Shown here one piece after another: positions 1-64,000 of a stretch of 64,000 nt of DNA. Position numbers and translations under genes: made by a program. The notes under the pieces are model-generated. The model was not told the DNA's origin, did not search any database, and worked only from the letters and a program-made list of their open reading frames with translations. Numbering within the stretch: position 1 is the first letter of the stretch; the number at the start of each line of letters is the position of its first letter. Origin of the DNA: Polytrichum commune (Eukaryota; Streptophyta; Polytrichopsida; Polytrichales; Polytrichaceae). The stretch covers positions 2,666,001 through 2,730,000 of the forward strand of contig OX485804.1 in assembly GCA_950295325.1 (NCBI GenBank), read 5' to 3'.

Positions 1-108
1 GACAACAAAGGTTGGAAAAACTAGTTTGCTGGCAAGCTGAACCATGAAATGTATCTTGGGTTGACTGAAGACATGGAGTACAAAAACAATGAATATGAAG
101 AAACTTAC

Positions 109-3100
109 CAATAGCTTAGCAGCCAGACTTCCTTTTGGAGCTTCTTGAAGTGGAGTTCGGCCCCTACGACATTTTCTTGTGACATCTGCATCTTTTTCCA
201 GCAATATTCGTCTATGGAGACAGATAAGACACACCAAATACACCATTCAGAGTTCAAACTCCCTAGTCTCCTACACAAGTGTGGGAGCCTCATTAAGGAA
301 AACCAAAGACACCAACGTTGTCACAATGGGAGCCTTTACAACGTGATATTTCAAACGCTTATGAAAAGCATGCCTTTTTATGACCTTGGGAATGTGTTCA
401 CTACCTAGTTGACTATTTTGGGTAAGATACCCAGTAATCTTCACAAATTAGCTGGAAGAGTAAGGCGCAGGGTCTCAAACTCCCTAATGCTTGCCAGTTG
501 CATTAAATTTGGTTCAAATTTCCTGATCAGTGCTCATACATTGAGATTTTGAAATCAGAAACAAATGGCAGCTCATAGTATATAAGTTACGATTCAAGAT
601 GTCTTACAAACAGTCTACTGAATTATGGCGGGCTCCGTGATGGAGGGCTGTGCAACCATCTCCATCAGCAGCATTAACATCAGCCCCACCCACCAACAAT
701 GCCTTTGTTGCTTCTATGCAGTTGCGACTAACAGAATGCATTAACGCAGTTTTGCCCTCTGATGTTTTTGCATCCACTTGCGCACCAGCCTGAAAAGTGT
801 GGCACAGACATCATAAAACCATATTCTAACTCAAGTAACTGCATTCATAATATCTTAACTTCCTCATTTCACATGCAATGGGCTCAAATCCCATGTAAAT
901 ATCAGATGTTCTCAATATTGCAGCAGGTTCTACAAAAGTGAGGCATGGACTCACTTGAATAAGAACTTGAGTGCAAGGTGCATTGCGACCTTCAGCAGCA
1001 GCAATAAGAGGTGTAACACCTCCATGAGATCTTGAATCAACTGCTGCTCCGTGACTTAGAAGAACTTTCAAGCACTCAGTGTGCCCATTGTATGCCTGCT
1101 TGCCATCAAAACAGAGTGAACCATGCACATAAAGTTTGAGGAAAGCTCTTGAATATGGATTACATAGATAACCAAGTGCGTCCACAACAACACAAGAGAT
1201 TCTCAGCTTATGTTGGAACAGTATACTGATGCCACTTGCAAAAAACTTTGTTGGTATTATAATCTGCGGCTTTGCCACATACTAAACTGTGTGGCTACCT
1301 TATGACATATCACTCTCCTCAGATACTCTAAGAAACTTAATTCATCCTACAACTCACAAACAGCCAGGAAGAGTAATCACCTTAAACTCAATTTTATCAA
1401 GTCCAACAAGTTTATCAGATTCTACCAAGTAGGTCATTAGCTGTTCTCCAAGCTAGATTTCTCCATACAATGGATTGTGAGGTATTTCATTACCGCTGCA
1501 ATGAGTGCTGTAACTCCTACACGATCTTTTAGATCTGCCTGAGCTCCATGCTTTAGTAGCAATTGCACACATCTGTTACAAGCCCCAACAAGACACCCCA
1601 CGTAGGTAGGGTCAGGAATTTCTCGATCTTAGATCTCGATCTAGCCATCAGCTATTTCCATATGCTCTGAGAATTTTGAGAAACATATTGCACAGAGGTT
1701 AATGAATGCCTTTGACGCCCTAGGAGGAGCCAGAAAGGTAAATTCCATATCCTGATCCTAACTGGAGTTCATCAAAAATAAGATCCAGCTCTACCTCTCT
1801 AGATTGACGTACTTATTATTTTGATATAGAAAACAACGAAAGTGAGCGTTGCAGTGTTTATTCATCTTATTGCAGAAAGTTGAGGATTTCAATGTGTCCA
1901 CTAAGCTGTCTGATCAGCATTCTAAAGAGGACCTTGTAGATTACAAATGCATATCATTCAATGTGCTCCATAGATTTCAAGTTTCTTACTTTGCAGACCC
2001 ACTGTCAGCAGCTGCCAAGAGGGGTGTAGCACCATCTGGGTCATGGGCATCAACTTCAGCGCCACTTGACAGCAACAGCTCAGCCACGTCCACATGGCCC
2101 CCTCTGCAGGCCACTGCAAGGTATGCCTAGATAAGATTCTCTTTCACTTAAAAACATAGTTTCTTGGAACTTTAATACTACATTTTCTCCTGCAAGAGGT
2201 TATTCAACACAACATACTCGATGCACAGAAAACGGCAGGCACAGGAGGATTCTAATAGTATACACAAGCAGAAATTACTGTTGATATTGCAGTAGAGGAG
2301 ACAAAGGCAGGAAGATAAAAGTATCTCAGAAGTTGCTACCTGAGAGTGCACTCCCAAGGGTTTTGGGGCACAAAACCTTCTTTGGTAGGGCAGACGTGCT
2401 TCTATTATCCTTTGATAGTGAGGACTCTTCAAGGTCACCCACAGCAGCAGCATCTCCTAACTTCTCAGCTTTGGACCGCTTCTCAAACAGCTTCTGCGCT
2501 TTCTCCCGTGTAGCATTACTTTCTTTCTCTTTAGCTTCAGCATCAGCCAAACGTTGTATTGTTGCTTCAATATCCCCGCGAGGGATTTTTAACATATCTT
2601 GCCCTTCACTCACACCATCACGTATCTCGAGGGCCAGTTCTCGTGGGGTTCGCCCAGTTCGTTCACGGCATAACACACTTGCACCTGACAAAGAAGGAGC
2701 TCTGTGTCAACTAGTCGCATTGCTGTTAAGTTCTCAGTCAGAAATTATTATGAAATTGATTCTAACTGCTGTTCAGCTGACGACCTTCGTAATGTAAAAC
2801 GTTCCCAACAAACAGTCAGCTTCTCGCACAAGAAAGGAGATTCCTTTCGGACACAGGCAGCTTTAATTCCCAATACAACTAACAAAGAAGAAAAATTACA
2901 GGCGTGAAAATACAAATACATGAACAATACTACTAGGTCAAGTCTTCCAAAACTGCTCATACTTGAAGAAAGAGTTACCATGCTTTAAGAGAAGTTCAAT
3001 ACAATGGCCCCGACCATACCCAGCCGCCATATGCATGGCAGTAAATCCATCCTTATCAGGTATTTCCACATCTGCGCCAGCTTCTAACAACAGACGTGCA

Positions 3101-3198
3101 CACTCTCCTGAGGCCATTCCACAAGCAAAGTGCAGAGCAGTTCGGCCCTTCTCATCCCGTGCATTCACACCCCTGGCGCGGGACTCCATGAATGTCAT
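109..3198 (-). CDS. Ankyrin-repeat protein, 3' end outside window
   Basis: Seven coding exons on the minus strand: 3198-2979, 2684-2340, 2113-1990, 1572-1494, 1095-955, 789-608 and 211-109. All have GT/AG borders and compatible phases, giving 398 codons before a donor (TTG|GTAAGT) that leads off the window. The protein begins with two ankyrin repeats (ALHFACG, AMHMAAGYGRGHC, LLLKHGA). A charged spacer of roughly 90 residues follows (GRTPRELALEI, then a lysine/glutamate-rich, probably coiled stretch). At least five further repeats follow (VAELLLSSGAEVDA, CVQLLLKHGAQADL, CLKVLLSHGAAVDS, ALLVGGADVNAADGDG, ILLEKDADVTRK). Ankyrin repeats bind partner proteins; no catalytic domain is visible, so the role is unknown. 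The ATG at 3198 is the first in frame near the repeats, but the frame stays open upstream, so a further 5' exon is possible. Sure it is an ankyrin gene; unsure of subfamily and start. Confidence 0.85.
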
Positions 3199-4650
3199 AG
3201 CGGCTGCAGCAGTTGAGGTAGTTGATTTGTTCGCCTGACCGTGCTGACTTCCAAGTCCTGAACCTAATGAACCATTTTTTTCTAAGTACACAAGGAGACG
3301 ACAAACCTAACACACATAAATGAAGACCGACACCAACCCGCAAGTTTTACTTGTTCTTGACACGAAGGAAAATGGTGAAAATTTTGAGCAGCGTCATTAG
3401 ATCCCGTACTCAAGCCCCAGAAGTGCGCTACAGATACAATCATTGCAAGATTTTAATGTCATCACCGTCTCTAAATTCTTGAAGCAAATACTGCAAGCTG
3501 AATAATTGAGAATGTTGTGAAGTAAGAAAATATTCTAGACAATGATATTCTTACATCTTCCGATTCTAAATGTAGACACAATTATAGCAGTCGCCTAGAT
3601 TCCTGAAACTTGAAGCCACAATGTCCTTCGCAACACATTGGACACTCCATATGTATCTTATGCCTGTTGAACTCAGCCAAAAGTGTGGCAGAATCGTGCT
3701 GCTGCATCCTATATATTTATTAGAAAGTGTAAGTTAAAGAAACTGTGCTCCATCTGAACATTTTTTCTTCCTCCAACAATCTTCAAAACTTTAAACCCTT
3801 GACCAGCAATACCTTGACGACAGGTAACTTCAATATCACTTTTCCATCAGATTCTGCCACATCATGACTGCAATTGATCCGACGCTTGGCTAAGTTTTAT
3901 GTCTTGTATATACCAGGACAAGTCATGCTAATTTTTGCAGCTGTAATTCTATACGGCAGCTGAATCGGAATTGAGCACCCGTCGGTTTGTAAACTCAACA
4001 ATTGTGCGTAGTTAATCGCTAATATAGCGAGTACGCAAAAAGATTTACTGAATCTTCTTCAACAATTTTGTACCAATGTTGTCAAAGCGACGAGGTATCA
4101 GCAGCGTTTGCAGAGAAACAAAAGTCAGCTGATGCAAGAGCAATTGTAATAGCCTAAAAGACGACCAACCCTGCCCTGCTGCTGCCGACAAATCGCAAAA
4201 ATATGAAGAACGCAATGAACCAAAACGAACTACACGGGCCAGACATTGTACTATCCACACTAAGACAAATAGGGAAGGAGGAAGGGAGCGAGAACAACAC
4301 TAGAAGGGAGCGTCCGTGCTCGACATTTCATCGGATGGAACAAAGCATGTAGTTTCCAAGAACAATTGCAGCTGCCAATTTCCAGAAAACATTCTCGAAT
4401 TGATGACGACGACGACCTCAAAGACAGACCAGGCAGTCAGAAGTCTTTTTGATGATACTGACTACTAAAATTCAAAGAGGTCACCGTATGGCAGTCTAGT
4501 ATGCCAGAATTGTTCAGAGAAGACTTGTAACTACGCTTCGCTCAAGTGAGCTCATTGAAGAAAAAGAAACGAAGTAAGGGAGTAAAGCAAGGAGAGAGAG
4601 AGAGAGAGAAAGGGACCTAATCCAAGACCAAGAGGTGGCATGGTAGTTTG
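3199..4650 (-). other. Upstream region of the ankyrin gene
   Basis: About 1.4 kb between the first recognised ankyrin exon and a GA microsatellite. It should hold the 5' UTR, a possible leader exon and the promoter. I saw no convincing coding exon. The part at 3190-3405 and the downstream intron recur as a displaced fragment at 23609-24003. Confidence 0.4.
4592..4609. repeat. (GA)n microsatellite
   Basis: Nine uninterrupted GA units. In minus-strand orientation this is a CT tract upstream of the ankyrin gene, a common plant promoter/5'-UTR feature. Any regulatory effect is inference. Confidence 0.9.
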
Positions 4651-5439
4651 CAATGTCGCTTGGTAGGGGGATTCCTCTGCACTTCCATTCTCCTCCTCCT
4701 TCTTCATTGCTCTTCGACGGCATGCGGTACGCAACATCAATTACTGCACGTACCAAGACTGCTCCCAAAGCCAGACTCGCCAACTCTCACATTATTGCAC
4801 ACCATTTGTTAAAATTTCCACTCCACACAACCATCACTTCCTCCCTGAATTCCGCCGCAGAAGCTTCACCGCAATCCTACTACTGGGGGGAAGGATTTGC
4901 GAAATCCGTATTACAGCATCAACTCCATCTCCTTCCCCGAACACGCGCCATACCCGCGTCTCCCGACCACTTCAAACAAAATAATCAAACAAAATCACAA
5001 ACAAATTTAATATGTGCCATATCTGCGACCAACGCCTCTTCAAGCCCCGATGCAAGTTTCGATCGAACACGAGAACCGAAGCGCACATACAAAATTCTAC
5101 GGTTTCTCCGACCTAGCAACCGGGTCTGTACCCTTCCAGATACGCGGAGCCCTCCACCGTATGCCGTATTTTGTGTAGATATGCATTTCGTATCGTATGT
5201 CGGGCACTGGGTTTTGATGAGAGAGGGGAGGCCCATAATTAATGTGTAGTGTCATCCAGAATAATATACGACAGTCATCCAAACCCAAAGGTACGTTCAT
5301 CCACACAGGTAGATAACCTTCAGTACATGAGAAAGTGCAATGTTGATCTTCCATATGACTGTCCTCACATGTAGCATTACGGAGACCTCTACAGTAGAGG
5401 CACTTATAGCCGATCACTTAAGAGATTCCGTTCCAGATC

Positions 5440-6335
5440 TCGAGAAGTATAAGGCGGTGCAAATTTTTCCCGTGTAGGAAGATAGAAAATCAGGAGAATT
5501 GTTTAAAAATTGGTAATTTTGTTCCTTGGATTGAAATTACTTTGAATGTTTGTAGTCAAAAGTTGGCCCGACCATATTACCAATGTCTATAGATTGCCAT
5601 AACCGCTCATTCCTCCTCACTCTAGCACTCAAAACTAGGACATGTGTCATGGCACTATTGGTTCCAGCCTTATCACAATTATGTCCCAACCAAATTGGAA
5701 TTTCAGTCCCAGCCTGGTCAAAATTCTCGTATCGTATAGACTGCCAATGGGATTCTGTTTGGGAATAGGCGCCTCCACTATAGCATCATGCCGCATATTT
5801 TCAAGTGAAATATAACAAAGTATAGTAGAACCACTTGTTTTTTATTAAGGCCCCATCAGGAATCTATAGGTGTCATAATTTCGATAAGATTGGGATTGCT
5901 TTCAATAATCTCTTTTCGTGTGTGGTTTAAATAAGGTTCCAAATTTCACGGTTTCTAAGGTCTAGTTCCCATGCAGGCCGCTTGCCCACCAGATTCTAGT
6001 GGAAATGTAAATGTCACCAAGTGGAATCTACATTTCCACTAGAATTTGGTGATCTCCCAACTTCAATTATGGTATCACCAGGGAATCGATAGTATCATGA
6101 CACATGTCGCCGGTTTTGAGTGCTAAAGTGAGGAGGAATTCATCTCAAAATGAGCGGTTATGATAGACTCTAGGCAATGGTAATGTGTTTGGGCCAACTT
6201 TTGGCTTCAAAACTTCATAGTAATCTCAATTTAAGGAATAAAATTATTGAAATGTTTGCAGTCCTCCTGATTTCTATCCTCCTAGATGGGAAAATTTTCC
6301 AAGGTTATATATTGTAAAACACTAGTCTAGAGATG
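5440..6335. repeat. Foldback (inverted-repeat) element
   Basis: Left arm 5440-5790 and right arm 6090-6335 are imperfect reverse complements. Both carry AAAAGTTGGCCC, CATAACCGCTCAT and ACATGTGTCATG in opposite orientation. The centre contains a second, tighter hairpin at 5987-6051 with a 17-bp perfect stem (5993-6009 against 6029-6045). A third, single-arm copy lies at 8090-8480. Coding potential is absent, so this looks like a non-autonomous foldback element or two copies inserted head to head. Confidence 0.7.
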
Positions 6336-6339
6336 TATT

Positions 6340-7460
6340 GTCCCAAGTCATTGAAATCCATGCATTTGAATTAATGTCCTCAGTCATTGCCACAGGGTCC
6401 CCGCACTGTCCACCCAACATCTTGTTGTCAACAACAAGCCATTTAGAATTATTGGGTGTCAACATGAGGTTTTGGTTGCCAATTGCCCATAAAAGACCAC
6501 AACCATATATCTATGGGTGACAACCATAATGATTTATTTATGCATTTTCACATCATGAGTTGCAATGAACAAGTCGCAACAAATGGTTATAATGGACAAG
6601 TTTTCTTCTAGTGATAGCTTAGTCCAAGAGAGGAAGCCCCTTGAAAACCTCAGTCCAAGTATAGCGCAAACACCAATTTTGAACCCTTTGCACAACACAA
6701 GGACTCAAAGTTGGGAAAGGGTTACTGAACGCATTCACCTCTTCTCCACTAATCAAGCTACATCGAATAGTATGCCATTTGCGTGGGTTGAAAAATAGTA
6801 TTACTAGTCACATCAAGTGGGCCATTCTAATTCGGAATGTTTATTTTGAGCATGGATCCCCATTCATGAATGGGGATAATAATATACTATTTTGAATAAT
6901 ATTTGAAACTATTTATAATTTACTTTACTTTCTATTATTGTTCTTAGCAAACTAAATTACAAATAGATGAATGTTGGTCACATCCATGGTGATGTTTGGT
7001 GCAGTCAAATTAGAGGACTAGCAATTTGTGACACCAACGATGGGTTTGTCATCTTTTAGATTCAACCCCTAACTTTATAGTCCAAATCCACATCCACTCA
7101 AGGACCCTTCATTGCATAGAGAGGTTCGATTGTCCCAATGTGAGGGTCAAGGGACTGACCATTTTGTGAGCTTCCTATCCAATTAGGGTTAATGGGGGAG
7201 GAAAAGATTTTAAGCTTTGAGCCTTTACAAGAGCATCCACAACCATGGAGACCTAAGGTATGTGTGGTGTTAAGTGGTTAGTTTTTTTATAGTGGAACTA
7301 CCTATACTACTCCAAATTGCATAGCCGATTACTTCTATGGCTTAGTGAATCGGCTAGGAGAAGTGAGGAAAATTCTGATTTGAATTCGGATCCCGATTCA
7401 TAAAATTTTGCAATTGTTTGAAGTGTAGATTGTGTCATTCTTAAAATGGCAACCTAGACT
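6340..7460. other. Intergenic sequence, left edge of duplicated block
   Basis: No gene recognised. From about 7000 to 7240 the sequence matches 24225-24420 (shared GTCAAGGGAC, GACCATTTTG and flanking blocks). This marks the leftmost detectable part of the decayed tandem copy of the 24-33 kb region. Confidence 0.5.
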
Positions 7461-7464
7461 AGTC

Positions 7465-8010
7465 CAGAGTGAGTCGAAACCAAGCTGAAGGCCACTTCAC
7501 ACACGAGACTGAGAGCCTATGACCATTTCACTTCGAGCACTCTCATTGGTGGAAAAGGTGGAGCCGGTCCAAGTTCGCTTCACACTATGCTTGAGGGACC
7601 AACGGAGTATGTGAATGCAAGATGCATGTAAAGTCTACATGGAGTCCTACATGGCATCGATTGGATCGTGTTTCATGGTCACTTGGACTATTTTCAAAAA
7701 TCACCTTTTGGAAGTAGGCCTAACACGAAACTGGGGGACCATGGCATTCCGAATGCTCATAACCGTTGATTTCTTCTGTTTTATCATGTGTGAGGACCCG
7801 CATGAATAGAAATTCGTTGAAGTAGCATTTGGTTGAGGGCCCGGTCACATTTGACTTCACACTACACTTGGGGTAGGTGACCACACTACGTGATTTTGGA
7901 AGTGGATTTGGGACGGCCTTTCAACACTTTCTTTTGGGCTCTCACAATATCATGGTCACGGCTTTTGGCTCGTGTGTGAAGTGGCCCTCAATGAGGTCCA
8001 CCATGCTTTT
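7465..8010. mobile_element. Possible inverted-terminal-repeat element
   Basis: GGCCACTTCACACACGAG at 7486-7503 is repeated in reverse complement near 7968-7986, with partial similarity extending some 20-30 bp inward (GACCAT blocks). Inside, a CCGGTC...TTCACACTA block occurs twice in direct orientation (about 7565 and 7845). No target duplication or coding capacity was identified. It could be a MITE-like element or nested repeats. Confidence 0.4.
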
Positions 8011-8089
8011 GACATTGGATATGGTTAGTATGCAATATGCACAGACGTTATTTTGTCCAATTGCAGTTATCTGAACCCTTCGGAATGCA

Positions 8090-8480
8090 GGCCTTATAAA
8101 TGTAAATAGGAAATTATCCAACTTTATCTAAACTTTGTCTGGCAACACAACATTATCATTTTGCAAGCTAGGACTGCAAACTTTTTGTATAGTTTTATTC
8201 CATAAACTGGAATTACCGTGAATTTTTGAAGCCAAAAGTTGACCCGGACATATTACCAATTGTTTAGAGTTTATCGCAACCGCTTGTTTAAATTGCTCAT
8301 TCCTCCTCACATTAGCGCTCTAAACCATGACACATGTCATGGCACTATTGATTCCGGCCTTATCAAAATTGAGTCCCAACCTGATCAAAATTACCTTACC
8401 CTACAAATTGACGATGAGGTCATGGTCGGGAATAGGCGCCTCTACTATACAATTAGGTGTACAGTTTGGATTTTGCATGG
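8090..8480 (+). repeat. Single-arm copy of the 5.4-kb foldback repeat
   Basis: Shares with 5440-5790 the blocks CCAAAAGTTG, ATATTACCAAT, CGCTCATTCCTCCTCAC, ACATGTCATGGCACTATTG and GGAATAGGCGCCTC, in the same orientation. The right arm is absent. Confidence 0.7.
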
Positions 8481-9021
8481 ACGTTTGTGGATTCGGTGAT
8501 CGTGCCCATCAAAATCGTGAGTGAGACTACAAAGCAGTTTGATGTGTTTGCATCTTCTCTTTTCAAACGTGATTCTTTACACATGGCTACTTATCCTACT
8601 GACCGTTAATTATAACCAAGACCCACCACTTAAAACCTACATTAAAAATGATAATTTAGTGTCACCAATTCTAATTGTCTTGCTCAATACTAATTACAAA
8701 CCAAGGTTTAGTGTCACCAACACTAAATGTTGACCCAACATTATTGTCATTTCTTATAATTTTTTGGGGGGATTATAGATTTACAATGTTGCTATTACTA
8801 TCACTTCCCAAGTGATTTTTCATTCAAGTTTCAATCATCCATGACAGTATTTCATTGCAAGTCGATGAGAAGAGAAGGTATGGTTTTGACCAATGGATGA
8901 ACTTGTCCATCATCCATGGCAATATTTGCTCACTCTTTCATAAGAGGCGTCATCCAAAAAGTTACCATAGTGACATAAAACACCATACGACACAAAATAT
9001 CATATGCAGTGTAGTTATAGG

Positions 9022-9209
9022 GCACGTAACATTATTAAGTAGGGATGCATTCATTCATGTACGCCTTGAGAATATAACCATGGGGTGCCCCAACCTACTG
9101 CAAGGAGATTGAAGATGAAATTTGAATTCGCACTAGGCTGGGGCATCCCATGGATATATTCTTATGGCCCACTTGAACGAACATACATTGCTTAATAATG
9201 TTATGCACC
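9022..9209. repeat. Long imperfect hairpin
   Basis: Arms 9022-9098 and 9132-9209 pair through CATTATTAAG, CCATGGGGTGCCCCAACC and partner blocks, with a loop of about 33 nt. Pairing is imperfect but covers most of both arms. It could be a miniature foldback element or a small-RNA precursor; nothing in the sequence decides between them. Confidence 0.65.
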
Positions 9210-9289
9210 AAATGAAGAAAATTGTCAAATAACACCCACATTCCTTAATATGGTACTCGGTTAGCTCCATGGAAGTTTGCGCTAGTAGT

Positions 9290-9480
9290 GTGGGAAGATT
9301 CAAAATGAAGTGTTGGAGGTGCACTCTATTTGGGATACGTGTGGGATAAGGTAGGTGAGCTTTCCATGGTCAATGTTGATTAGGTAGTATATATGCCATT
9401 TCACCTTCTTAAAGTGAAGGTCAAAATGGCATCATGGTTACACTCTTTTCTAAAATGTTTATATTGCATCTTTGTCTTTG
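9290..9480. repeat. Decayed copy of 24480-24660
   Basis: Blocks such as GATTCAAAAT, GTCAATGTTGATTAG, GTGAAGGTCA and CATGGTTAC occur in the same order at 24480-24660. This anchors the left copy of the large duplication downstream of the monooxygenase locus. Confidence 0.65.
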
Positions 9481-10029
9481 AGTTGGCCACTCTAATTGCT
9501 TAAACCCTCGAGGTGGGGGGTTAGTGCAGTTTACAAATGACGTGCAACATAATATAGGGAGGATTAAATACATTTGAAATAAAGTTTGTAAAAGAATTTT
9601 AGACATGTCCACTAAAAGTAGACAATCCCAACACAAGTAAAGTAGACAGGTTTGAAAATGTGGGCCATTACTTTTTAGTAGATTTGATATAGGGGTTTAG
9701 GATCCTAGGGTTTAAGGTCTAATGTGTAAACACATGGGAGTCATTGTTCTCGTTCTAGGATTGTATTATGTGTTTAAATAATGTTGTTGTGTTTTGCAAT
9801 ATGATCCTCAAGCACAGGTTTTCTACAATGGCTTGAATGGAACCATGCTTGAAATAATATGTATGGACAAGGCTTTTGTTTGTATGCAATGGAAGATGAA
9901 CATGGATTACTTCTCATTAATGAAAAGGAATATAGACTATAATAATTTGCATTGGCATAAGAAATATACATAATAGTAGGGTGCAAACAAATAGGTTAGT
10001 TAAGAGAATTAAGTGTGAGCCCATTAATC

Positions 10030-10797
10030 TCGGGGGGGGGGGGGGGGGGGGGGGTAGCACGGGGGGATCACACCCCCTTACATTTCATAACCACGTGCGA
10101 TAAAAGTTTGCTACCCTATATTACATGCCATAGATAATTTTTAAAATTATGATATTTTTTCTACATACACATAACCATTGATAATATCTTTTGTATATTT
10201 TTTTGAAATTTTTAGTCATCTTCATTTTTTGTAGTAATTTGTTTAGTTCAATGTTGCGTCATTCTAGTTAGAAACGGTATGTTTTATAAAAAAAAACAAA
10301 TCATCAAATTTGGTTACCAATTTTTACTATGTAATAGATACTATGTATATCTACTCATGAAAAAAAAATCATAAACTTTTGAACCATTTTGGTGATGCTT
10401 TATGTGAAAAGTAGATTTTGTTTTATCGCACGTGGTGTTCAACTTGACAATGAAGTGCACCCCCCGTGGGGGGTAGTCATTGGTTGGAGTAGCAATATAC
10501 GTGCGAACAAATGATCGGGTATTTTAAAAACATGGGGGCAAGAAAATATAAATGGACTTAAGAGTAATATAGGGTATCAAAAATGGCACTGGGCATCTTT
10601 AAAGTACTATAGGGTATGGAATAATAGGTAATTTGGAATTATAAGTAATGCAAGCCATTTTTCTATTAACCCAAAGTAGAAATTTACATAATAATAGCAT
10701 GTGAAAAAAAAATTGAAAGTAATACCCCCCCATAAAATAGTGGTTGTTCGCACCTATATCCTTAACTTTTTAACACACTGCCCCCCCCCCCCCCGAG
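10030..10797. mobile_element. G/C-capped insertion element
   Basis: The element opens with a run of about 23 G (10032-10054) and closes with 14 C (10781-10794). It is flanked by the near-identical CCATTAATC (10021-10029 and 10798-10806), which looks like a target duplication. The paralogous site near 25690 lacks the insert. Internally, CCACGTGCGATAAAA (about 10091) recurs inverted (about 10422), bounded by GGGGGGATCAC and CACCCCCCGTGGGGGG. This suggests a roughly 0.4-kb sub-element with its own inverted ends. No protein is encoded. Confidence 0.6.
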
Positions 10798-11006
10798 CCA
10801 TTAATCCTATCATGTTCAAGGGTGTTGGAGGGTAAGATGTATAACTTCCTTTAAGAAGGTGGCCTATTGGTTTTGTTTGTTTTTTACAAATATATATATA
10901 ATATTCAAGAAATTTAAAATAAAATATGTATTGGCATAAATTTGAACATGTTCGCCCTATTGTGTTAGATCCCCTTCATCTCAATTTTCAAAACACCCCC
11001 TTTTGA

Positions 11007-11516
11007 CCTTTAAGGTATGAGGAATGCCTGAGGTCATTTTACATCTTGAATATGGAGTGAGGGTCTTAGAGCACATGCTTTGTATCAAAAAAACCGGTCG
11101 AGCCATGGAGTGGTGAGTCAGTTATCGGACATAACCCTCTCTTCCAACCTAAATCAAGACCCTTACATTGTGGAGATCTACAGTTCTCTTAAAGAGTGTG
11201 TGTTGGAGAGGGTTATGACACTTAACCACCTTCATTCTTTCCAATAATCTTGCACCATGCGGTAATGAAAGTGACATGAGAGGGTTATGAATTGGTTAGG
11301 CAAGAATGGACAGAGGAAGCACTTTGCTCAAGGCGGGGTTGGGCTTCGTTTTCAACTTTATAAAATGGTAATAGCCATTTGGCTTGAGGGTAGGCAACCT
11401 TGTACAAATAGGCAACCACATGGGCTTTCATGTATCTAGCTTCTAGAGTACGTTGTGCGCTAGCACCATTCCAATTTTATCTTCAAGCCGGAGAGCCTCT
11501 ACAAGTGCCACAACAC
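11007..11516 (-). pseudogene. Relic of monooxygenase exon 7 (decayed twin)
   Basis: Aligns with the last exon of the intact monooxygenase at 26084-26377. The minus-strand reading still starts with VVALVEALRLED, against VVALAEALRHED in the intact gene, and ends with ALSKVLPLSILA against ALSKVIPPSILA. In-frame stops, a damaged acceptor and an insert of about 185 bp (11083-11265) destroy the frame. Sequence on either side (10797-11050 and 11860-12150) also matches 25685-26110 and 26385-26680, so this is a segmental copy, not a retrocopy. Confidence 0.85.
11083..11265. mobile_element. Small foldback insertion in relic exon 7
   Basis: Present in the decayed twin and absent from the intact exon. 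Its ends are inverted (GGACATAACCCTCTC near 11138 against GAGAGGGTTATGACAC near 11210), giving a MITE-like foldback of about 0.18 kb. Exact ends and target duplication were not resolved. Confidence 0.5.
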
Positions 11517-11859
11517 TTTGTACAACCAAAATTATATCATTGAGTAGTCATGATTATTCTCTTTTGCTATTTAACAACATAAGTAGCATTCTTCAGTTGG
11601 GTTTGGTGGGGCCAACACCTAGCCACTTAGATGCTTGCACAAACCAAAAAAACTCGAATATTGGCCAATTTTGAGACCAAATTTGAATACGAAGGGGTTT
11701 ATAATTCAATTTAAACATCACAAAATAATGTCTAGGAAACATATAACAAATTTGGGAATAGTGACTAGTGATTAGACTTGTGTCAAGGCCCAACTAGGCT
11801 TATGCTATGAACATACTAAGGCCATTCTTGAATGTTATGAAGTGGTATGCAAGTGCCAC

Positions 11860-12150
11860 AACACCTTGTACAAACAAAATTATGCCATTGAGTAGTCATG
11901 TTATGAAGTTCCAATTTCGTCATCTCATGACCTAACGTAGGCATACCCAAGATCAACACATAACCTAAAAGCAACACTATGATGTACCAACATCCAGTCT
12001 ACATTTGAAGCCCCCTAACATACAATTGTGGCATATAGTGTTGTTTTTAGGTTCAATATTGTGTTTGATTATATGTACCTTATTGCAAGGACATCTTGGG
12101 CTTTTCAGTGCATGCATTACTATCTCATGGAGTAAAAAGAGAGACATTTT
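11860..12150. repeat. Duplicated intron sequence matching 26385-26680
   Basis: Shared blocks in order: ATTATGCCATT, ACACATAACCTAAAA, CAACACTATGATGTA, TACAATTGT, ATTGCAAGGACATCTTGG, GCATGCATTA. In the intact copy this is intron 6 of the monooxygenase. Confidence 0.85.
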
Positions 12151-12186
12151 GTTGTTGTTGTATGTTTGTTTCCTTACACACCAAGC

Positions 12187-12187
12187 C

Positions 12188-12219
<32 letters not shown>
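12187..12219. repeat. (TTA)n microsatellite
   Basis: About ten TTA units, lying just beyond the duplicated intron sequence and absent from the paralogous position. Confidence 0.9.
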
Positions 12220-12249
12220 AATTTTTGTTTTTGAAAAGTATTAGGTTTG

Positions 12250-14950
12250 GCTACATGTTGAGTTTAGAAGCAATGAAGGTGTTGAGCTTGTGATTTTTTG
12301 TGAAGTTTAGGGTGACTACATTTAGATGAATTAAAGGGAGTATTTGGCAATTGCACATAACCTATGTGTTAATTTGGGTGGTGACATTTAATTGTAAATG
12401 GAAGAAATCTAAGGTTACATGTATACTTTCATAAGGTGAACAATGGCCCCACATCTTAAATAGTAAGCAAACAAGTGGCCCCGTGTCTATATTTGCACTA
12501 TAGATGTAGCCACACACATCACAAACTAAAGGGGAAGTTGGCTATATATTGGAACTGAACAAACCCATTGAAATTGATAGCACAAAATAAATTGCATCGG
12601 CCCCTTAATCCTCTAGAAGTTTTGGAATCCAAAGTTCAACTAAGGTAGAGGGTGCTTAAACCAACACTTTAAGCTATTGCACATACATATGGCTATGTGG
12701 TTGATATATAAAATATATATTCATATTAGCCTTTGGGCTAAACATAGGTATCAAGAAAGAAAAAATATTTTTAGTCTCAATTGATCATTCGATGAATATT
12801 CAAAGTCAAAACTACTAGCTTCCTTAAACCAATATATAGGACCTGTGTATGGCAACCTCACATATGATGAGGACCCCACCTTCATTGCCTAGAACCAACA
12901 CAACATAGTTGGGTACTAGACCCAAACTACATCAAAGCCCAAGTAGTAATGGTATGCAAAGCCACACGGCTACCTCCATGATCCCTCCCGGTTCGCTTGC
13001 AAAACCATCACCTTGCATCCCGGGAACCGACCCCCTTGCATCCCGGGAAAAGACCCTTTTGTGCTTTGTGGGCCTACCTTCTTGGCGTTGTGAATAGAAT
13101 GACTAGAATAGGCATTGACAAGCCACCCTAATCCCACCTTGAACCAACCCGAGATAGAGTGGAGCCCGTTACATACCCTACTTGAAGGTCATGGAGGCCG
13201 CTATGAGGTGGCACCACTAATGGCACCTAAAACCGTCACCCCGTGGCTAGACACTCCTACACCGCCGGGTACCGTTCAAGGTTGTAGAGTGTTGGCAATT
13301 GGGAGGCGTTTATAGGTGTTGGTTTTGGATGGGGTGTTGGTTTTAGCACCCTCTACCTTAGTTTGCAAATGTATGAGAAGATCAACATGCACATATCATA
13401 CATTTCAAGCCCTTAGCAATATCTTAGGCTGCCAAACCTCTAAAACATCAATGTGCACATTGCACCAACTTGCACACATACAAAATGATCAATATTGAAA
13501 CATCATACACTCGAAATATCTAGTGCAGTTCTACACCCCAAAAGATTGGACCATCCCACTTAAACAAGAGAATATACCAAAATGAACATCATTTCTTAAT
13601 AAGAATACTCATATAATCATACATACAAATACAAATAAGCACAAAAGGAGGTTGGCCTTTGCATGAACAAAATTTCATCAAAGGGTCCAAAGTCTGACGC
13701 AGCTAGTGGGTATTAATCTCTCCTACTATTCAATTTCAACTATCAATTCCATACCATCGGAATTCCACTCCTCCAATTATGAATAAAAAACCTCATCATA
13801 CGTAGGTGTATCCTTTATCAAAACACCTTCACTTCATATGGTAAACAACAATCATCAACATTCCACTCCAGGTATTAACATACAATTACACATAAGAGTC
13901 ATCCTTATTCTCAATTTTAGAAATTCATTACTTCAAGAATCCAAATCACTCAATTCATAACATTACTCAGTTGATGAGGGGGTTCACTTGAGGATAATGG
14001 GCTTGGGTGAGGCCCACCACCCATCCCGGTGTCTATGGCGGGTTTCTCAACAAATCACTTTTTGTGTCATGGGCTATCTTGAATTTTTGCTAGAACACCC
14101 AACAACAGTCATGGACTTGGTCACATTTGAATGACTAGGCTCCTAACGACTAGACACCTAAGGATTAATTATGCCTAAACTAATATGTATTGGAACAATC
14201 TATGCATCATAGAAATCGTCGGCTCCAAGTTGTGGTTGGGAAGCAATGGTCTCACATGAGTGGAGGGTAGCAAGGTTGGCTTTCATTGGGATTTTGGCTT
14301 CCTGAAACTTTAAAATCAATTTTCTTTACTTTGGAGGAAGTGCAACTGGGCCCCATCTAGGTGTGCACCCTAGCACCTAAAAATAACCTAGTTGTATAGT
14401 CACCGGGCTAGGCTATGACCCGGGACCTACTAATCATGGCTAAACATGTTTATATTTCCTTTTGGTATGGACAGTTGGCAGCCAAATATGCTTGTATTTG
14501 CAATGCATGTCCGAGGGTCCCACATAACAATTGATAACTATCTGAGGCCCAAACCACACGGGAGGAACTCCAATGAGTTGGATGAATAGCATTGGTTCAA
14601 ATGAGCAAGTGGTTGCCACATGAGGGGAAGTATGGGGAGTGGCAACAATGACTTTTTAGCTTCGGATTTTGCTTTGGATCTTGCTTCGGGATCTACTTGG
14701 CAATAAAGTAGAGTAACATGGCACAATAAATGTAGTTCGCAACTACCGGGCACTAGTGCCCGGAAGTCCCACAATATAAGGAGAAAAATGAGGAAAAGGA
14801 GACTTTTCTTGGGCAAGGTGCCACGTTGGAGGAAGTTGTGAAACTTCCGGTGCCTCTCGTGTGGGAAGGGCCTGAGTAATGTTATGTACTTCCCAGTCTA
14901 TTGCCTTCTCGGACCTATGTCTATCTACCTGATCTCAATCACTGAGTATT
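12250..14950. other. Repeat-rich stretch of the decayed twin
   Basis: No gene recognised, and the expected relic of monooxygenase exon 6 is not visible. It contains a local duplication (CCTTGCATCCCGGGAA at about 13012 and 13034) and a perfect 18-bp palindrome, CCGGGCACTAGTGCCCGG, at 14746-14763. Short open frames here have no recognisable product. Confidence 0.4.
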
Positions 14951-14959
14951 GGTGATACT

Positions 14960-15240
14960 TTTATAATCCATAGTGGTATTGCATCCGCGAGTTTAATGTG
15001 TAATACTAGTACATTATAATCATGTAATTTGAGTCGCTGCCCCAGGACGGCATTGTACACAATCCAAAGACTCATCTCTCAAAGATGCCTGTCATAAAAG
15101 TGGGGTGTTGATCTGCGGCACTCTCGACATGAATAACTAAAAAAAGAAATTGTCACTGGTGTGTAATCAGTCAGAGATAGAAAGGTCACTGCAACCGCCC
15201 TGAATGCATGGGCCTGAGAAGAAAGGCTCATCTGACATGG
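14960..15240. repeat. Duplicated intron sequence matching 28340-28905
   Basis: Blocks ATAATCATGTA, GCATTGTACACA, AGTGGGG/AGTGGAC, TAATCAGTC and GAGAAGAAAGG occur in the same order at 28340-28500 and 28810-28905. In the intact copy exon 5 follows shortly afterwards; here it is missing and a dispersed repeat takes its place. Confidence 0.75.
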
Positions 15241-15242
15241 AT

Positions 15243-15485
15243 GACTCTTAAATGGTTGCTTTTTCCAACTAGACCACTTCTCCTAGGATATGAAACACGC
15301 TATTAGTACGAAATGGTTAACAAATCCAAATCGAGGTTGTAGCTGCTTTCTTTATAATTTTGGAGCTCATATGAATATCTAATTCATTACCAAAAGTGAA
15401 GATTCTCACGCTCATTAAATGGTTAATATACAATTGCCCCCAATTCTGTTGACTATGGAACCTAGAATGGTTCTCATATTTTGAT
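15243..15485 (-). repeat. Dispersed repeat family, copy
   Basis: Shares CTTAAATGGTT, CCTAGGATATGAAACA, AAATCCAAAT and GGAGCTCAT with copies at 24030-24200, 18585-18720, 38280-38660, 41830-42170, 52140-52420 and part of 27180-27350. It sits inside the decayed twin where intact exon 5 would be expected. Confidence 0.7.
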
Positions 15486-15744
15486 TCACAAGATGTGCAT
15501 ATGACAGCAATTTTATGTCACGAAATCAACACACTTGCATTTCAATGTCAATCTCAGTGAGACCCAAGTAGCTTAGATCCCATGAGAAAAGATGTGGAAA
15601 CCGACATCGCGGAAGCTTCCACAATCCAAAGATGTTTGACATAGAGATGCACAAGAAGGTGGTGTATGTTACCAAAAACATGACGAAAAATAATTAACAT
15701 GCCTACATTTGAATGTCAAACTGTGTGAAGTTCTAATGGATTGG

Positions 15745-15966
15745 AACTCATGTGAAACTGACTCTCCACTTACCCAGGGCAAAGACAAGATGAACACCTT
15801 CAGGAACTGGCAGAGGAGCACACCTCGACTGGTGACTGAGATGTCAAGGAGTTCCACAGGTAACATGGCAGGTAACTTTTCGATGAGCACTGAAAGGATC
15901 AGGAACTGCATGTTTGTCTTTTCAGCTTCAGCCATGTGGATTGATCACGAGCAGCACCCTCTCCCA
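15745..15966 (-). pseudogene. Relic of monooxygenase exon 4 (decayed twin)
   Basis: Matches intact exon 4 (29746-29947). The minus strand retains EDSVGEGAARDQSTWLKL, against EDSVSEGAARDQSTWLKL in the intact exon. A frameshift and deletion follow, so the rest is read in another frame. The GAG|GTGTGC donor is still present. Flanking intron also aligns (15490-15790 with 29390-29720; 16020-16370 with 30100-30690). Confidence 0.85.
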
Positions 15967-16309
15967 CTGAATCTTCTAATTTCGTCACCCTGGTGTATAC
16001 ACGCAGCGCAGTGAATTTATAATCAGAAACCGTAAAATAAAGAATCAAGAGAGTTAATGGATCCAGAGCTTTTCGAGGTTACATCACTCAATACAAAGTA
16101 ATATCAAACTAGAAATCTCAATAGAAAACAAGTCACACATGATGAGGTTGTAGCCAAATGGTGGCAAACCATTTCACCAGTTGGAGCTATTCACAACAAT
16201 CTGCATAGAGAAAGTCAACTAGCTAAGACATCCCCATTCACATTCATCATCAGTTCTCGACAGTGGCTTCTTGTCTTGAGTTTCTGCTATATCTCTAGTG
16301 TTCAGGAGG

Positions 16310-16375
16310 TATCACCTGAAAGTGTGCACAGCTTCTTCGGAGAGTCCAGGCGGTCCACCAGAAGAGGCAGTTCTG
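16310..16375 (-). pseudogene. Fragment of monooxygenase exon 3 end
   Basis: The block CACCTGAAAGTGTGCACAGC is close to CACCTAAAAGCGTGCACAGC at 30616, which is the donor end of intact exon 3. Similarity fades within about 60 bp, so the dinucleotide-binding DG-motif part of the exon is lost. Confidence 0.7.
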
Positions 16376-18350
16376 CATCATACATCTGAAAGTTCCATGG
16401 ATTCAAGTGAGTTCATCCTCTGAAACTCTCGAGCAGGCTTGCAAGTTTGACCTTTCTGGGCTACTTTGCTTTCTCTTCAAAAATCGCTGCTTGTGTGTCC
16501 TGTTTCTTTTTGCCCCTTTCTACATCTTGTATGAATGTGTAAGTTGAGAGCACTCATGTATACTTTTCATTTGCAAATGTTGCCCTTGGATCATTTAAAA
16601 GTTAAAATTCCACAAGTACAAGTGCTCCACATAAGTCACTTTGTAAAAAAATCTTGAATTGTATTGAACAGAGAAGATGCTGAAGTTTTGAATGATCTGC
16701 CAATTGTTTTCATGAATGTCCGGTTTTAAGTTCATTCAAAGAGAATTTAAGGGCGTTTTTCTACCAAGACCATGTCTAACAGAATCACTGTAAAACGATT
16801 GTCTCAATTATCTGCTTTCAAAGTTTCTGGGGCCAACGCCTCATGCTCGTCGCACCCATAAAATTTATACATAATAATCATAAATATTTTTTGGCCACTA
16901 ACTAGAGAGAGAGAGAGAATCCTGTAAAGTCCTCGGTGACTCGACTTCTGAGGGTCTCAAAGGGATGAACAATGAAGTAATTAGTGAGCAATGAAGGTTT
17001 TGAAAACAGTCGGGCTTTGTGGGCAGGATGAGCATCCGGCTTTGCTCTCAGTAATTTTAGAGTGATCGTTGGAATCACTTTTAGATAATGCAATGTGGCC
17101 ATGAATTTTTCAATGGTATCGCAGTTTAGTGGATGTGAGACCACACTATTAATTAAATAGATTGTACTTACACTTAAGAGATTTAACGTGTCATGGTCTG
17201 CTGCAAATTTTATTAGGCATACTGGAAAGAAACAGCGATTTCTAGTAAATTGCAAAAACTTTATCTATCATGGCAATGTAGGATCCAAGTATACTTGGTG
17301 ACACGACATCCACAGTATCATTAGTTGAAATGAGTGTTACAAGTAGCTGGGGGCCAAAATCCACACTATTTGTAAAATCTACCCTAAATAATGAATATGT
17401 GTGTCTTTCAAACAGTTCAGTAATTGCACATTTTTTGCTTCTTCTAATTTAGTTTTCTTGAAAGGTGAGTCCCAGATTCATTCTAGCATCCAACTTTAAA
17501 TTGGGAGAAAAATCAGATACATTAATCAATCCCGGGAATGTTGCATCTCTGGCTTCATTTTGGTGTTAGCTATGTATGATGTGCGAAAATAATCACCAGG
17601 AAATCTGAAGTAAGGGGGTGAAATAGAATCTTAAAATAAAACAGAAAGAAAATTTGTTGTTTGGGTTAGGTCGTCTAAGAGAATTTCCTTGTTTATAGCA
17701 AAGTCCGGGCACCATCCTGGCCTATATAGAAGGTCAAAGGCCGTTACTTGTGGCTCTTGCATTCCTAGCGACTTCTTTTGCCCTAGAGTTTTCTGATTGT
17801 CTGTTCAGTTTTTACTTAACATCGATACCTTATACATTGACTTTGTCTCTCCAGAGTAGGTTGCATGTGATGGAGATATCAAGTCGAGGATGCATGCGAC
17901 GTTTTTTTCTGTCATCAATATTGAACCATCAAACCTGAATGAGTTCCACTGTGAACATGTGGTCCTACTGGGAATCCTAAAAGTTCCTTATATATCGGGA
18001 TTCATATTTTAGAGTCCAAGTGGCTTGGTGTGCAAGATGCAGAAGCTTGGATTGGTAGTGTGAAAGTGAAAAAAATCCCTTTTCGTGTCCCAGTAAGTGG
18101 ACTTTGGGGTTGAAATTACAAGCTGGCTCACCTGGGGCCTGCTAACTGGGTCGGAAATGATTTTTCAGGGTTTTATGTTCATAATAGGGTTTGCTGAGAA
18201 CATCCCCACTCCATAAGGATGAAGTTGTGGTATGCCCGATCTCTAGTTTCTCTCCTATTACAAATTAAGCTTAGGTGTGCTGTCCCCGGCCACAAGCCTG
18301 GGACACCACACCTAGTTTTGCGATTGGAGGAGGTTGAGACACATTCAGGT

Positions 18351-18536
18351 GGGTCCGAGATGACCTCAAAACTACCGGACGATGGTGGAGAGATACCCAA
18401 ATCTCAAGGAAGAGGTTGGCGGTTCGAATCCCGGCTGTGAAATCTCCTCTCTACTTGACGGAAATCTTGCCAGGTGGTCAACCGCCTCCTGTGCTTTGGC
18501 GTTCGCCTATCGGCCTTCTGTCTCAAAAGAAGAAGA
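18351..18536 (+). mobile_element. tRNA-derived SINE with 14-bp target duplication
   Basis: An insert of 186 bp lies between two identical copies of AGACACATTCAGGT (18337-18350 and 18537-18550). It carries a perfect RNA polymerase III B box, GGTTCGAATCC, at 18421-18431 and an A-box-like TGGTGGAGAG at about 18383. The 3' end is a short AAG-rich tail (AAAAGAAGAAGA). Direct repeats, internal promoter and simple tail together identify a short interspersed element. The long open frames on both strands here are chance readings through it. Confidence 0.88.
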
Positions 18537-18584
18537 AGACACATTCAGGTAGATATGTGTTAGTCACTTTTCTCAGTGCACCCA

Positions 18585-18740
18585 CCTCTCAAAGAATATG
18601 AAACCCTGCAATTGATACAAGGTGATTAGCAAATCCAAATGTGCTTGTACTCATTTGTGTCGTAATTTTTGGAGCTCATATTAATATCTGATTCACTATC
18701 ATAGTGGCAATTCTCATGCGAATATTGCCTCCGGTCTTGT
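18585..18740 (-). repeat. Dispersed repeat family, partial copy
   Basis: Shares ATGAAACC, TTAGCAAATCCAAAT, TTTTTGGAGCTCATA and ATCTGATTCA with the copies at 15243-15485 and 24030-24200. Confidence 0.6.
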
Positions 18741-19568
18741 GATGATTACTTTAAAACGTACTTTCAATTGCTAGCATGTGAAGTATTGAACTTACACACA
18801 CAGATGCACATGCATATGGTCATTCTCTCTACAGCTCCAGAGAAAATGGACATTTTAAATTATGAGATTGTATTAAGCTACATGAATAGGGATTATATAT
18901 GTATTGGCTAATTAATATTTCTCTTGCAGTTTGTTATGTCTTTAGTGTATTACTGGCTTATAATGATAATGTCTTCTATTTTGCAGTGTAACTCTGTAGG
19001 ACAACTATTCCACATTACATCAGATTGTGGCACATAAGAATGGTGATTTAGCCATTGGACATCTCATTGAGCTGATTCAATCCTTCCTCAAAATTTTCAA
19101 GTTTATCCGCTACAAATTTGCGTCAACTTAGCATTTTAATGTTGTCAAGTAGTGCATGAAAGTTACAACGTAACGAGATGGATGGATGTGTCACTTGCAA
19201 TTCCTTGAATGGATACAAAGTATATTGTATTTCCTTGTTACAATTTTCTTGTATTGGCATAGCCCATTACTGGACTGTTTGTAGGTCAGTAAATAAATAT
19301 GACTTCATGTGCTGTTGCTGTATATATTTGTGCTCAATGTGAACATATTAATTCAGGGCCATGTAGAGATGGGAAAATTCAGTCTTTGTTTGAAATATAA
19401 AATGTTAGTGTAACGTGTCGCATGTTACAATCTTTTTACTGCATTTTTATTCTATTTCCTCTTTAGTTGTGACAGGGCGAAGTATATTTGTGTGTAATCG
19501 CTTTGTCACCTATGGCGGGCATGGCTGTTTTGTTTATGGCCATTGACTTGCATTGCCGTTTGCAGAAT

Positions 19569-20790
19569 ATGGACCGCCGGCCACGAGTGCCCGCACCAGA
19601 AGAGGACGAGATGACATACTACGTCAACATGGACTCTGCCGGCTGGCTGGAGCAACACGTGAGGAGGTGTGTGTATATCGAGTTGAAGCTAGAGTGCGTC
19701 CGCAACCGCTCACGGGATGTCGGAAAGGCCAGAGATGATTGGTTGTATTTATACTGCAGAGGATTTTTTCCCAATTAGTTACGGCTTAACAATCACCGCA
19801 TTGCAGGTTTAGCATGTGGACCCGTTCATTCAAATGGCTTAAGGTGGGAACTCCTTGTCTACCCCAATTTAAAGACCGCGAAACAAGGCAAAGATCTGAA
19901 GGTTACTTTGCAACGTGGTAATGGTGAAGTGTGGGTCAACCTCCACGATAATGCAGTCTTGTTGGAATTGAAAAACGCAGTTTACCCTCCCCTCGGAGCG
20001 ACAGTGCATGAGCGCTGGTTTATGGAGCCTACAATCGAGACCTTGAAGGCTTGCCCAACCCCAGCAACAGAATGTCGGTCGCACCCTAAACCAAGGACGT
20101 CACTCCCTCGTAGGCCTAATACCGCCGCGCCATCAACCTTCGTCGACCTACAAGACGACAATAATGTCGATGACGAGCATGAAGTAGCCCCTCCCCGAAC
20201 CAACAAGCGTTCTTATGCTGAGATGGCGGAGGAACACCAAGTTTTTCGGAGAACCCATATGAAACGAAACCCTTAACACGGGCGGCAGAGTGTTAATGGA
20301 GATCGGGCCACACCGAACTCAATACGAGCTGCGCATCCACCAAAAGTTGGCCGCGAAGGACCTCCTCCCCATCCCATTCGCGTGACATCAATTGCAACTC
20401 GTAGTCCTTCGCCAAACATGGATGTCTTTCTGCCTGTTCGCTCTCCTGCTGTAAATGTGCCGCCCGATGTACCTCTACCATCTGCTATCCCTTCAGATGA
20501 TATGGTATTGGAGCTTCGAAGGGATCGACATACTCTCCACATGCGAGCCGTAAACGCAACGCGGGGGTCCGTGAAGATGGACAACCCTAAACCAGCTTTG
20601 AGGCCCCCAGTACAACCTCCGGGGTTATTCCATTTGATGGCATGTGGTTTGTTGACGTTTGATTTGGAGTGTGGTGAATTTCAGGCCTTTGAGGATGAGA
20701 TGCAGAAATAGAACAATGACCCCGCATTTACGGACACGATGTTTGCGGTTTATGACAGATTTTATTCTCCTTCGTATCAGGTACAAGTGT
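19569..20790 (+). pseudogene. Decayed transposon-type coding region
   Basis: One exon (ATG at 19569, MDRRPRVPAPEEDEM...) could splice near 19760 to an acceptor at about 19806 (TTGCAG). The frame then runs LACGPVHSNGLRWELL onwards for some 300 codons. It is interrupted by TAA at 20274 and TAG at 20709, yet stays open in the same frame between and after them, ending in DRFYSPSYQ before GTACAAG. It is richer in GC than its surroundings, has a basic/proline-rich middle (SHPKPRTSLPRRP) and no recognised domain. Open frame across stops suggests a recently mobile element's accessory protein; the family is unknown to me. Confidence 0.5.
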
Positions 20791-22194
20791 TGTGTTTTTC
20801 GTAACAATGGCTCATGTGGTTTAGGAGACTGCTCACCGTGTCGTGATGTGGACCGGCTACTAGTTAAAATTTAGGCATTTTTATATGTTATTATTATTTA
20901 AAAATAAAGATTGATATGATGATCTAAGTTAGTTGTTTAAATTGAGAACCGGTCTTAAGTTTAAGACCGAGTGACTTGGTAGAAGGATGTAGTAGGTAGG
21001 ATTTGCGAATGATAGGATTTACTGGCGGTGGCCGTTATCTAACCACCTAGGGACTCTAGAAGGCCTAATCCAAATTTTCCTATTGGCATGCCGAATAAGC
21101 CTTTAATCCAAAACTTTCATATTTCTAGCGGGATAAGCATTTTAGAAGCCTTTAACCCAAAGGTCTCCGATTAGTTAACCGTTTAGAGGTTCTAAAAGTC
21201 ATTGTCCCAAAGGTATGCTATGGGCCGAAGGGGGCAAAGTAGAAGAATATTTAAGGGGTGTTAGAAGGATGTTGAGGCGAGAAGTTAGCATTTGAAGTTC
21301 ATACTTGTATAAACTTGGAGAAACTTTGAACATTTTGAGATAAAAAAATGTTTAAGAAGCTCTACTATACTTGAGGGTGTAGGAGTCAGAGTTTTAGGTA
21401 GAATAGATTGCACTAAGTGCACTATTTGTATTGTTTTATTAGTTATGAAGTGAGCAGAATTTTGGAGTGAAGAATTTTATAAATTGTGGATGATTGGCGT
21501 GTACGATTGAGATGAAAATCTGAGAGAATATTCCTTGTGAGATATAAGTGTTGAGGTAAAAATTTAAAAACTTCAGTCTTTCGGAAAAAAAAAGTTGTAA
21601 GAAATTGAAGTGAAGAGTGTCTAGAAACAAAGGCAACTAAGAGAACAAGGTTAGAAAATATAGATCTTTTAGAATATTATAGCAATGGCTACAAAAATTG
21701 GACACTACCTTTTGATCTTTCATATCTATAGTGTGTAAAAATTTGAGGGTGATTGGACTTAAATGTTAGAAGTTATAAGAGTTTTAATAACCGGATGTTA
21801 TAACACAACATTTATGCTAGGAAGGTAGTGTTAGTAAATCATGCATAACTTTTTGGTTTAAGCTGTGTTTGTGCTACATTTTGGTGTGTGAACTTTTAGT
21901 AAGGTATTCAATAAGTGTACCAAGTTTCATTTGAAGTGTGTGAGTTAGTTGAAAATTATGCTATTCTGAAGTATGTTAGAACAACATTGAGAGGAATTTA
22001 TAAGAAGGGTGTAGGAGAAAGGGAAAATACTAGAAACATTTTAAACACTACCATAAAAAGAAGCCCATGCTTACCGGATAGTATACAATCCTCTTGACAG
22101 CGGAATGCCGTTCATATTTTGTCTCTGTTATGTGTTTGTAACATGTGTTCAGGGTACTACTGTCCTTCTAACATGACATGGTCATTTTGATGCA

Positions 22195-22830
22195 GGCCAA
22201 ACCAGAAGTAACAACAGCAATCACGCAGATAGTCGCGGATGTTATTAGCAAGATTCATGACGCCCCCGTTGTAGCCATAGATATTATTGCTATAGTCGCT
22301 TATGTCCAGGACATATTTCTGAGGCGGGAGGCGGTGAAACAACGATAACAATGGAAGGACGACCGTCAAAAAAAGATTGGCAAAGCTATTGCCAAGGCCA
22401 TGAAGCAATGAGATGACGATAATTACCCGCGCATGCTGCAAGCTACTTGGAGTTGGCACTTTTTTTATCCCTTCTTTGTAACCAATCTTATTTGCGCCAC
22501 CTTCAGACTTGCATACTGTGTTTTTGCAACATTCTCATGTGAGAAGGGTCTACCCTATGCCTTGGTCCGTTCTTCTTCTTCGTTCTTTTTTGAAGTTTTA
22601 CACCTATTGCCCCTCTACTATCGCACCCTTGGGACGGGCTCACTGATGCGAACGTTACGAAGTGGCTGAAGCTCGCGGAAATAGTCGGTGGATTCGGCTC
22701 ACATGCTTGGCAAGTGGCAACGGCGTATTTAAAAGAAGAAGGTTTCATCTTATTTGCAGGAGCTAGGCCGGTGGATTCACATAAGCAATGGGTTGCAGAT
22801 GTGCAGTGTGACGGATTCGTATGCACATAG
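22195..22830 (+). pseudogene. Second decayed transposon-type coding region
   Basis: After an acceptor-like TGCAG at 22192-22196 the plus strand reads AKPEVTTAITQIVADVISK and on through two stops (about 22346 and 22409). Another frame later reads VTKWLKLAEIVGGFGSHAWQ. It may belong to the element at 19569-20790. No domain recognised, and the frames are broken. Confidence 0.35.
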
Positions 22831-22839
22831 TGTGTGATT

Positions 22840-23009
22840 TTGTGTGATGTTTCCTATACTTTCTTCTAGATTGTCTATGGTTGACATGAGATCTAAGAGA
22901 TGTGAAGAGCGAGATTTCAACAGGTGAGTTGCTCCTCAACAAGAATTGATCTTCCCACCTAGGAGGGATAGAGACTATAGGCATGTGTTTCCAACATGCT
23001 CTGATACCA
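22840..23009 (-). mobile_element. LTR-retrotransposon leader: primer-binding site and gag start
   Basis: Immediately inside the LTR on the minus strand is TGGTATCAGAGC (23009-22998). This complements the 3' end of initiator-methionine tRNA and is the usual Ty1/copia primer-binding site. About 110 bp further an ATG at 22887 opens MSTIDNLEESIGNITQNHT, a plausible gag beginning. The internal part stops making sense near 22840, and no pol or second LTR was found. Confidence 0.75.
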
Positions 23010-23202
23010 TGTAGAAACCTAAGCAGTATTCACTGCTCGGAACGAAACAATTCATTTATTCTGAGGAAGACGATGGTATTTATACAAGTGAGGACCTCGA
23101 TTTCTTGAGGTAACCCTAAAATAAATGGATAACCCTAAGGTAAATATGTTGATGTTAACCGGACACTCTGTGAACTAATAAGTGTGCATAGTGGTTTCAA
23201 CA
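23010..23202 (-). mobile_element. 193-bp 5' long terminal repeat
   Basis: Read on the minus strand it begins TGTTGAAACC and ends GGTTTCTACA, with inverted TG...CA termini. It contains TATAAATA (23084-23077) and AATAAATGAA (23060-23051), a promoter and polyadenylation signal in the right order. The primer-binding site follows directly. The right end abuts sequence matching exon 2/intron 1 of the monooxygenase, so the insertion lies in the decayed twin. Confidence 0.85.
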
Positions 23203-23207
23203 GACTC

Positions 23208-23500
23208 GCCGCTCCTTGTATCTACCACACGTAGAAACACATCAAATCATCAGCATTCCTGTTCCTGGAAATGAGCTGCGAAGACGACTCGCAACTCCGT
23301 TGGTCGTCTGCAATTGATAACCCCGAAACAGATGATCTTGGCAAAAGGAGGGAATTCCTCAACTACACCACCCAAATCTCTCTTACTCTAAGAACACAGA
23401 ATTCATCTCAAATCCCAGGTCAGCCTGCTCATATGCTCCATAATGTAGATAAAATAACCCGTCACATCCTACTCCTGCTTCAATCTCCAACTACTGCACA
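23208..23500 (-). pseudogene. Relic of monooxygenase exon 2 edge and intron 1
   Basis: 23208-23360 is almost identical to 31815-31990 (CTTGTATCTACCACACG, CCTGTTCCTGGAAATGAG, GCGAAGACGACTCGCAACTC). It then jumps to sequence matching 33213-33360 (CACCCAAATCTCTCTTACTC, GCTCATATGCTCCATAATGT). The missing interval corresponds exactly to the intron-1 tandem array plus exon 1 of the intact gene, so the twin lacks the start codon and the GxGxxG motif. Confidence 0.9.
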
Positions 23501-23608
23501 TGATATAGTGCAATCACTGAACATTAGTCATCTGTCACACGAAAATGTACATCCATTGTCGAACATTATTCAGCCGTGCATCTGAGTTCCGTGGACCAGG
23601 AATCGCAG

Positions 23609-24003
23609 GGGCTTGAGTACGGGATCCTAATTACGCTGCTCCAGTTGTTCACATTTTTCCATGGTTCTCGCAGGTTGGAGTCCATCTTCTTTGATGTATA
23701 TTTGGTCAGTGGTCTCCTTGTGTAGTTAGAGAAAATGGTTCATTAGGTTCGGGACTTGGGAGCTAGCGCAAATAGGCGATCAAATCAACTACCCGAACTG
23801 CTGGAGCCGCTATGGCATTCTTTCTTCTGACCTAGTACTACTGTTGATGCGTTTTTATAATTTTTCATAGCTGTACTTTTCCATCTTTGCTGGTTGCGTG
23901 GGGCATTTGATTAAGCTGCCTGTCTCCCAAAGGGATCTCCTTTCTTGTGCAAGGAGCTGACTGTTAGTTAAAAAACGTTTCACGTAATGAAAGTTGTCAG
24001 CTG
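23609..24003 (+). pseudogene. Displaced fragment of the ankyrin gene
   Basis: The plus strand here matches the minus strand of 3405-2770: GGCTTGAGTACGGGAT, ATGGTTCATTAGGTTC, AAATCAACTACC, AAGCTGCCTGT and CTTTCTTGTGCAAGGAGCTG. The ankyrin-coding part of the exon is missing. The copy goes from GCCGCTATGGCATTC straight to intron sequence (TTTCTTCTGACCTAGTAC). It is fused to the monooxygenase relic next door and in opposite coding orientation. Confidence 0.88.
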
Positions 24004-24029
24004 AATGGCACTTAAGAGGTAGATATATC

Positions 24030-24200
24030 TTAAATGGTTACTGTTTCTGACTACACACTTATCCTAGGATATGAAACATGCAATTAGTAAGAGTTGGTTG
24101 TTGAATCCAAATTGAGACTGTAGCCACAATCCTAATAATTCTTGGAGCTCGTAAGAATATCTTATTCATATTGATCAAAGTGACCAAAATAATCATGGTG
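24030..24200 (-). repeat. Dispersed repeat family, copy
   Basis: Reverse complement of 41830-42170 in block order (CTTAAATGGTTAC, CCTAGGATATGAAACATG, AATCCAAATTGAG, GGAGCTCGT). It separates the decayed twin from the intact monooxygenase region. Confidence 0.75.
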
Positions 24201-24224
24201 CCAGTGTTTGTTCTATGCAGTCAA

Positions 24225-26083
24225 ACTAGCGAGTCTGCACTTTGTCACATTCACACAATAGGGTCCATCACCTTCAAATTCAACCTCTAACCCATCCTCC
24301 AATAAAGACTCCATTTCATGCTGTGGTTGGACTGTCCAAATGGCATGGTCAAGGGACCGACCATTTTGCAAGCTTCGTATTCAAGGGGAGAGGGGGGACA
24401 AGTACATCTGCACCCTTGGAGACCAAATTTGGTGCTCAATTTGCACCATGAAGGTTTCCGCTACGGTGTACGTGGATTCAAGTTTGAAGATTCAAAATAA
24501 AGTGTAGTCCGAGGCACAAGCTCTAGAGTCTAATTTGGATTCATGTGGGAGAAGGTAGGCAAGTTTTCCGTAGTCAATGTTGATTAGTACATGCACTTTT
24601 ATCTACAGTGAAGGTCACAATGACATTCATGTCACATGGTTACGCCCTTTCCTAGATTGTTTGCTTTGAGCTCAACCATTTCTAAACTAGCTACTTGGAC
24701 CTTTTGCAGAAGCCATCTTGTTGGTGATCTCCACAAATGATAGCCATCGTTTGTGGATACGAACGATCTGCATAAAAACAAACCAACAAAATATTGTCTC
24801 CTTTAGCATCACATTTCAAAATCCAATTGTTCGTCCAACCTTCTTCATGCCTAGTTGACAACATGGTTACAATATTTGACAAAGGTTAAGGATGAAGCAT
24901 TGGGATATTAAAACAAAGATCGATTAACCTTAAAGGTCCAAGAGGTGCATTCTGGACTTGAGGATGTTGTATGGAGGTGTTTTAGATGACTCCTTGCTAT
25001 TTAAAGCTGAAAATGTCGAAAATAGTCCCATCCAAAGTTTATCCATTTATCAATTGCATTCCTCCAACTAGAGCTAACATGTATGAAGTACAATCTCGGA
25101 TTTGGGCCTATACAAATGAGCAAAATTCAAATACATATTGCATACATCTTATTGTTGTCAAATATGGCCAAGTTTTCACTTCCTATTGGTAGCAGGTTTT
25201 GCTAAGTATAATATCAATATCATTGAATAGATTAAAGTTGATTGTTACCCATACATGTTTCAAGCTTGTAGAAACTATCATGTCAACCATAGAAAGATTA
25301 TCAATGCCTTTAAGGTTCTTCGAAATCAACCAACCACTCTGGAGACAAGAAAAACTAAAATTTGTTGTTGACATGACTTCATCTTTACAATTCTAAAATG
25401 AATTATCTAGTCATTTCAACCTTCATGTTTACACAGTATGATTGTATTTCTTTATTGATCTTTCAAACTATGTTGTACATAAGTTAGTTTTGAAGCTTGG
25501 GACACAATTTCATTAAAAAAATGTCTTGTTGTGCATTTTCATAAACATTTGTGATAAAAAACATTTTGCATGAATTTCTAGCATGTCAAGATGTTAAAAT
25601 TAGGTTTCATCCATTTGATATCCATCCTAAAGTGATTTGTAACAACTAGTCCTTAAATGTAAGAAAAAATAAACATCATTGTTATCACCAACATGAACCT
25701 CTTAATCCCATCATGTTTAAAGATTTCCCCTTGTTACAAGGTAAGGCATTGTGCCTTCCTTTCAAAAGGTGGGCTCTTGAGGGTTTCCTTTTTTATGTAA
25801 GCAACTTATAATCATTGAAAGTATTTCACTTAACAATTTTTGGCATAGTGTGCCTTCGCTCTTTGTCAGAAGTAAGTGCTCCCATAATCCAAAAAGCAAT
25901 CCTGATAGAGAAAGTTTTTAGCCTACATCTGAAACACTTAGTGACCAACATCTACATCTTCGGGAATCAGTCAGAGTGTTTCGCATATGTTTCACTAAAA
26001 TGTGAAAGAGAGTGCACAATACTCTCTCTTATAATGTTATGGCCCTTAAGTCATCTAAATTTTAAAAAGAACACCCTTGACGT
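24225..26083. other. 3' flank of the intact monooxygenase locus
   Basis: No gene recognised. 24225-24660 and 25685-26083 align with decayed sequence at 7000-7240, 9290-9480 and 10797-11050, so the duplicated block extends well beyond the gene itself. The interval at about 25690 is the empty site for the G/C-capped insertion at 10030-10797. Confidence 0.55.
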
Positions 26084-29000
26084 TTAAGGGTTGATGTTTA
26101 GAAGGGGGCCTCGTACCTCTGAATATGCAGTGAGGGTCTCAGAGCACAGGCTCTGAATTGGTGGGGCGAGAATAGACGGAGGAATCACTTTGCTCAAGGC
26201 AGGTTGGGCTATATTTCCAAGGTAAAAGAATGGCAACACCCATTTGGCTTGAGGGAAGGCAAACTCAGACAAATACGCAGCTGCATGGTCTTCCTGTGTT
26301 TGGCTTCCAGAGTACTTTTCTAACGCTATGTCTAGTTCATCTTCATGCCGGAGTGCCTCTGCAAGTGCCACAACATCCTGTAGAAACATATTATGCCATT
26401 AAATAGCCATGTCCTAGGCTTTTGCTACAACTTGAAACTTAGGCTACTGCAATTGTTCATCATCTCCTAACCTAAGGTAGGCATACTCAAAACAAACACA
26501 TAACCTAAAACCAACACTATGATGTAACAACACCTGTCATAAGTTTGAAGTCCCTGAATGTACAATTGTAGTAGATAGTGTTGATTTTAGGTACAACATT
26601 GCTTAAATTGAATATTGCAAGGACATCTTGGATTTCAGGGCATGCATTATTATGTCACGGAGTAGAAAGAAAGACTATAACCTTCTGGATGTTTGTTTTC
26701 CTACACACCTTTGCACTGAAATACTCAAAACACAATCAAGACATAATAACCTATGCATTTGAACAATTGAGCTTGGGATTTTGGTTCATGACACCTACCA
26801 TGGGGGTGCTTAAAAAACCTGCCCCTCCCATGTTTATCATTATTCACTCCAACTGGGTCCCCACTAGAATAAATCACGGTCTTTGTAAATTGACCTCGAT
26901 TTATTGGTCAATTTGGCTTAAAATTGAAACCATGCCCTATACAATGCTTATGTGCATTTTCACTCTCCCCCCATGGTAGGTGTCACGAAACTTTTCCTCT
27001 AAGTATACAAGGGTGTTCACGGAGACTTGACCTGTTTGCATGGCTCAATTCCATAGAAATCTTCCACCTCTAAGTAGATTAGGTAAGTGGCCCTATTATG
27101 GGGCATTCCAACTCCACACATTTTGGCCATTGGATTAGATCGGAATCGTCCCATCCATTAGACATTGTGAATCACAAAGATTGACATTTCAAGTGTCACA
27201 ATCGGAGTTGAGATGCAAACGTTTTAAGAGGTGAAAATGGCGATCCTCTTTCCCCTTGAACAATCACATAGACCCTCCCAATTGTGTTACCTATCAAACC
27301 TAGAATGGTGTCTATACTTTTAGCACATAGTTCAATCACTGTTCGAAATGTCTTCTTTTTAGTGTCCCGTCACTAACTTCCAAAGGGTGGTGTACATAAT
27401 GTAATTATCCTATACTACATGTATGAATCTTCTGTAACAATTTGCTTCCTAGTATTACAATGTGACATATAAAATAAACAAGCATAGAACAATGATGTAA
27501 TTAGTACAACATTAATTCAATGATTATGGATAGCCCTTTCTGGTGTGATAACAAAAAGGATAGAAATTTGTTGAGGATCTATACTCAAATCAGTCTACTA
27601 TGTCTTCTCTTACTACTCTTCGGCGAAAAATCTCCAGTGAGTGACCTAAAGTTTTCAAATTAGAATATTCGATTACAGATTCCACTACATTTGATGAACG
27701 AATTCGTCAAATTGCTTCACTACAGTTTTAGAAAGTAAATGAAATCTCAAGATATTATAAGGCCTACATATAGATCAAGTTTTGATTGTATGCAAAATTT
27801 GAGTAGAATAGGCTCCACTTTGATCTTGAGAGCCATCTTGGTGACTTTAAAAATATGAAAAAATTACATTTGTAGGAAGGAGTGCAAGACCTGCAGAGAG
27901 GAATTGCAACCCTGGCCAAGTGCATTGGACATGGCATGAGCCGCATCGCCCAGCAATACAGCCTGCCCATTTGCGTCATGGAATCTGCTACAGAACACCT
28001 GTCCATAGAACCAACTTTCAGAGTCCAGAGCATTATAGCATGTTACTATACACATAATGAGCACATAATTTGCAAGACGTTAGAGGAGAAGTTAATGATA
28101 GGTTGTAAACTTAGAGGCAAATGAATACATTTTCATACATTATGCAGAACTTGAACTATATATTCCTATTATACTATCAATCTGAGTAAACAGTCTAGCC
28201 TCTAGATGAGGACCCTGTGGTTATATTGTTATATATCATAAAATTTCAATTGATTATTTGACAACCTGCTTTTCCATATTTGCAGTAATTTATATACTCA
28301 AGAATTTTTTTGGGTCTTCTCTATACATCTATACTGATAGTTTCGAGTTCATGATGGTATTGAATCTATAATAAGGTGTAGTACAACATGATAATCATGT
28401 ATTTTAATCAAATGAGTTGACGTCCCCAGGTGGCATTGTACACATTCCAATGACTCCTCAGACCCAAGTGCAAAAGGTTTAAAACTCGCTCACCACTGTC
28501 TAAGATGAAAGTGGACAATCTGTATAGTAGAATGCCTATCGTGTCTTACTCTTGCCTCAGCCTCAGTGCCCTTACACACAGGAAAGCCCGACTCAAGAGG
28601 CTTTCTACTACATAACACAATCATGGTTTTCCTCCCTGTGCAACCCGTTTTCCTGCTTGGTGCATTCCAACAGTGGAATTAAACTGCAGGCTGGACGAGT
28701 GCATTCCACGCAATGGAATGCACTGCTACGTATGGGGGTGCATTTATGGTGTATAAAGGGGCTGATGATGACAAAGGGCCAAAAACAACAATGTGTTATG
28801 CATTCACCAGATGGTCACTGGTACCTAATCAGTCTGAGATTGAATAGAAAGGCCACCCAATCACCTTGTATGCGTGGGCATGAGAAGAAAGGTGTGGGTT
28901 AGAGGCTGAGCAGGACCTTCATTGAGGAAGTGGGACGCTGGTTGATAAACGCTTCAGCAGCTTCAATGGGGACTTTTAGAGGGGGCATGTACTTCTCCAT

Positions 29001-32000
29001 ATACGCTTTGAGCTACAGCACGCCAGGATTGGTATCAACACATTAGCATATCTGTCACTGGAAAAGACAGCACCTGTCGGTTTCCTCTGAAGGATACAAA
29101 AACTTACCAGTGCTATATTATGGCTCTAATCACTGTGCCATTCTTGCAGAGAAGTCATGCAGGAAACCTTGAAAATCTTTATGTTCTTCTTAGAGATTCA
29201 CAAGAAAATGATATGTGTATCTATATATATATCAAAACAATACTATGTAACACAATACTATGTAGCTGCATTTGAATGTCAATCTCGATAAGATTCAAAT
29301 GTCTCAGAACAACATAAAAAAATGTTCAAACTGACAACCAGGAAGCTGTCAAACCCCGAATTACAATTGTCTTCATAGAGATTCACAAGAAGGTGATATA
29401 TATATGTTACAGCAATTTTATATCCCCAAATTAATGGACCTGCATTTCAATGTTGATCTCAGTAAGACCCAAAAAACTTGGATCCCATGAGAAAAGATGT
29501 GCAAACTGACATCACGGACTCGAGCTTCGAAAATCCAAAGATGTTCATAGAGATTCACAAAGAGGTGGTGATATATATATTACAACAATTTTATGTAACA
29601 CAATGAACATACCTGCATTTATATGTCAATGTTCATGAAATTCAAAGGGCTCGGTACCCATGTGAACGGAATGTTGTGACTGACACCCCAATAACCCAAG
29701 GGAAAGACTAGGTGAACACCTTCAGGAACTAGAAGAGGTGCACACCTCAGCTGGTGACTTGATGTCAAGGAGCTCCGCAGGTGACGTGGCAGGTGACCAT
29801 TCTATGAGCACTGACATTCCATTCCCAGGGGTTGGAAAGCACGAGAAGCGCAAGCTTGTCTTTTCAGTTGTACCCGAGAAAGGAAGCTTCAGCCATGTCG
29901 ATTGATCACGAGCAGCACCCTCACTCACTGAATCCTCTTTGGTCACTCTGCAACTCATGCCAATCAAATCAATGTCAGAAGAATCATGTGATCTCACAAG
30001 TAGGGTTCTTATTCTACGAGTGTTGAACAATTGCTAAAGATACATCTGGTTCTTCGAAATGTATCCTTGTGATTATTGCTGTTCAAACAACACTTACAGA
30101 TAAAGGTACCCAGATAAAATAAGAATCAAGAGGAGATAGTCAATCCAAAGCTTTTAGAATTACACTCAAAACAGAGCAATTACAAGGAAGTGATCAGAAA
30201 CTATAAAGAAAAATGAAAAGAAATTGCTCATGCGGTAGTAACCAAATAGTGGCAAGCCATTTGACCAGTTGGGGCCATCCACATTAATCTATCTGGATGG
30301 AAGAAGCCACCTTCCACGACATCCCTACTGACTTCAGGATCAGTTCATGTTGTCTTGAGTTTCTGCCAGATCTCCAGAGGCAACAGGAAGGTTCAAACAA
30401 ATTGTAGTATGGCATGTATACTAAGACCACATGGTTTCAACATAAGGAAAACCAGGAGAGAGACACTACAAAACACCTGAAGTAGCAGGTAAAACAGAAG
30501 CCAAAAGTTTAATTTATTCGAGAGAACACCCTGATTTTGCTAAGAGGGCTTTGACAACCTCTCCTTAGGAGGACTCCAAAGCCTTGGTAAATTAGTACAT
30601 GAACTCATCACCACTCACCTAAAAGCGTGCACAGCTGCTTCGCAGAGTTCGGGGGGTCGTGGGACATAGAGAACCTTGAAGGTATACGGCATGTTGGTTT
30701 GTTGGTAATCGAAGCCTCGTTGACGTATGAATTCGTTGCGTACAATAGACCTTGCACCATCGGCTGCTACCAAAAGATTGTAGGGCACCGGTTTGTCCCA
30801 TTTGTCTTCAAATGAAACTGTGTGGCTCTTGAAGTCAGCTCCTGCACACCTCGCATTGAAGTGGACCTGGACAGAAGCATCATACGGCTCCGAAAGTGAG
30901 ATGGGGATTTTTTTTTATTAGAGCACTAGAAAAGGAGGAAAAGACAATTTCCTATTGGTCGTCGGTTCACTTAACCATGTGATTCACCACAGGGAGGAAG
31001 CACCATCTACAGGAGAACTCGAACCGACATGTGGATAGTTGCCCATAACGAGTAGGCAAAATGGCTCCCAAGTAGGTTAGTCACCGCGACACTTAGATGC
31101 TTAAGAGATGGAAGGTGGTTCTTCGCACACGTATAAGAGAACAACCTTCTTCAAGAGGACTTCTTTTTTGCACTGAGTGGAAAACATAAGTCCTCTTGAA
31201 GAAGGTTGCTCTCTTACATACGTGATTGCGCATTTCCGCCTTTGAGTTCTTATGCATTGAAGTGTTGTGGTGGCTAACCTCCTTGGGAATCATTTTCCCT
31301 ATCCACATGAAGCATTCCTTTGGCCACACAGCTCAAGTGCAAACTTGTGAAGTTTGCAATTGAACCATGTGGCCAAGGAAATTTCACTTGTGTAATGCCA
31401 TGGATCCCTTGTTTGTTTCCTATTGCTAAATCTTTTGAATATCGGAGAGGGGCAATAAATCAAGTTTCTTCGACATCAACTTGCACCCAATTCTCAGCTC
31501 GGCCTGATCCCGGGATTGAAAAACATACAGACAGGTGGACAAGATGATGATGATGCTTTACGGTGAAGTAGGAAACCCACCTGTAACTGCTTCTTGGAGT
31601 GGCGGGTCTCGAGCTCTTGAACGAGTGTGGCAGCCAGTGCTCTCTGATTGATGAGCAGAGACGGCTTACCTGGGTTCCTCTTCAAGGCGATGGCTCGCTT
31701 GCCCGCGTGCAGTACGAATTGCGAGGTAGGCATGCCACATTTCTCGACTTTTTCCCATAAACCCTCCACCCTTTTGATAGCGTCCTGCCCACGCGCGCTC
31801 AATCCCACGCAGTATTGCCGCTCCTTGTATCTACCACACGCAGAGACACATCAAATCATCAGCATTCCTGTTCCTGGAAATGAGTTGCGAAGACGACTCG
31901 CAACTCCGTTGCTCGTCTGCAGTTGATAACCCGGAAACAGATGATCTTGGCAAAGAAGGGGGTAAGGGGCAAAAGGAGGGGAATTCCTCGACTACGCCTT

Positions 32001-33064
32001 GTATCAATGGAAGTTGATCAAGTAAGAGTAGTTGTAGTTATGATAATCAATGCACCTGCTTATCCTTCAAAATACAACCAAAATAAACTACAACCAACCA
32101 CCGCCGTTGTTGTGCACATAGTTGTGTGTAATGCAGCTGTGAACCCCAGAACAGAGGATTTTGGTAAAGAGGGGAGAAAAGAGGGGAATTCTTCAAGATC
32201 TCCTTGTATCAATGGTAGTTGATGAAATAAGAGTAGGTCTAGTTGCGGTTATCACATATGCACACCTTCTTATCCCTCCTTGCCCCTTAAAAAACAGAGC
32301 CAAAACAAACTACAACCATCCACCACTGACGGTGGTTGCGCTTGTGTGTAATTTGGTTGTAATTGCGTGTAAAATGCTTGCGAATTTCAAAACAGAGGAT
32401 CTTGGCAAAGAGGGGAAAATAGATGTGAACTCCTCAACTTCGCCTTGTATCGATGGTTGTTGATAAAGGATGACCAGTTGGGATTGTGGTTGTCAACATT
32501 GCGTGACCTTCTCATCCCTCGTTATTCCTCAAAAATAGTGCCACAGAATGTGGACTACACCCATCACCCACCATGGGTTGTAGTTGTATGTGATGCAATG
32601 CAATTGCTAACCCCAAACAGAGGATCTTGGCAAGGGAAAAATAGGTGTATCTTTCAACTACGCCTTGTATCAATCCTAATTCTTGGAGGGAGAGGCATTG
32701 TGGTTGCAATTCTCATCAATGCACTTTCTTATCCTTCCTTTTCCCTCCGAAACACAGCCAAAGAAAGTAAACTTCAACCATCACTCAGTTGCGAACCGCA
32801 CAATACAGAATTAAGCCAAAGCGAGAGGGGGGGAGAAGAATGAATTTGGTATTTCTGGAACTGAAGGCGGGTATGTATGTGTTCCTGCATCCTCTCTTCA
32901 ACTTACGGGGCCAGAGGGATGCGCGGGTCGTTGCGAGCTTCGAAGATGCGGATAGGCAGAAGCTGAGGCTTGGGGGGTTGGGATTGCAACAGCAAGTGTG
33001 CCAGCAACAGCCCAGCAGGCCCGGCTCCCACAATCACCGTCCCAGCTGCACCCGCCTCCGCCAT
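26084..33064 (-). CDS. FAD-dependent aromatic monooxygenase (kynurenine 3-monooxygenase/PHBH type)
   Basis: Seven exons: 33064-32907, 31830-31581, 30866-30619, 29947-29746, 29012-28917, 27998-27891 and 26377-26084, joining in phase to 451 codons plus TAA. Family hallmarks appear in order: the Rossmann GAGPAG at residues 13-18 ending in an acidic residue (IRIFEAR); GLSARGQDAI near 62; the DG motif LLVAADGARSIVR at 167-179; and the GD motif LLGDAAHAM at 333-341 followed by GQGCNSSLQD. Such enzymes use NAD(P)H and O2 to hydroxylate an aromatic or related ring; the substrate cannot be read from sequence. No signal peptide or clear transmembrane anchor was seen. Donors after exons 5 and 6 are weak (AAG|GTCCTG, CAG|GTCTTG). 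The length fits the family. A broken tandem twin lies at 11.0-23.5 kb. Family confident, substrate unknown. Confidence 0.88.
27180..27350 (-). repeat. Dispersed repeat family, partial copy in intron 6
   Basis: CCTAGAATGGTGTCTA and the adjacent AGCACATAGTTCAATC block match 52300-52350 closely. The longer family consensus is only partly present. Confidence 0.5.
29180..29700. repeat. Tandem repeat in monooxygenase intron 4
   Basis: About three units of 170-190 bp. Each contains AGAGATTCACAAG, a GTGATAT(AT)n stretch, CAATTTTATGT-like and GCATTTxAATGTCAAT-like blocks (unit starts near 29192, 29377 and 29548). The decayed twin retains two units at 15490-15790. Confidence 0.8.
31124..31230. ncRNA. 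Hairpin with 21-bp perfect stem in intron 2
   Basis: 31142-31162 and 31188-31208 are perfect reverse complements, separated by a 25-nt loop. Pairing continues outward with small bulges to about 31124 and 31230 (CACGTAT, AAGAGA, CGCA blocks). Size, loop and near-perfect arm resemble a plant microRNA or young MITE-derived small-RNA precursor. Expression cannot be judged from sequence; a transposon foldback is the alternative. Confidence 0.4.
31942..32800. repeat. Tandem array of about 210-240-bp units in monooxygenase intron 1
   Basis: Four units and a partial one begin near 31942, 32154, 32394 and 32622 with GA(G/T)GATCTTGGCAAAGAGG-like sequence. Each continues through CCTTGTATCAATGG, a TTGTGGTT-rich part, CTTATCC and AAACTACAACCA. 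Units differ by substitutions and indels. In the decayed twin the array is absent, together with exon 1. Confidence 0.88.
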
Positions 33065-36000
33065 TGCTTCCTTCTCCTCAAAAACAACTCTTGTTAATAT
33101 AAGTCACTGCAATCTCAATTTTCCAAAAACTCAAATCCGCCAAATTCCCCAAGTTTCTATCCGCTACTTCACCACCACTAATTGACCAACCTGTACTTTC
33201 TCAAACCACAGATTCTTCACCACCCAAATCTCTCTTACTCTAAGAACACAGTATTCTTCCCAAACGCCAAACCGGCTTGCTCATATGCTCCATAATGTCC
33301 AAAAAAAAGGTCCCGCCACATGTGCGGCCGCCTACTCCTGCTTCAATCTCCACCAGAGTTTTTCTTCAAACGCTAATGACCTCCAACTGCCGACTGCCCT
33401 CCGAACCCAACACCTGTAGATGGAAACCATACTTCAGTGGACCCAAGGTTTTCTCAAGAATCCACGAAAGTTATGGCAATGATAAAGTGCAGTGGATGAG
33501 GTGGACAAGCATTTCCATTACCTACGTCTGCATACATGCCGCTGTTGATCATGAGCCATGGCGTCACCGTTGCTGGCATCGAACAACCTACACAGTAGAA
33601 TCTAGGATTGCAACTAACTGCCAACATCAGTGTCCGGGGAGATTTTTGGGCATAATCGGTCCAAATCCTAGTGTTTCCAAGTCCAACCGGTTACACGGTG
33701 TGATCTTTCGGTTTGTCTTCAATAGTTTGAGGTTCTCCCCGTTCATTGGCCAACATTCGGTGGCTTCAGGTAGTCAAAAGCTGGAGCAGTGACAGGAAAT
33801 CTTCATCATTCTTCTTATTATTTCTCTACAAGGAATGGTTGCACGAGTTCCGAATAGCTTGCGAACGCAATCGGCGCTTAGGCCTCCCTTTACACTAATA
33901 AATTACTTTTATAAAGCTTAGAGGGGTTGAGAGCTCAAAGATGGAGAGCTTCAAGAGAGGAGCCTTCTCGTTGGCGGAAAGGAGCCTCTTACTCATGCAT
34001 GTTCACACATGTCCATTTTATACTCGAGCTTTCAACTTGGGTGATTCGGTCTTTTGAGTAGGCTTATAACACTTACGATATTTATAGGACAATGTTCATA
34101 GTGGGGTGCAATGTGATATTCACGGGTACCGTCCGAAAGTGGAAACCCAAGGATAATGTTCAAAAATCTCACATCGCACAACACGATGGATATTCTTCTG
34201 CATTAACCATTCTGGATATTTTTACAGACATTTGTGCATTATATGTGCCACAATAAACGTGATGTGTTATGACATGCTATAATGCATTGTCCATCCCTAC
34301 CTTTCTTTGTTGATAACATTACGCTCTATAGTGATCAGAAATCAGCAAGGGAATCTATCCAAAATAATGTATGTGTGCCTAGAAATAAAACCAGCTTTAA
34401 AGTAACACCTACATTTCATCTTTGAAGTGTCAACAAATGAGTGTGGTGGCACATTGAGTAAGCCAAAGATAATAACCACTAATCATAAGTGGCATCAAGT
34501 ACAAAAATAACACCACTTTGATCATGTATAGTGGCAGTGTAAGATGGATGTAAGAAATGGTTTAAAAAGAGCGTCAAATTTGGCCAAACATAGTGGCCAA
34601 GATTTATTTTGGTTTTATGCATATTTGTATGTTGGTTGCATAATGCACAATGAAGAATGCAACTTGGTTTCTTTCTTTTTATACCAATTTAAAATTGACG
34701 ATAGGATGCAATTATGTTCTAAGAATTGGAGGTAGGTCATAAGGGAGGAGCTATCATGGTTGATATGTTGGTGACAACACAAGTTGCATATGTGACATGT
34801 GATGCAAAGTTGGTCTTGACCTTCCAAACCATGTTGGTTCATTGGTTTTTTTGACTCTTTTTTCAAGTTTTTGTTTTAAAGGGAAAAAATCACATTGCTA
34901 TTTTTGGTGCAATTTGGCCTCATAAAGCCAAAAAAACATTAATAATGGTTCATTTGGGATCTACCTGCTTAACGACGCAATGTAAAAGGGGTCTCACAAA
35001 AGGTGAACAATGCCCTCATTTAATTGAAGAGTCTCACATCACTAGAAGGAATCATGTCCAAATCAACCCTACAGGGTAGCAAGAATTTCACTGTAAAAGG
35101 GCACTGGTATGCGGTGGTAGTAGTCCGTCGGTGCAATCTTGATGGCCTAGTTAAAAGCCAGGTGATGCACCCAATAATGCTCTTTTCAACCCCTTGGGGC
35201 TTCTGTGGGTGATGATCCCCATCCTAAGTGTTTACAATTTTTGTGCGTTGAGGAACCATCTCTGCAGTGACTCCAATTGCCCCATTTGGCTTGGGTGACC
35301 TAATTCATGGCTCCAGCTTTGGTGTCAAGAGAAGGGTCGCACTTTCTGGGGAAAGTCCTAGTCGTGGCTCTTTTCGCCTTGGATCGTGGAATCAATGAAT
35401 GTCTCTCATCAATAGCATCTCACTGTCAAAACAACAATCTCCTCCTATATGCATAAGAGAACAACTTTACACATAACAAGTCATCGGTGTGCGCAGAATA
35501 AGAAATGCACTTTTCAGTTCATGGATAATATTAGTGCATTGTAATTAATTGTGATTAGTCAATAGGATGCCACATTAGCAATATTATCCACCTAGGCAAT
35601 TACCCTTACAAGATGCCACGTCATCACGGTGTTCACGAGGTAACTAACTAACGAAGAGTTCTTCTGGAACCTTCCAACCTCTGCCTCCGAGGTCTCATGC
35701 ACCAAGAGCACAAAGAGTAGTAGCTGTAGCAAGTAAATGTTATCAGTTGGTTGTACACAATAGAGTTATAGAGTTCTCAAGCAGATAGACAGTTTTCTTG
35801 TATGTTTACTTGGACGATGCAATAAAGAACTATTGTTCCACCATTACTCTGTGTACACTTGAGATAGATTGTGCTTGATCAAACCTATTGAGTCTACAGA
35901 TAACACTTGCAACTTGGCTTCCTTGAAGAGGCTCACAATTTGGCACTACTGCAAGTAAGACTGGGAGAATTCGCCCAAACATGGATGGACTTTTCTTTGC

Positions 36001-36700
36001 AATACCTGCCAAACTGCATCACAAACCATCTCAAACAGATTACACAGGTTGCCCTAGATTACATGGATATGCCAACAAAGTTCAGATGACAAAAAGAAAA
36101 GAAAAAAATATTCCAACCATCAAGAAAAGTCTAGCTGGCTAATACCTAATTTGTAGCTACCTGTCTATAATGACCAAGTAGACTTTTAACACAATCACAT
36201 TAATCAGCATATGAACTTGTGCTTTGCTTGTCTTTGAATTTCTTAGAGCCGCCAACAACCACCATGACTTTTGAGTCTTCTAGAATTGCCAAGAATAATA
36301 ATGTTGTACATTGGTGGATCTCTTGAAGCTGTCTCAACGCCTCACCATCCACCCCTTGAGCTCACACACATATTGAAATCAGCCCACTAACAATTGCAAA
36401 TGCAGAACTCTGACAGCATTGCTAAAAAGGCTCAGGAGGGGAAAAAAGGCAAAGAAGGCTAAAATTCCAGCTTTCCATAAGATTGCGAGTAGTTGACTTT
36501 CCAAATCAACACATAACCTTAATATGTTCGTTACAATGCATGAAACATACTCCAATTCCTTACCAACCAGCATCTTAGACTGCATCTGCCCACAAAATGT
36601 ACACAACAAACACTTCACATATATAGATTATGAAACCTGAAATAATAACAACATATTTTATTGCGAAGTTCATGTGTCCAACATGAATGCCTCATACATG
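33065..36700. other. Upstream region of the monooxygenase and intergenic repeats
   Basis: 33065-33400 is the probable promoter/5' UTR of the monooxygenase; part of it (33213-33360) is conserved in the decayed twin. A plus-strand frame of 171 codons (33277-33792) has no recognisable domain. Beyond 33.8 kb no gene was recognised. 35520-35870 has LTR-like features (AATAAAGAACT near 35820) without identifiable ends. Confidence 0.4.
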
Positions 36701-36761
36701 ATCATACTTGTGCACCTACTTGTACTACTTATTCAAAAATATTAACCCCGTATTATTTATT

Positions 36762-37355
36762 CTAAACTTTTCGAACCACTGCCCTTTCCTTCGCGAGCGC
36801 CTTCCCTCGTGCGTTCGAGGTTGGTTTCTTTCTCGACGTAGTCGCAGGTTTTATGGCCTTTGCCAGAGGCGAGATTAAAGCACAGTCTAAGGCTGGTGAC
36901 GTGGATCCCCCCGCCCCCTTGCCCGCAGGTGCTGCCTCTACGTTTGTGGTTGGCAACTGCACGTTGTTCGACAACGGGCCTTCCGCGTTGAGGACCAAAC
37001 GCGGGGAGCTTCGTGCTTTCACTACCTCCTTACTCTGACTTCCAGAGTTCACTCGCATATAGTAGCAAGTGCACTCTGCGCCTTCAGGTTCGCTGAGTGA
37101 AGGAGGGGGATGGACTGTGTTTCCAGGGCTCGCGTTCGCTGCAGGGGTCTTGCCTGCATCCACCTTCGAATTCTGGTGCATATTCTCTTGGAAATGTTTC
37201 AAGTTGGAAACCAATGTGTCAGTCAGCGCTCTCATATTGGAGTTCAACATTGCCAACTCGGAGATAAGAGCGGTAAAATCCAGCCGGGAGGGGCCGCAAT
37301 CCAAAAACTTGCCGTCCAGTGCTTCAAGACGCCTGGCCATGCTTGCGGTGTTGTG
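36762..37355 (-). CDS. Transposon-like terminal exon, unknown family
   Basis: After TTTACAG the minus strand reads HNTASMARRLEALDGKFLDC and continues 197 codons to TAG. The N-terminal third could form a coiled coil (heptad-like leucines in ALISELAMLNSNM and LTDTLVSNLKHF). The rest is low-complexity and basic, ending KKPTSNARGKALAKERAVV. Its base composition is GC-richer than the AT-rich flanks, as at 39290-40393, so both may come from one element. No domain recognised; it could be a nuclear or gag-like transposon protein. Confidence 0.4.
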   Translation of the reverse strand, partial: HNTASMARRLEALDGKFLDCGPSRLDFTALISELAMLNSNMRALTDTLVSNLKHFQENMHQNSKVDAGKTPAANASPGNTVHPPPSLSEPEGAECTCYYMRVNSGSQSKEVVKARSSPRLVLNAEGPLSNNVQLPTTNVEAAPAGKGAGGSTSPALDCALISPLAKAIKPATTSRKKPTSNARGKALAKERAVVRKV

Positions 37356-37399
37356 CTGTAAACAATGTTGTTAGAAAACATTGTTGTTTTAAGGATATG

Positions 37400-37740
37400 T
37401 CACGACTGACCCGGTGGCTATGACCCCCTCTTGGCCATCATCTCCTTCTAAATACTCATGCTCACACAACAATTACATATGAAGACAACCGGTTGATATC
37501 ATAGAAGAAATAACAAGAAAGGTAGTTAATCTAAAGCTTTCGGAGTTACATAGTAAAAAAAAAGCAATAATAAGGTTACAAACCCAACAAACTCAAATGC
37601 AATAGAAATCGCATCAAACATGCGACACAACTTTCCTCTGCATTGAATTCATCAGTTCCCAATGACAGTGGATCATTGTCTTGACTTTCTGGTACTAATC
37701 TCCAGATGCACTGGAAATAACTCAAGCCAATTGTTGTAAA
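37400..37740. repeat. Third copy of a monooxygenase intron-3 repeat
   Basis: Blocks resembling AATCCAAAGCTTT, GAGTTACA, GTCTTGA.TTTCTG and ATCTCCAGA occur in the same order in intron 3 at 30100-30420 and in the decayed twin at 16030-16330. It is therefore a dispersed repeat in its own right. Confidence 0.5.
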
Positions 37741-38279
37741 GCACAGGGTGAGTGTTTATTGAAAGCCACATTATCACCGATTACATGAGCCAATTTAAAT
37801 GCATGAAGAGACAATGCAGTATCTTCTTAGCCTGACATATTAAAGCACTGAATGACAAACACAAATAACCATTATAGATACCCAAGGTTTCCAAGAAAGA
37901 CGATACCAATCCAATGCTTATACAACATCCTTATTCTATTAATAAAGGAAAAACCACAACATATCCCTGTTTATTCATCCATGTGATATCAAATTGAAAT
38001 AAATCTATAGGCATATAGGAGAACATAGAATAAAAATGGGAGTGAATAGCCAACTTAGTGGTCATGAAGCCTAGACAAATTGAAGTTGCAAATGTTGAGA
38101 AATTTCACCTTAACTTTGAGGACCAGATTTAATTATATGATGCCATATTGTTTTCAACATCATGAATTAGTGTGAATTCTAATCAAGAGACGATGCTTAC
38201 TGATTGACCATTACTTAACAACGGTTGAGTTTTCTCTTTGTATTTCAAGTGTGAAACACATAAATTTTCTGGAATTTGC

Positions 38280-38660
38280 ACCTGGTCCTTGACATGTGCA
38301 ACTGAAGTAAGGTAGGTATGCCTAATTGGGTTTCTAATCTTACAAAGACACCTATATTTGAGAGGTGTATGGTGGGTGTGAAGCTAAGAAATGTGTTGAA
38401 ACGAGATTGAACTACAAGCTCAACATTTTAGACATAATAGTCAACATAATTGGGTGGAACTATGCAATCATTTAATAGCTCCAAGAATCCCCACTTTGAC
38501 AATGAACAAAAAATTCACATGAGCTCTGAAAATCATGGGGAAAGGGGCTACGGGCGCGACTTGGATTTGCGAATAATCTCACCCTAATTGCATGTTTTAT
38601 ATCCTATAAGAACTGGCTGCAGAGAGAAAAGTGTCCATTTTGAGACCTGATTACCTTATT
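38280..38660 (+). repeat. Dispersed repeat family, copy
   Basis: Matches 41830-42170 in the same orientation: ACACCTATATTTGAG, GAGATTG, CTCAACAT/CTCAAAAT, CACATGAGCT, TTGGATTTGC and ATCCTA. The divergence is clearly substantial. Confidence 0.75.
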
Positions 38661-39289
38661 AGACCTGATGTTGGACAGATAAAAAGTTGAAACAAGTTGC
38701 TTCTAAGAATGATGCACAAAATATGCAAGTACACCACATATGTAACCACTAAAAAAGGAGAAACTAATTACAGATTTTGACTCACCCTGGAGAACGTTCA
38801 CCGAGGGAAAATTTGTGGCCAAACCAGTTCACTGTGAATTGAGCTGGTGGTTCTGAACTTGACAAGTCAAAAATAATTTGGGATGCCTCTTTTTGATTGT
38901 TAGCCAGTAAGATGGTTGAGCATCATTGAGCCTTCAGTTGTAGGTACCAGGTGCAACAAAAACGCACTTGTTGTTGCAAACTCTACAAATGGATCTCTGA
39001 TCGACTTGCAATGAGTTTCTTCACATCAAGTGCATCATTGTTGGATCACGTCTGTAGGACAAATGTAATGGAGCTCAAGCCTGCCCGTAATCAAGAATTG
39101 ACTACATTACTACCTTCACATGGACTCAGCGAGAAAATTGAGTTCAAAAATCAAGCCTCCCCTGATTTAGTTATGGTAAATGCGAGTTTGTTGATTTCTA
39201 AACTGAATATTTACATGGACCCCCCAGGAACTGGACAACCTCATTTAGGTTACAAAGAAGTTAGTGTAGGAAGGTAGAGTAGAACAGTG

Positions 39290-40393
39290 TCCAGTGGTTA
39301 CCGGCACATCCTCCGATGTTGTTGTAGTTTGTGTTGCCACCGACCCTACCTTCGACACCTTCCCAAACTCCGGTGAGGTCCAATATGTCTTCAACCTATC
39401 TCACACAAGCGGTTGCTCTTTTGGGGGGCACTCACGGTCAGGTCACGTTGTGTATAGTTTGTGTAGACGGGAGCGCTCCGCCTTCATGCACCTGGACACC
39501 GCTTTCTTGAAACTGTCATCCGAAATTGGGTGTCCAATGTATTCAAATTCGGATTCCACTTCTTTGCGCAGGCTGGCGTAGTCCTCTGCGTTTTGGTCTT
39601 GCACCTTTATGATGGACACATCCAAAAATATGATGCACAACGCTCTCAAGACCTCCAAGAATCTGGATCCAGCTCTACCAGATTCATTTGGTCTTCCTGC
39701 GCTATTACACTCAATTCTAAATGATTTTTGCCCCTGTGCAATCCTATCAGCCTCTTCTTTCTCATAAACATGCTGCATACGGCGGCATCCCTTCTTGGGC
39801 GGCAATGCTGGCTGTGCACTATCCTCTACATTTGCCATGCTCTTCGTTGCGGAGGACTCTGGATTGAAAGACTCAAAGCTATAGACATCCTTAACAATAT
39901 TTGATGTGGATGGGGGTTGTCGTTCCTTACCGTGGGCCGGTACTCGCACCGGCCCCGTTGAGGCCAGAGGGTATGGTTGTAGAGTGCTTGCGGATGGAGG
40001 CATTAAGGGGGGAACATTGCCGATAGCAGGTTGGTTGTCCACATACTGAATGGGCGCCCTGCCGTGGCCATGGTGCTCGCCCTCCTGGTACATGCTCCGT
40101 CGTTGCGGGTGTTGAACTTGATAGCCGTCCCTATCAATGTAAACCTGGTCCATTATGTGTCCGCGGTCACGAGAATATCGCAGCCGCAGCACGTTTGGTA
40201 TTGGAATTGGCACTCTGCCTCCCCATGGTCCGACACGCTGAGAATTGTATGACATTCCATCGTCCTGCCAATGCGGTGCATTGAAAGTCCCATCCTGCCA
40301 GTTTTGTGTGTGTGCTCCGACAACATAACTGTCTTTATCATAGTCGTTGTCATCTTGGCTCCACTGGACAGTTGGCGGCCATCTTGCACGCAA
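39290..40393 (-). pseudogene. Transposon protein, Transposase_24-like C-terminus, two in-frame stops
   Basis: A 316-codon open stretch (40393-39443) continues in frame past TGA at about 39443 and TGA at about 39403, to about 39290. The N-terminal half is glutamine/proline-rich and low-complexity. The C-terminal part reads YASLRKEVESEFEYIGHPIS, FKKAVSRCMKAERSRLHKLY, then PDRECPPKEQP and LKTYWTSPEF. The last pattern resembles plant Ptta/En/Spm-associated proteins (Transposase_24). Both stops fall where arginine (CGA) would suit, consistent with CG-to-TG decay. Function is inferred only from this resemblance. Confidence 0.6.
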
Positions 40394-41829
40394 AGGGTGG
40401 GTTTAGGAGAGGTGCGGCTCCGCCCATCTTTCTCCCCCCTCCATGCTACGCCCGTGCGGTGGCGGCCTCATGTTGCGAAAAAACTCTACTCGCATGGACT
40501 GGTTAGGCACCCCATTATCTGTCCCATGAAACTCGTATGCATCCAGTCTTGCACATTTTTCTCCCGGTGCATGTACATTTGTATCCTACCAACCAATTCC
40601 ACAACATGAATACCGTGATTGAGGAGCCACTTCCAAGCCAGCCCATATATACATGTGAACAATTTACATAAACAACACATATGCTCAAAAGGGATTGGAC
40701 GACATGCCCACAATATTATTGCTTCATTCCAGGCCAAACACTTTACATAGATGACAAAACCTGCGAGCCCATTGAGGAAGAACATGAACACTTCCAAGGC
40801 GAATGAAATATTTAAGGGAAAATGCATTCTTACCTTTCCAGTGGATGAGCCACCTGAACGTTTCCGAGAATTTGTTGTCTCTGGAAGGTGGTTTGTTGTA
40901 GTGTTGCCAACTCCATCAAAGCATTTGTGTTATGTTCCGCGTTCGTACAAGGATGCACAATTGCAAGCTTGCGTGTTCTCGACTATAGTATCTACTGCCT
41001 CCGCCATGCTTGCCTACATAAACTTTAAAACACTATGCCCACAACCTCAAATTTTGAGCTATAAGTAAATATTAATTTTGACAATGTCCACCACCTCAAC
41101 ATAAACCTCTTGTGTTGATTTTGGATCATCCACCAATGAAACTTTAAACCCTTGCAAGCTTGCATATGGAATTCAAACAATGCATACTTTTGTGTATTGG
41201 AATCCTCTTTCAATAACTAACAAAACATATTGAATTTTATAAATCTGTACTTGTAAATACACTCAGTGCTTGACATGACGGTATTAGCTCCCTCTATTCT
41301 ACTTCCTCAGCAAAAACGCCAAACAATGCCCATTGCGCTTGTAGACGAAAGACAACAAAAGATTTGAACTCACCAATAGTCGAACTTGAAGCCCTCCTTG
41401 CCTCTTCCAGATTTTATTCCGTTGTTTCGCAACCCTCCTCTTCCTTTTCTTTCTTTGACGAATCTAGATCAGATACTCTCTGTACACCAACAAAGCACAA
41501 ACATCAACTACAACAACGACAACAAACGACTTCCTAATCTCCCAAAAAATCTTCACATATTTATCCCCATAAGAGGCTTCCTACAGTCAATGAAGAACAG
41601 AGGGACGGATATACCACCGAGCTTTGCCATCGAACACAGTTTCACAAAATACTCTCGCCTAGATATTTGTCATGCTGGAGATCCCACCCTCCAATATCAG
41701 CAATTGAAAATTTAGAAACAACAACCAAAAACTGTACTTTGCATCAAAAGGCCAATCTGTTTTCACTAGCATCTGACAGGCAGTTTGTCATTGGCATGTA
41801 AGGTATACAGGTCAACTTCAAATTCTAGC

Positions 41830-42200
41830 CTTAATCTGACACCTATATTTGAGTGGTTTGTATTTAGGCGTGTTCTAGGAACGGACATCATCAAGATTTG
41901 TGTTTCAAAGAGATTGGATTACGTGCTCAAAATGTCTTAACTAATCTAGGTTCAATATTCAATATAATTGGGGGGGACCTGTATGGTCATTTAAGAAATA
42001 GTATCATCTTTATCAATGAATCACATATTCACATGAGCTGTGAGAATTATGAGTATAATGGTTATGGCCTCAATTTGGATTTGCTAATCATCATGTCCCG
42101 ATTACATGTTTAATATCCTAGGAGAAGTGGGCTAATTGGAAAAAACAACCATTTAAGATCCGTCTACATCAAGGCAAGGCAAGACATATGAACCTCACTT
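41830..42200 (+). repeat. Dispersed repeat family, most complete copy
   Basis: Contains the blocks shared by all copies: ACACCTATATTTGAGTGG, GAGATTGGATTACGTGCTC, TCTAGGTTCAATATT, CACATGAGCTGTGAG, CAATTTGGATTTGCTAATC, TAATATCCTAGGAGAAG. It lies just downstream of the DEX1 fragment. Confidence 0.8.
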
Positions 42201-42393
42201 AATTAGATCATCCTGAGATCCACAATCTTCAAAGTGTCAGGGATTAGAAAGGAACTAACCACTTCATCGAGTTGCTGGCAGCTTTCGGTGAGACCACTGT
42301 TGTACGCAGCAGGATGGCCCCACGGATGCACTTCACGTACACTTGATACTCACTGTAGTGCATTGTTAGGAAAAGAAGGAAGTGAGAGCTTAC

Positions 42394-44217
42394 TCACGAT
42401 CGAAGAAGTAAGACACTGCCACAATCAGTTTATCCACTCCATCTCCATCGATGTCAGCTATAACCTGCACAAGGAAAATCCTCTGTCTCGTGAGACATTA
42501 CTAACATGCAATGCCAGACTAGATTGAGGACTTCAACCATTGTGACTATAAGCTTAGAAGTGACCAAAATCCTAACATCTTAAAAACAGTGCGTAAGCTC
42601 TAATCAATGTGATGAGTTGCAGAGTAAAAGAAAAAGAACCATAAACTTAAATGCAGTTCACATTGAGCTTTGCTTACAGGAGTACATAGAATATGGGCAT
42701 CCACATCAATATAATCAGTCTCTTTCACATGTTGTGCTTCAGCCCAGGAGTCATCCGCCCACATGGACTCATCCACATAGTCATCATAGTCATAAGCATA
42801 ATGGTCAGACAGTCCTTGATCCCCATGATCTTCTGCAAGTTCTTCAGCACTTCTAAATACATCAAATGAGGCATCTGCTTCATCCTCTAATACGTTGTTG
42901 TCCTCATTCTCAAACAGTTGCTAGTGCTGAGAGTTCCACCAACACCTGCAGCACAATCCCTCTCCAAGGTCAATGACTCCTTTTGTCTTAACAACATTCT
43001 CTGTACAAGGTCCCAATCCCAAACAACAATTTCAAATTTGTCTAGTAAAATAATCTCTTGAAATCAATGGGCCATGTGCAGAGGATAAAGGCTATCAAGA
43101 CTTTTTCAGACCTGCTTGTAAATAGATGCAAAGAAATTGATACCCAATGTAGGTACATGCATTCATACACATTCACTCAGACATGGAGCCAAATTTCATT
43201 ACAGCGATATCCAATGACCACACCCAATAACAGTATATGGAGAGAATGATACTCCACAATTCATACTATATGGAGGTGTGACATGGAGAAACACATTATT
43301 TATCTCTACATCTTGAAAAGTACAAAATACCCACAGTGCAGCAGATCATTCAAGATTGAAACTTTGAACAAATGAAAGCACTCAATACTCGACACAAAAG
43401 GTGAAAAGAGGAAATCATTCACATACCATGAACTAAACCCCAAGTACCGTTACTGGTGATGTTAGGACTGGCAATGTTGAGAGCTTCATCATGAACATCA
43501 TTCTGAATGCGATCTATATGATCAGGGCTAAGACCCTCATACGAGTCTTTCCTTACTTTCCTCCTTGGAACAATCAGCCTCTCTGACATAAGGAATCCAG
43601 GAGCCCTGCAATGCATCCAAATTCAGACAACTGCAAATCCTCAACCTTGCAGAGTGCAGTCTTAGATCTTGCAAACCATGTTTGAAATAAAGAGAACTTG
43701 AATACTCCTGTTGTACTCAATATGATCCTGGTAGACCCTAATAATGGGCATGTCCCAACCACTCTAAAGGCATAACTCACTGGCATCTTAAGATGTCCAA
43801 AGGACAGATTCGTCAAAACTGCATCTAAGCAGGCAGCTCACATGAATAGAAATGGAGCATGAAAGCATATCCCTCAAGCACAAACAAATTACACAGGGCG
43901 AGAGACCTGAGATGAACGTCCCAATCCACCCACTTCATTGCAACATCTAGTAAACTTAGACTTTTGCGGTTCTAAGGAGTATGGCAAGACCTTCAACTCA
44001 TCGGCACTATACCATGTAGCATCAGCTTCAGCTGCTTTTGTATCAGTATACATAGAAAGTGATAGCCTCGGAAAGGTCCCCAAAGGGGAAAGGTTAGGGA
44101 GTGTACGTGTTTATGTCAGTGATGAGAGGAGTAACATAGATGCTAGAGCTGACCTCCGTCTGCCACCGCAATTCGACCTGCTGTGGACACTGAGTGTTGG
44201 CTAGGGCTTCCTCATTC
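42394..44217 (-). pseudogene. DEX1-like: Truncated DEX1 (defective in exine formation) homologue
   Basis: Four spliceable exons: 44217-44107, 43605-43427, 42920-42678 and 42464-42394. They read [19 protein letters not shown] and [14 protein letters not shown]; then GFLMSERLIVPRRKV; then YAYDYDDYVDESMW and DVDAHILCTP; then VIADIDGDGVDKLIVAVSYF. All are landmarks of plant DEX1, a membrane-associated, calcium-binding FG-GAP/integrin-alpha-like protein needed for pollen or spore wall patterning (family knowledge). The exon expected between the first two, encoding the first FG-GAP blade, is missing. Nothing recognisable follows the fourth: the rest of the propeller and the transmembrane tail are absent. 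Splice sites look intact, so loss is by exon deletion and truncation. The fragment cannot encode a full protein. Confidence 0.8.
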
Positions 44218-44805
44218 CTGAACATCCAGTCCACCTCCTTAGGCAGCTTGTAAATTTGAACCATCGTACCCATTCATACAGGGATTCTGATTCCCTTCGT
44301 GTCTGTATGTGGGATGGCCTTCTAGTGCAACGAACTAAGATCTACAAGACCCCGTAAAAGAACCGGTGAGAAAGAATTGTGCGCTCACCAAGCGGAAATC
44401 GGGCACTCCAGAATCGGTCACGAATCGCCAAGAGATTGTTGAAAACGCCACAGCCAACACTTCCAGCTCTGGCACCTCTGCAAAAGACGACAGGTTTTTG
44501 TTATTGAGAATATAATTTTACATTACATTCACGAGCCCCTAAATAAGTGCTTTTTATTTTCAATAGCGCAATTGTGATTGTTGCGAATCGAGCAGAAATG
44601 AATATGTGGGAGAGAGAGTCCTTTGCTACACACTGAAGCCCATGAACATGCACAAATAGCCTACTTCAATACATCTTCGTTTTAAGCATCGGTATGTCAA
44701 TTTTTAGGTCTTTCCAATTGATGTACCAGTGAGCATAAATGTGATATACTTGTTCATTACATTGCTCATTATCATATCCTGTCGATTGAATTCCCAATCG
44801 TTCAG

Positions 44806-45141
44806 GCATTTGTGAATGAAGCAGGAGAGAATGTGGAGAGACCAAAGGGCTTACTGGGAGGCTTACTTCGGAAGCTAAGTAGTGCGCGGCACCCGTCGGA
44901 GCAGAGCCCTTCCCGCAAGTTCGACCACGACCCATCATCTATTAATGAACCCGAGGACGAACATCTCAAACGTTCCAGCAGCAGAAGTCATCGCGACGGG
45001 GAGATTGCGCCGCTGTTGGATTCGATGAACCGAGCGTCCCTGAATGAGCTGGCCGGAGGTCGTCAGCGTTCCACGATCCCCGAGTCCGTGCGGAACTGGC
45101 CCGGTTTCATTGTGCAACAAGCAGGCATCGACACATTGTGA
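44806..45141 (+). CDS. Orphan 3'-terminal exon, unknown protein
   Basis: Behind an acceptor (GTTCAG at 44800-44805) the plus strand reads AFVNEAGENVERPKGLLGGL and continues 111 codons to TGA. There is no in-frame ATG, so it must be a downstream exon. The sequence is serine/arginine-rich with possible phosphosites, a DGEIAPLL dileucine-type motif, and a conserved-looking end, STIPESVRNWPGFIVQQAG. Upstream lies the oppositely oriented DEX1 fragment, so its 5' exons are not in reach. I do not recognise the family. It is probably a gene fragment like its neighbour. Confidence 0.5.
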   Translation, partial: AFVNEAGENVERPKGLLGGLLRKLSSARHPSEQSPSRKFDHDPSSINEPEDEHLKRSSSRSHRDGEIAPLLDSMNRASLNELAGGRQRSTIPESVRNWPGFIVQQAGIDTL

Positions 45142-47675
45142 TTTTGATGGGCCTGGTTGAAATTTCGAACCATCACACCTGCAAATCGGAAGACCAGGAA
45201 CTCCTCCGCAGTTTACTTTATTCCAAACCAGTTCCCCACACATCCATCGTCAACACCTCTTGTGCAAGTTCACGGCCAGAAAGAACCTCTCACTCGCTCT
45301 CTACACCATCGTCTCCTTCACTCTCCACCTCCACCACCCAGCGTCCGGCAAGAGCCTAAGCCTAATACAAATGCAGCCTACAAAATTTGTGACTTAGGCT
45401 ATAAAATTTTGAAAGTGTAGGACAAAGAGCCTATGGACAATTTTAAAGCATAAGATATCAACCTATGTGATAAAAAACATGTAGGAAGTTTTGCCTACAA
45501 ATTTTTTTAAAGAGAGGATTTTAGCCATTCATCCTTCTTCAAATTGGGAAATTAGTTGGCCTAAGTACATATCTTTAGGCTATATCTTGCAGGAAGAGTA
45601 GAGATTGAATCAGAAGATGGTGAGGACTTTCACCCTTAAACTCATTTGAATTTTAGCAACCTTTCATAACTTATAATCAACTCTTTAAAAAAGAGTTGGC
45701 TAATCCTTGGCCTTCAAACGTGGTGAAGGGCTTAGCCAGGTTCAATTCCTGCCAAGGATACCACTTAGTACTCAAATTCTGAATTTAAAGCCTACAACAT
45801 TAAAAGATATGAAGGATTTTAACCTACTAAAAATTAGTTTTGAAGGCAATTGGCGGGTAACTTAAAAACTCAAAAGGTTTTCAACTTACAAAAATTTGAT
45901 ATTGTAGGATGCAACCTATGCCATGAGGGAAATAGCCTGTGCCCTTTTAAAGAGGTAGGCAATTAACCTTAATAACTTCAAAAACTTTTCGGACGTTGCC
46001 ACCACCTCCAAACCTTCCCCCTCCAACTCCAACCACGGAACCCTAACTCTCTCCCCCCCCCCCCCCCCCCCCCCACACACACACACGGAAACCCCCATTC
46101 CGACCCATGCAAACCCGCTCCAACCCATGCCAACCCAAGTTAACCCACTCCAACCCACGCCAATCCCTTGCGTGTTTGGAATATTAGTACCAATAACCAC
46201 ATTGCGACCGCAAGAACATGCGAATTCCGAGACATATATTATGACCTACTAATCATAAGACCCTCATTGAAATGCTTTCTAAGTGTCAAATTTGTCATGT
46301 TATTTAATGTCTGTCTGGGTAAGATATCATACCCAAGCCGGAGTTCATATGGCATGGCAAGCTTATCGCAACACAAAAACATTACAACTTCCTCTCGTAA
46401 TCATATAATTTTGTTGCGAATATATGAAAAACGATGACGAGCTTTTTTAATATCATGTCTATGTACCCAAAAAAAATAGCGAGCGAGTGTCTTTAGGGTA
46501 CGGGAAGGCAATATAAAATATGTGGCACAATTCATTTACTCCTTGCCATATAGTGCATCCGAACACACTCCCTATCAACAAACTGGAAAGATTGTGGGTT
46601 TAGGGTTTAGCTCACATATACACGCACCAAGAAAGATGAAGAGAATGATTACCTTATCAACAATTCCATATTCCACAGCTTCATGTGGACTAAAATATTT
46701 TGGTCGTCTAATATCTTCAATCTTCTCCACCGACTGACCCAAATGTCTTCAATACATACCTACCTATTAGCACACACCACACCCCAAAGCACATTGTCAG
46801 GATATTGAGTACATCAAAGGAAACCGACACAAGTTCGCTTTCACTACTCTAGACAAAACATGTGGTGGTGCCACATTGCAGACTTCCAAACTCACAAACT
46901 TTGTTCATAGATTCTCCATTCACGAGGATTATCATTTTTTGATGATTTCCAGGTGTTTTGAGATGACTATGAAGATGCTATGAAGATGATTATGAGGTGG
47001 TTTTCACCTAACAATCCAACATTCATGGCACCCCCCCCCCCTTCCCATGTGCACCATGAGCACATTATGGATCCCTTAGCATTATGGATACATCATTTAG
47101 ACCCCTAGTGCCCACTGGTGGACCGCATGTGCATGGAATGAAATGTCTCATCAAATGTGCCATGGTCTGAAATTGGTTTTAGAAAGTATCGGTCTTTGTT
47201 CAAGAGAAACACATGTTTGTTTTTGGTTGAATGTAGGAGGGTCCTCTAAATCTCACATTTGTTGGTTGTACATACCACTTTTAGTAAATTTTTCAATTGC
47301 TATACGTTAAGATTTACATTTTAGTCAACATGCTACACAGCTGGGATTAGTTATTCCCACAGTACTAGAACAAACAATGTTGGTTTCAAATAAAGGCATG
47401 GTACCGAAATGGGGAGGCGTTGCCTTGGGAGGTATGTTGCATTACATACCCGGGCGGGGAGGGCACTCATAATGAATTTTTGGAGACACTTACGACATCC
47501 AATTATTCTCAACGGGGGTATTATCTTAAAGAATTAGAATATTAGGAGTTCCTTAGAGTAGAAAAAAAATCTACTGAACTTAAATTTTTAATACCCTATT
47601 GGTAATTAAAAATCTAGAATGCATTCAATATTAAATACCTTATTTTTCTTACAAATTTTTGATAGCCTTTAAATT
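45142..47675. other. Intergenic sequence with simple repeats
   Basis: No gene recognised. It contains a C-run followed by an AC-run (46053-46085), a short degenerate array of CCAACCCATGC-like units (46098-46165), a 12-C run near 47031, and otherwise AT-rich sequence. Confidence 0.5.
46053..46165. repeat. Poly-C, (AC)n and CCAACCCATGC-like minisatellite
   Basis: A run of about 22 C (46053-46074) passes into (AC)5-6 and then into six to eight degenerate 10-11-bp units (ACCCATGC, CCAACCC). A strong asymmetry of C over G runs through the whole block. Confidence 0.8.
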
Positions 47676-48184
47676 TTAGCCGGGGGGGGGGGAGGTGCAT
47701 TGTGAATTGGCATTTTAACAACGGGATTGCATTGTTGTGGTATGGCAAGAACAAAACACAATAGAAATTAATTACACCAACAAGATTGTGATGGAGAATG
47801 CAAGTAGAGTGCAACATAATTCTCCAGCATTTGCTGGATAGCAAGAGTTCATACAACATTTGCAAAAGAATTTCAAACATTAAATATTGTCTCAAATATA
47901 CCCCTTCGTGTCAACGTTTAAACATAATGGATTTCAAAGTATCCTTAATGAAGAGAAACCTTCATGGAATAAAATTGAGCCCTCCATCTTCTTTGATGAA
48001 GCAAAATGTGATCCTTTACACATGTTATATTGCATGGTATTTTTTTTATAGTTGGTTTCCAACATCAAATCGCCCCCTATATTTTATACAGAGTTCTTCA
48101 AAAAAATTCCTCGAATGAATAATAAAAACCCAATATTTTATCGCACGTCATTTCTAACTGCTTGTGCCCCCCCCCCCCCCCCCG
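47676..48184. mobile_element. G/C-capped element, second example
   Basis: Starts with a G-run (about 47682-47691, then AGGTGCATTG). Ends with TTATCGCACGT (about 48140) plus about 17 C. The TTATCGCACGT subterminal motif and homopolymer cap are shared with 10030-10797 and 50703-50760. No target duplication was resolved. Confidence 0.45.
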
Positions 48185-48949
48185 CCTAGAATTACATATT
48201 TTGTACCAAGAGGTTGATGTGTTAGAGATGGCATTTAATTAATGGGGGGGAATTTCACTGCAACCCTCTAAGAACCCATAGACCTTTGAATTGATTGAAG
48301 AGGCAAGGTGGTTGGTTGGAGCCTAGTCATCCATAACAAATTTGATTCATTTCCCCAACTTCTTTACCCCTTTCAATTAAAACCAAACCCCTTGAAAAGT
48401 ATATAATTAGAAATTAGAAGTTTTGTTTGATCATCAAATTAGGATAAAAAATTCTAGTGTTTCAAAATTCATTCCCAATGTTTTTGTCCAGGATTGAGCC
48501 TAGGAAAGCCCTCACCGGTTGGGGCCCAAGGATTCTCAACCCCTCTAAACTCCAAAGTCATTAACCAACAAAGAACATCAAAGGATAAACACTTCTTCAA
48601 TTTATCTCTTGGTTATTGCAATATTGAATACCATTTATAATATAGAAAAACAAAAATACCATAAACCGCACTTACACAAACTAAAAACATCCGAAAGATA
48701 TTACTTTGAAATATACAACCAAAAAACAAAAGTGTTCATCCCCGATTGTACACATTGATGATTGACAACCTTAGAATTCTAAAAATATTAAGGGTTAGTA
48801 TACAAACATAATACAAGCATCAACCATATATGTCAAAGTTCAAATTACATACACCATAATTTCAAAAGCAACTCAAGGGTACTCATTAATTTCAACACCT
48901 CTCAAATTAGACAAATACCTTTTAGGATGGAAAAATAAGTACCTAAATT

Positions 48950-50700
48950 TCATATTGTTCTTCCATATACCCATGGCTTCCATCAAATATCATGGGAACC
49001 ATGGATTAGATCTTCTAGTGCTACTTGTAGCACATTCTCTAGATTATTTATGAGCATTTAGTTATGATGTTTTATTTTCATGCAATTTTGGACCAAGAAT
49101 GCCCTCTCACAACTAGCAATGCTTATACATTGTACACGGACAATTTCTACCAAAACAACCAAATTTCATATTTCCTCTCAAGTATGCCATTTTTTGTTAC
49201 CTTGCCTACACATCCTTGAAGGGTTTATCACCCCAATATATGGTTGTTTGGAACTTGAAAGCAAAGAATTTTTTTAACTCTCATTGATTTTATTAAAGGT
49301 GAAAATGTATTACCATGAAACATCCACGGCACTCTATAATAAATACAAATGATCTTCAACTCATGCCAATCCAACTTGCCATGTGGACATGTTGGTAGGT
49401 CCCAAGACCTTAAATGCATCCATGATGTGGTTGTCCTCAAATGGTATATCTAAAGCCTCACACACAACAATTGCAAAGCTCCTCAAAAAATCCAAGACAT
49501 CAATTAGGTCTTACCTAGTGCGATCATGGACCATGTTGATGTTATAAAATTTTGTACCCCTAATTTCATTGTGTAGGCGGCGTAAATATCCTCTGACTAG
49601 TCCAAATTCAGGTATGGTATGATAGCATGTCTCTTCATTAAAGAAAGTGGCATTGAAATCTTATGTCTCCTCTATTAAAAAAAACATATGAGTGTGTGCT
49701 ATATATGTTCTTACAACAGAGCTCATAGTCGTCACATCCACAAATTTATGTTGAAAAATCCGAGATAACATTCACAACAAGTGCAATATGTCTACTGGTA
49801 AGTAAAAACAATAAATGTATTTGAAACTTCAAAGCTTCAAATAAGTTTGTTGCCCAACATCGTTCTTAATTCCAACGGGAATGTCTCCATCTCAGGGAGT
49901 GCACTTAAAGTTAAGACTAGGAATCACGTGAGTGCGTACTTTTGACCCCCCTATGTATGTACTAAAAAATCATCTAAAAATTAAAAAAATTAAGTTGTTA
50001 AACAAATCTAAAGTTCTTGTTGTATAAATTTCAAAAAAAATCAATTGTAAATATTTTTAAATTGATTTTTGAAGCAAAAAACAACGCATTTTAGTTCAAA
50101 CTTCTATCATTTTTTTTAATAATTTTTAAAAACTTTTCATCCTGAAATTTATACCAAGTGATAGATATATATGTAATGATTTGGCACTTAAAAAGTCTTA
50201 ATCTAAAAACTATTTTAAGGCCAAGTATTGTAGGGGGTATGCCATTAAAACGCACTCACGTGTATTCCTAATCTTAACTTTAAGTGCACTCCCTAGGGTC
50301 TCCATAATAAGTTAACATTGGTTTTAATAAAGCATAAAGGGTGGCGATTGCTTGTCACCTCGAATGCCAACGGATCTTATGATAGTGCTTAAAAAAATTC
50401 CGTGCTTCAATCATTTTTGATTGAAGTTTTTGAAACGCGATTTTTCATTTTGAAGATTTTTTGAAGTGTCCAACAACAACACTGATGAAGTTGTTTATAT
50501 AGCTTCTTCCAACAAGGAGAGTTCATAGCATCTAAGGCCACAAAATTAGTTCTATGCGCCATGCAATGAACTAAGGTCAAGAATAGATTTATATGGTCTT
50601 TGAGTCAATCGGCCTTTCCATCCTCTGCCAGTCATCGTTGTAGCACCATCATAACCAAAAGCAATACACTTATAAACATCTAAAGCTCATTCCTTCATAC
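48950..50700 (-). pseudogene. Decayed hAT-type transposase (ZMYM/DUF4371-like)
   Basis: Minus-strand frames, broken by many stops and shifts, still read FGYDGATTMTGRG (about 50670-50632) and HCMAHRTNFVALDAMN (about 50573-50526), followed by LYKQLHQCC. Near 49145-49070 they read SIASCERAF, VQNCMKIK and NNLENVLQVALED. These are the catalytic-region and C-terminal dimerisation landmarks of hAT superfamily transposases with the DUF4371/zinc-finger MYM-type arrangement. Between them the frame is interrupted by the element at 49891-50297. The N-terminus is cut at about 50700 by a G-capped repeat. Confidence 0.8.
49891..50297. mobile_element. 407-bp MITE with about 35-65-bp inverted termini, nested in hAT relic
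   Basis: The ends are inverted repeats: AGGGAGTGCACTTAAAGTTA at 49894 and its complement ending at about 50295. They extend through TAGGAAT, CACGTGAGTGCGT and a CCCCCTA block. The 8-bp GTCTCCAT flanks both sides (49883-49890, 50298-50305). Removing the insert and one repeat rejoins the transposase relic. An 8-bp duplication and CAGGG/TAGGG-like tips fit a non-autonomous hAT element. No protein is encoded. Confidence 0.88.
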
Positions 50701-50702
50701 CT

Positions 50703-50760
50703 CGGGGGGATCACACCCCATTACATTTTGTAACCACGTGCGATAATAGGGTATTTAATG
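50703..50760. repeat. G-capped element fragment
   Basis: CTCGGGGGGATCACACCCC, TTACATTT and AACCACGTGCGATAA match 10058-10105 closely. It forms the boundary of the hAT relic. Confidence 0.6.
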
Positions 50761-53279
50761 GGGGGATATTTATGCACATCACAATATTTTCTCCCTCCCT
50801 ATATGTAGATAGAAAGCTACTTTGACATATTTTTTAGCATCCTATATTATTTGTAATTATTTAGAGAGATTGATTTTTGGCATTATTATTTTTTTGGATA
50901 AATCGTACAAGTACCAAATAGTAAACATAATACTATAGCATTGTGAAACCAATTATGTGAGCAGCAAACATTCCATACCATTCAAATTGTCATTCATTTG
51001 CTTTTAATTAGCAATATCAATTCTAAATCATTTAAAGTACCATTCAAAACACAACCAATAGCACTTGGATATTAGTTAAAAAGTTATCAGTAAACATGGA
51101 GATAACAACATATACAAGCTGCAATAGACAAGCTGTAGACACGGATAGAACAAAACAAGAAATATAATCAGTTGTGACAAGACATGAAATTTTGCACAAC
51201 TACCTACTCCAAATTTAAATGTTTTTAATTTTGTATTTAACTTTCTTCTATTTGAATGCAACTGTCAAATACAAGAAAGTTGCATAGTGGAAAGGAGACT
51301 TATCAACGTTGAACTTCATCCACGAAAACTATGTGTACCATAAATCTCTCATTGACTCACAGTGACCTGTAAGGGGGTCAAGCCAAGACAACATGTGTAA
51401 TTAAATGAGGATGATCCATTTTGCAGTAACATAACAGGAAGTCTCTTCTCTATATCTGATTCCTAAGATTCATTAGTTCCATTACAACCCCACACTAAAC
51501 CTCCAATGGCAGAGTCCTTCTAACAAGTGTATTCAAGCAAGAAATTATTTTTAGCATTTTAGCAATAGGTTTAGTAAGTACATCACATCACATCACCTAA
51601 ACTCAGAAGAGCTTATTCTCGAAGCTTCTAAGTTCTCTCACACGAATTCTTGCCAAGGCCATACTATACTACTGTCAACTATGGATTTGTCAATGACAGT
51701 GCAAATGACGGTTGCACAGTATAGAAATTGAAAGTATGCCATTGAACACACACTAATAAGTTATCTACGAATTTTTCCAATAGCTTCAAACTCTAGAAAA
51801 CCACTTAGCGAGGAAATTGTTGAGTCACAAGCTCCAAAGTGAGTCCAATTCCATGTGACCCAATTCAGAAGGCTCTGTTGGATGCCTCTGCTACCTACCT
51901 GCACTTCCAGGTTCTCTCTTGCATCTGTTGCAATCCAATAAATGGGGAGAACCGACCTCTAGTTACAAATGAACCAGTGGAGTTTGAGAAATCACTGCTT
52001 CAAAATTCAGGACTGCAGGAAACTTACCGATCGTTGTAGAGCCTTCCTTTATTAATACTTTGAATTAATGAAGGAAAGCTGAAAGATCACAACATGTAAC
52101 CGGTTGGACATGGAACACTAGGATTTAACTGATTAGGGACCACTTACCTTACATTGGATTGGGAATTGTCTCATCCAATTAGCAATTGAATACCACAAAA
52201 ATTATCATGTCAAGTGTAATCTTCAAAGTTGAGTTGCAAAAGTTATAAGAGGTTGAAGCAAAGATTCTCTCAAATGACTACATAGACCCAAATGTGTTCA
52301 TTGTTGAACCTAGAATGGTGTCTACATTTTGTGCACATAATCCAATCTCATTGTAATACACAATCTTCTGGTGTTCATTCTTAATTACAAACCAAGCCAA
52401 TATACACTCAAGTATAGGGGTCCAATTAAGAAGACTGACCACACAAGGCCAACATACATTAATCAATCAACCATGGCATGAAAACTTGAAAACTGAAGAT
52501 GGAGAACACTATGCCTTCAGGAGTTGATGCTCAAAAAAGAGAATTTAATAAATTATCAGTGATGAAAAGCCATCATGAGCAGACAACTACGACACAGCTG
52601 CATAGTGAAAAGGAGACGCATTCATTAACAGCACAATATTACTTCCCAGTAATCCATAAAACCATGGCATGAAGGGACTTGTGTCACAGTATTCTTCATC
52701 ACCATCAAGAGAACCCTTCACCCAGGGAAAGGTCATCCTCCAGTTGTAGTTTGGAGGCCTCCCCAAGTACTCCATATTTCACTAAGCTATTTTCTTAACA
52801 CTAAGAACCTGAAAATGGTACTGCATGCATATGTGGTCCCATAAGAGTTCAGAGCAGATGAGTTCAAAAAATTAATTCTGCAATGCATCGATGGAGAAGG
52901 TCCTAGTGCAACATTGGACGAAGGAGAAAAATCTTGGAAGAATTTTGGTACAAGGGCAGAGGCCCATTATGTGTTATCAGTAACACAGGCACTGCAAAAC
53001 CGCATTTCCGAAGCATGGCACACCTTGGATGTGTGAGGCTAACTCTCCTGAAAGAATATTAGACTTAAATCCTACAAACATACAAACATGATGATGATAC
53101 AGCAGAGCCCTTACTTGCCTCCAAGCTCTTCCTGCAACTTGAGTGAATGATTCCCTTGCTGTTGAGGGTGGGACTTGTAAGTGGCTCAGAGGTTGCCCGT
53201 GAGGGCTAATTTCAATGTACAAAAGGGCGATGTCCATCCTGATGACCGATAGGTGAACACAAATTGTTGATGACTAGTT
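50761..53279. other. Intergenic region and 3' flank of the large gene
   Basis: No gene recognised. Short open frames (51839-52039; 52775-52587) have no recognisable product. A dispersed-repeat copy sits at 52140-52420. The 3' UTR of the gene ending at 53280 must lie in the right-hand part. Confidence 0.5.
52140..52420 (-). repeat. Dispersed repeat family, copy
   Basis: The reverse complement carries GAGATTGGATTATGTGCACAAAATGT and TCTAGGTTCAA blocks (split here), matching 41905-41960; CCTAGAATGGTGTCTA also matches 27303. Confidence 0.7.
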
Positions 53280-56200
53280 TCACATCATCATACCTAGTTC
53301 AGACAAATCATCCATGGGGACGTCCAGTCCCATTAGAAACTCGTCCGTCTGTTGCAACGGATCCTCCACATCAAAGTCAAGCCATGAATTCAAGTCCTGC
53401 TGAGGACCCATATCAGTAACACTCAGGTCCTCCATTCCTGGTAGAGGCAATGCTGAGAGGTCTATGTGTCCCTCTGAGTCATTCTGAGGCTCTTGTGAGG
53501 CTCGCAGGGGATCCATGACGTGCTCCGGCATGCCTGTATGTGCCATTATTGAAACATGTGATTGACTGGAGAATCTATCTTTGAAGACTTGCTGATCTGA
53601 ATGTACTGGAACCAATCCCTTCACAGCCTTCAGAAGTGGAGCAGTCTTTTGACGGGGTTTAGTCTTGGTCTTGCGCTCACCCTTGACATTACTTAGACCA
53701 GATCTGCCTGTAGAATTACCATCCTTTGCAACTTCTACACGTGCATGGGTGTCTGTAAAATGTGCGGCCTTCCCTTCCCGATCACGTTCGCTGCGCTTTC
53801 CTTTCACTCCACCCAAGCCGTTGATGCTCAAAGTGTTCAAACCTCGAGTCAAGGTTGGTCCTGCTACATCTTCTAGCAGAAGCTCTCGCTCCTTGGGTCG
53901 TAATGGCCAATTTTCATCTCTCAAACGAGAGAAGTCCACAGAAGGTGGACGCTCCCCCAAAAATTCCTGTTCTGAGGTGATCTTCCCTTCTGTTTGGTAT
54001 GCAGAAGAGGAACCCTCCAAAGCTGCTGCCACTGCAATAAATAGCATTCAATATTTTCATTAGCAAACTACCCCAATGCAGTCATGGATGACAAATTAAT
54101 AGACAAGGATCATCTTCCATAAAGTTGCTCTTTTAAAGAACTCACTGCATTTACAAACCACTGAATAAGAACAAGGAAAACTTCAAGTAAGAAATTCATA
54201 TCCACATCCCATCTAACTCAGAATGAATATACTAGAAGGCAGTAAGGAGAGGAGAGAAATCCAAACTGGGAAGACACTCGGACTAAGGTAAGAAAGAGAG
54301 AAAACATATCATTTTTCAAATGTCAACAGAAACCAAATGGAAATTTCAGCATTGATGGTGTAGGTGAAGTCCCAATATACCTGTGAGCTTTGATGGTGGA
54401 CTTGAGTTTATGATGGTTCGATCAGCAACTGCTGCAGATGAAGCAGCCTTTTTGTCACCATCAACCAATGCTCCACAAGCTGGTTCTGGAACTTTAGAAG
54501 CCACACAAAATAGCAGATCTCGCAAGGCAGGGTCAGAAATACAGCTTTGACCAGCATCAAAATTCCGTACCCTTGCCAATACCCTTTTTGAAAACAAAAG
54601 TGCAGCTGCTCTTGCACTTTTCGCAACTGTTCCTTTCGGAATACGCCCACCCTGAAGAGAAAGGCCACAGTTATTAGGACACACAAACTGCTGCTATCAA
54701 GAAAATACTTCAAGTATTTGTTTTCCTGCAGTTCCCTTGCAATTGAATGACTAGATGACATGACAGACCTGCTGCTTTCTTGAAGCTTGGATATCCAGGT
54801 CTGTCCCAGGACTCACACTTCACTGACTTGTCAACTATATATACTTCTGGTAGCTACAATTTTATGTGGTTAAGGACAGACTACCACCCACCCTCCACCC
54901 TCACTTTCAAGCACGAGTAAACATTCTAATAGAAACTTACAGCTCGTTTTTTGTATGCTATCTCCACAAGCCTGTCCATTGCTAGTCGTTCTCGAGCCCT
55001 GCAGTCAATCTTATGTATTAGCTGTAGTGCTCAATGATATCATATTCAATGCAATTTAAAAACAGATATAAAGTCTGAAACATAGTTTCAAAATGTAGAA
55101 GCTCAATAAATTAATCTTTGAGGACAAGGGAAGTGATTCCCATTCCTTATGAAAAACAAATAGGTCAAATAGTTGAGTCACAAAAGTTACTCATTATATT
55201 AAGAGCATCTCGAGTGGAGCAGAAAGAAATCACTTGGTACCTTGTTTCCGTCTCCTTCTTGATTGCATTCTCAAGATAGCATATATGCTCCTTGTTGATA
55301 GTGACCTGCATAAGACTTCAGATTAAATCCTTTCTCATAGAATTGATGTCAAGAATATGAGAATAAATGTACTGAAGTAAGAATTGACCCACTCACAAGG
55401 CAACTGCATTAAGTACCTGTTCACTTAATTGGTCCTCAAGTCTCCTGAGCTCCTCACTAATCTCATCATCTTCCAGCTGCAACTGCTCAGGCTGTTGCCA
55501 ACCACCCAAACGGAAGGTTCCGCTCAATTACTTATGAAACAATTAGACAGGCTAATCCATTCAGCTTTAAAGTGAATGTAACATAGACAGCAGACCAATC
55601 CAGCAAAAAGTTTGATAACGAGACTCTACATGGTTGGTCAAGGAACACAAACAGAAGGTGACTGCACAAGTTCCTCTTCTTGGTGCATCCTGAAGCACCT
55701 AATTTTCTTTGCAGAAAGTTGCACATTGAGCAGTACAATGGCAAGCGAATACTCACCGGTTGCTCCGTGAGTAGCCCAATGCTCTGTAGCTCCAGTAGTA
55801 TCCTATCATCAAGGCTCATCCTTTGATAGTTTTCTTCCCAATCTGACAAATTGTTTTGTTCTTCAGTACTGTACATTTCAGACCCGCTAACACAATCCTG
55901 CCTGCCTGAATGCTCGCCCTTGGGATCAACAAGGATACCATCTGCCCCTGTACAATCGTTTATACTGAGGTTAGCTGAATCAATAATGGTGGTCTAGTAT
56001 AAAATTCAATAGAATTGCAGATTTGGTACCCTTATTGTTGAATGTATTGCTGCCTTTAGACAAAGCAACAAAATTTCCATTGAACTTCAATCCAAATCTA
56101 CAAAATAGCCACAAAGCATCTGTACCCTATGTATGAGCTGGAATAAGTACTATACCAAACAGTAGTTCAAGAAAGTACAGTCTCCCACCTTCATCATCAC

Positions 56201-59200
56201 CCCACAAGCGTGCAGGATGTCCATTGATCAGTGGACACCCTTCACTAAGGAGCCCCTCCCTTTTGCCAGACCTCCATGGATCCAACTCCGACTTGACATT
56301 ATCACAATCAGATTCCCCTTCTGGATCTCTTTTATCAAAGTCCAACTCCATGTGACTTCGTGGAGGCAAGGAAGGATTTGAGTTTTGGTCCAATAAGGCC
56401 TCCTCAGAGGCCATTAGCCTGTCATCTTCTGGCCCTTCATTGATCAAAGCAGACAGTAGGCGTTGAGAGAGGGAAAACATCTTGTCACGTGAACCTCTGC
56501 CCACCCCACTTCTCATCACTTGTCCATTTTCATCCGTTTTTGAGTTGTTGAAATCCTCCAAAGCCAGAGCTCCATCGATTTCAATCACCCCATTTGCTAG
56601 ATTTAAAGACTTGTTTGCACCGTCCAGCTTTGAAGGCAGGGAAGTATGAAAGCCCCGTGACAAATCCATCTGTGATGAGCATATACTTCCTTGTGTTACC
56701 ATGTGTTACCATGTTAAAGAGTTTGCAAACCCTGTACCATATAATTAAAAATGCAGATCTAGAGTAATTTTAGCATTGAAGGCTACTTATGTGCATGATA
56801 ATAAGGGCCATGCAACCACAACATCTAAGACTATATTTAACAGTTACACTATCAAGTATTGATGGCCTACATAAAGTTCTACTCAAAACAACAGCAGGAC
56901 AACTTCCATATCATCTTCAACCTGGTTCCTTTTTACTCAAAACACATCCAATATACTATCTTAAACTTGTGATGCCATGAGCAATGATCCTTGGAGCACA
57001 TTGCACTATCATGGCACTTATGTGTTGTAAAAAAGAGTCCGCAACTTACCAAAAGTTTCAGGTATCCTGCATATGATTGATTGGGATATAGCTGCACCCT
57101 ATGGAGAGCACATACCTATATGCAGGTAAACATGCACAAAAGCTTTAAAACAAAAGGGGAGCACATGAGTGGATGGAGTTGTACTTGTTCATGGAGGAAA
57201 GTCAAGTCATCTGGAGTCACATATGCAAAATATGGTTCTAATTGCCGCCAAAAGTTGTTGGGACAAGCAGCCGCTGCACATGACAATTGTCCACACAGTA
57301 TTAGGGCCACCTAACAATTATGAACCTTATTTACAGGTATTTCAGGAAAAGCTTCCAATGATATAACTTTCACAGTTTAGAATATCAGTCACAGCAGGAG
57401 TAACTTCTTTTCATTCAGTTATCCAACAGATTGTTTCAGATTATGACTTCATCATCGAAAAGGTATACCATGTACATCACATACCACTGTGTTCCATAGC
57501 CAGCCGAACCGCTGTTTTCAACTGTTCGTGATCATCATCTTCCTCTCCTACAAGAGATTCACAATGGCAATTAAAAGTAGCTCTAGAAACATCATAACCA
57601 AATTGAAAAATACAAAGACAAAGAGTCATCTATGATGGAAGAACCTCTTGGATTTTTAACCTAGGGCTGGAAATCACCACATTGCTTCTGAACTGAGAAA
57701 TTTACCTGACAGGTCCCCAGGTCCATTGCCTAGCAACCGCCGAGGTCTGGCTGACGTTTTGCGATCAGCAGTGCCTTTCTTTGTCACTGGTCGTCCAGGT
57801 CTGCCAAGTGGACACAGAACCCACATAAGTGTGTTGCTCATCTCATTCACAAACCCATTACAGCAGCGGCTGGAGCCTAGGAACGCTGGCTAGTAACTAC
57901 GGACAATTTAACCGCCCTTTTAACAAAGATGGAAAACAGTGCTCTTCTAACACTGACAGTTCTGGAAGAAACCTACCCAACAGGCTTAGTCTCCACAGTA
58001 GCTCTCGCACTTCTTGTCAACTTAGGATTCAATGGAGAGACGTCCAGCTTCTCAGAGGGAGAGGTTACTGCTGGCATACGTAAGGCTGCTGACCCTCTGC
58101 CAGTCCGGCCTTGTCGCCTCACACCATCCCCACCACCACTTTCCTCCTTTGCTACAATTCTAGCTTTCTTCGCTGTAAGGACCACACTTCCCATTTTCTG
58201 GGTCGAATTTATTACTTTCTGCTCAAGAAGATCTCCTTCATGCTTTTTGACCTTCTCCTTCAGCTTGTGGCCATCATCTCCAGAGTCCTCACTCTCCAGA
58301 GGCCCTAAAGACATACTTGGTCGCTCATTTCGAGATCTGTTTTGTGAGAGAGTGTGAGTACTGGGGGCCATGACTCGTGTAGGAACATTTGTACCTGCTG
58401 CTACAGCTGGAGGTGCTGACCTAGCCACTGGGGTGGAAATAGGACCACTTCCAGCCTGGCCAGGGGTACCCACTTCAGGAATCCCATTCGTTTCCTCTTT
58501 AGGTGGGGTTGGGATACTAAGTGGGGATACAAGATTTACACGCCGTGCCACACGTGCCATTTTCTGGGGTCTAGAACTACCCCAGGAAGCAACAGGTGGA
58601 GATGAGGATCGAGACGAGGCAGGTCTCTTGCGATTGGTGGCTCCAGATGGAACCTGAGGTTTTGGCTGAGCTTGAACAGATGGTTTATCTCGAACATCTG
58701 TGAAGGATGAAGAGCGGCTTAAATGTACAGATTGACTGGCTCCTGCAACTATGTGCACATTAGATCTAGGTGCTCTTGCTCCCTTAGCTTTTGCTGTGAC
58801 AGAAGGACTCGATGTGTGTGCTTCCTCCCGAGGAGACAATCTGCATAGATGATGTCCATGTAAGTGCAGTGAAAATAACCATATACCCTTTAGGGTGAGA
58901 TCAAAACCTCTCCCTCCAACTTGAGATACACCAAATCATTCAAATGAGCTGATGAACCTTGTCCTCATAAGCAAGCAATGACCTCACTGCTGGACAACAA
59001 CAAGTGTTTGTACTTCCAGAAGGTTAGATCACTCTATGAAATGGAGAGAAGAGGAGCCAGGTCCAAAATACATATGGACCATGTGAGAACCAATAAGAGA
59101 TCCAACGTAGGAATTGCAAACTGCTCTATACAGGAGCTTTTCTAGAAGAAGAAGGTCAGAGACATACTTGACTACATTCTTTGAAATAGGACGCTCGCGC

Positions 59201-61120
59201 TCTACAAAAGTAGGACGGTCTCCCTTATCCCCTGTATATATTGCAGGATCAGACTCCAATTTACTCCCCCGTCCAGTAGACCCATTTGCCTGATAAGAGG
59301 AATCTGCTTTCTGGATTGATGTGACACCATTGACAGGTCCTGACCTGGACATTGCAGAGAAACCAGATCAGCTTGTAAACGTTCTTCATTTTTATGTGCA
59401 TATATCTGAAACTTCCAACCTCTTCCTGGTAAAGGTGTTGGAATAGATGTAGCAAGAAGCAACAGTATGCAAGATTGAGGTACCTGTATCCATGTCCTTC
59501 ACTTGGGCGTGATCGACTTTCAACATTGGGTCGCTGATGCTGTGCATTTCCCTTGTGTTCACGTTCTCCATCTGTGGATCCATTGGCTACACTTACAACA
59601 TGCGTCTCAGCTTTAATACTTGCTGACCTCCGCCCTTTCATCTTAGTTTTCTCCCATCCCTCACTACTTGCCAATGGCATTCTCTCCTTATCTTCAGCTG
59701 GAGAGGTAAGGGAGCTACTTGGCTTTGAGCTATCCCTTTCTCTATCTTGAACATTAAAAGACCTTTGCATGCTCAAGCTGGGCCGTCCATCAGGCTGGAA
59801 AAAACCAAGAGTTCAATTCAAAAAAAGAAACAATTATAAGTTCCCTGATCAGTAATAAACACAAACCCACAATATATGTAAGAGACATGTAATTAAAATA
59901 TCCAGCTATAGTCAAATAGATCTCAGCGAAGTTTGTCCCATGCGATGAACTCAAAAGAGAACTTACATACCCGAACATCAGCCAAAGATGTCCGCACCCT
60001 CTTGTTAATAATGCCACCCTTGGATTTATCACCCCCCTTCTGTGAAGTCGGTGTATCCAAACTGCTGGAGATAGCACTAGAATTGGTCTTCGCAACATGA
60101 GCAACACCTGCTGGTCTTTGTGCTGAACCATGTGCAGGTGAGCGTTCAGGAGCAGAAGCCTCAGGCCTACTTCGTTTTTTTGTTAGCAGGGAACCCGTAT
60201 ACCTATCCAGCTTGATGACCGCCTCTGTGAGGGTGCTGATGCGATTCCTGCCAGATCACAAAACACATCTTGTAAATATCACACATGAGGATAGGATTAA
60301 CACAGCCCAGAGCACTAATTCAACCAGCATAATCTCTCCATAAAACAGTTGGGCTTATTTCCCTGGAAGATCCATGTGACTTGGCTTGCTTTTAACCTCT
60401 TATGTCCAAGGTTCAGATATCAAGTGTATTTGGGGACTGAAATGGTCCTCATGGACTTCAAGGTTTAATGTCCACCTCAAAAAAAACATGACTGCAAAGA
60501 GAAACTTTTGACTGAACCAAGACAAATCGATGGCAGCCACAAGCAAACACTACTCCATAATAGGGTGCACCATTACATATATTATCAATAGCAATCCATA
60601 GCAACACACATCACAACTACTCTCAATATCAGAAGCACTACAGAAAATGACATTCGTGCAACAGTATAATCTCAATGACATTCAAGACCGTGCTCAATGA
60701 ACTAATGTACCTTGCTTTCAATGCGTTCTCCGACAGACTTGTCCTCACACGCTTTAGATCCTCAATACCAAGACTTCCCAATGGCTTAGCCTGTACGTTC
60801 CCAAGTGACGGATCCTCAACTTGTGAACCACATGCAGCATTAATGGCCCTACGAAGCTCTAAATGCCGGCCATGCCTATTATTATCGGTGTGTATATAGT
60901 CGAGACAAAGCACACTTGACAGCGGGGGAAGCTCCCCGTTCGATGATGAACCAGCTCCTTGTGGGATACTTCCTGCACCTGGTCGACCTTCATGGCTGTC
61001 TCGGAAGCTATGAGACTTGTCTAAGTTTGCATTGAAATTCCGGTGTGAACCCCCTGTATTATAGAAACCGGCATCCGGACTGGTCAAATGTGTCGTGCCT
61101 GGCCTTTGTATAGAAGCCAT
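53280..61120 (-). CDS. Conserved plant protein, AT2G19390/AT4G29790-like
   Basis: Fifteen coding exons: 61120-60711, 60247-59971, 59794-59484, 59344-59168, 58840-57977, 57800-57706, 57547-57485, 57273-57185, 56669-56189, 55947-55757, 55491-55417, 55305-55241, 54998-54941, 54651-54381 and 54031-53280. They total 1,392 codons plus TGA, with every phase matching. Family landmarks in order: LLTKKRSRPE; WEKTKMKGRRS; the serine-rich NRKRPASSRSSSPPV and RPQKMARVARR; GDGVRRQGRTGRG; FWRQLEPYFAYV; SQRLLSALI; ARERLAMDRLVEIAYKK; GERKTKTKPRQKT; and the acidic/methionine tail DEFLMGLDVPMDDLSELG. It is mostly disordered, basic and serine-rich, so nuclear residence is likely. No enzymatic domain is visible and the molecular role is unknown to me. 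Arabidopsis relatives are, as I recall, somewhat shorter, near 1,200 residues. Exon 9's acceptor (CATCACAG|ATG) was chosen by phase. Confidence 0.93.
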
Positions 61121-61365
61121 TTTTCCCAGTTAGGGCACCACGATAGTGCCACAAACTGAGCTAACTCATTACCTCTCGGTATAATCACCTGACTACCTAA
61201 TCAACTACTTCCATCCTCTGCGATCCTTATATCGCCCCTGCTCACATGCGCACCAGAGTTCGATCCCACTTCATCAAACCAATAGTGCATTCTCAAATAT
61301 GCAGGAAGTCCAATCCTATTCCACCTCCATCTTCAACAGTCACTATTTACAGGAGTTTCCATATA

Positions 61366-62692
61366 CCTGCACATTTTGCAAACATAATAAGAGAATGATG
61401 GCACCAAGTCGGTGACTCCATAAACAAATCAACTTTGAGCGTCAATGTGTAAGTCATAATAAAATGGAAGGGAGAGGTCGAAGGGAATATTCTCTTCAAT
61501 GATCGTAAATAAACAGCGAGGAAACAGGAAGGTGAGTCTGCACGATCCTTTCCTGGGTGCTAAGTCAAACTACAAAGGAATGCCTTCTCACAAGTACCAA
61601 GTCCTCTTTTACGAATGACACAACACTAACAACCAAAAAACCGCCGTGGGAGCTTAAGGACTTCCATGGGAAACGTCCAAAAGCGTAGCAGCAGCCCATT
61701 GATGACAACGGTAACCTCACAGTCACCCATCAACAACAGCGAAACCCTGGGCTAGAATATTCTTCCTATCTAAGAGATAACAATAGTACCTCAGTAGCCA
61801 AAACCCTGAGCACTAACTCTGATCTATGAGCTTTGTGTCAACGAAGGCACTTGCAGCCGTTTCGAACCTAACGTCGTCTGTAAACTGGATACTAAGCCTT
61901 GAAGTCGAACCCTTAACTACGAAGTAACCCGATCCTCCCTGCATAATCTGGAAGCAAAGCATGTGGCAATCCCAGCAAGTAGCTCAAAATCTGCAATCCT
62001 CGGGCATTCAAGCTACGATACTTTAACTATCGCTTTAAGTGCGACAGCCTACCAACTCCACATGAATTGTCACCAGACTTTCTCAATGGATGCTGGTTTC
62101 AACCACCAAATTGCACTCTAAATCGGCCTGCATGACCAAAGGTCATGATAACGTAGGGACCTTCAAAAACTATGCTTCTGGTATAACAATGACGGTCAAT
62201 TCAGGTCTAAGAAATTGCACAGACAAATAATCGGCCGCGGGAAACCAAACTAACCAACTGTTAGCTTAAATGCACATTGATCACCGAGGGTTTTGCTTTT
62301 GTCACAGTACCTCATTGCCTTGAGGTTCTCTTAACATGCACACTCAATAGTGGACTCCAAATGCGAATTTCTCACCAAATTCAGTGCACACGCAACGGAT
62401 GTTTGCATGGGGAGCCATACCATCCCCATGCCACTCACATTCCCTAGCCCAGGGATCACACCCTAGCCAGGTTCTAAACTAACCCCTCATTGCCATCTCT
62501 AACCCCAAGCTCACACAATCACTCGCTCAAATATTCCACCCCAGCTTCCTCCCCCCCACCAACCTCATTCCCCTAAATCGGATCCTAATTTGACGATCAG
62601 CAGCTAACAGCCATCTCCCCGGTCACTCCAACCCTAAACCACAATCCCGGATGCAATTAAAAAAACCCAGTCACGAGCACCAACAACATACC
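61366..62692 (-). other. Probable 5'-UTR intron of the large gene
   Basis: On the minus strand GAGGAG|GTATGT at about 62692 is a good donor at the end of a GC-rich, probably transcribed stretch. ATGTGCAG at about 61367 is a possible acceptor upstream of the ATG at 61120. No coding exon was seen between them. Placement is inferred from motif quality. Confidence 0.45.
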
Positions 62693-62990
62693 TCCTCACC
62701 ACACTTTGCTTCCAGCACCTCCCCAGCTCGAATTTGAGCACGAAAAATTCCGCGATGCCACGGCCGCTCCGTGGCCGTCCCCTGCAGATGCCGGTGCGTG
62801 CGCGGCGATGTGCGGACGATGTGTTCAGGCATGCAATCGGGGCAAGAATCAGGCGCTAGGGTTTGAGCGATGGCGGGGGCATTTGCTTCCATGGGTGGTT
62901 TTGTTGCAAGCGAGCCAGCCTTCGCTTCGCTTCCTGCCTGGGCCTTGTCAAATTGGCCGGGCCGCCCCGGGCCACCCGCGCAATCGAGGG
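62693..62990 (-). promoter_or_regulatory. GC-rich first exon/promoter with telo-box
   Basis: The minus strand carries AAACCCTAG at 62864-62856, a telo-box typical of plant promoters of housekeeping and growth genes. It lies inside a local GC-rich island unlike the AT-rich surroundings, upstream of the donor at 62692. A C-run at 63001-63012 bounds the island. Promoter role is inferred. Confidence 0.55.
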
Positions 62991-63099
62991 GTGGCCACAC
63001 CCCCCCCCCCCAACCCCCTTTTCTAATACTTTGTCTTATGTGGGTTTTTGCAGGTTTGCAACATTCGGTCACTCCCGCAACATTGGTTCTTGGACACCG

Positions 63100-64000
63100 C
63101 TTCATTGGCTTGGGGGCACGGCTTCAAGGTTTCCGACAACTTTGGTTTCCTATAATTCAATTTCCATTTATTTATAATTATCATTTACGTGTATAGGGTA
63201 ATCTACCGAGTCCAAGTGTTTTTATGACTCGTAAGTAGCTCCCAAAGGCAATATCATGAAGGGCCCTTGATTTCTCTTCTCAAAATGTAGTCGCATGTCA
63301 TTCCCAAACCGCCTAAAATCCACTTGAATTTCATGTGGAAAATTACATTCCAACTATCGCAAAGATGAATTAGAGTGCCCTCTACGGTCATCCAAGAGAA
63401 TTTTCACATGGAGAATGACCCGTTTTAGACGTCTAGCTAGGCTCCCCCTATTCACATTGAGGTTGGTGCATTGCCCTACATGTGAACTCTCCGACCTTCC
63501 TTTAGTGAAACCTCAAACGTTGCCTTGGAGTCGGCTTCAATTTCTATTGAGACAACTTCGGCATCATATAATTCAACTCATTAAGTATAATTGTCCTTTG
63601 TTTTTGTATAGGCTAATCTACCAAATCAAGCTCCTTATCAGCTCTCAAGGACAACAAGTAACCAACATAGCTCTTGCATGTGGAATGACCTATTTCAAAG
63701 GTTATGGGTTGGGTCCCCTATTTGCATGAGAGTTGATGCATCGTTCTAAGAGAGAAGGTGTCCAAACACATCATCATGAGACCTCAAAAGGTTGCTTGAG
63801 ACCCGACTTCAAGGTTTCTAACAACTTTGGTATTGTATATTTCACACTCCAATTTTCTTTTCTTTTACTTATATAGGGCAATTGACCAAGTCATGTGTTG
63901 TTTTACGTAAGTAATACTCAAAGACATTGACCGAAGAGAGTTATTGCAAGTGGAGTACATTAAGTTAGGTTTGGCTCATACCCACTACACTGTTTGTGGT
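63100..64000. repeat. Diverged long-period tandem repeat reaching window end
   Basis: Three copies of a block with CGGCTTCAAGGTTTC, ACAACTTTGG.AT, ATAATTCAA and TATAGGG.AAT.TACC.AGTC begin near 63115, 63528 and 63803. An intervening block (GGAATGACC.TTTTA/CAAA...CCCCTATT.CAT) repeats at about 63410 and 63680. Periods vary from about 280 to 410 bp. No protein. The array probably continues past the window. Confidence 0.7.

Follow-up and report, generated by a model that had tools for sequence, protein, structure and literature searches.

Two stretches of related DNA lie side by side within a 64,000-nucleotide region of the Polytrichum commune genome (contig OX485804.1; the entire region is referred to here as the window), raising the question of whether a flavin monooxygenase gene was duplicated at this locus and, if so, what became of each copy. 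An initial annotation had proposed a tandem duplication with one intact and one ruined copy. We asked how much of that proposal holds, beginning with the right-hand copy.

The right-hand copy contains a gene whose eight exons, once joined, read as a single open frame of 467 codons and a stop, uninterrupted and in phase as had been claimed, with GT-AG at 7/7 introns. The original model had seven exons and overlooked exon 8, which supplies the last 26 residues of the protein together with the stop codon. The eight exons below were placed by reading frame and splice consensus.

24,687-33,064, minus strand: right-hand gene, intact, 8 exons, 467 aa, predicted kynurenine 3-monooxygenase (KMO)-like FAD monooxygenase (exon joins and FAD_binding_3 match)
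33,064-32,907, minus strand: right exon 1
31,830-31,581, minus strand: right exon 2
30,866-30,619, minus strand: right exon 3
29,947-29,746, minus strand: right exon 4
29,012-28,917, minus strand: right exon 5
27,998-27,891, minus strand: right exon 6
26,377-26,117, minus strand: right exon 7
24,687-24,767, minus strand: exon 8, preceded by a TTTTTATGCAG acceptor and in phase 0 after exon 7

With the FAD_binding_3 model the right protein scores 68 bits (cut-off 22; E 1.2e-18), and it carries the FAD-binding monooxygenase signature as GAGPAG, DGARSIVR and GDAAHAMSNALGQG, which we take to be the GxGxxG, DG and GD motifs. Sixteen sequences of solved structures match it at E ≤ 0.001. Ten are KMOs (E 2.6e-22 to 1.3e-15), class A flavin monooxygenases that are its best solved-structure relatives and have the FAD motifs in common with it; the other six are different flavin monooxygenases with E 1.8e-6 or weaker. 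Among NCBIfam models, 49 families match, the best 25 of the 49 far below their cut-offs (top VioC, 88.7 bits against 760). Unlike Pseudomonas KMO, the right protein has no Arg and Tyr at the positions aligned to Arg84 and Tyr98 (Pseudomonas numbering), although identity is low and the exact register is uncertain. Pairwise alignment to chain 5fn0 sets Gln and Leu opposite these residues, and alignment to chains 5x68 and 6lkd, whose residue numbering is presumably equivalent to that of the Pseudomonas enzyme, sets Phe and Lys there. Both residues of the Pseudomonas enzyme are described as close to the substrate carboxylate (PMC6376250). As these substrate-binding residues are not conserved, “KMO-like” is the safe name for the predicted enzyme. 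A moss transcript can be likened to it by description only: Physcomitrella EST cluster PPP_5746_C1 is entered in a published listing as “L-kynurenine 3-monooxygenase Fpk”, with metazoan KMO given as its best relation (PMC1079823). A scan of prokaryote genomes with a peptide pattern yielded 23 matching stretches, none confirmed as a relative.

Self-comparison of the window revealed a collinear diagonal between the two copies. Sensitive blastn of 6,900-24,000 against 24,000-35,000 (E ≤ 0.01) returned 21 rows, 13 of which, a few overlapping, lie on one rising same-strand diagonal from 6,936/24,160 to 23,491/33,354; the eight off-diagonal rows are dispersed repeats, internal repeats of introns 4 and 1, and two inverted hits. 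Homologous blocks therefore do share order and orientation, as first described, and the block coordinates given earlier are correct to within about 100 bases. The two units are as follows.

6,936-23,491, unstranded: left-hand copy of the unit, degraded and enlarged by repeat insertions (collinear diagonal)
24,160-33,354, unstranded: right-hand copy of the unit (ends of the collinear diagonal)

The left copy retains parts of introns 1, 3, 4, 5, 6 and 7 and of both flanks. Because introns and flanks are present in both copies, in the same order and orientation, the duplication took place at the DNA level, and judged from its sequence the locus is an old tandem duplication of a KMO-like gene.

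Collinear blocks could also arise without gene duplication if dispersed repeats had inserted twice in the region. Several shared blocks are indeed not gene-specific: within the 407.8 Mb searched (64 contigs), copies occur elsewhere of the intron 3 block at 30,115-30,377, the start of the intron 7 block, and parts of intron 6 (about 26,473-26,605), intron 5 (about 28,560-28,805) and the 3' flank (about 24,236-24,404). The blocks are thus homologous and ordered as claimed, but not all are private to the gene. Others are confined to the two copies. We state uniqueness only from searches in which every candidate was scored, while other genome DNA searches scored the best 40 candidates. Coding exons are found in two copies only, plus three weak matches elsewhere at E ≥ 0.013 (15/15 candidates scored), and a search of the genome with the protein gave 13 matches at E ≤ 1, comprising the eight right exons, two left remnants and three weak matches elsewhere (E 0.013 to 0.76). 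Two copies only were likewise found for the exon 4/intron 4 block and intron 5 at 28,811-28,892 (3/3 candidates scored), the 3' flank at 24,486-24,662 (11/11), and the intron 1/exon 2 and 5' flank blocks (3/3). With the exon 7, exon 4/intron 4, intron 1/exon 2 and 5' flank blocks present at these two places only, and in order, a pure shared-repeat explanation is hardly credible and we reject it in favor of gene duplication.

One further segment bears on the extent of the duplicated unit.

23,608-24,014, unstranded: probable 3'-terminal segment of the right unit (sole other genomic match inverted at 2,763-3,418)

This segment adjoins the right unit, and its only genomic match (2/2 candidates scored; K2P 0.21-0.25) is inverted; the pair flanks the left copy. 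It probably once lay within the duplicated unit, with its left-side partner later inverted. Elsewhere in the window, a Pfam scan of ten open frames, two of them from the left insert described below, gave no match for 9/10 and ankyrin repeats for one, a minus-strand frame at 826-1,281. Four long minus-strand open frames at 53,283-61,129 have no Pfam match and are possibly exons of one large gene. In the genome as a whole, SAM_LFY matches occur at four places, compared with 0/14 control genomes; this family is not known outside plants and close algae, and the matches thus indicate a plant.

Coding remnants of the left copy carry numerous lesions.

11,284-11,521 (approximate ends), minus strand: left exon 7 remnant, frameshifted (alignment)
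15,830-15,990 (approximate ends), minus strand: left exon 4 remnant (alignment)
16,316-16,355, minus strand: left exon 3 remnant, last 40 bases (local alignment)

Left exon 7 is split by a ~200-bp insertion, with its last part at about 11,045-11,085; it also carries two in-register stops and four insertions that shift the frame (1, 4, 1 and 1 bases). Compared with its right counterpart, left exon 4 lacks stretches of 19 and 21 bases and has 3- and 1-base insertions. In local alignment the exon 3 remnant scores 52, where the highest of 100 shuffles reaches 41. Of exon 2, about 20 bases are left; this edge alone scores 30 against a best shuffle of 39, and is accepted as part of a longer block. 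Exons 1, 5, 6 and 8 gave no score above 100 shuffles in the left copy's expected intervals, so that the losses listed in the initial annotation (exons 1, 5, 6 and most of 2 and 3), which stand, have to be extended by exon 8. The coding remnants contain eight indel events, not counting the ~200-bp exon 7 insertion, and 6/8 are frameshifting. We assign these six to the left copy because the right frame is unbroken; the 3- and 21-base coding indels could have originated in either copy. Frameshifts, stops and missing exons bear out the description of this copy as ruined. The window also contains a short internal duplication (11,502-11,557 and 11,850-11,904, 91% identical) at the left intron 6/exon 7 border.

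Intron and flank homology to a neighboring paralogue, together with a disabled frame, mark the left copy as a probable unprocessed pseudogene. Disappearance of several exons and of large intron parts might instead recall a processed (retro) pseudogene, but the partial retention of six introns and both flanks leaves that origin with practically no likelihood, and we reject it on the presence of intron sequence. Like an unprocessed pseudogene beside a functional tandem paralogue, the left copy displays the familiar head-to-tail layout, shared introns and flanks, lesions, exon loss and repeats. Tandem and proximal pseudogenes are reported to be in excess in a survey of five flowering plants (PMC7935947).

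The left copy had also been said to have gained insertions, and it does carry about 6.8 kb of added DNA, most of it repeated and including one repeat nested within another.

16,400-22,807, unstranded: mostly repeated DNA replacing left exon 2 and most of exon 3 (genomic matches)

Among the matches listed for this insert (the best 40 of 2,906 and the best 40 of 214 candidates) are several multi-copy families. The part at about 16,400-18,350 has at least one other genomic copy at 95%, and a 1.27-kb repeat is nested at about 20,838-22,103. A ~190-bp repeat at 18,352-18,540 has at least 24 other copies at 92-95% identity, which suggests recent amplification. Right intron 1 contains diverged repeats of its own at 31,918-32,787, offset by about 214, 455 and 681 bases and matching one another at 66-68%; pieces of this intron resemble dispersed repeats elsewhere, among the matches listed. 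Self-hits had raised suspicion of a tandem array here, which we dropped as the three rows of the tandem repeat finder lie elsewhere.

Divergence between the copies gives an indication of how each has evolved. Noncoding sites differ by 25.6% (448/1,749 aligned sites), a count that takes in blocks touching dispersed repeats and excludes the 3' flank blocks as well as, on account of the suspected conversion, those of the 5' flank and of intron 1/exon 2; without the blocks at 25,573-25,847, 26,456-26,812 and 30,115-30,377, the differences are 243/914. The 155 clean codons give dS 0.303 and dN 0.198. The synonymous value is close to the noncoding estimate of 0.313, which fits a single duplication event. 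Pairwise dN/dS is 0.65 (bootstrap 0.40-1.10). Neutral simulation gave a median of 0.77, with values ≤ 0.65 in 24.7% of 1,000 runs, and 0.55-0.65 is expected for a neutral branch paired with one under constraint at omega 0.1-0.3. Differences at the three codon positions (26/157, 32/158 and 32/158) display no third-position excess. Since dN/dS is neutral-like and the codon positions are equal, it is the intactness of the frame that argues for selection on the right copy. The earlier suggestion of selection on one copy only thus draws support from the contrast between an intact right frame and left frameshifts, but not from codon statistics. Those same statistics would be compatible with a right copy that is decaying too and whose open frame is recent luck. 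This is very unlikely: taken over half the noncoding divergence, neutral evolution of the right frame predicts about 8.5 stop gains, and none is seen (P about 2e-4), while GT-AG is kept at every intron of the gene. Selection is consequently our preferred reading of the right frame.

The 5' ends of the two copies depart from this general level of divergence.

23,208-23,345, minus strand: left intron 1/exon 2 border, probable gene-conversion tract, 95.7% identical to right 31,817-31,954
23,363-23,491, minus strand: left 5' flank, abutting intron 1 across the exon 1 deletion

The tract, found at two genomic places only in the genome search, has six differences over 138 sites (K2P 0.045), against K2P values of 0.155 in the 5' flank, 0.18 in the 44-site exon 3 edge and 0.23-0.40 in other blocks. 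At 24% divergence, the binomial P is 3.5e-10, a value uncorrected for block choice. Junction alignment shows that the left copy lacks 1,223 bases, from the 5' flank into intron 1, exon 1 among them. The borders of this deletion are nearly identical between copies, with 33 identical bases upstream and, downstream, a 19-base gap followed by the tract. We also weighed a templated insertion at the break as the source of the tract, but set this account aside, given the near identity that flanks the deletion on both sides. The best reading is probably gene conversion between the copies, with the converted region later cut by the exon 1 deletion. Shared constraint on a regulatory element near both 5' ends would also keep sequences alike, and the 5' flank block is likewise less diverged; however, the tract comprises an intron end and the opening bases of exon 2 within a copy that lacks exon 1, and near identity extends to both sides of the deletion, making constraint an improbable account. 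Under conversion, the exchange would be roughly a sixth as old as the duplication (K2P 0.045 against about 0.28). On balance we favor the view that a dying copy and a working gene exchanged sequence long after they were duplicated, and that the working gene perhaps had its 5' end and first exon partly rewritten from, or into, the pseudogene. Such a short, probable later conversion tract at the 5' end is what the left copy adds to a typical unprocessed tandem pseudogene.

Taken as a whole, we consider it likely that the locus passed through tandem duplication, retention of a functional right copy under selection, decay of the left copy and later conversion. A region of roughly 9-10 kb with an eight-exon KMO-like flavin monooxygenase gene would have undergone DNA-level tandem duplication. 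The right copy would have remained functional and under selection, and the left, being redundant, would have decayed through point changes and small frameshifting indels, through loss of exons 5, 6 and 8, and through inserted repeats that replaced exon 2 and most of exon 3. Conversion, later than the duplication and before the 1.2-kb deletion that took exon 1, would have re-homogenized the 5' end, and roughly 140-190 bp of the tract may persist in the left copy.

A pseudogene next to a working paralogue is of a known kind and an ordinary outcome of gene duplication. What the locus provides is a corrected gene model of eight exons and 467 aa for a predicted KMO-like enzyme, and a clear plant example of how a gene duplicate decays, probable conversion tract included, for which no new principle is needed.
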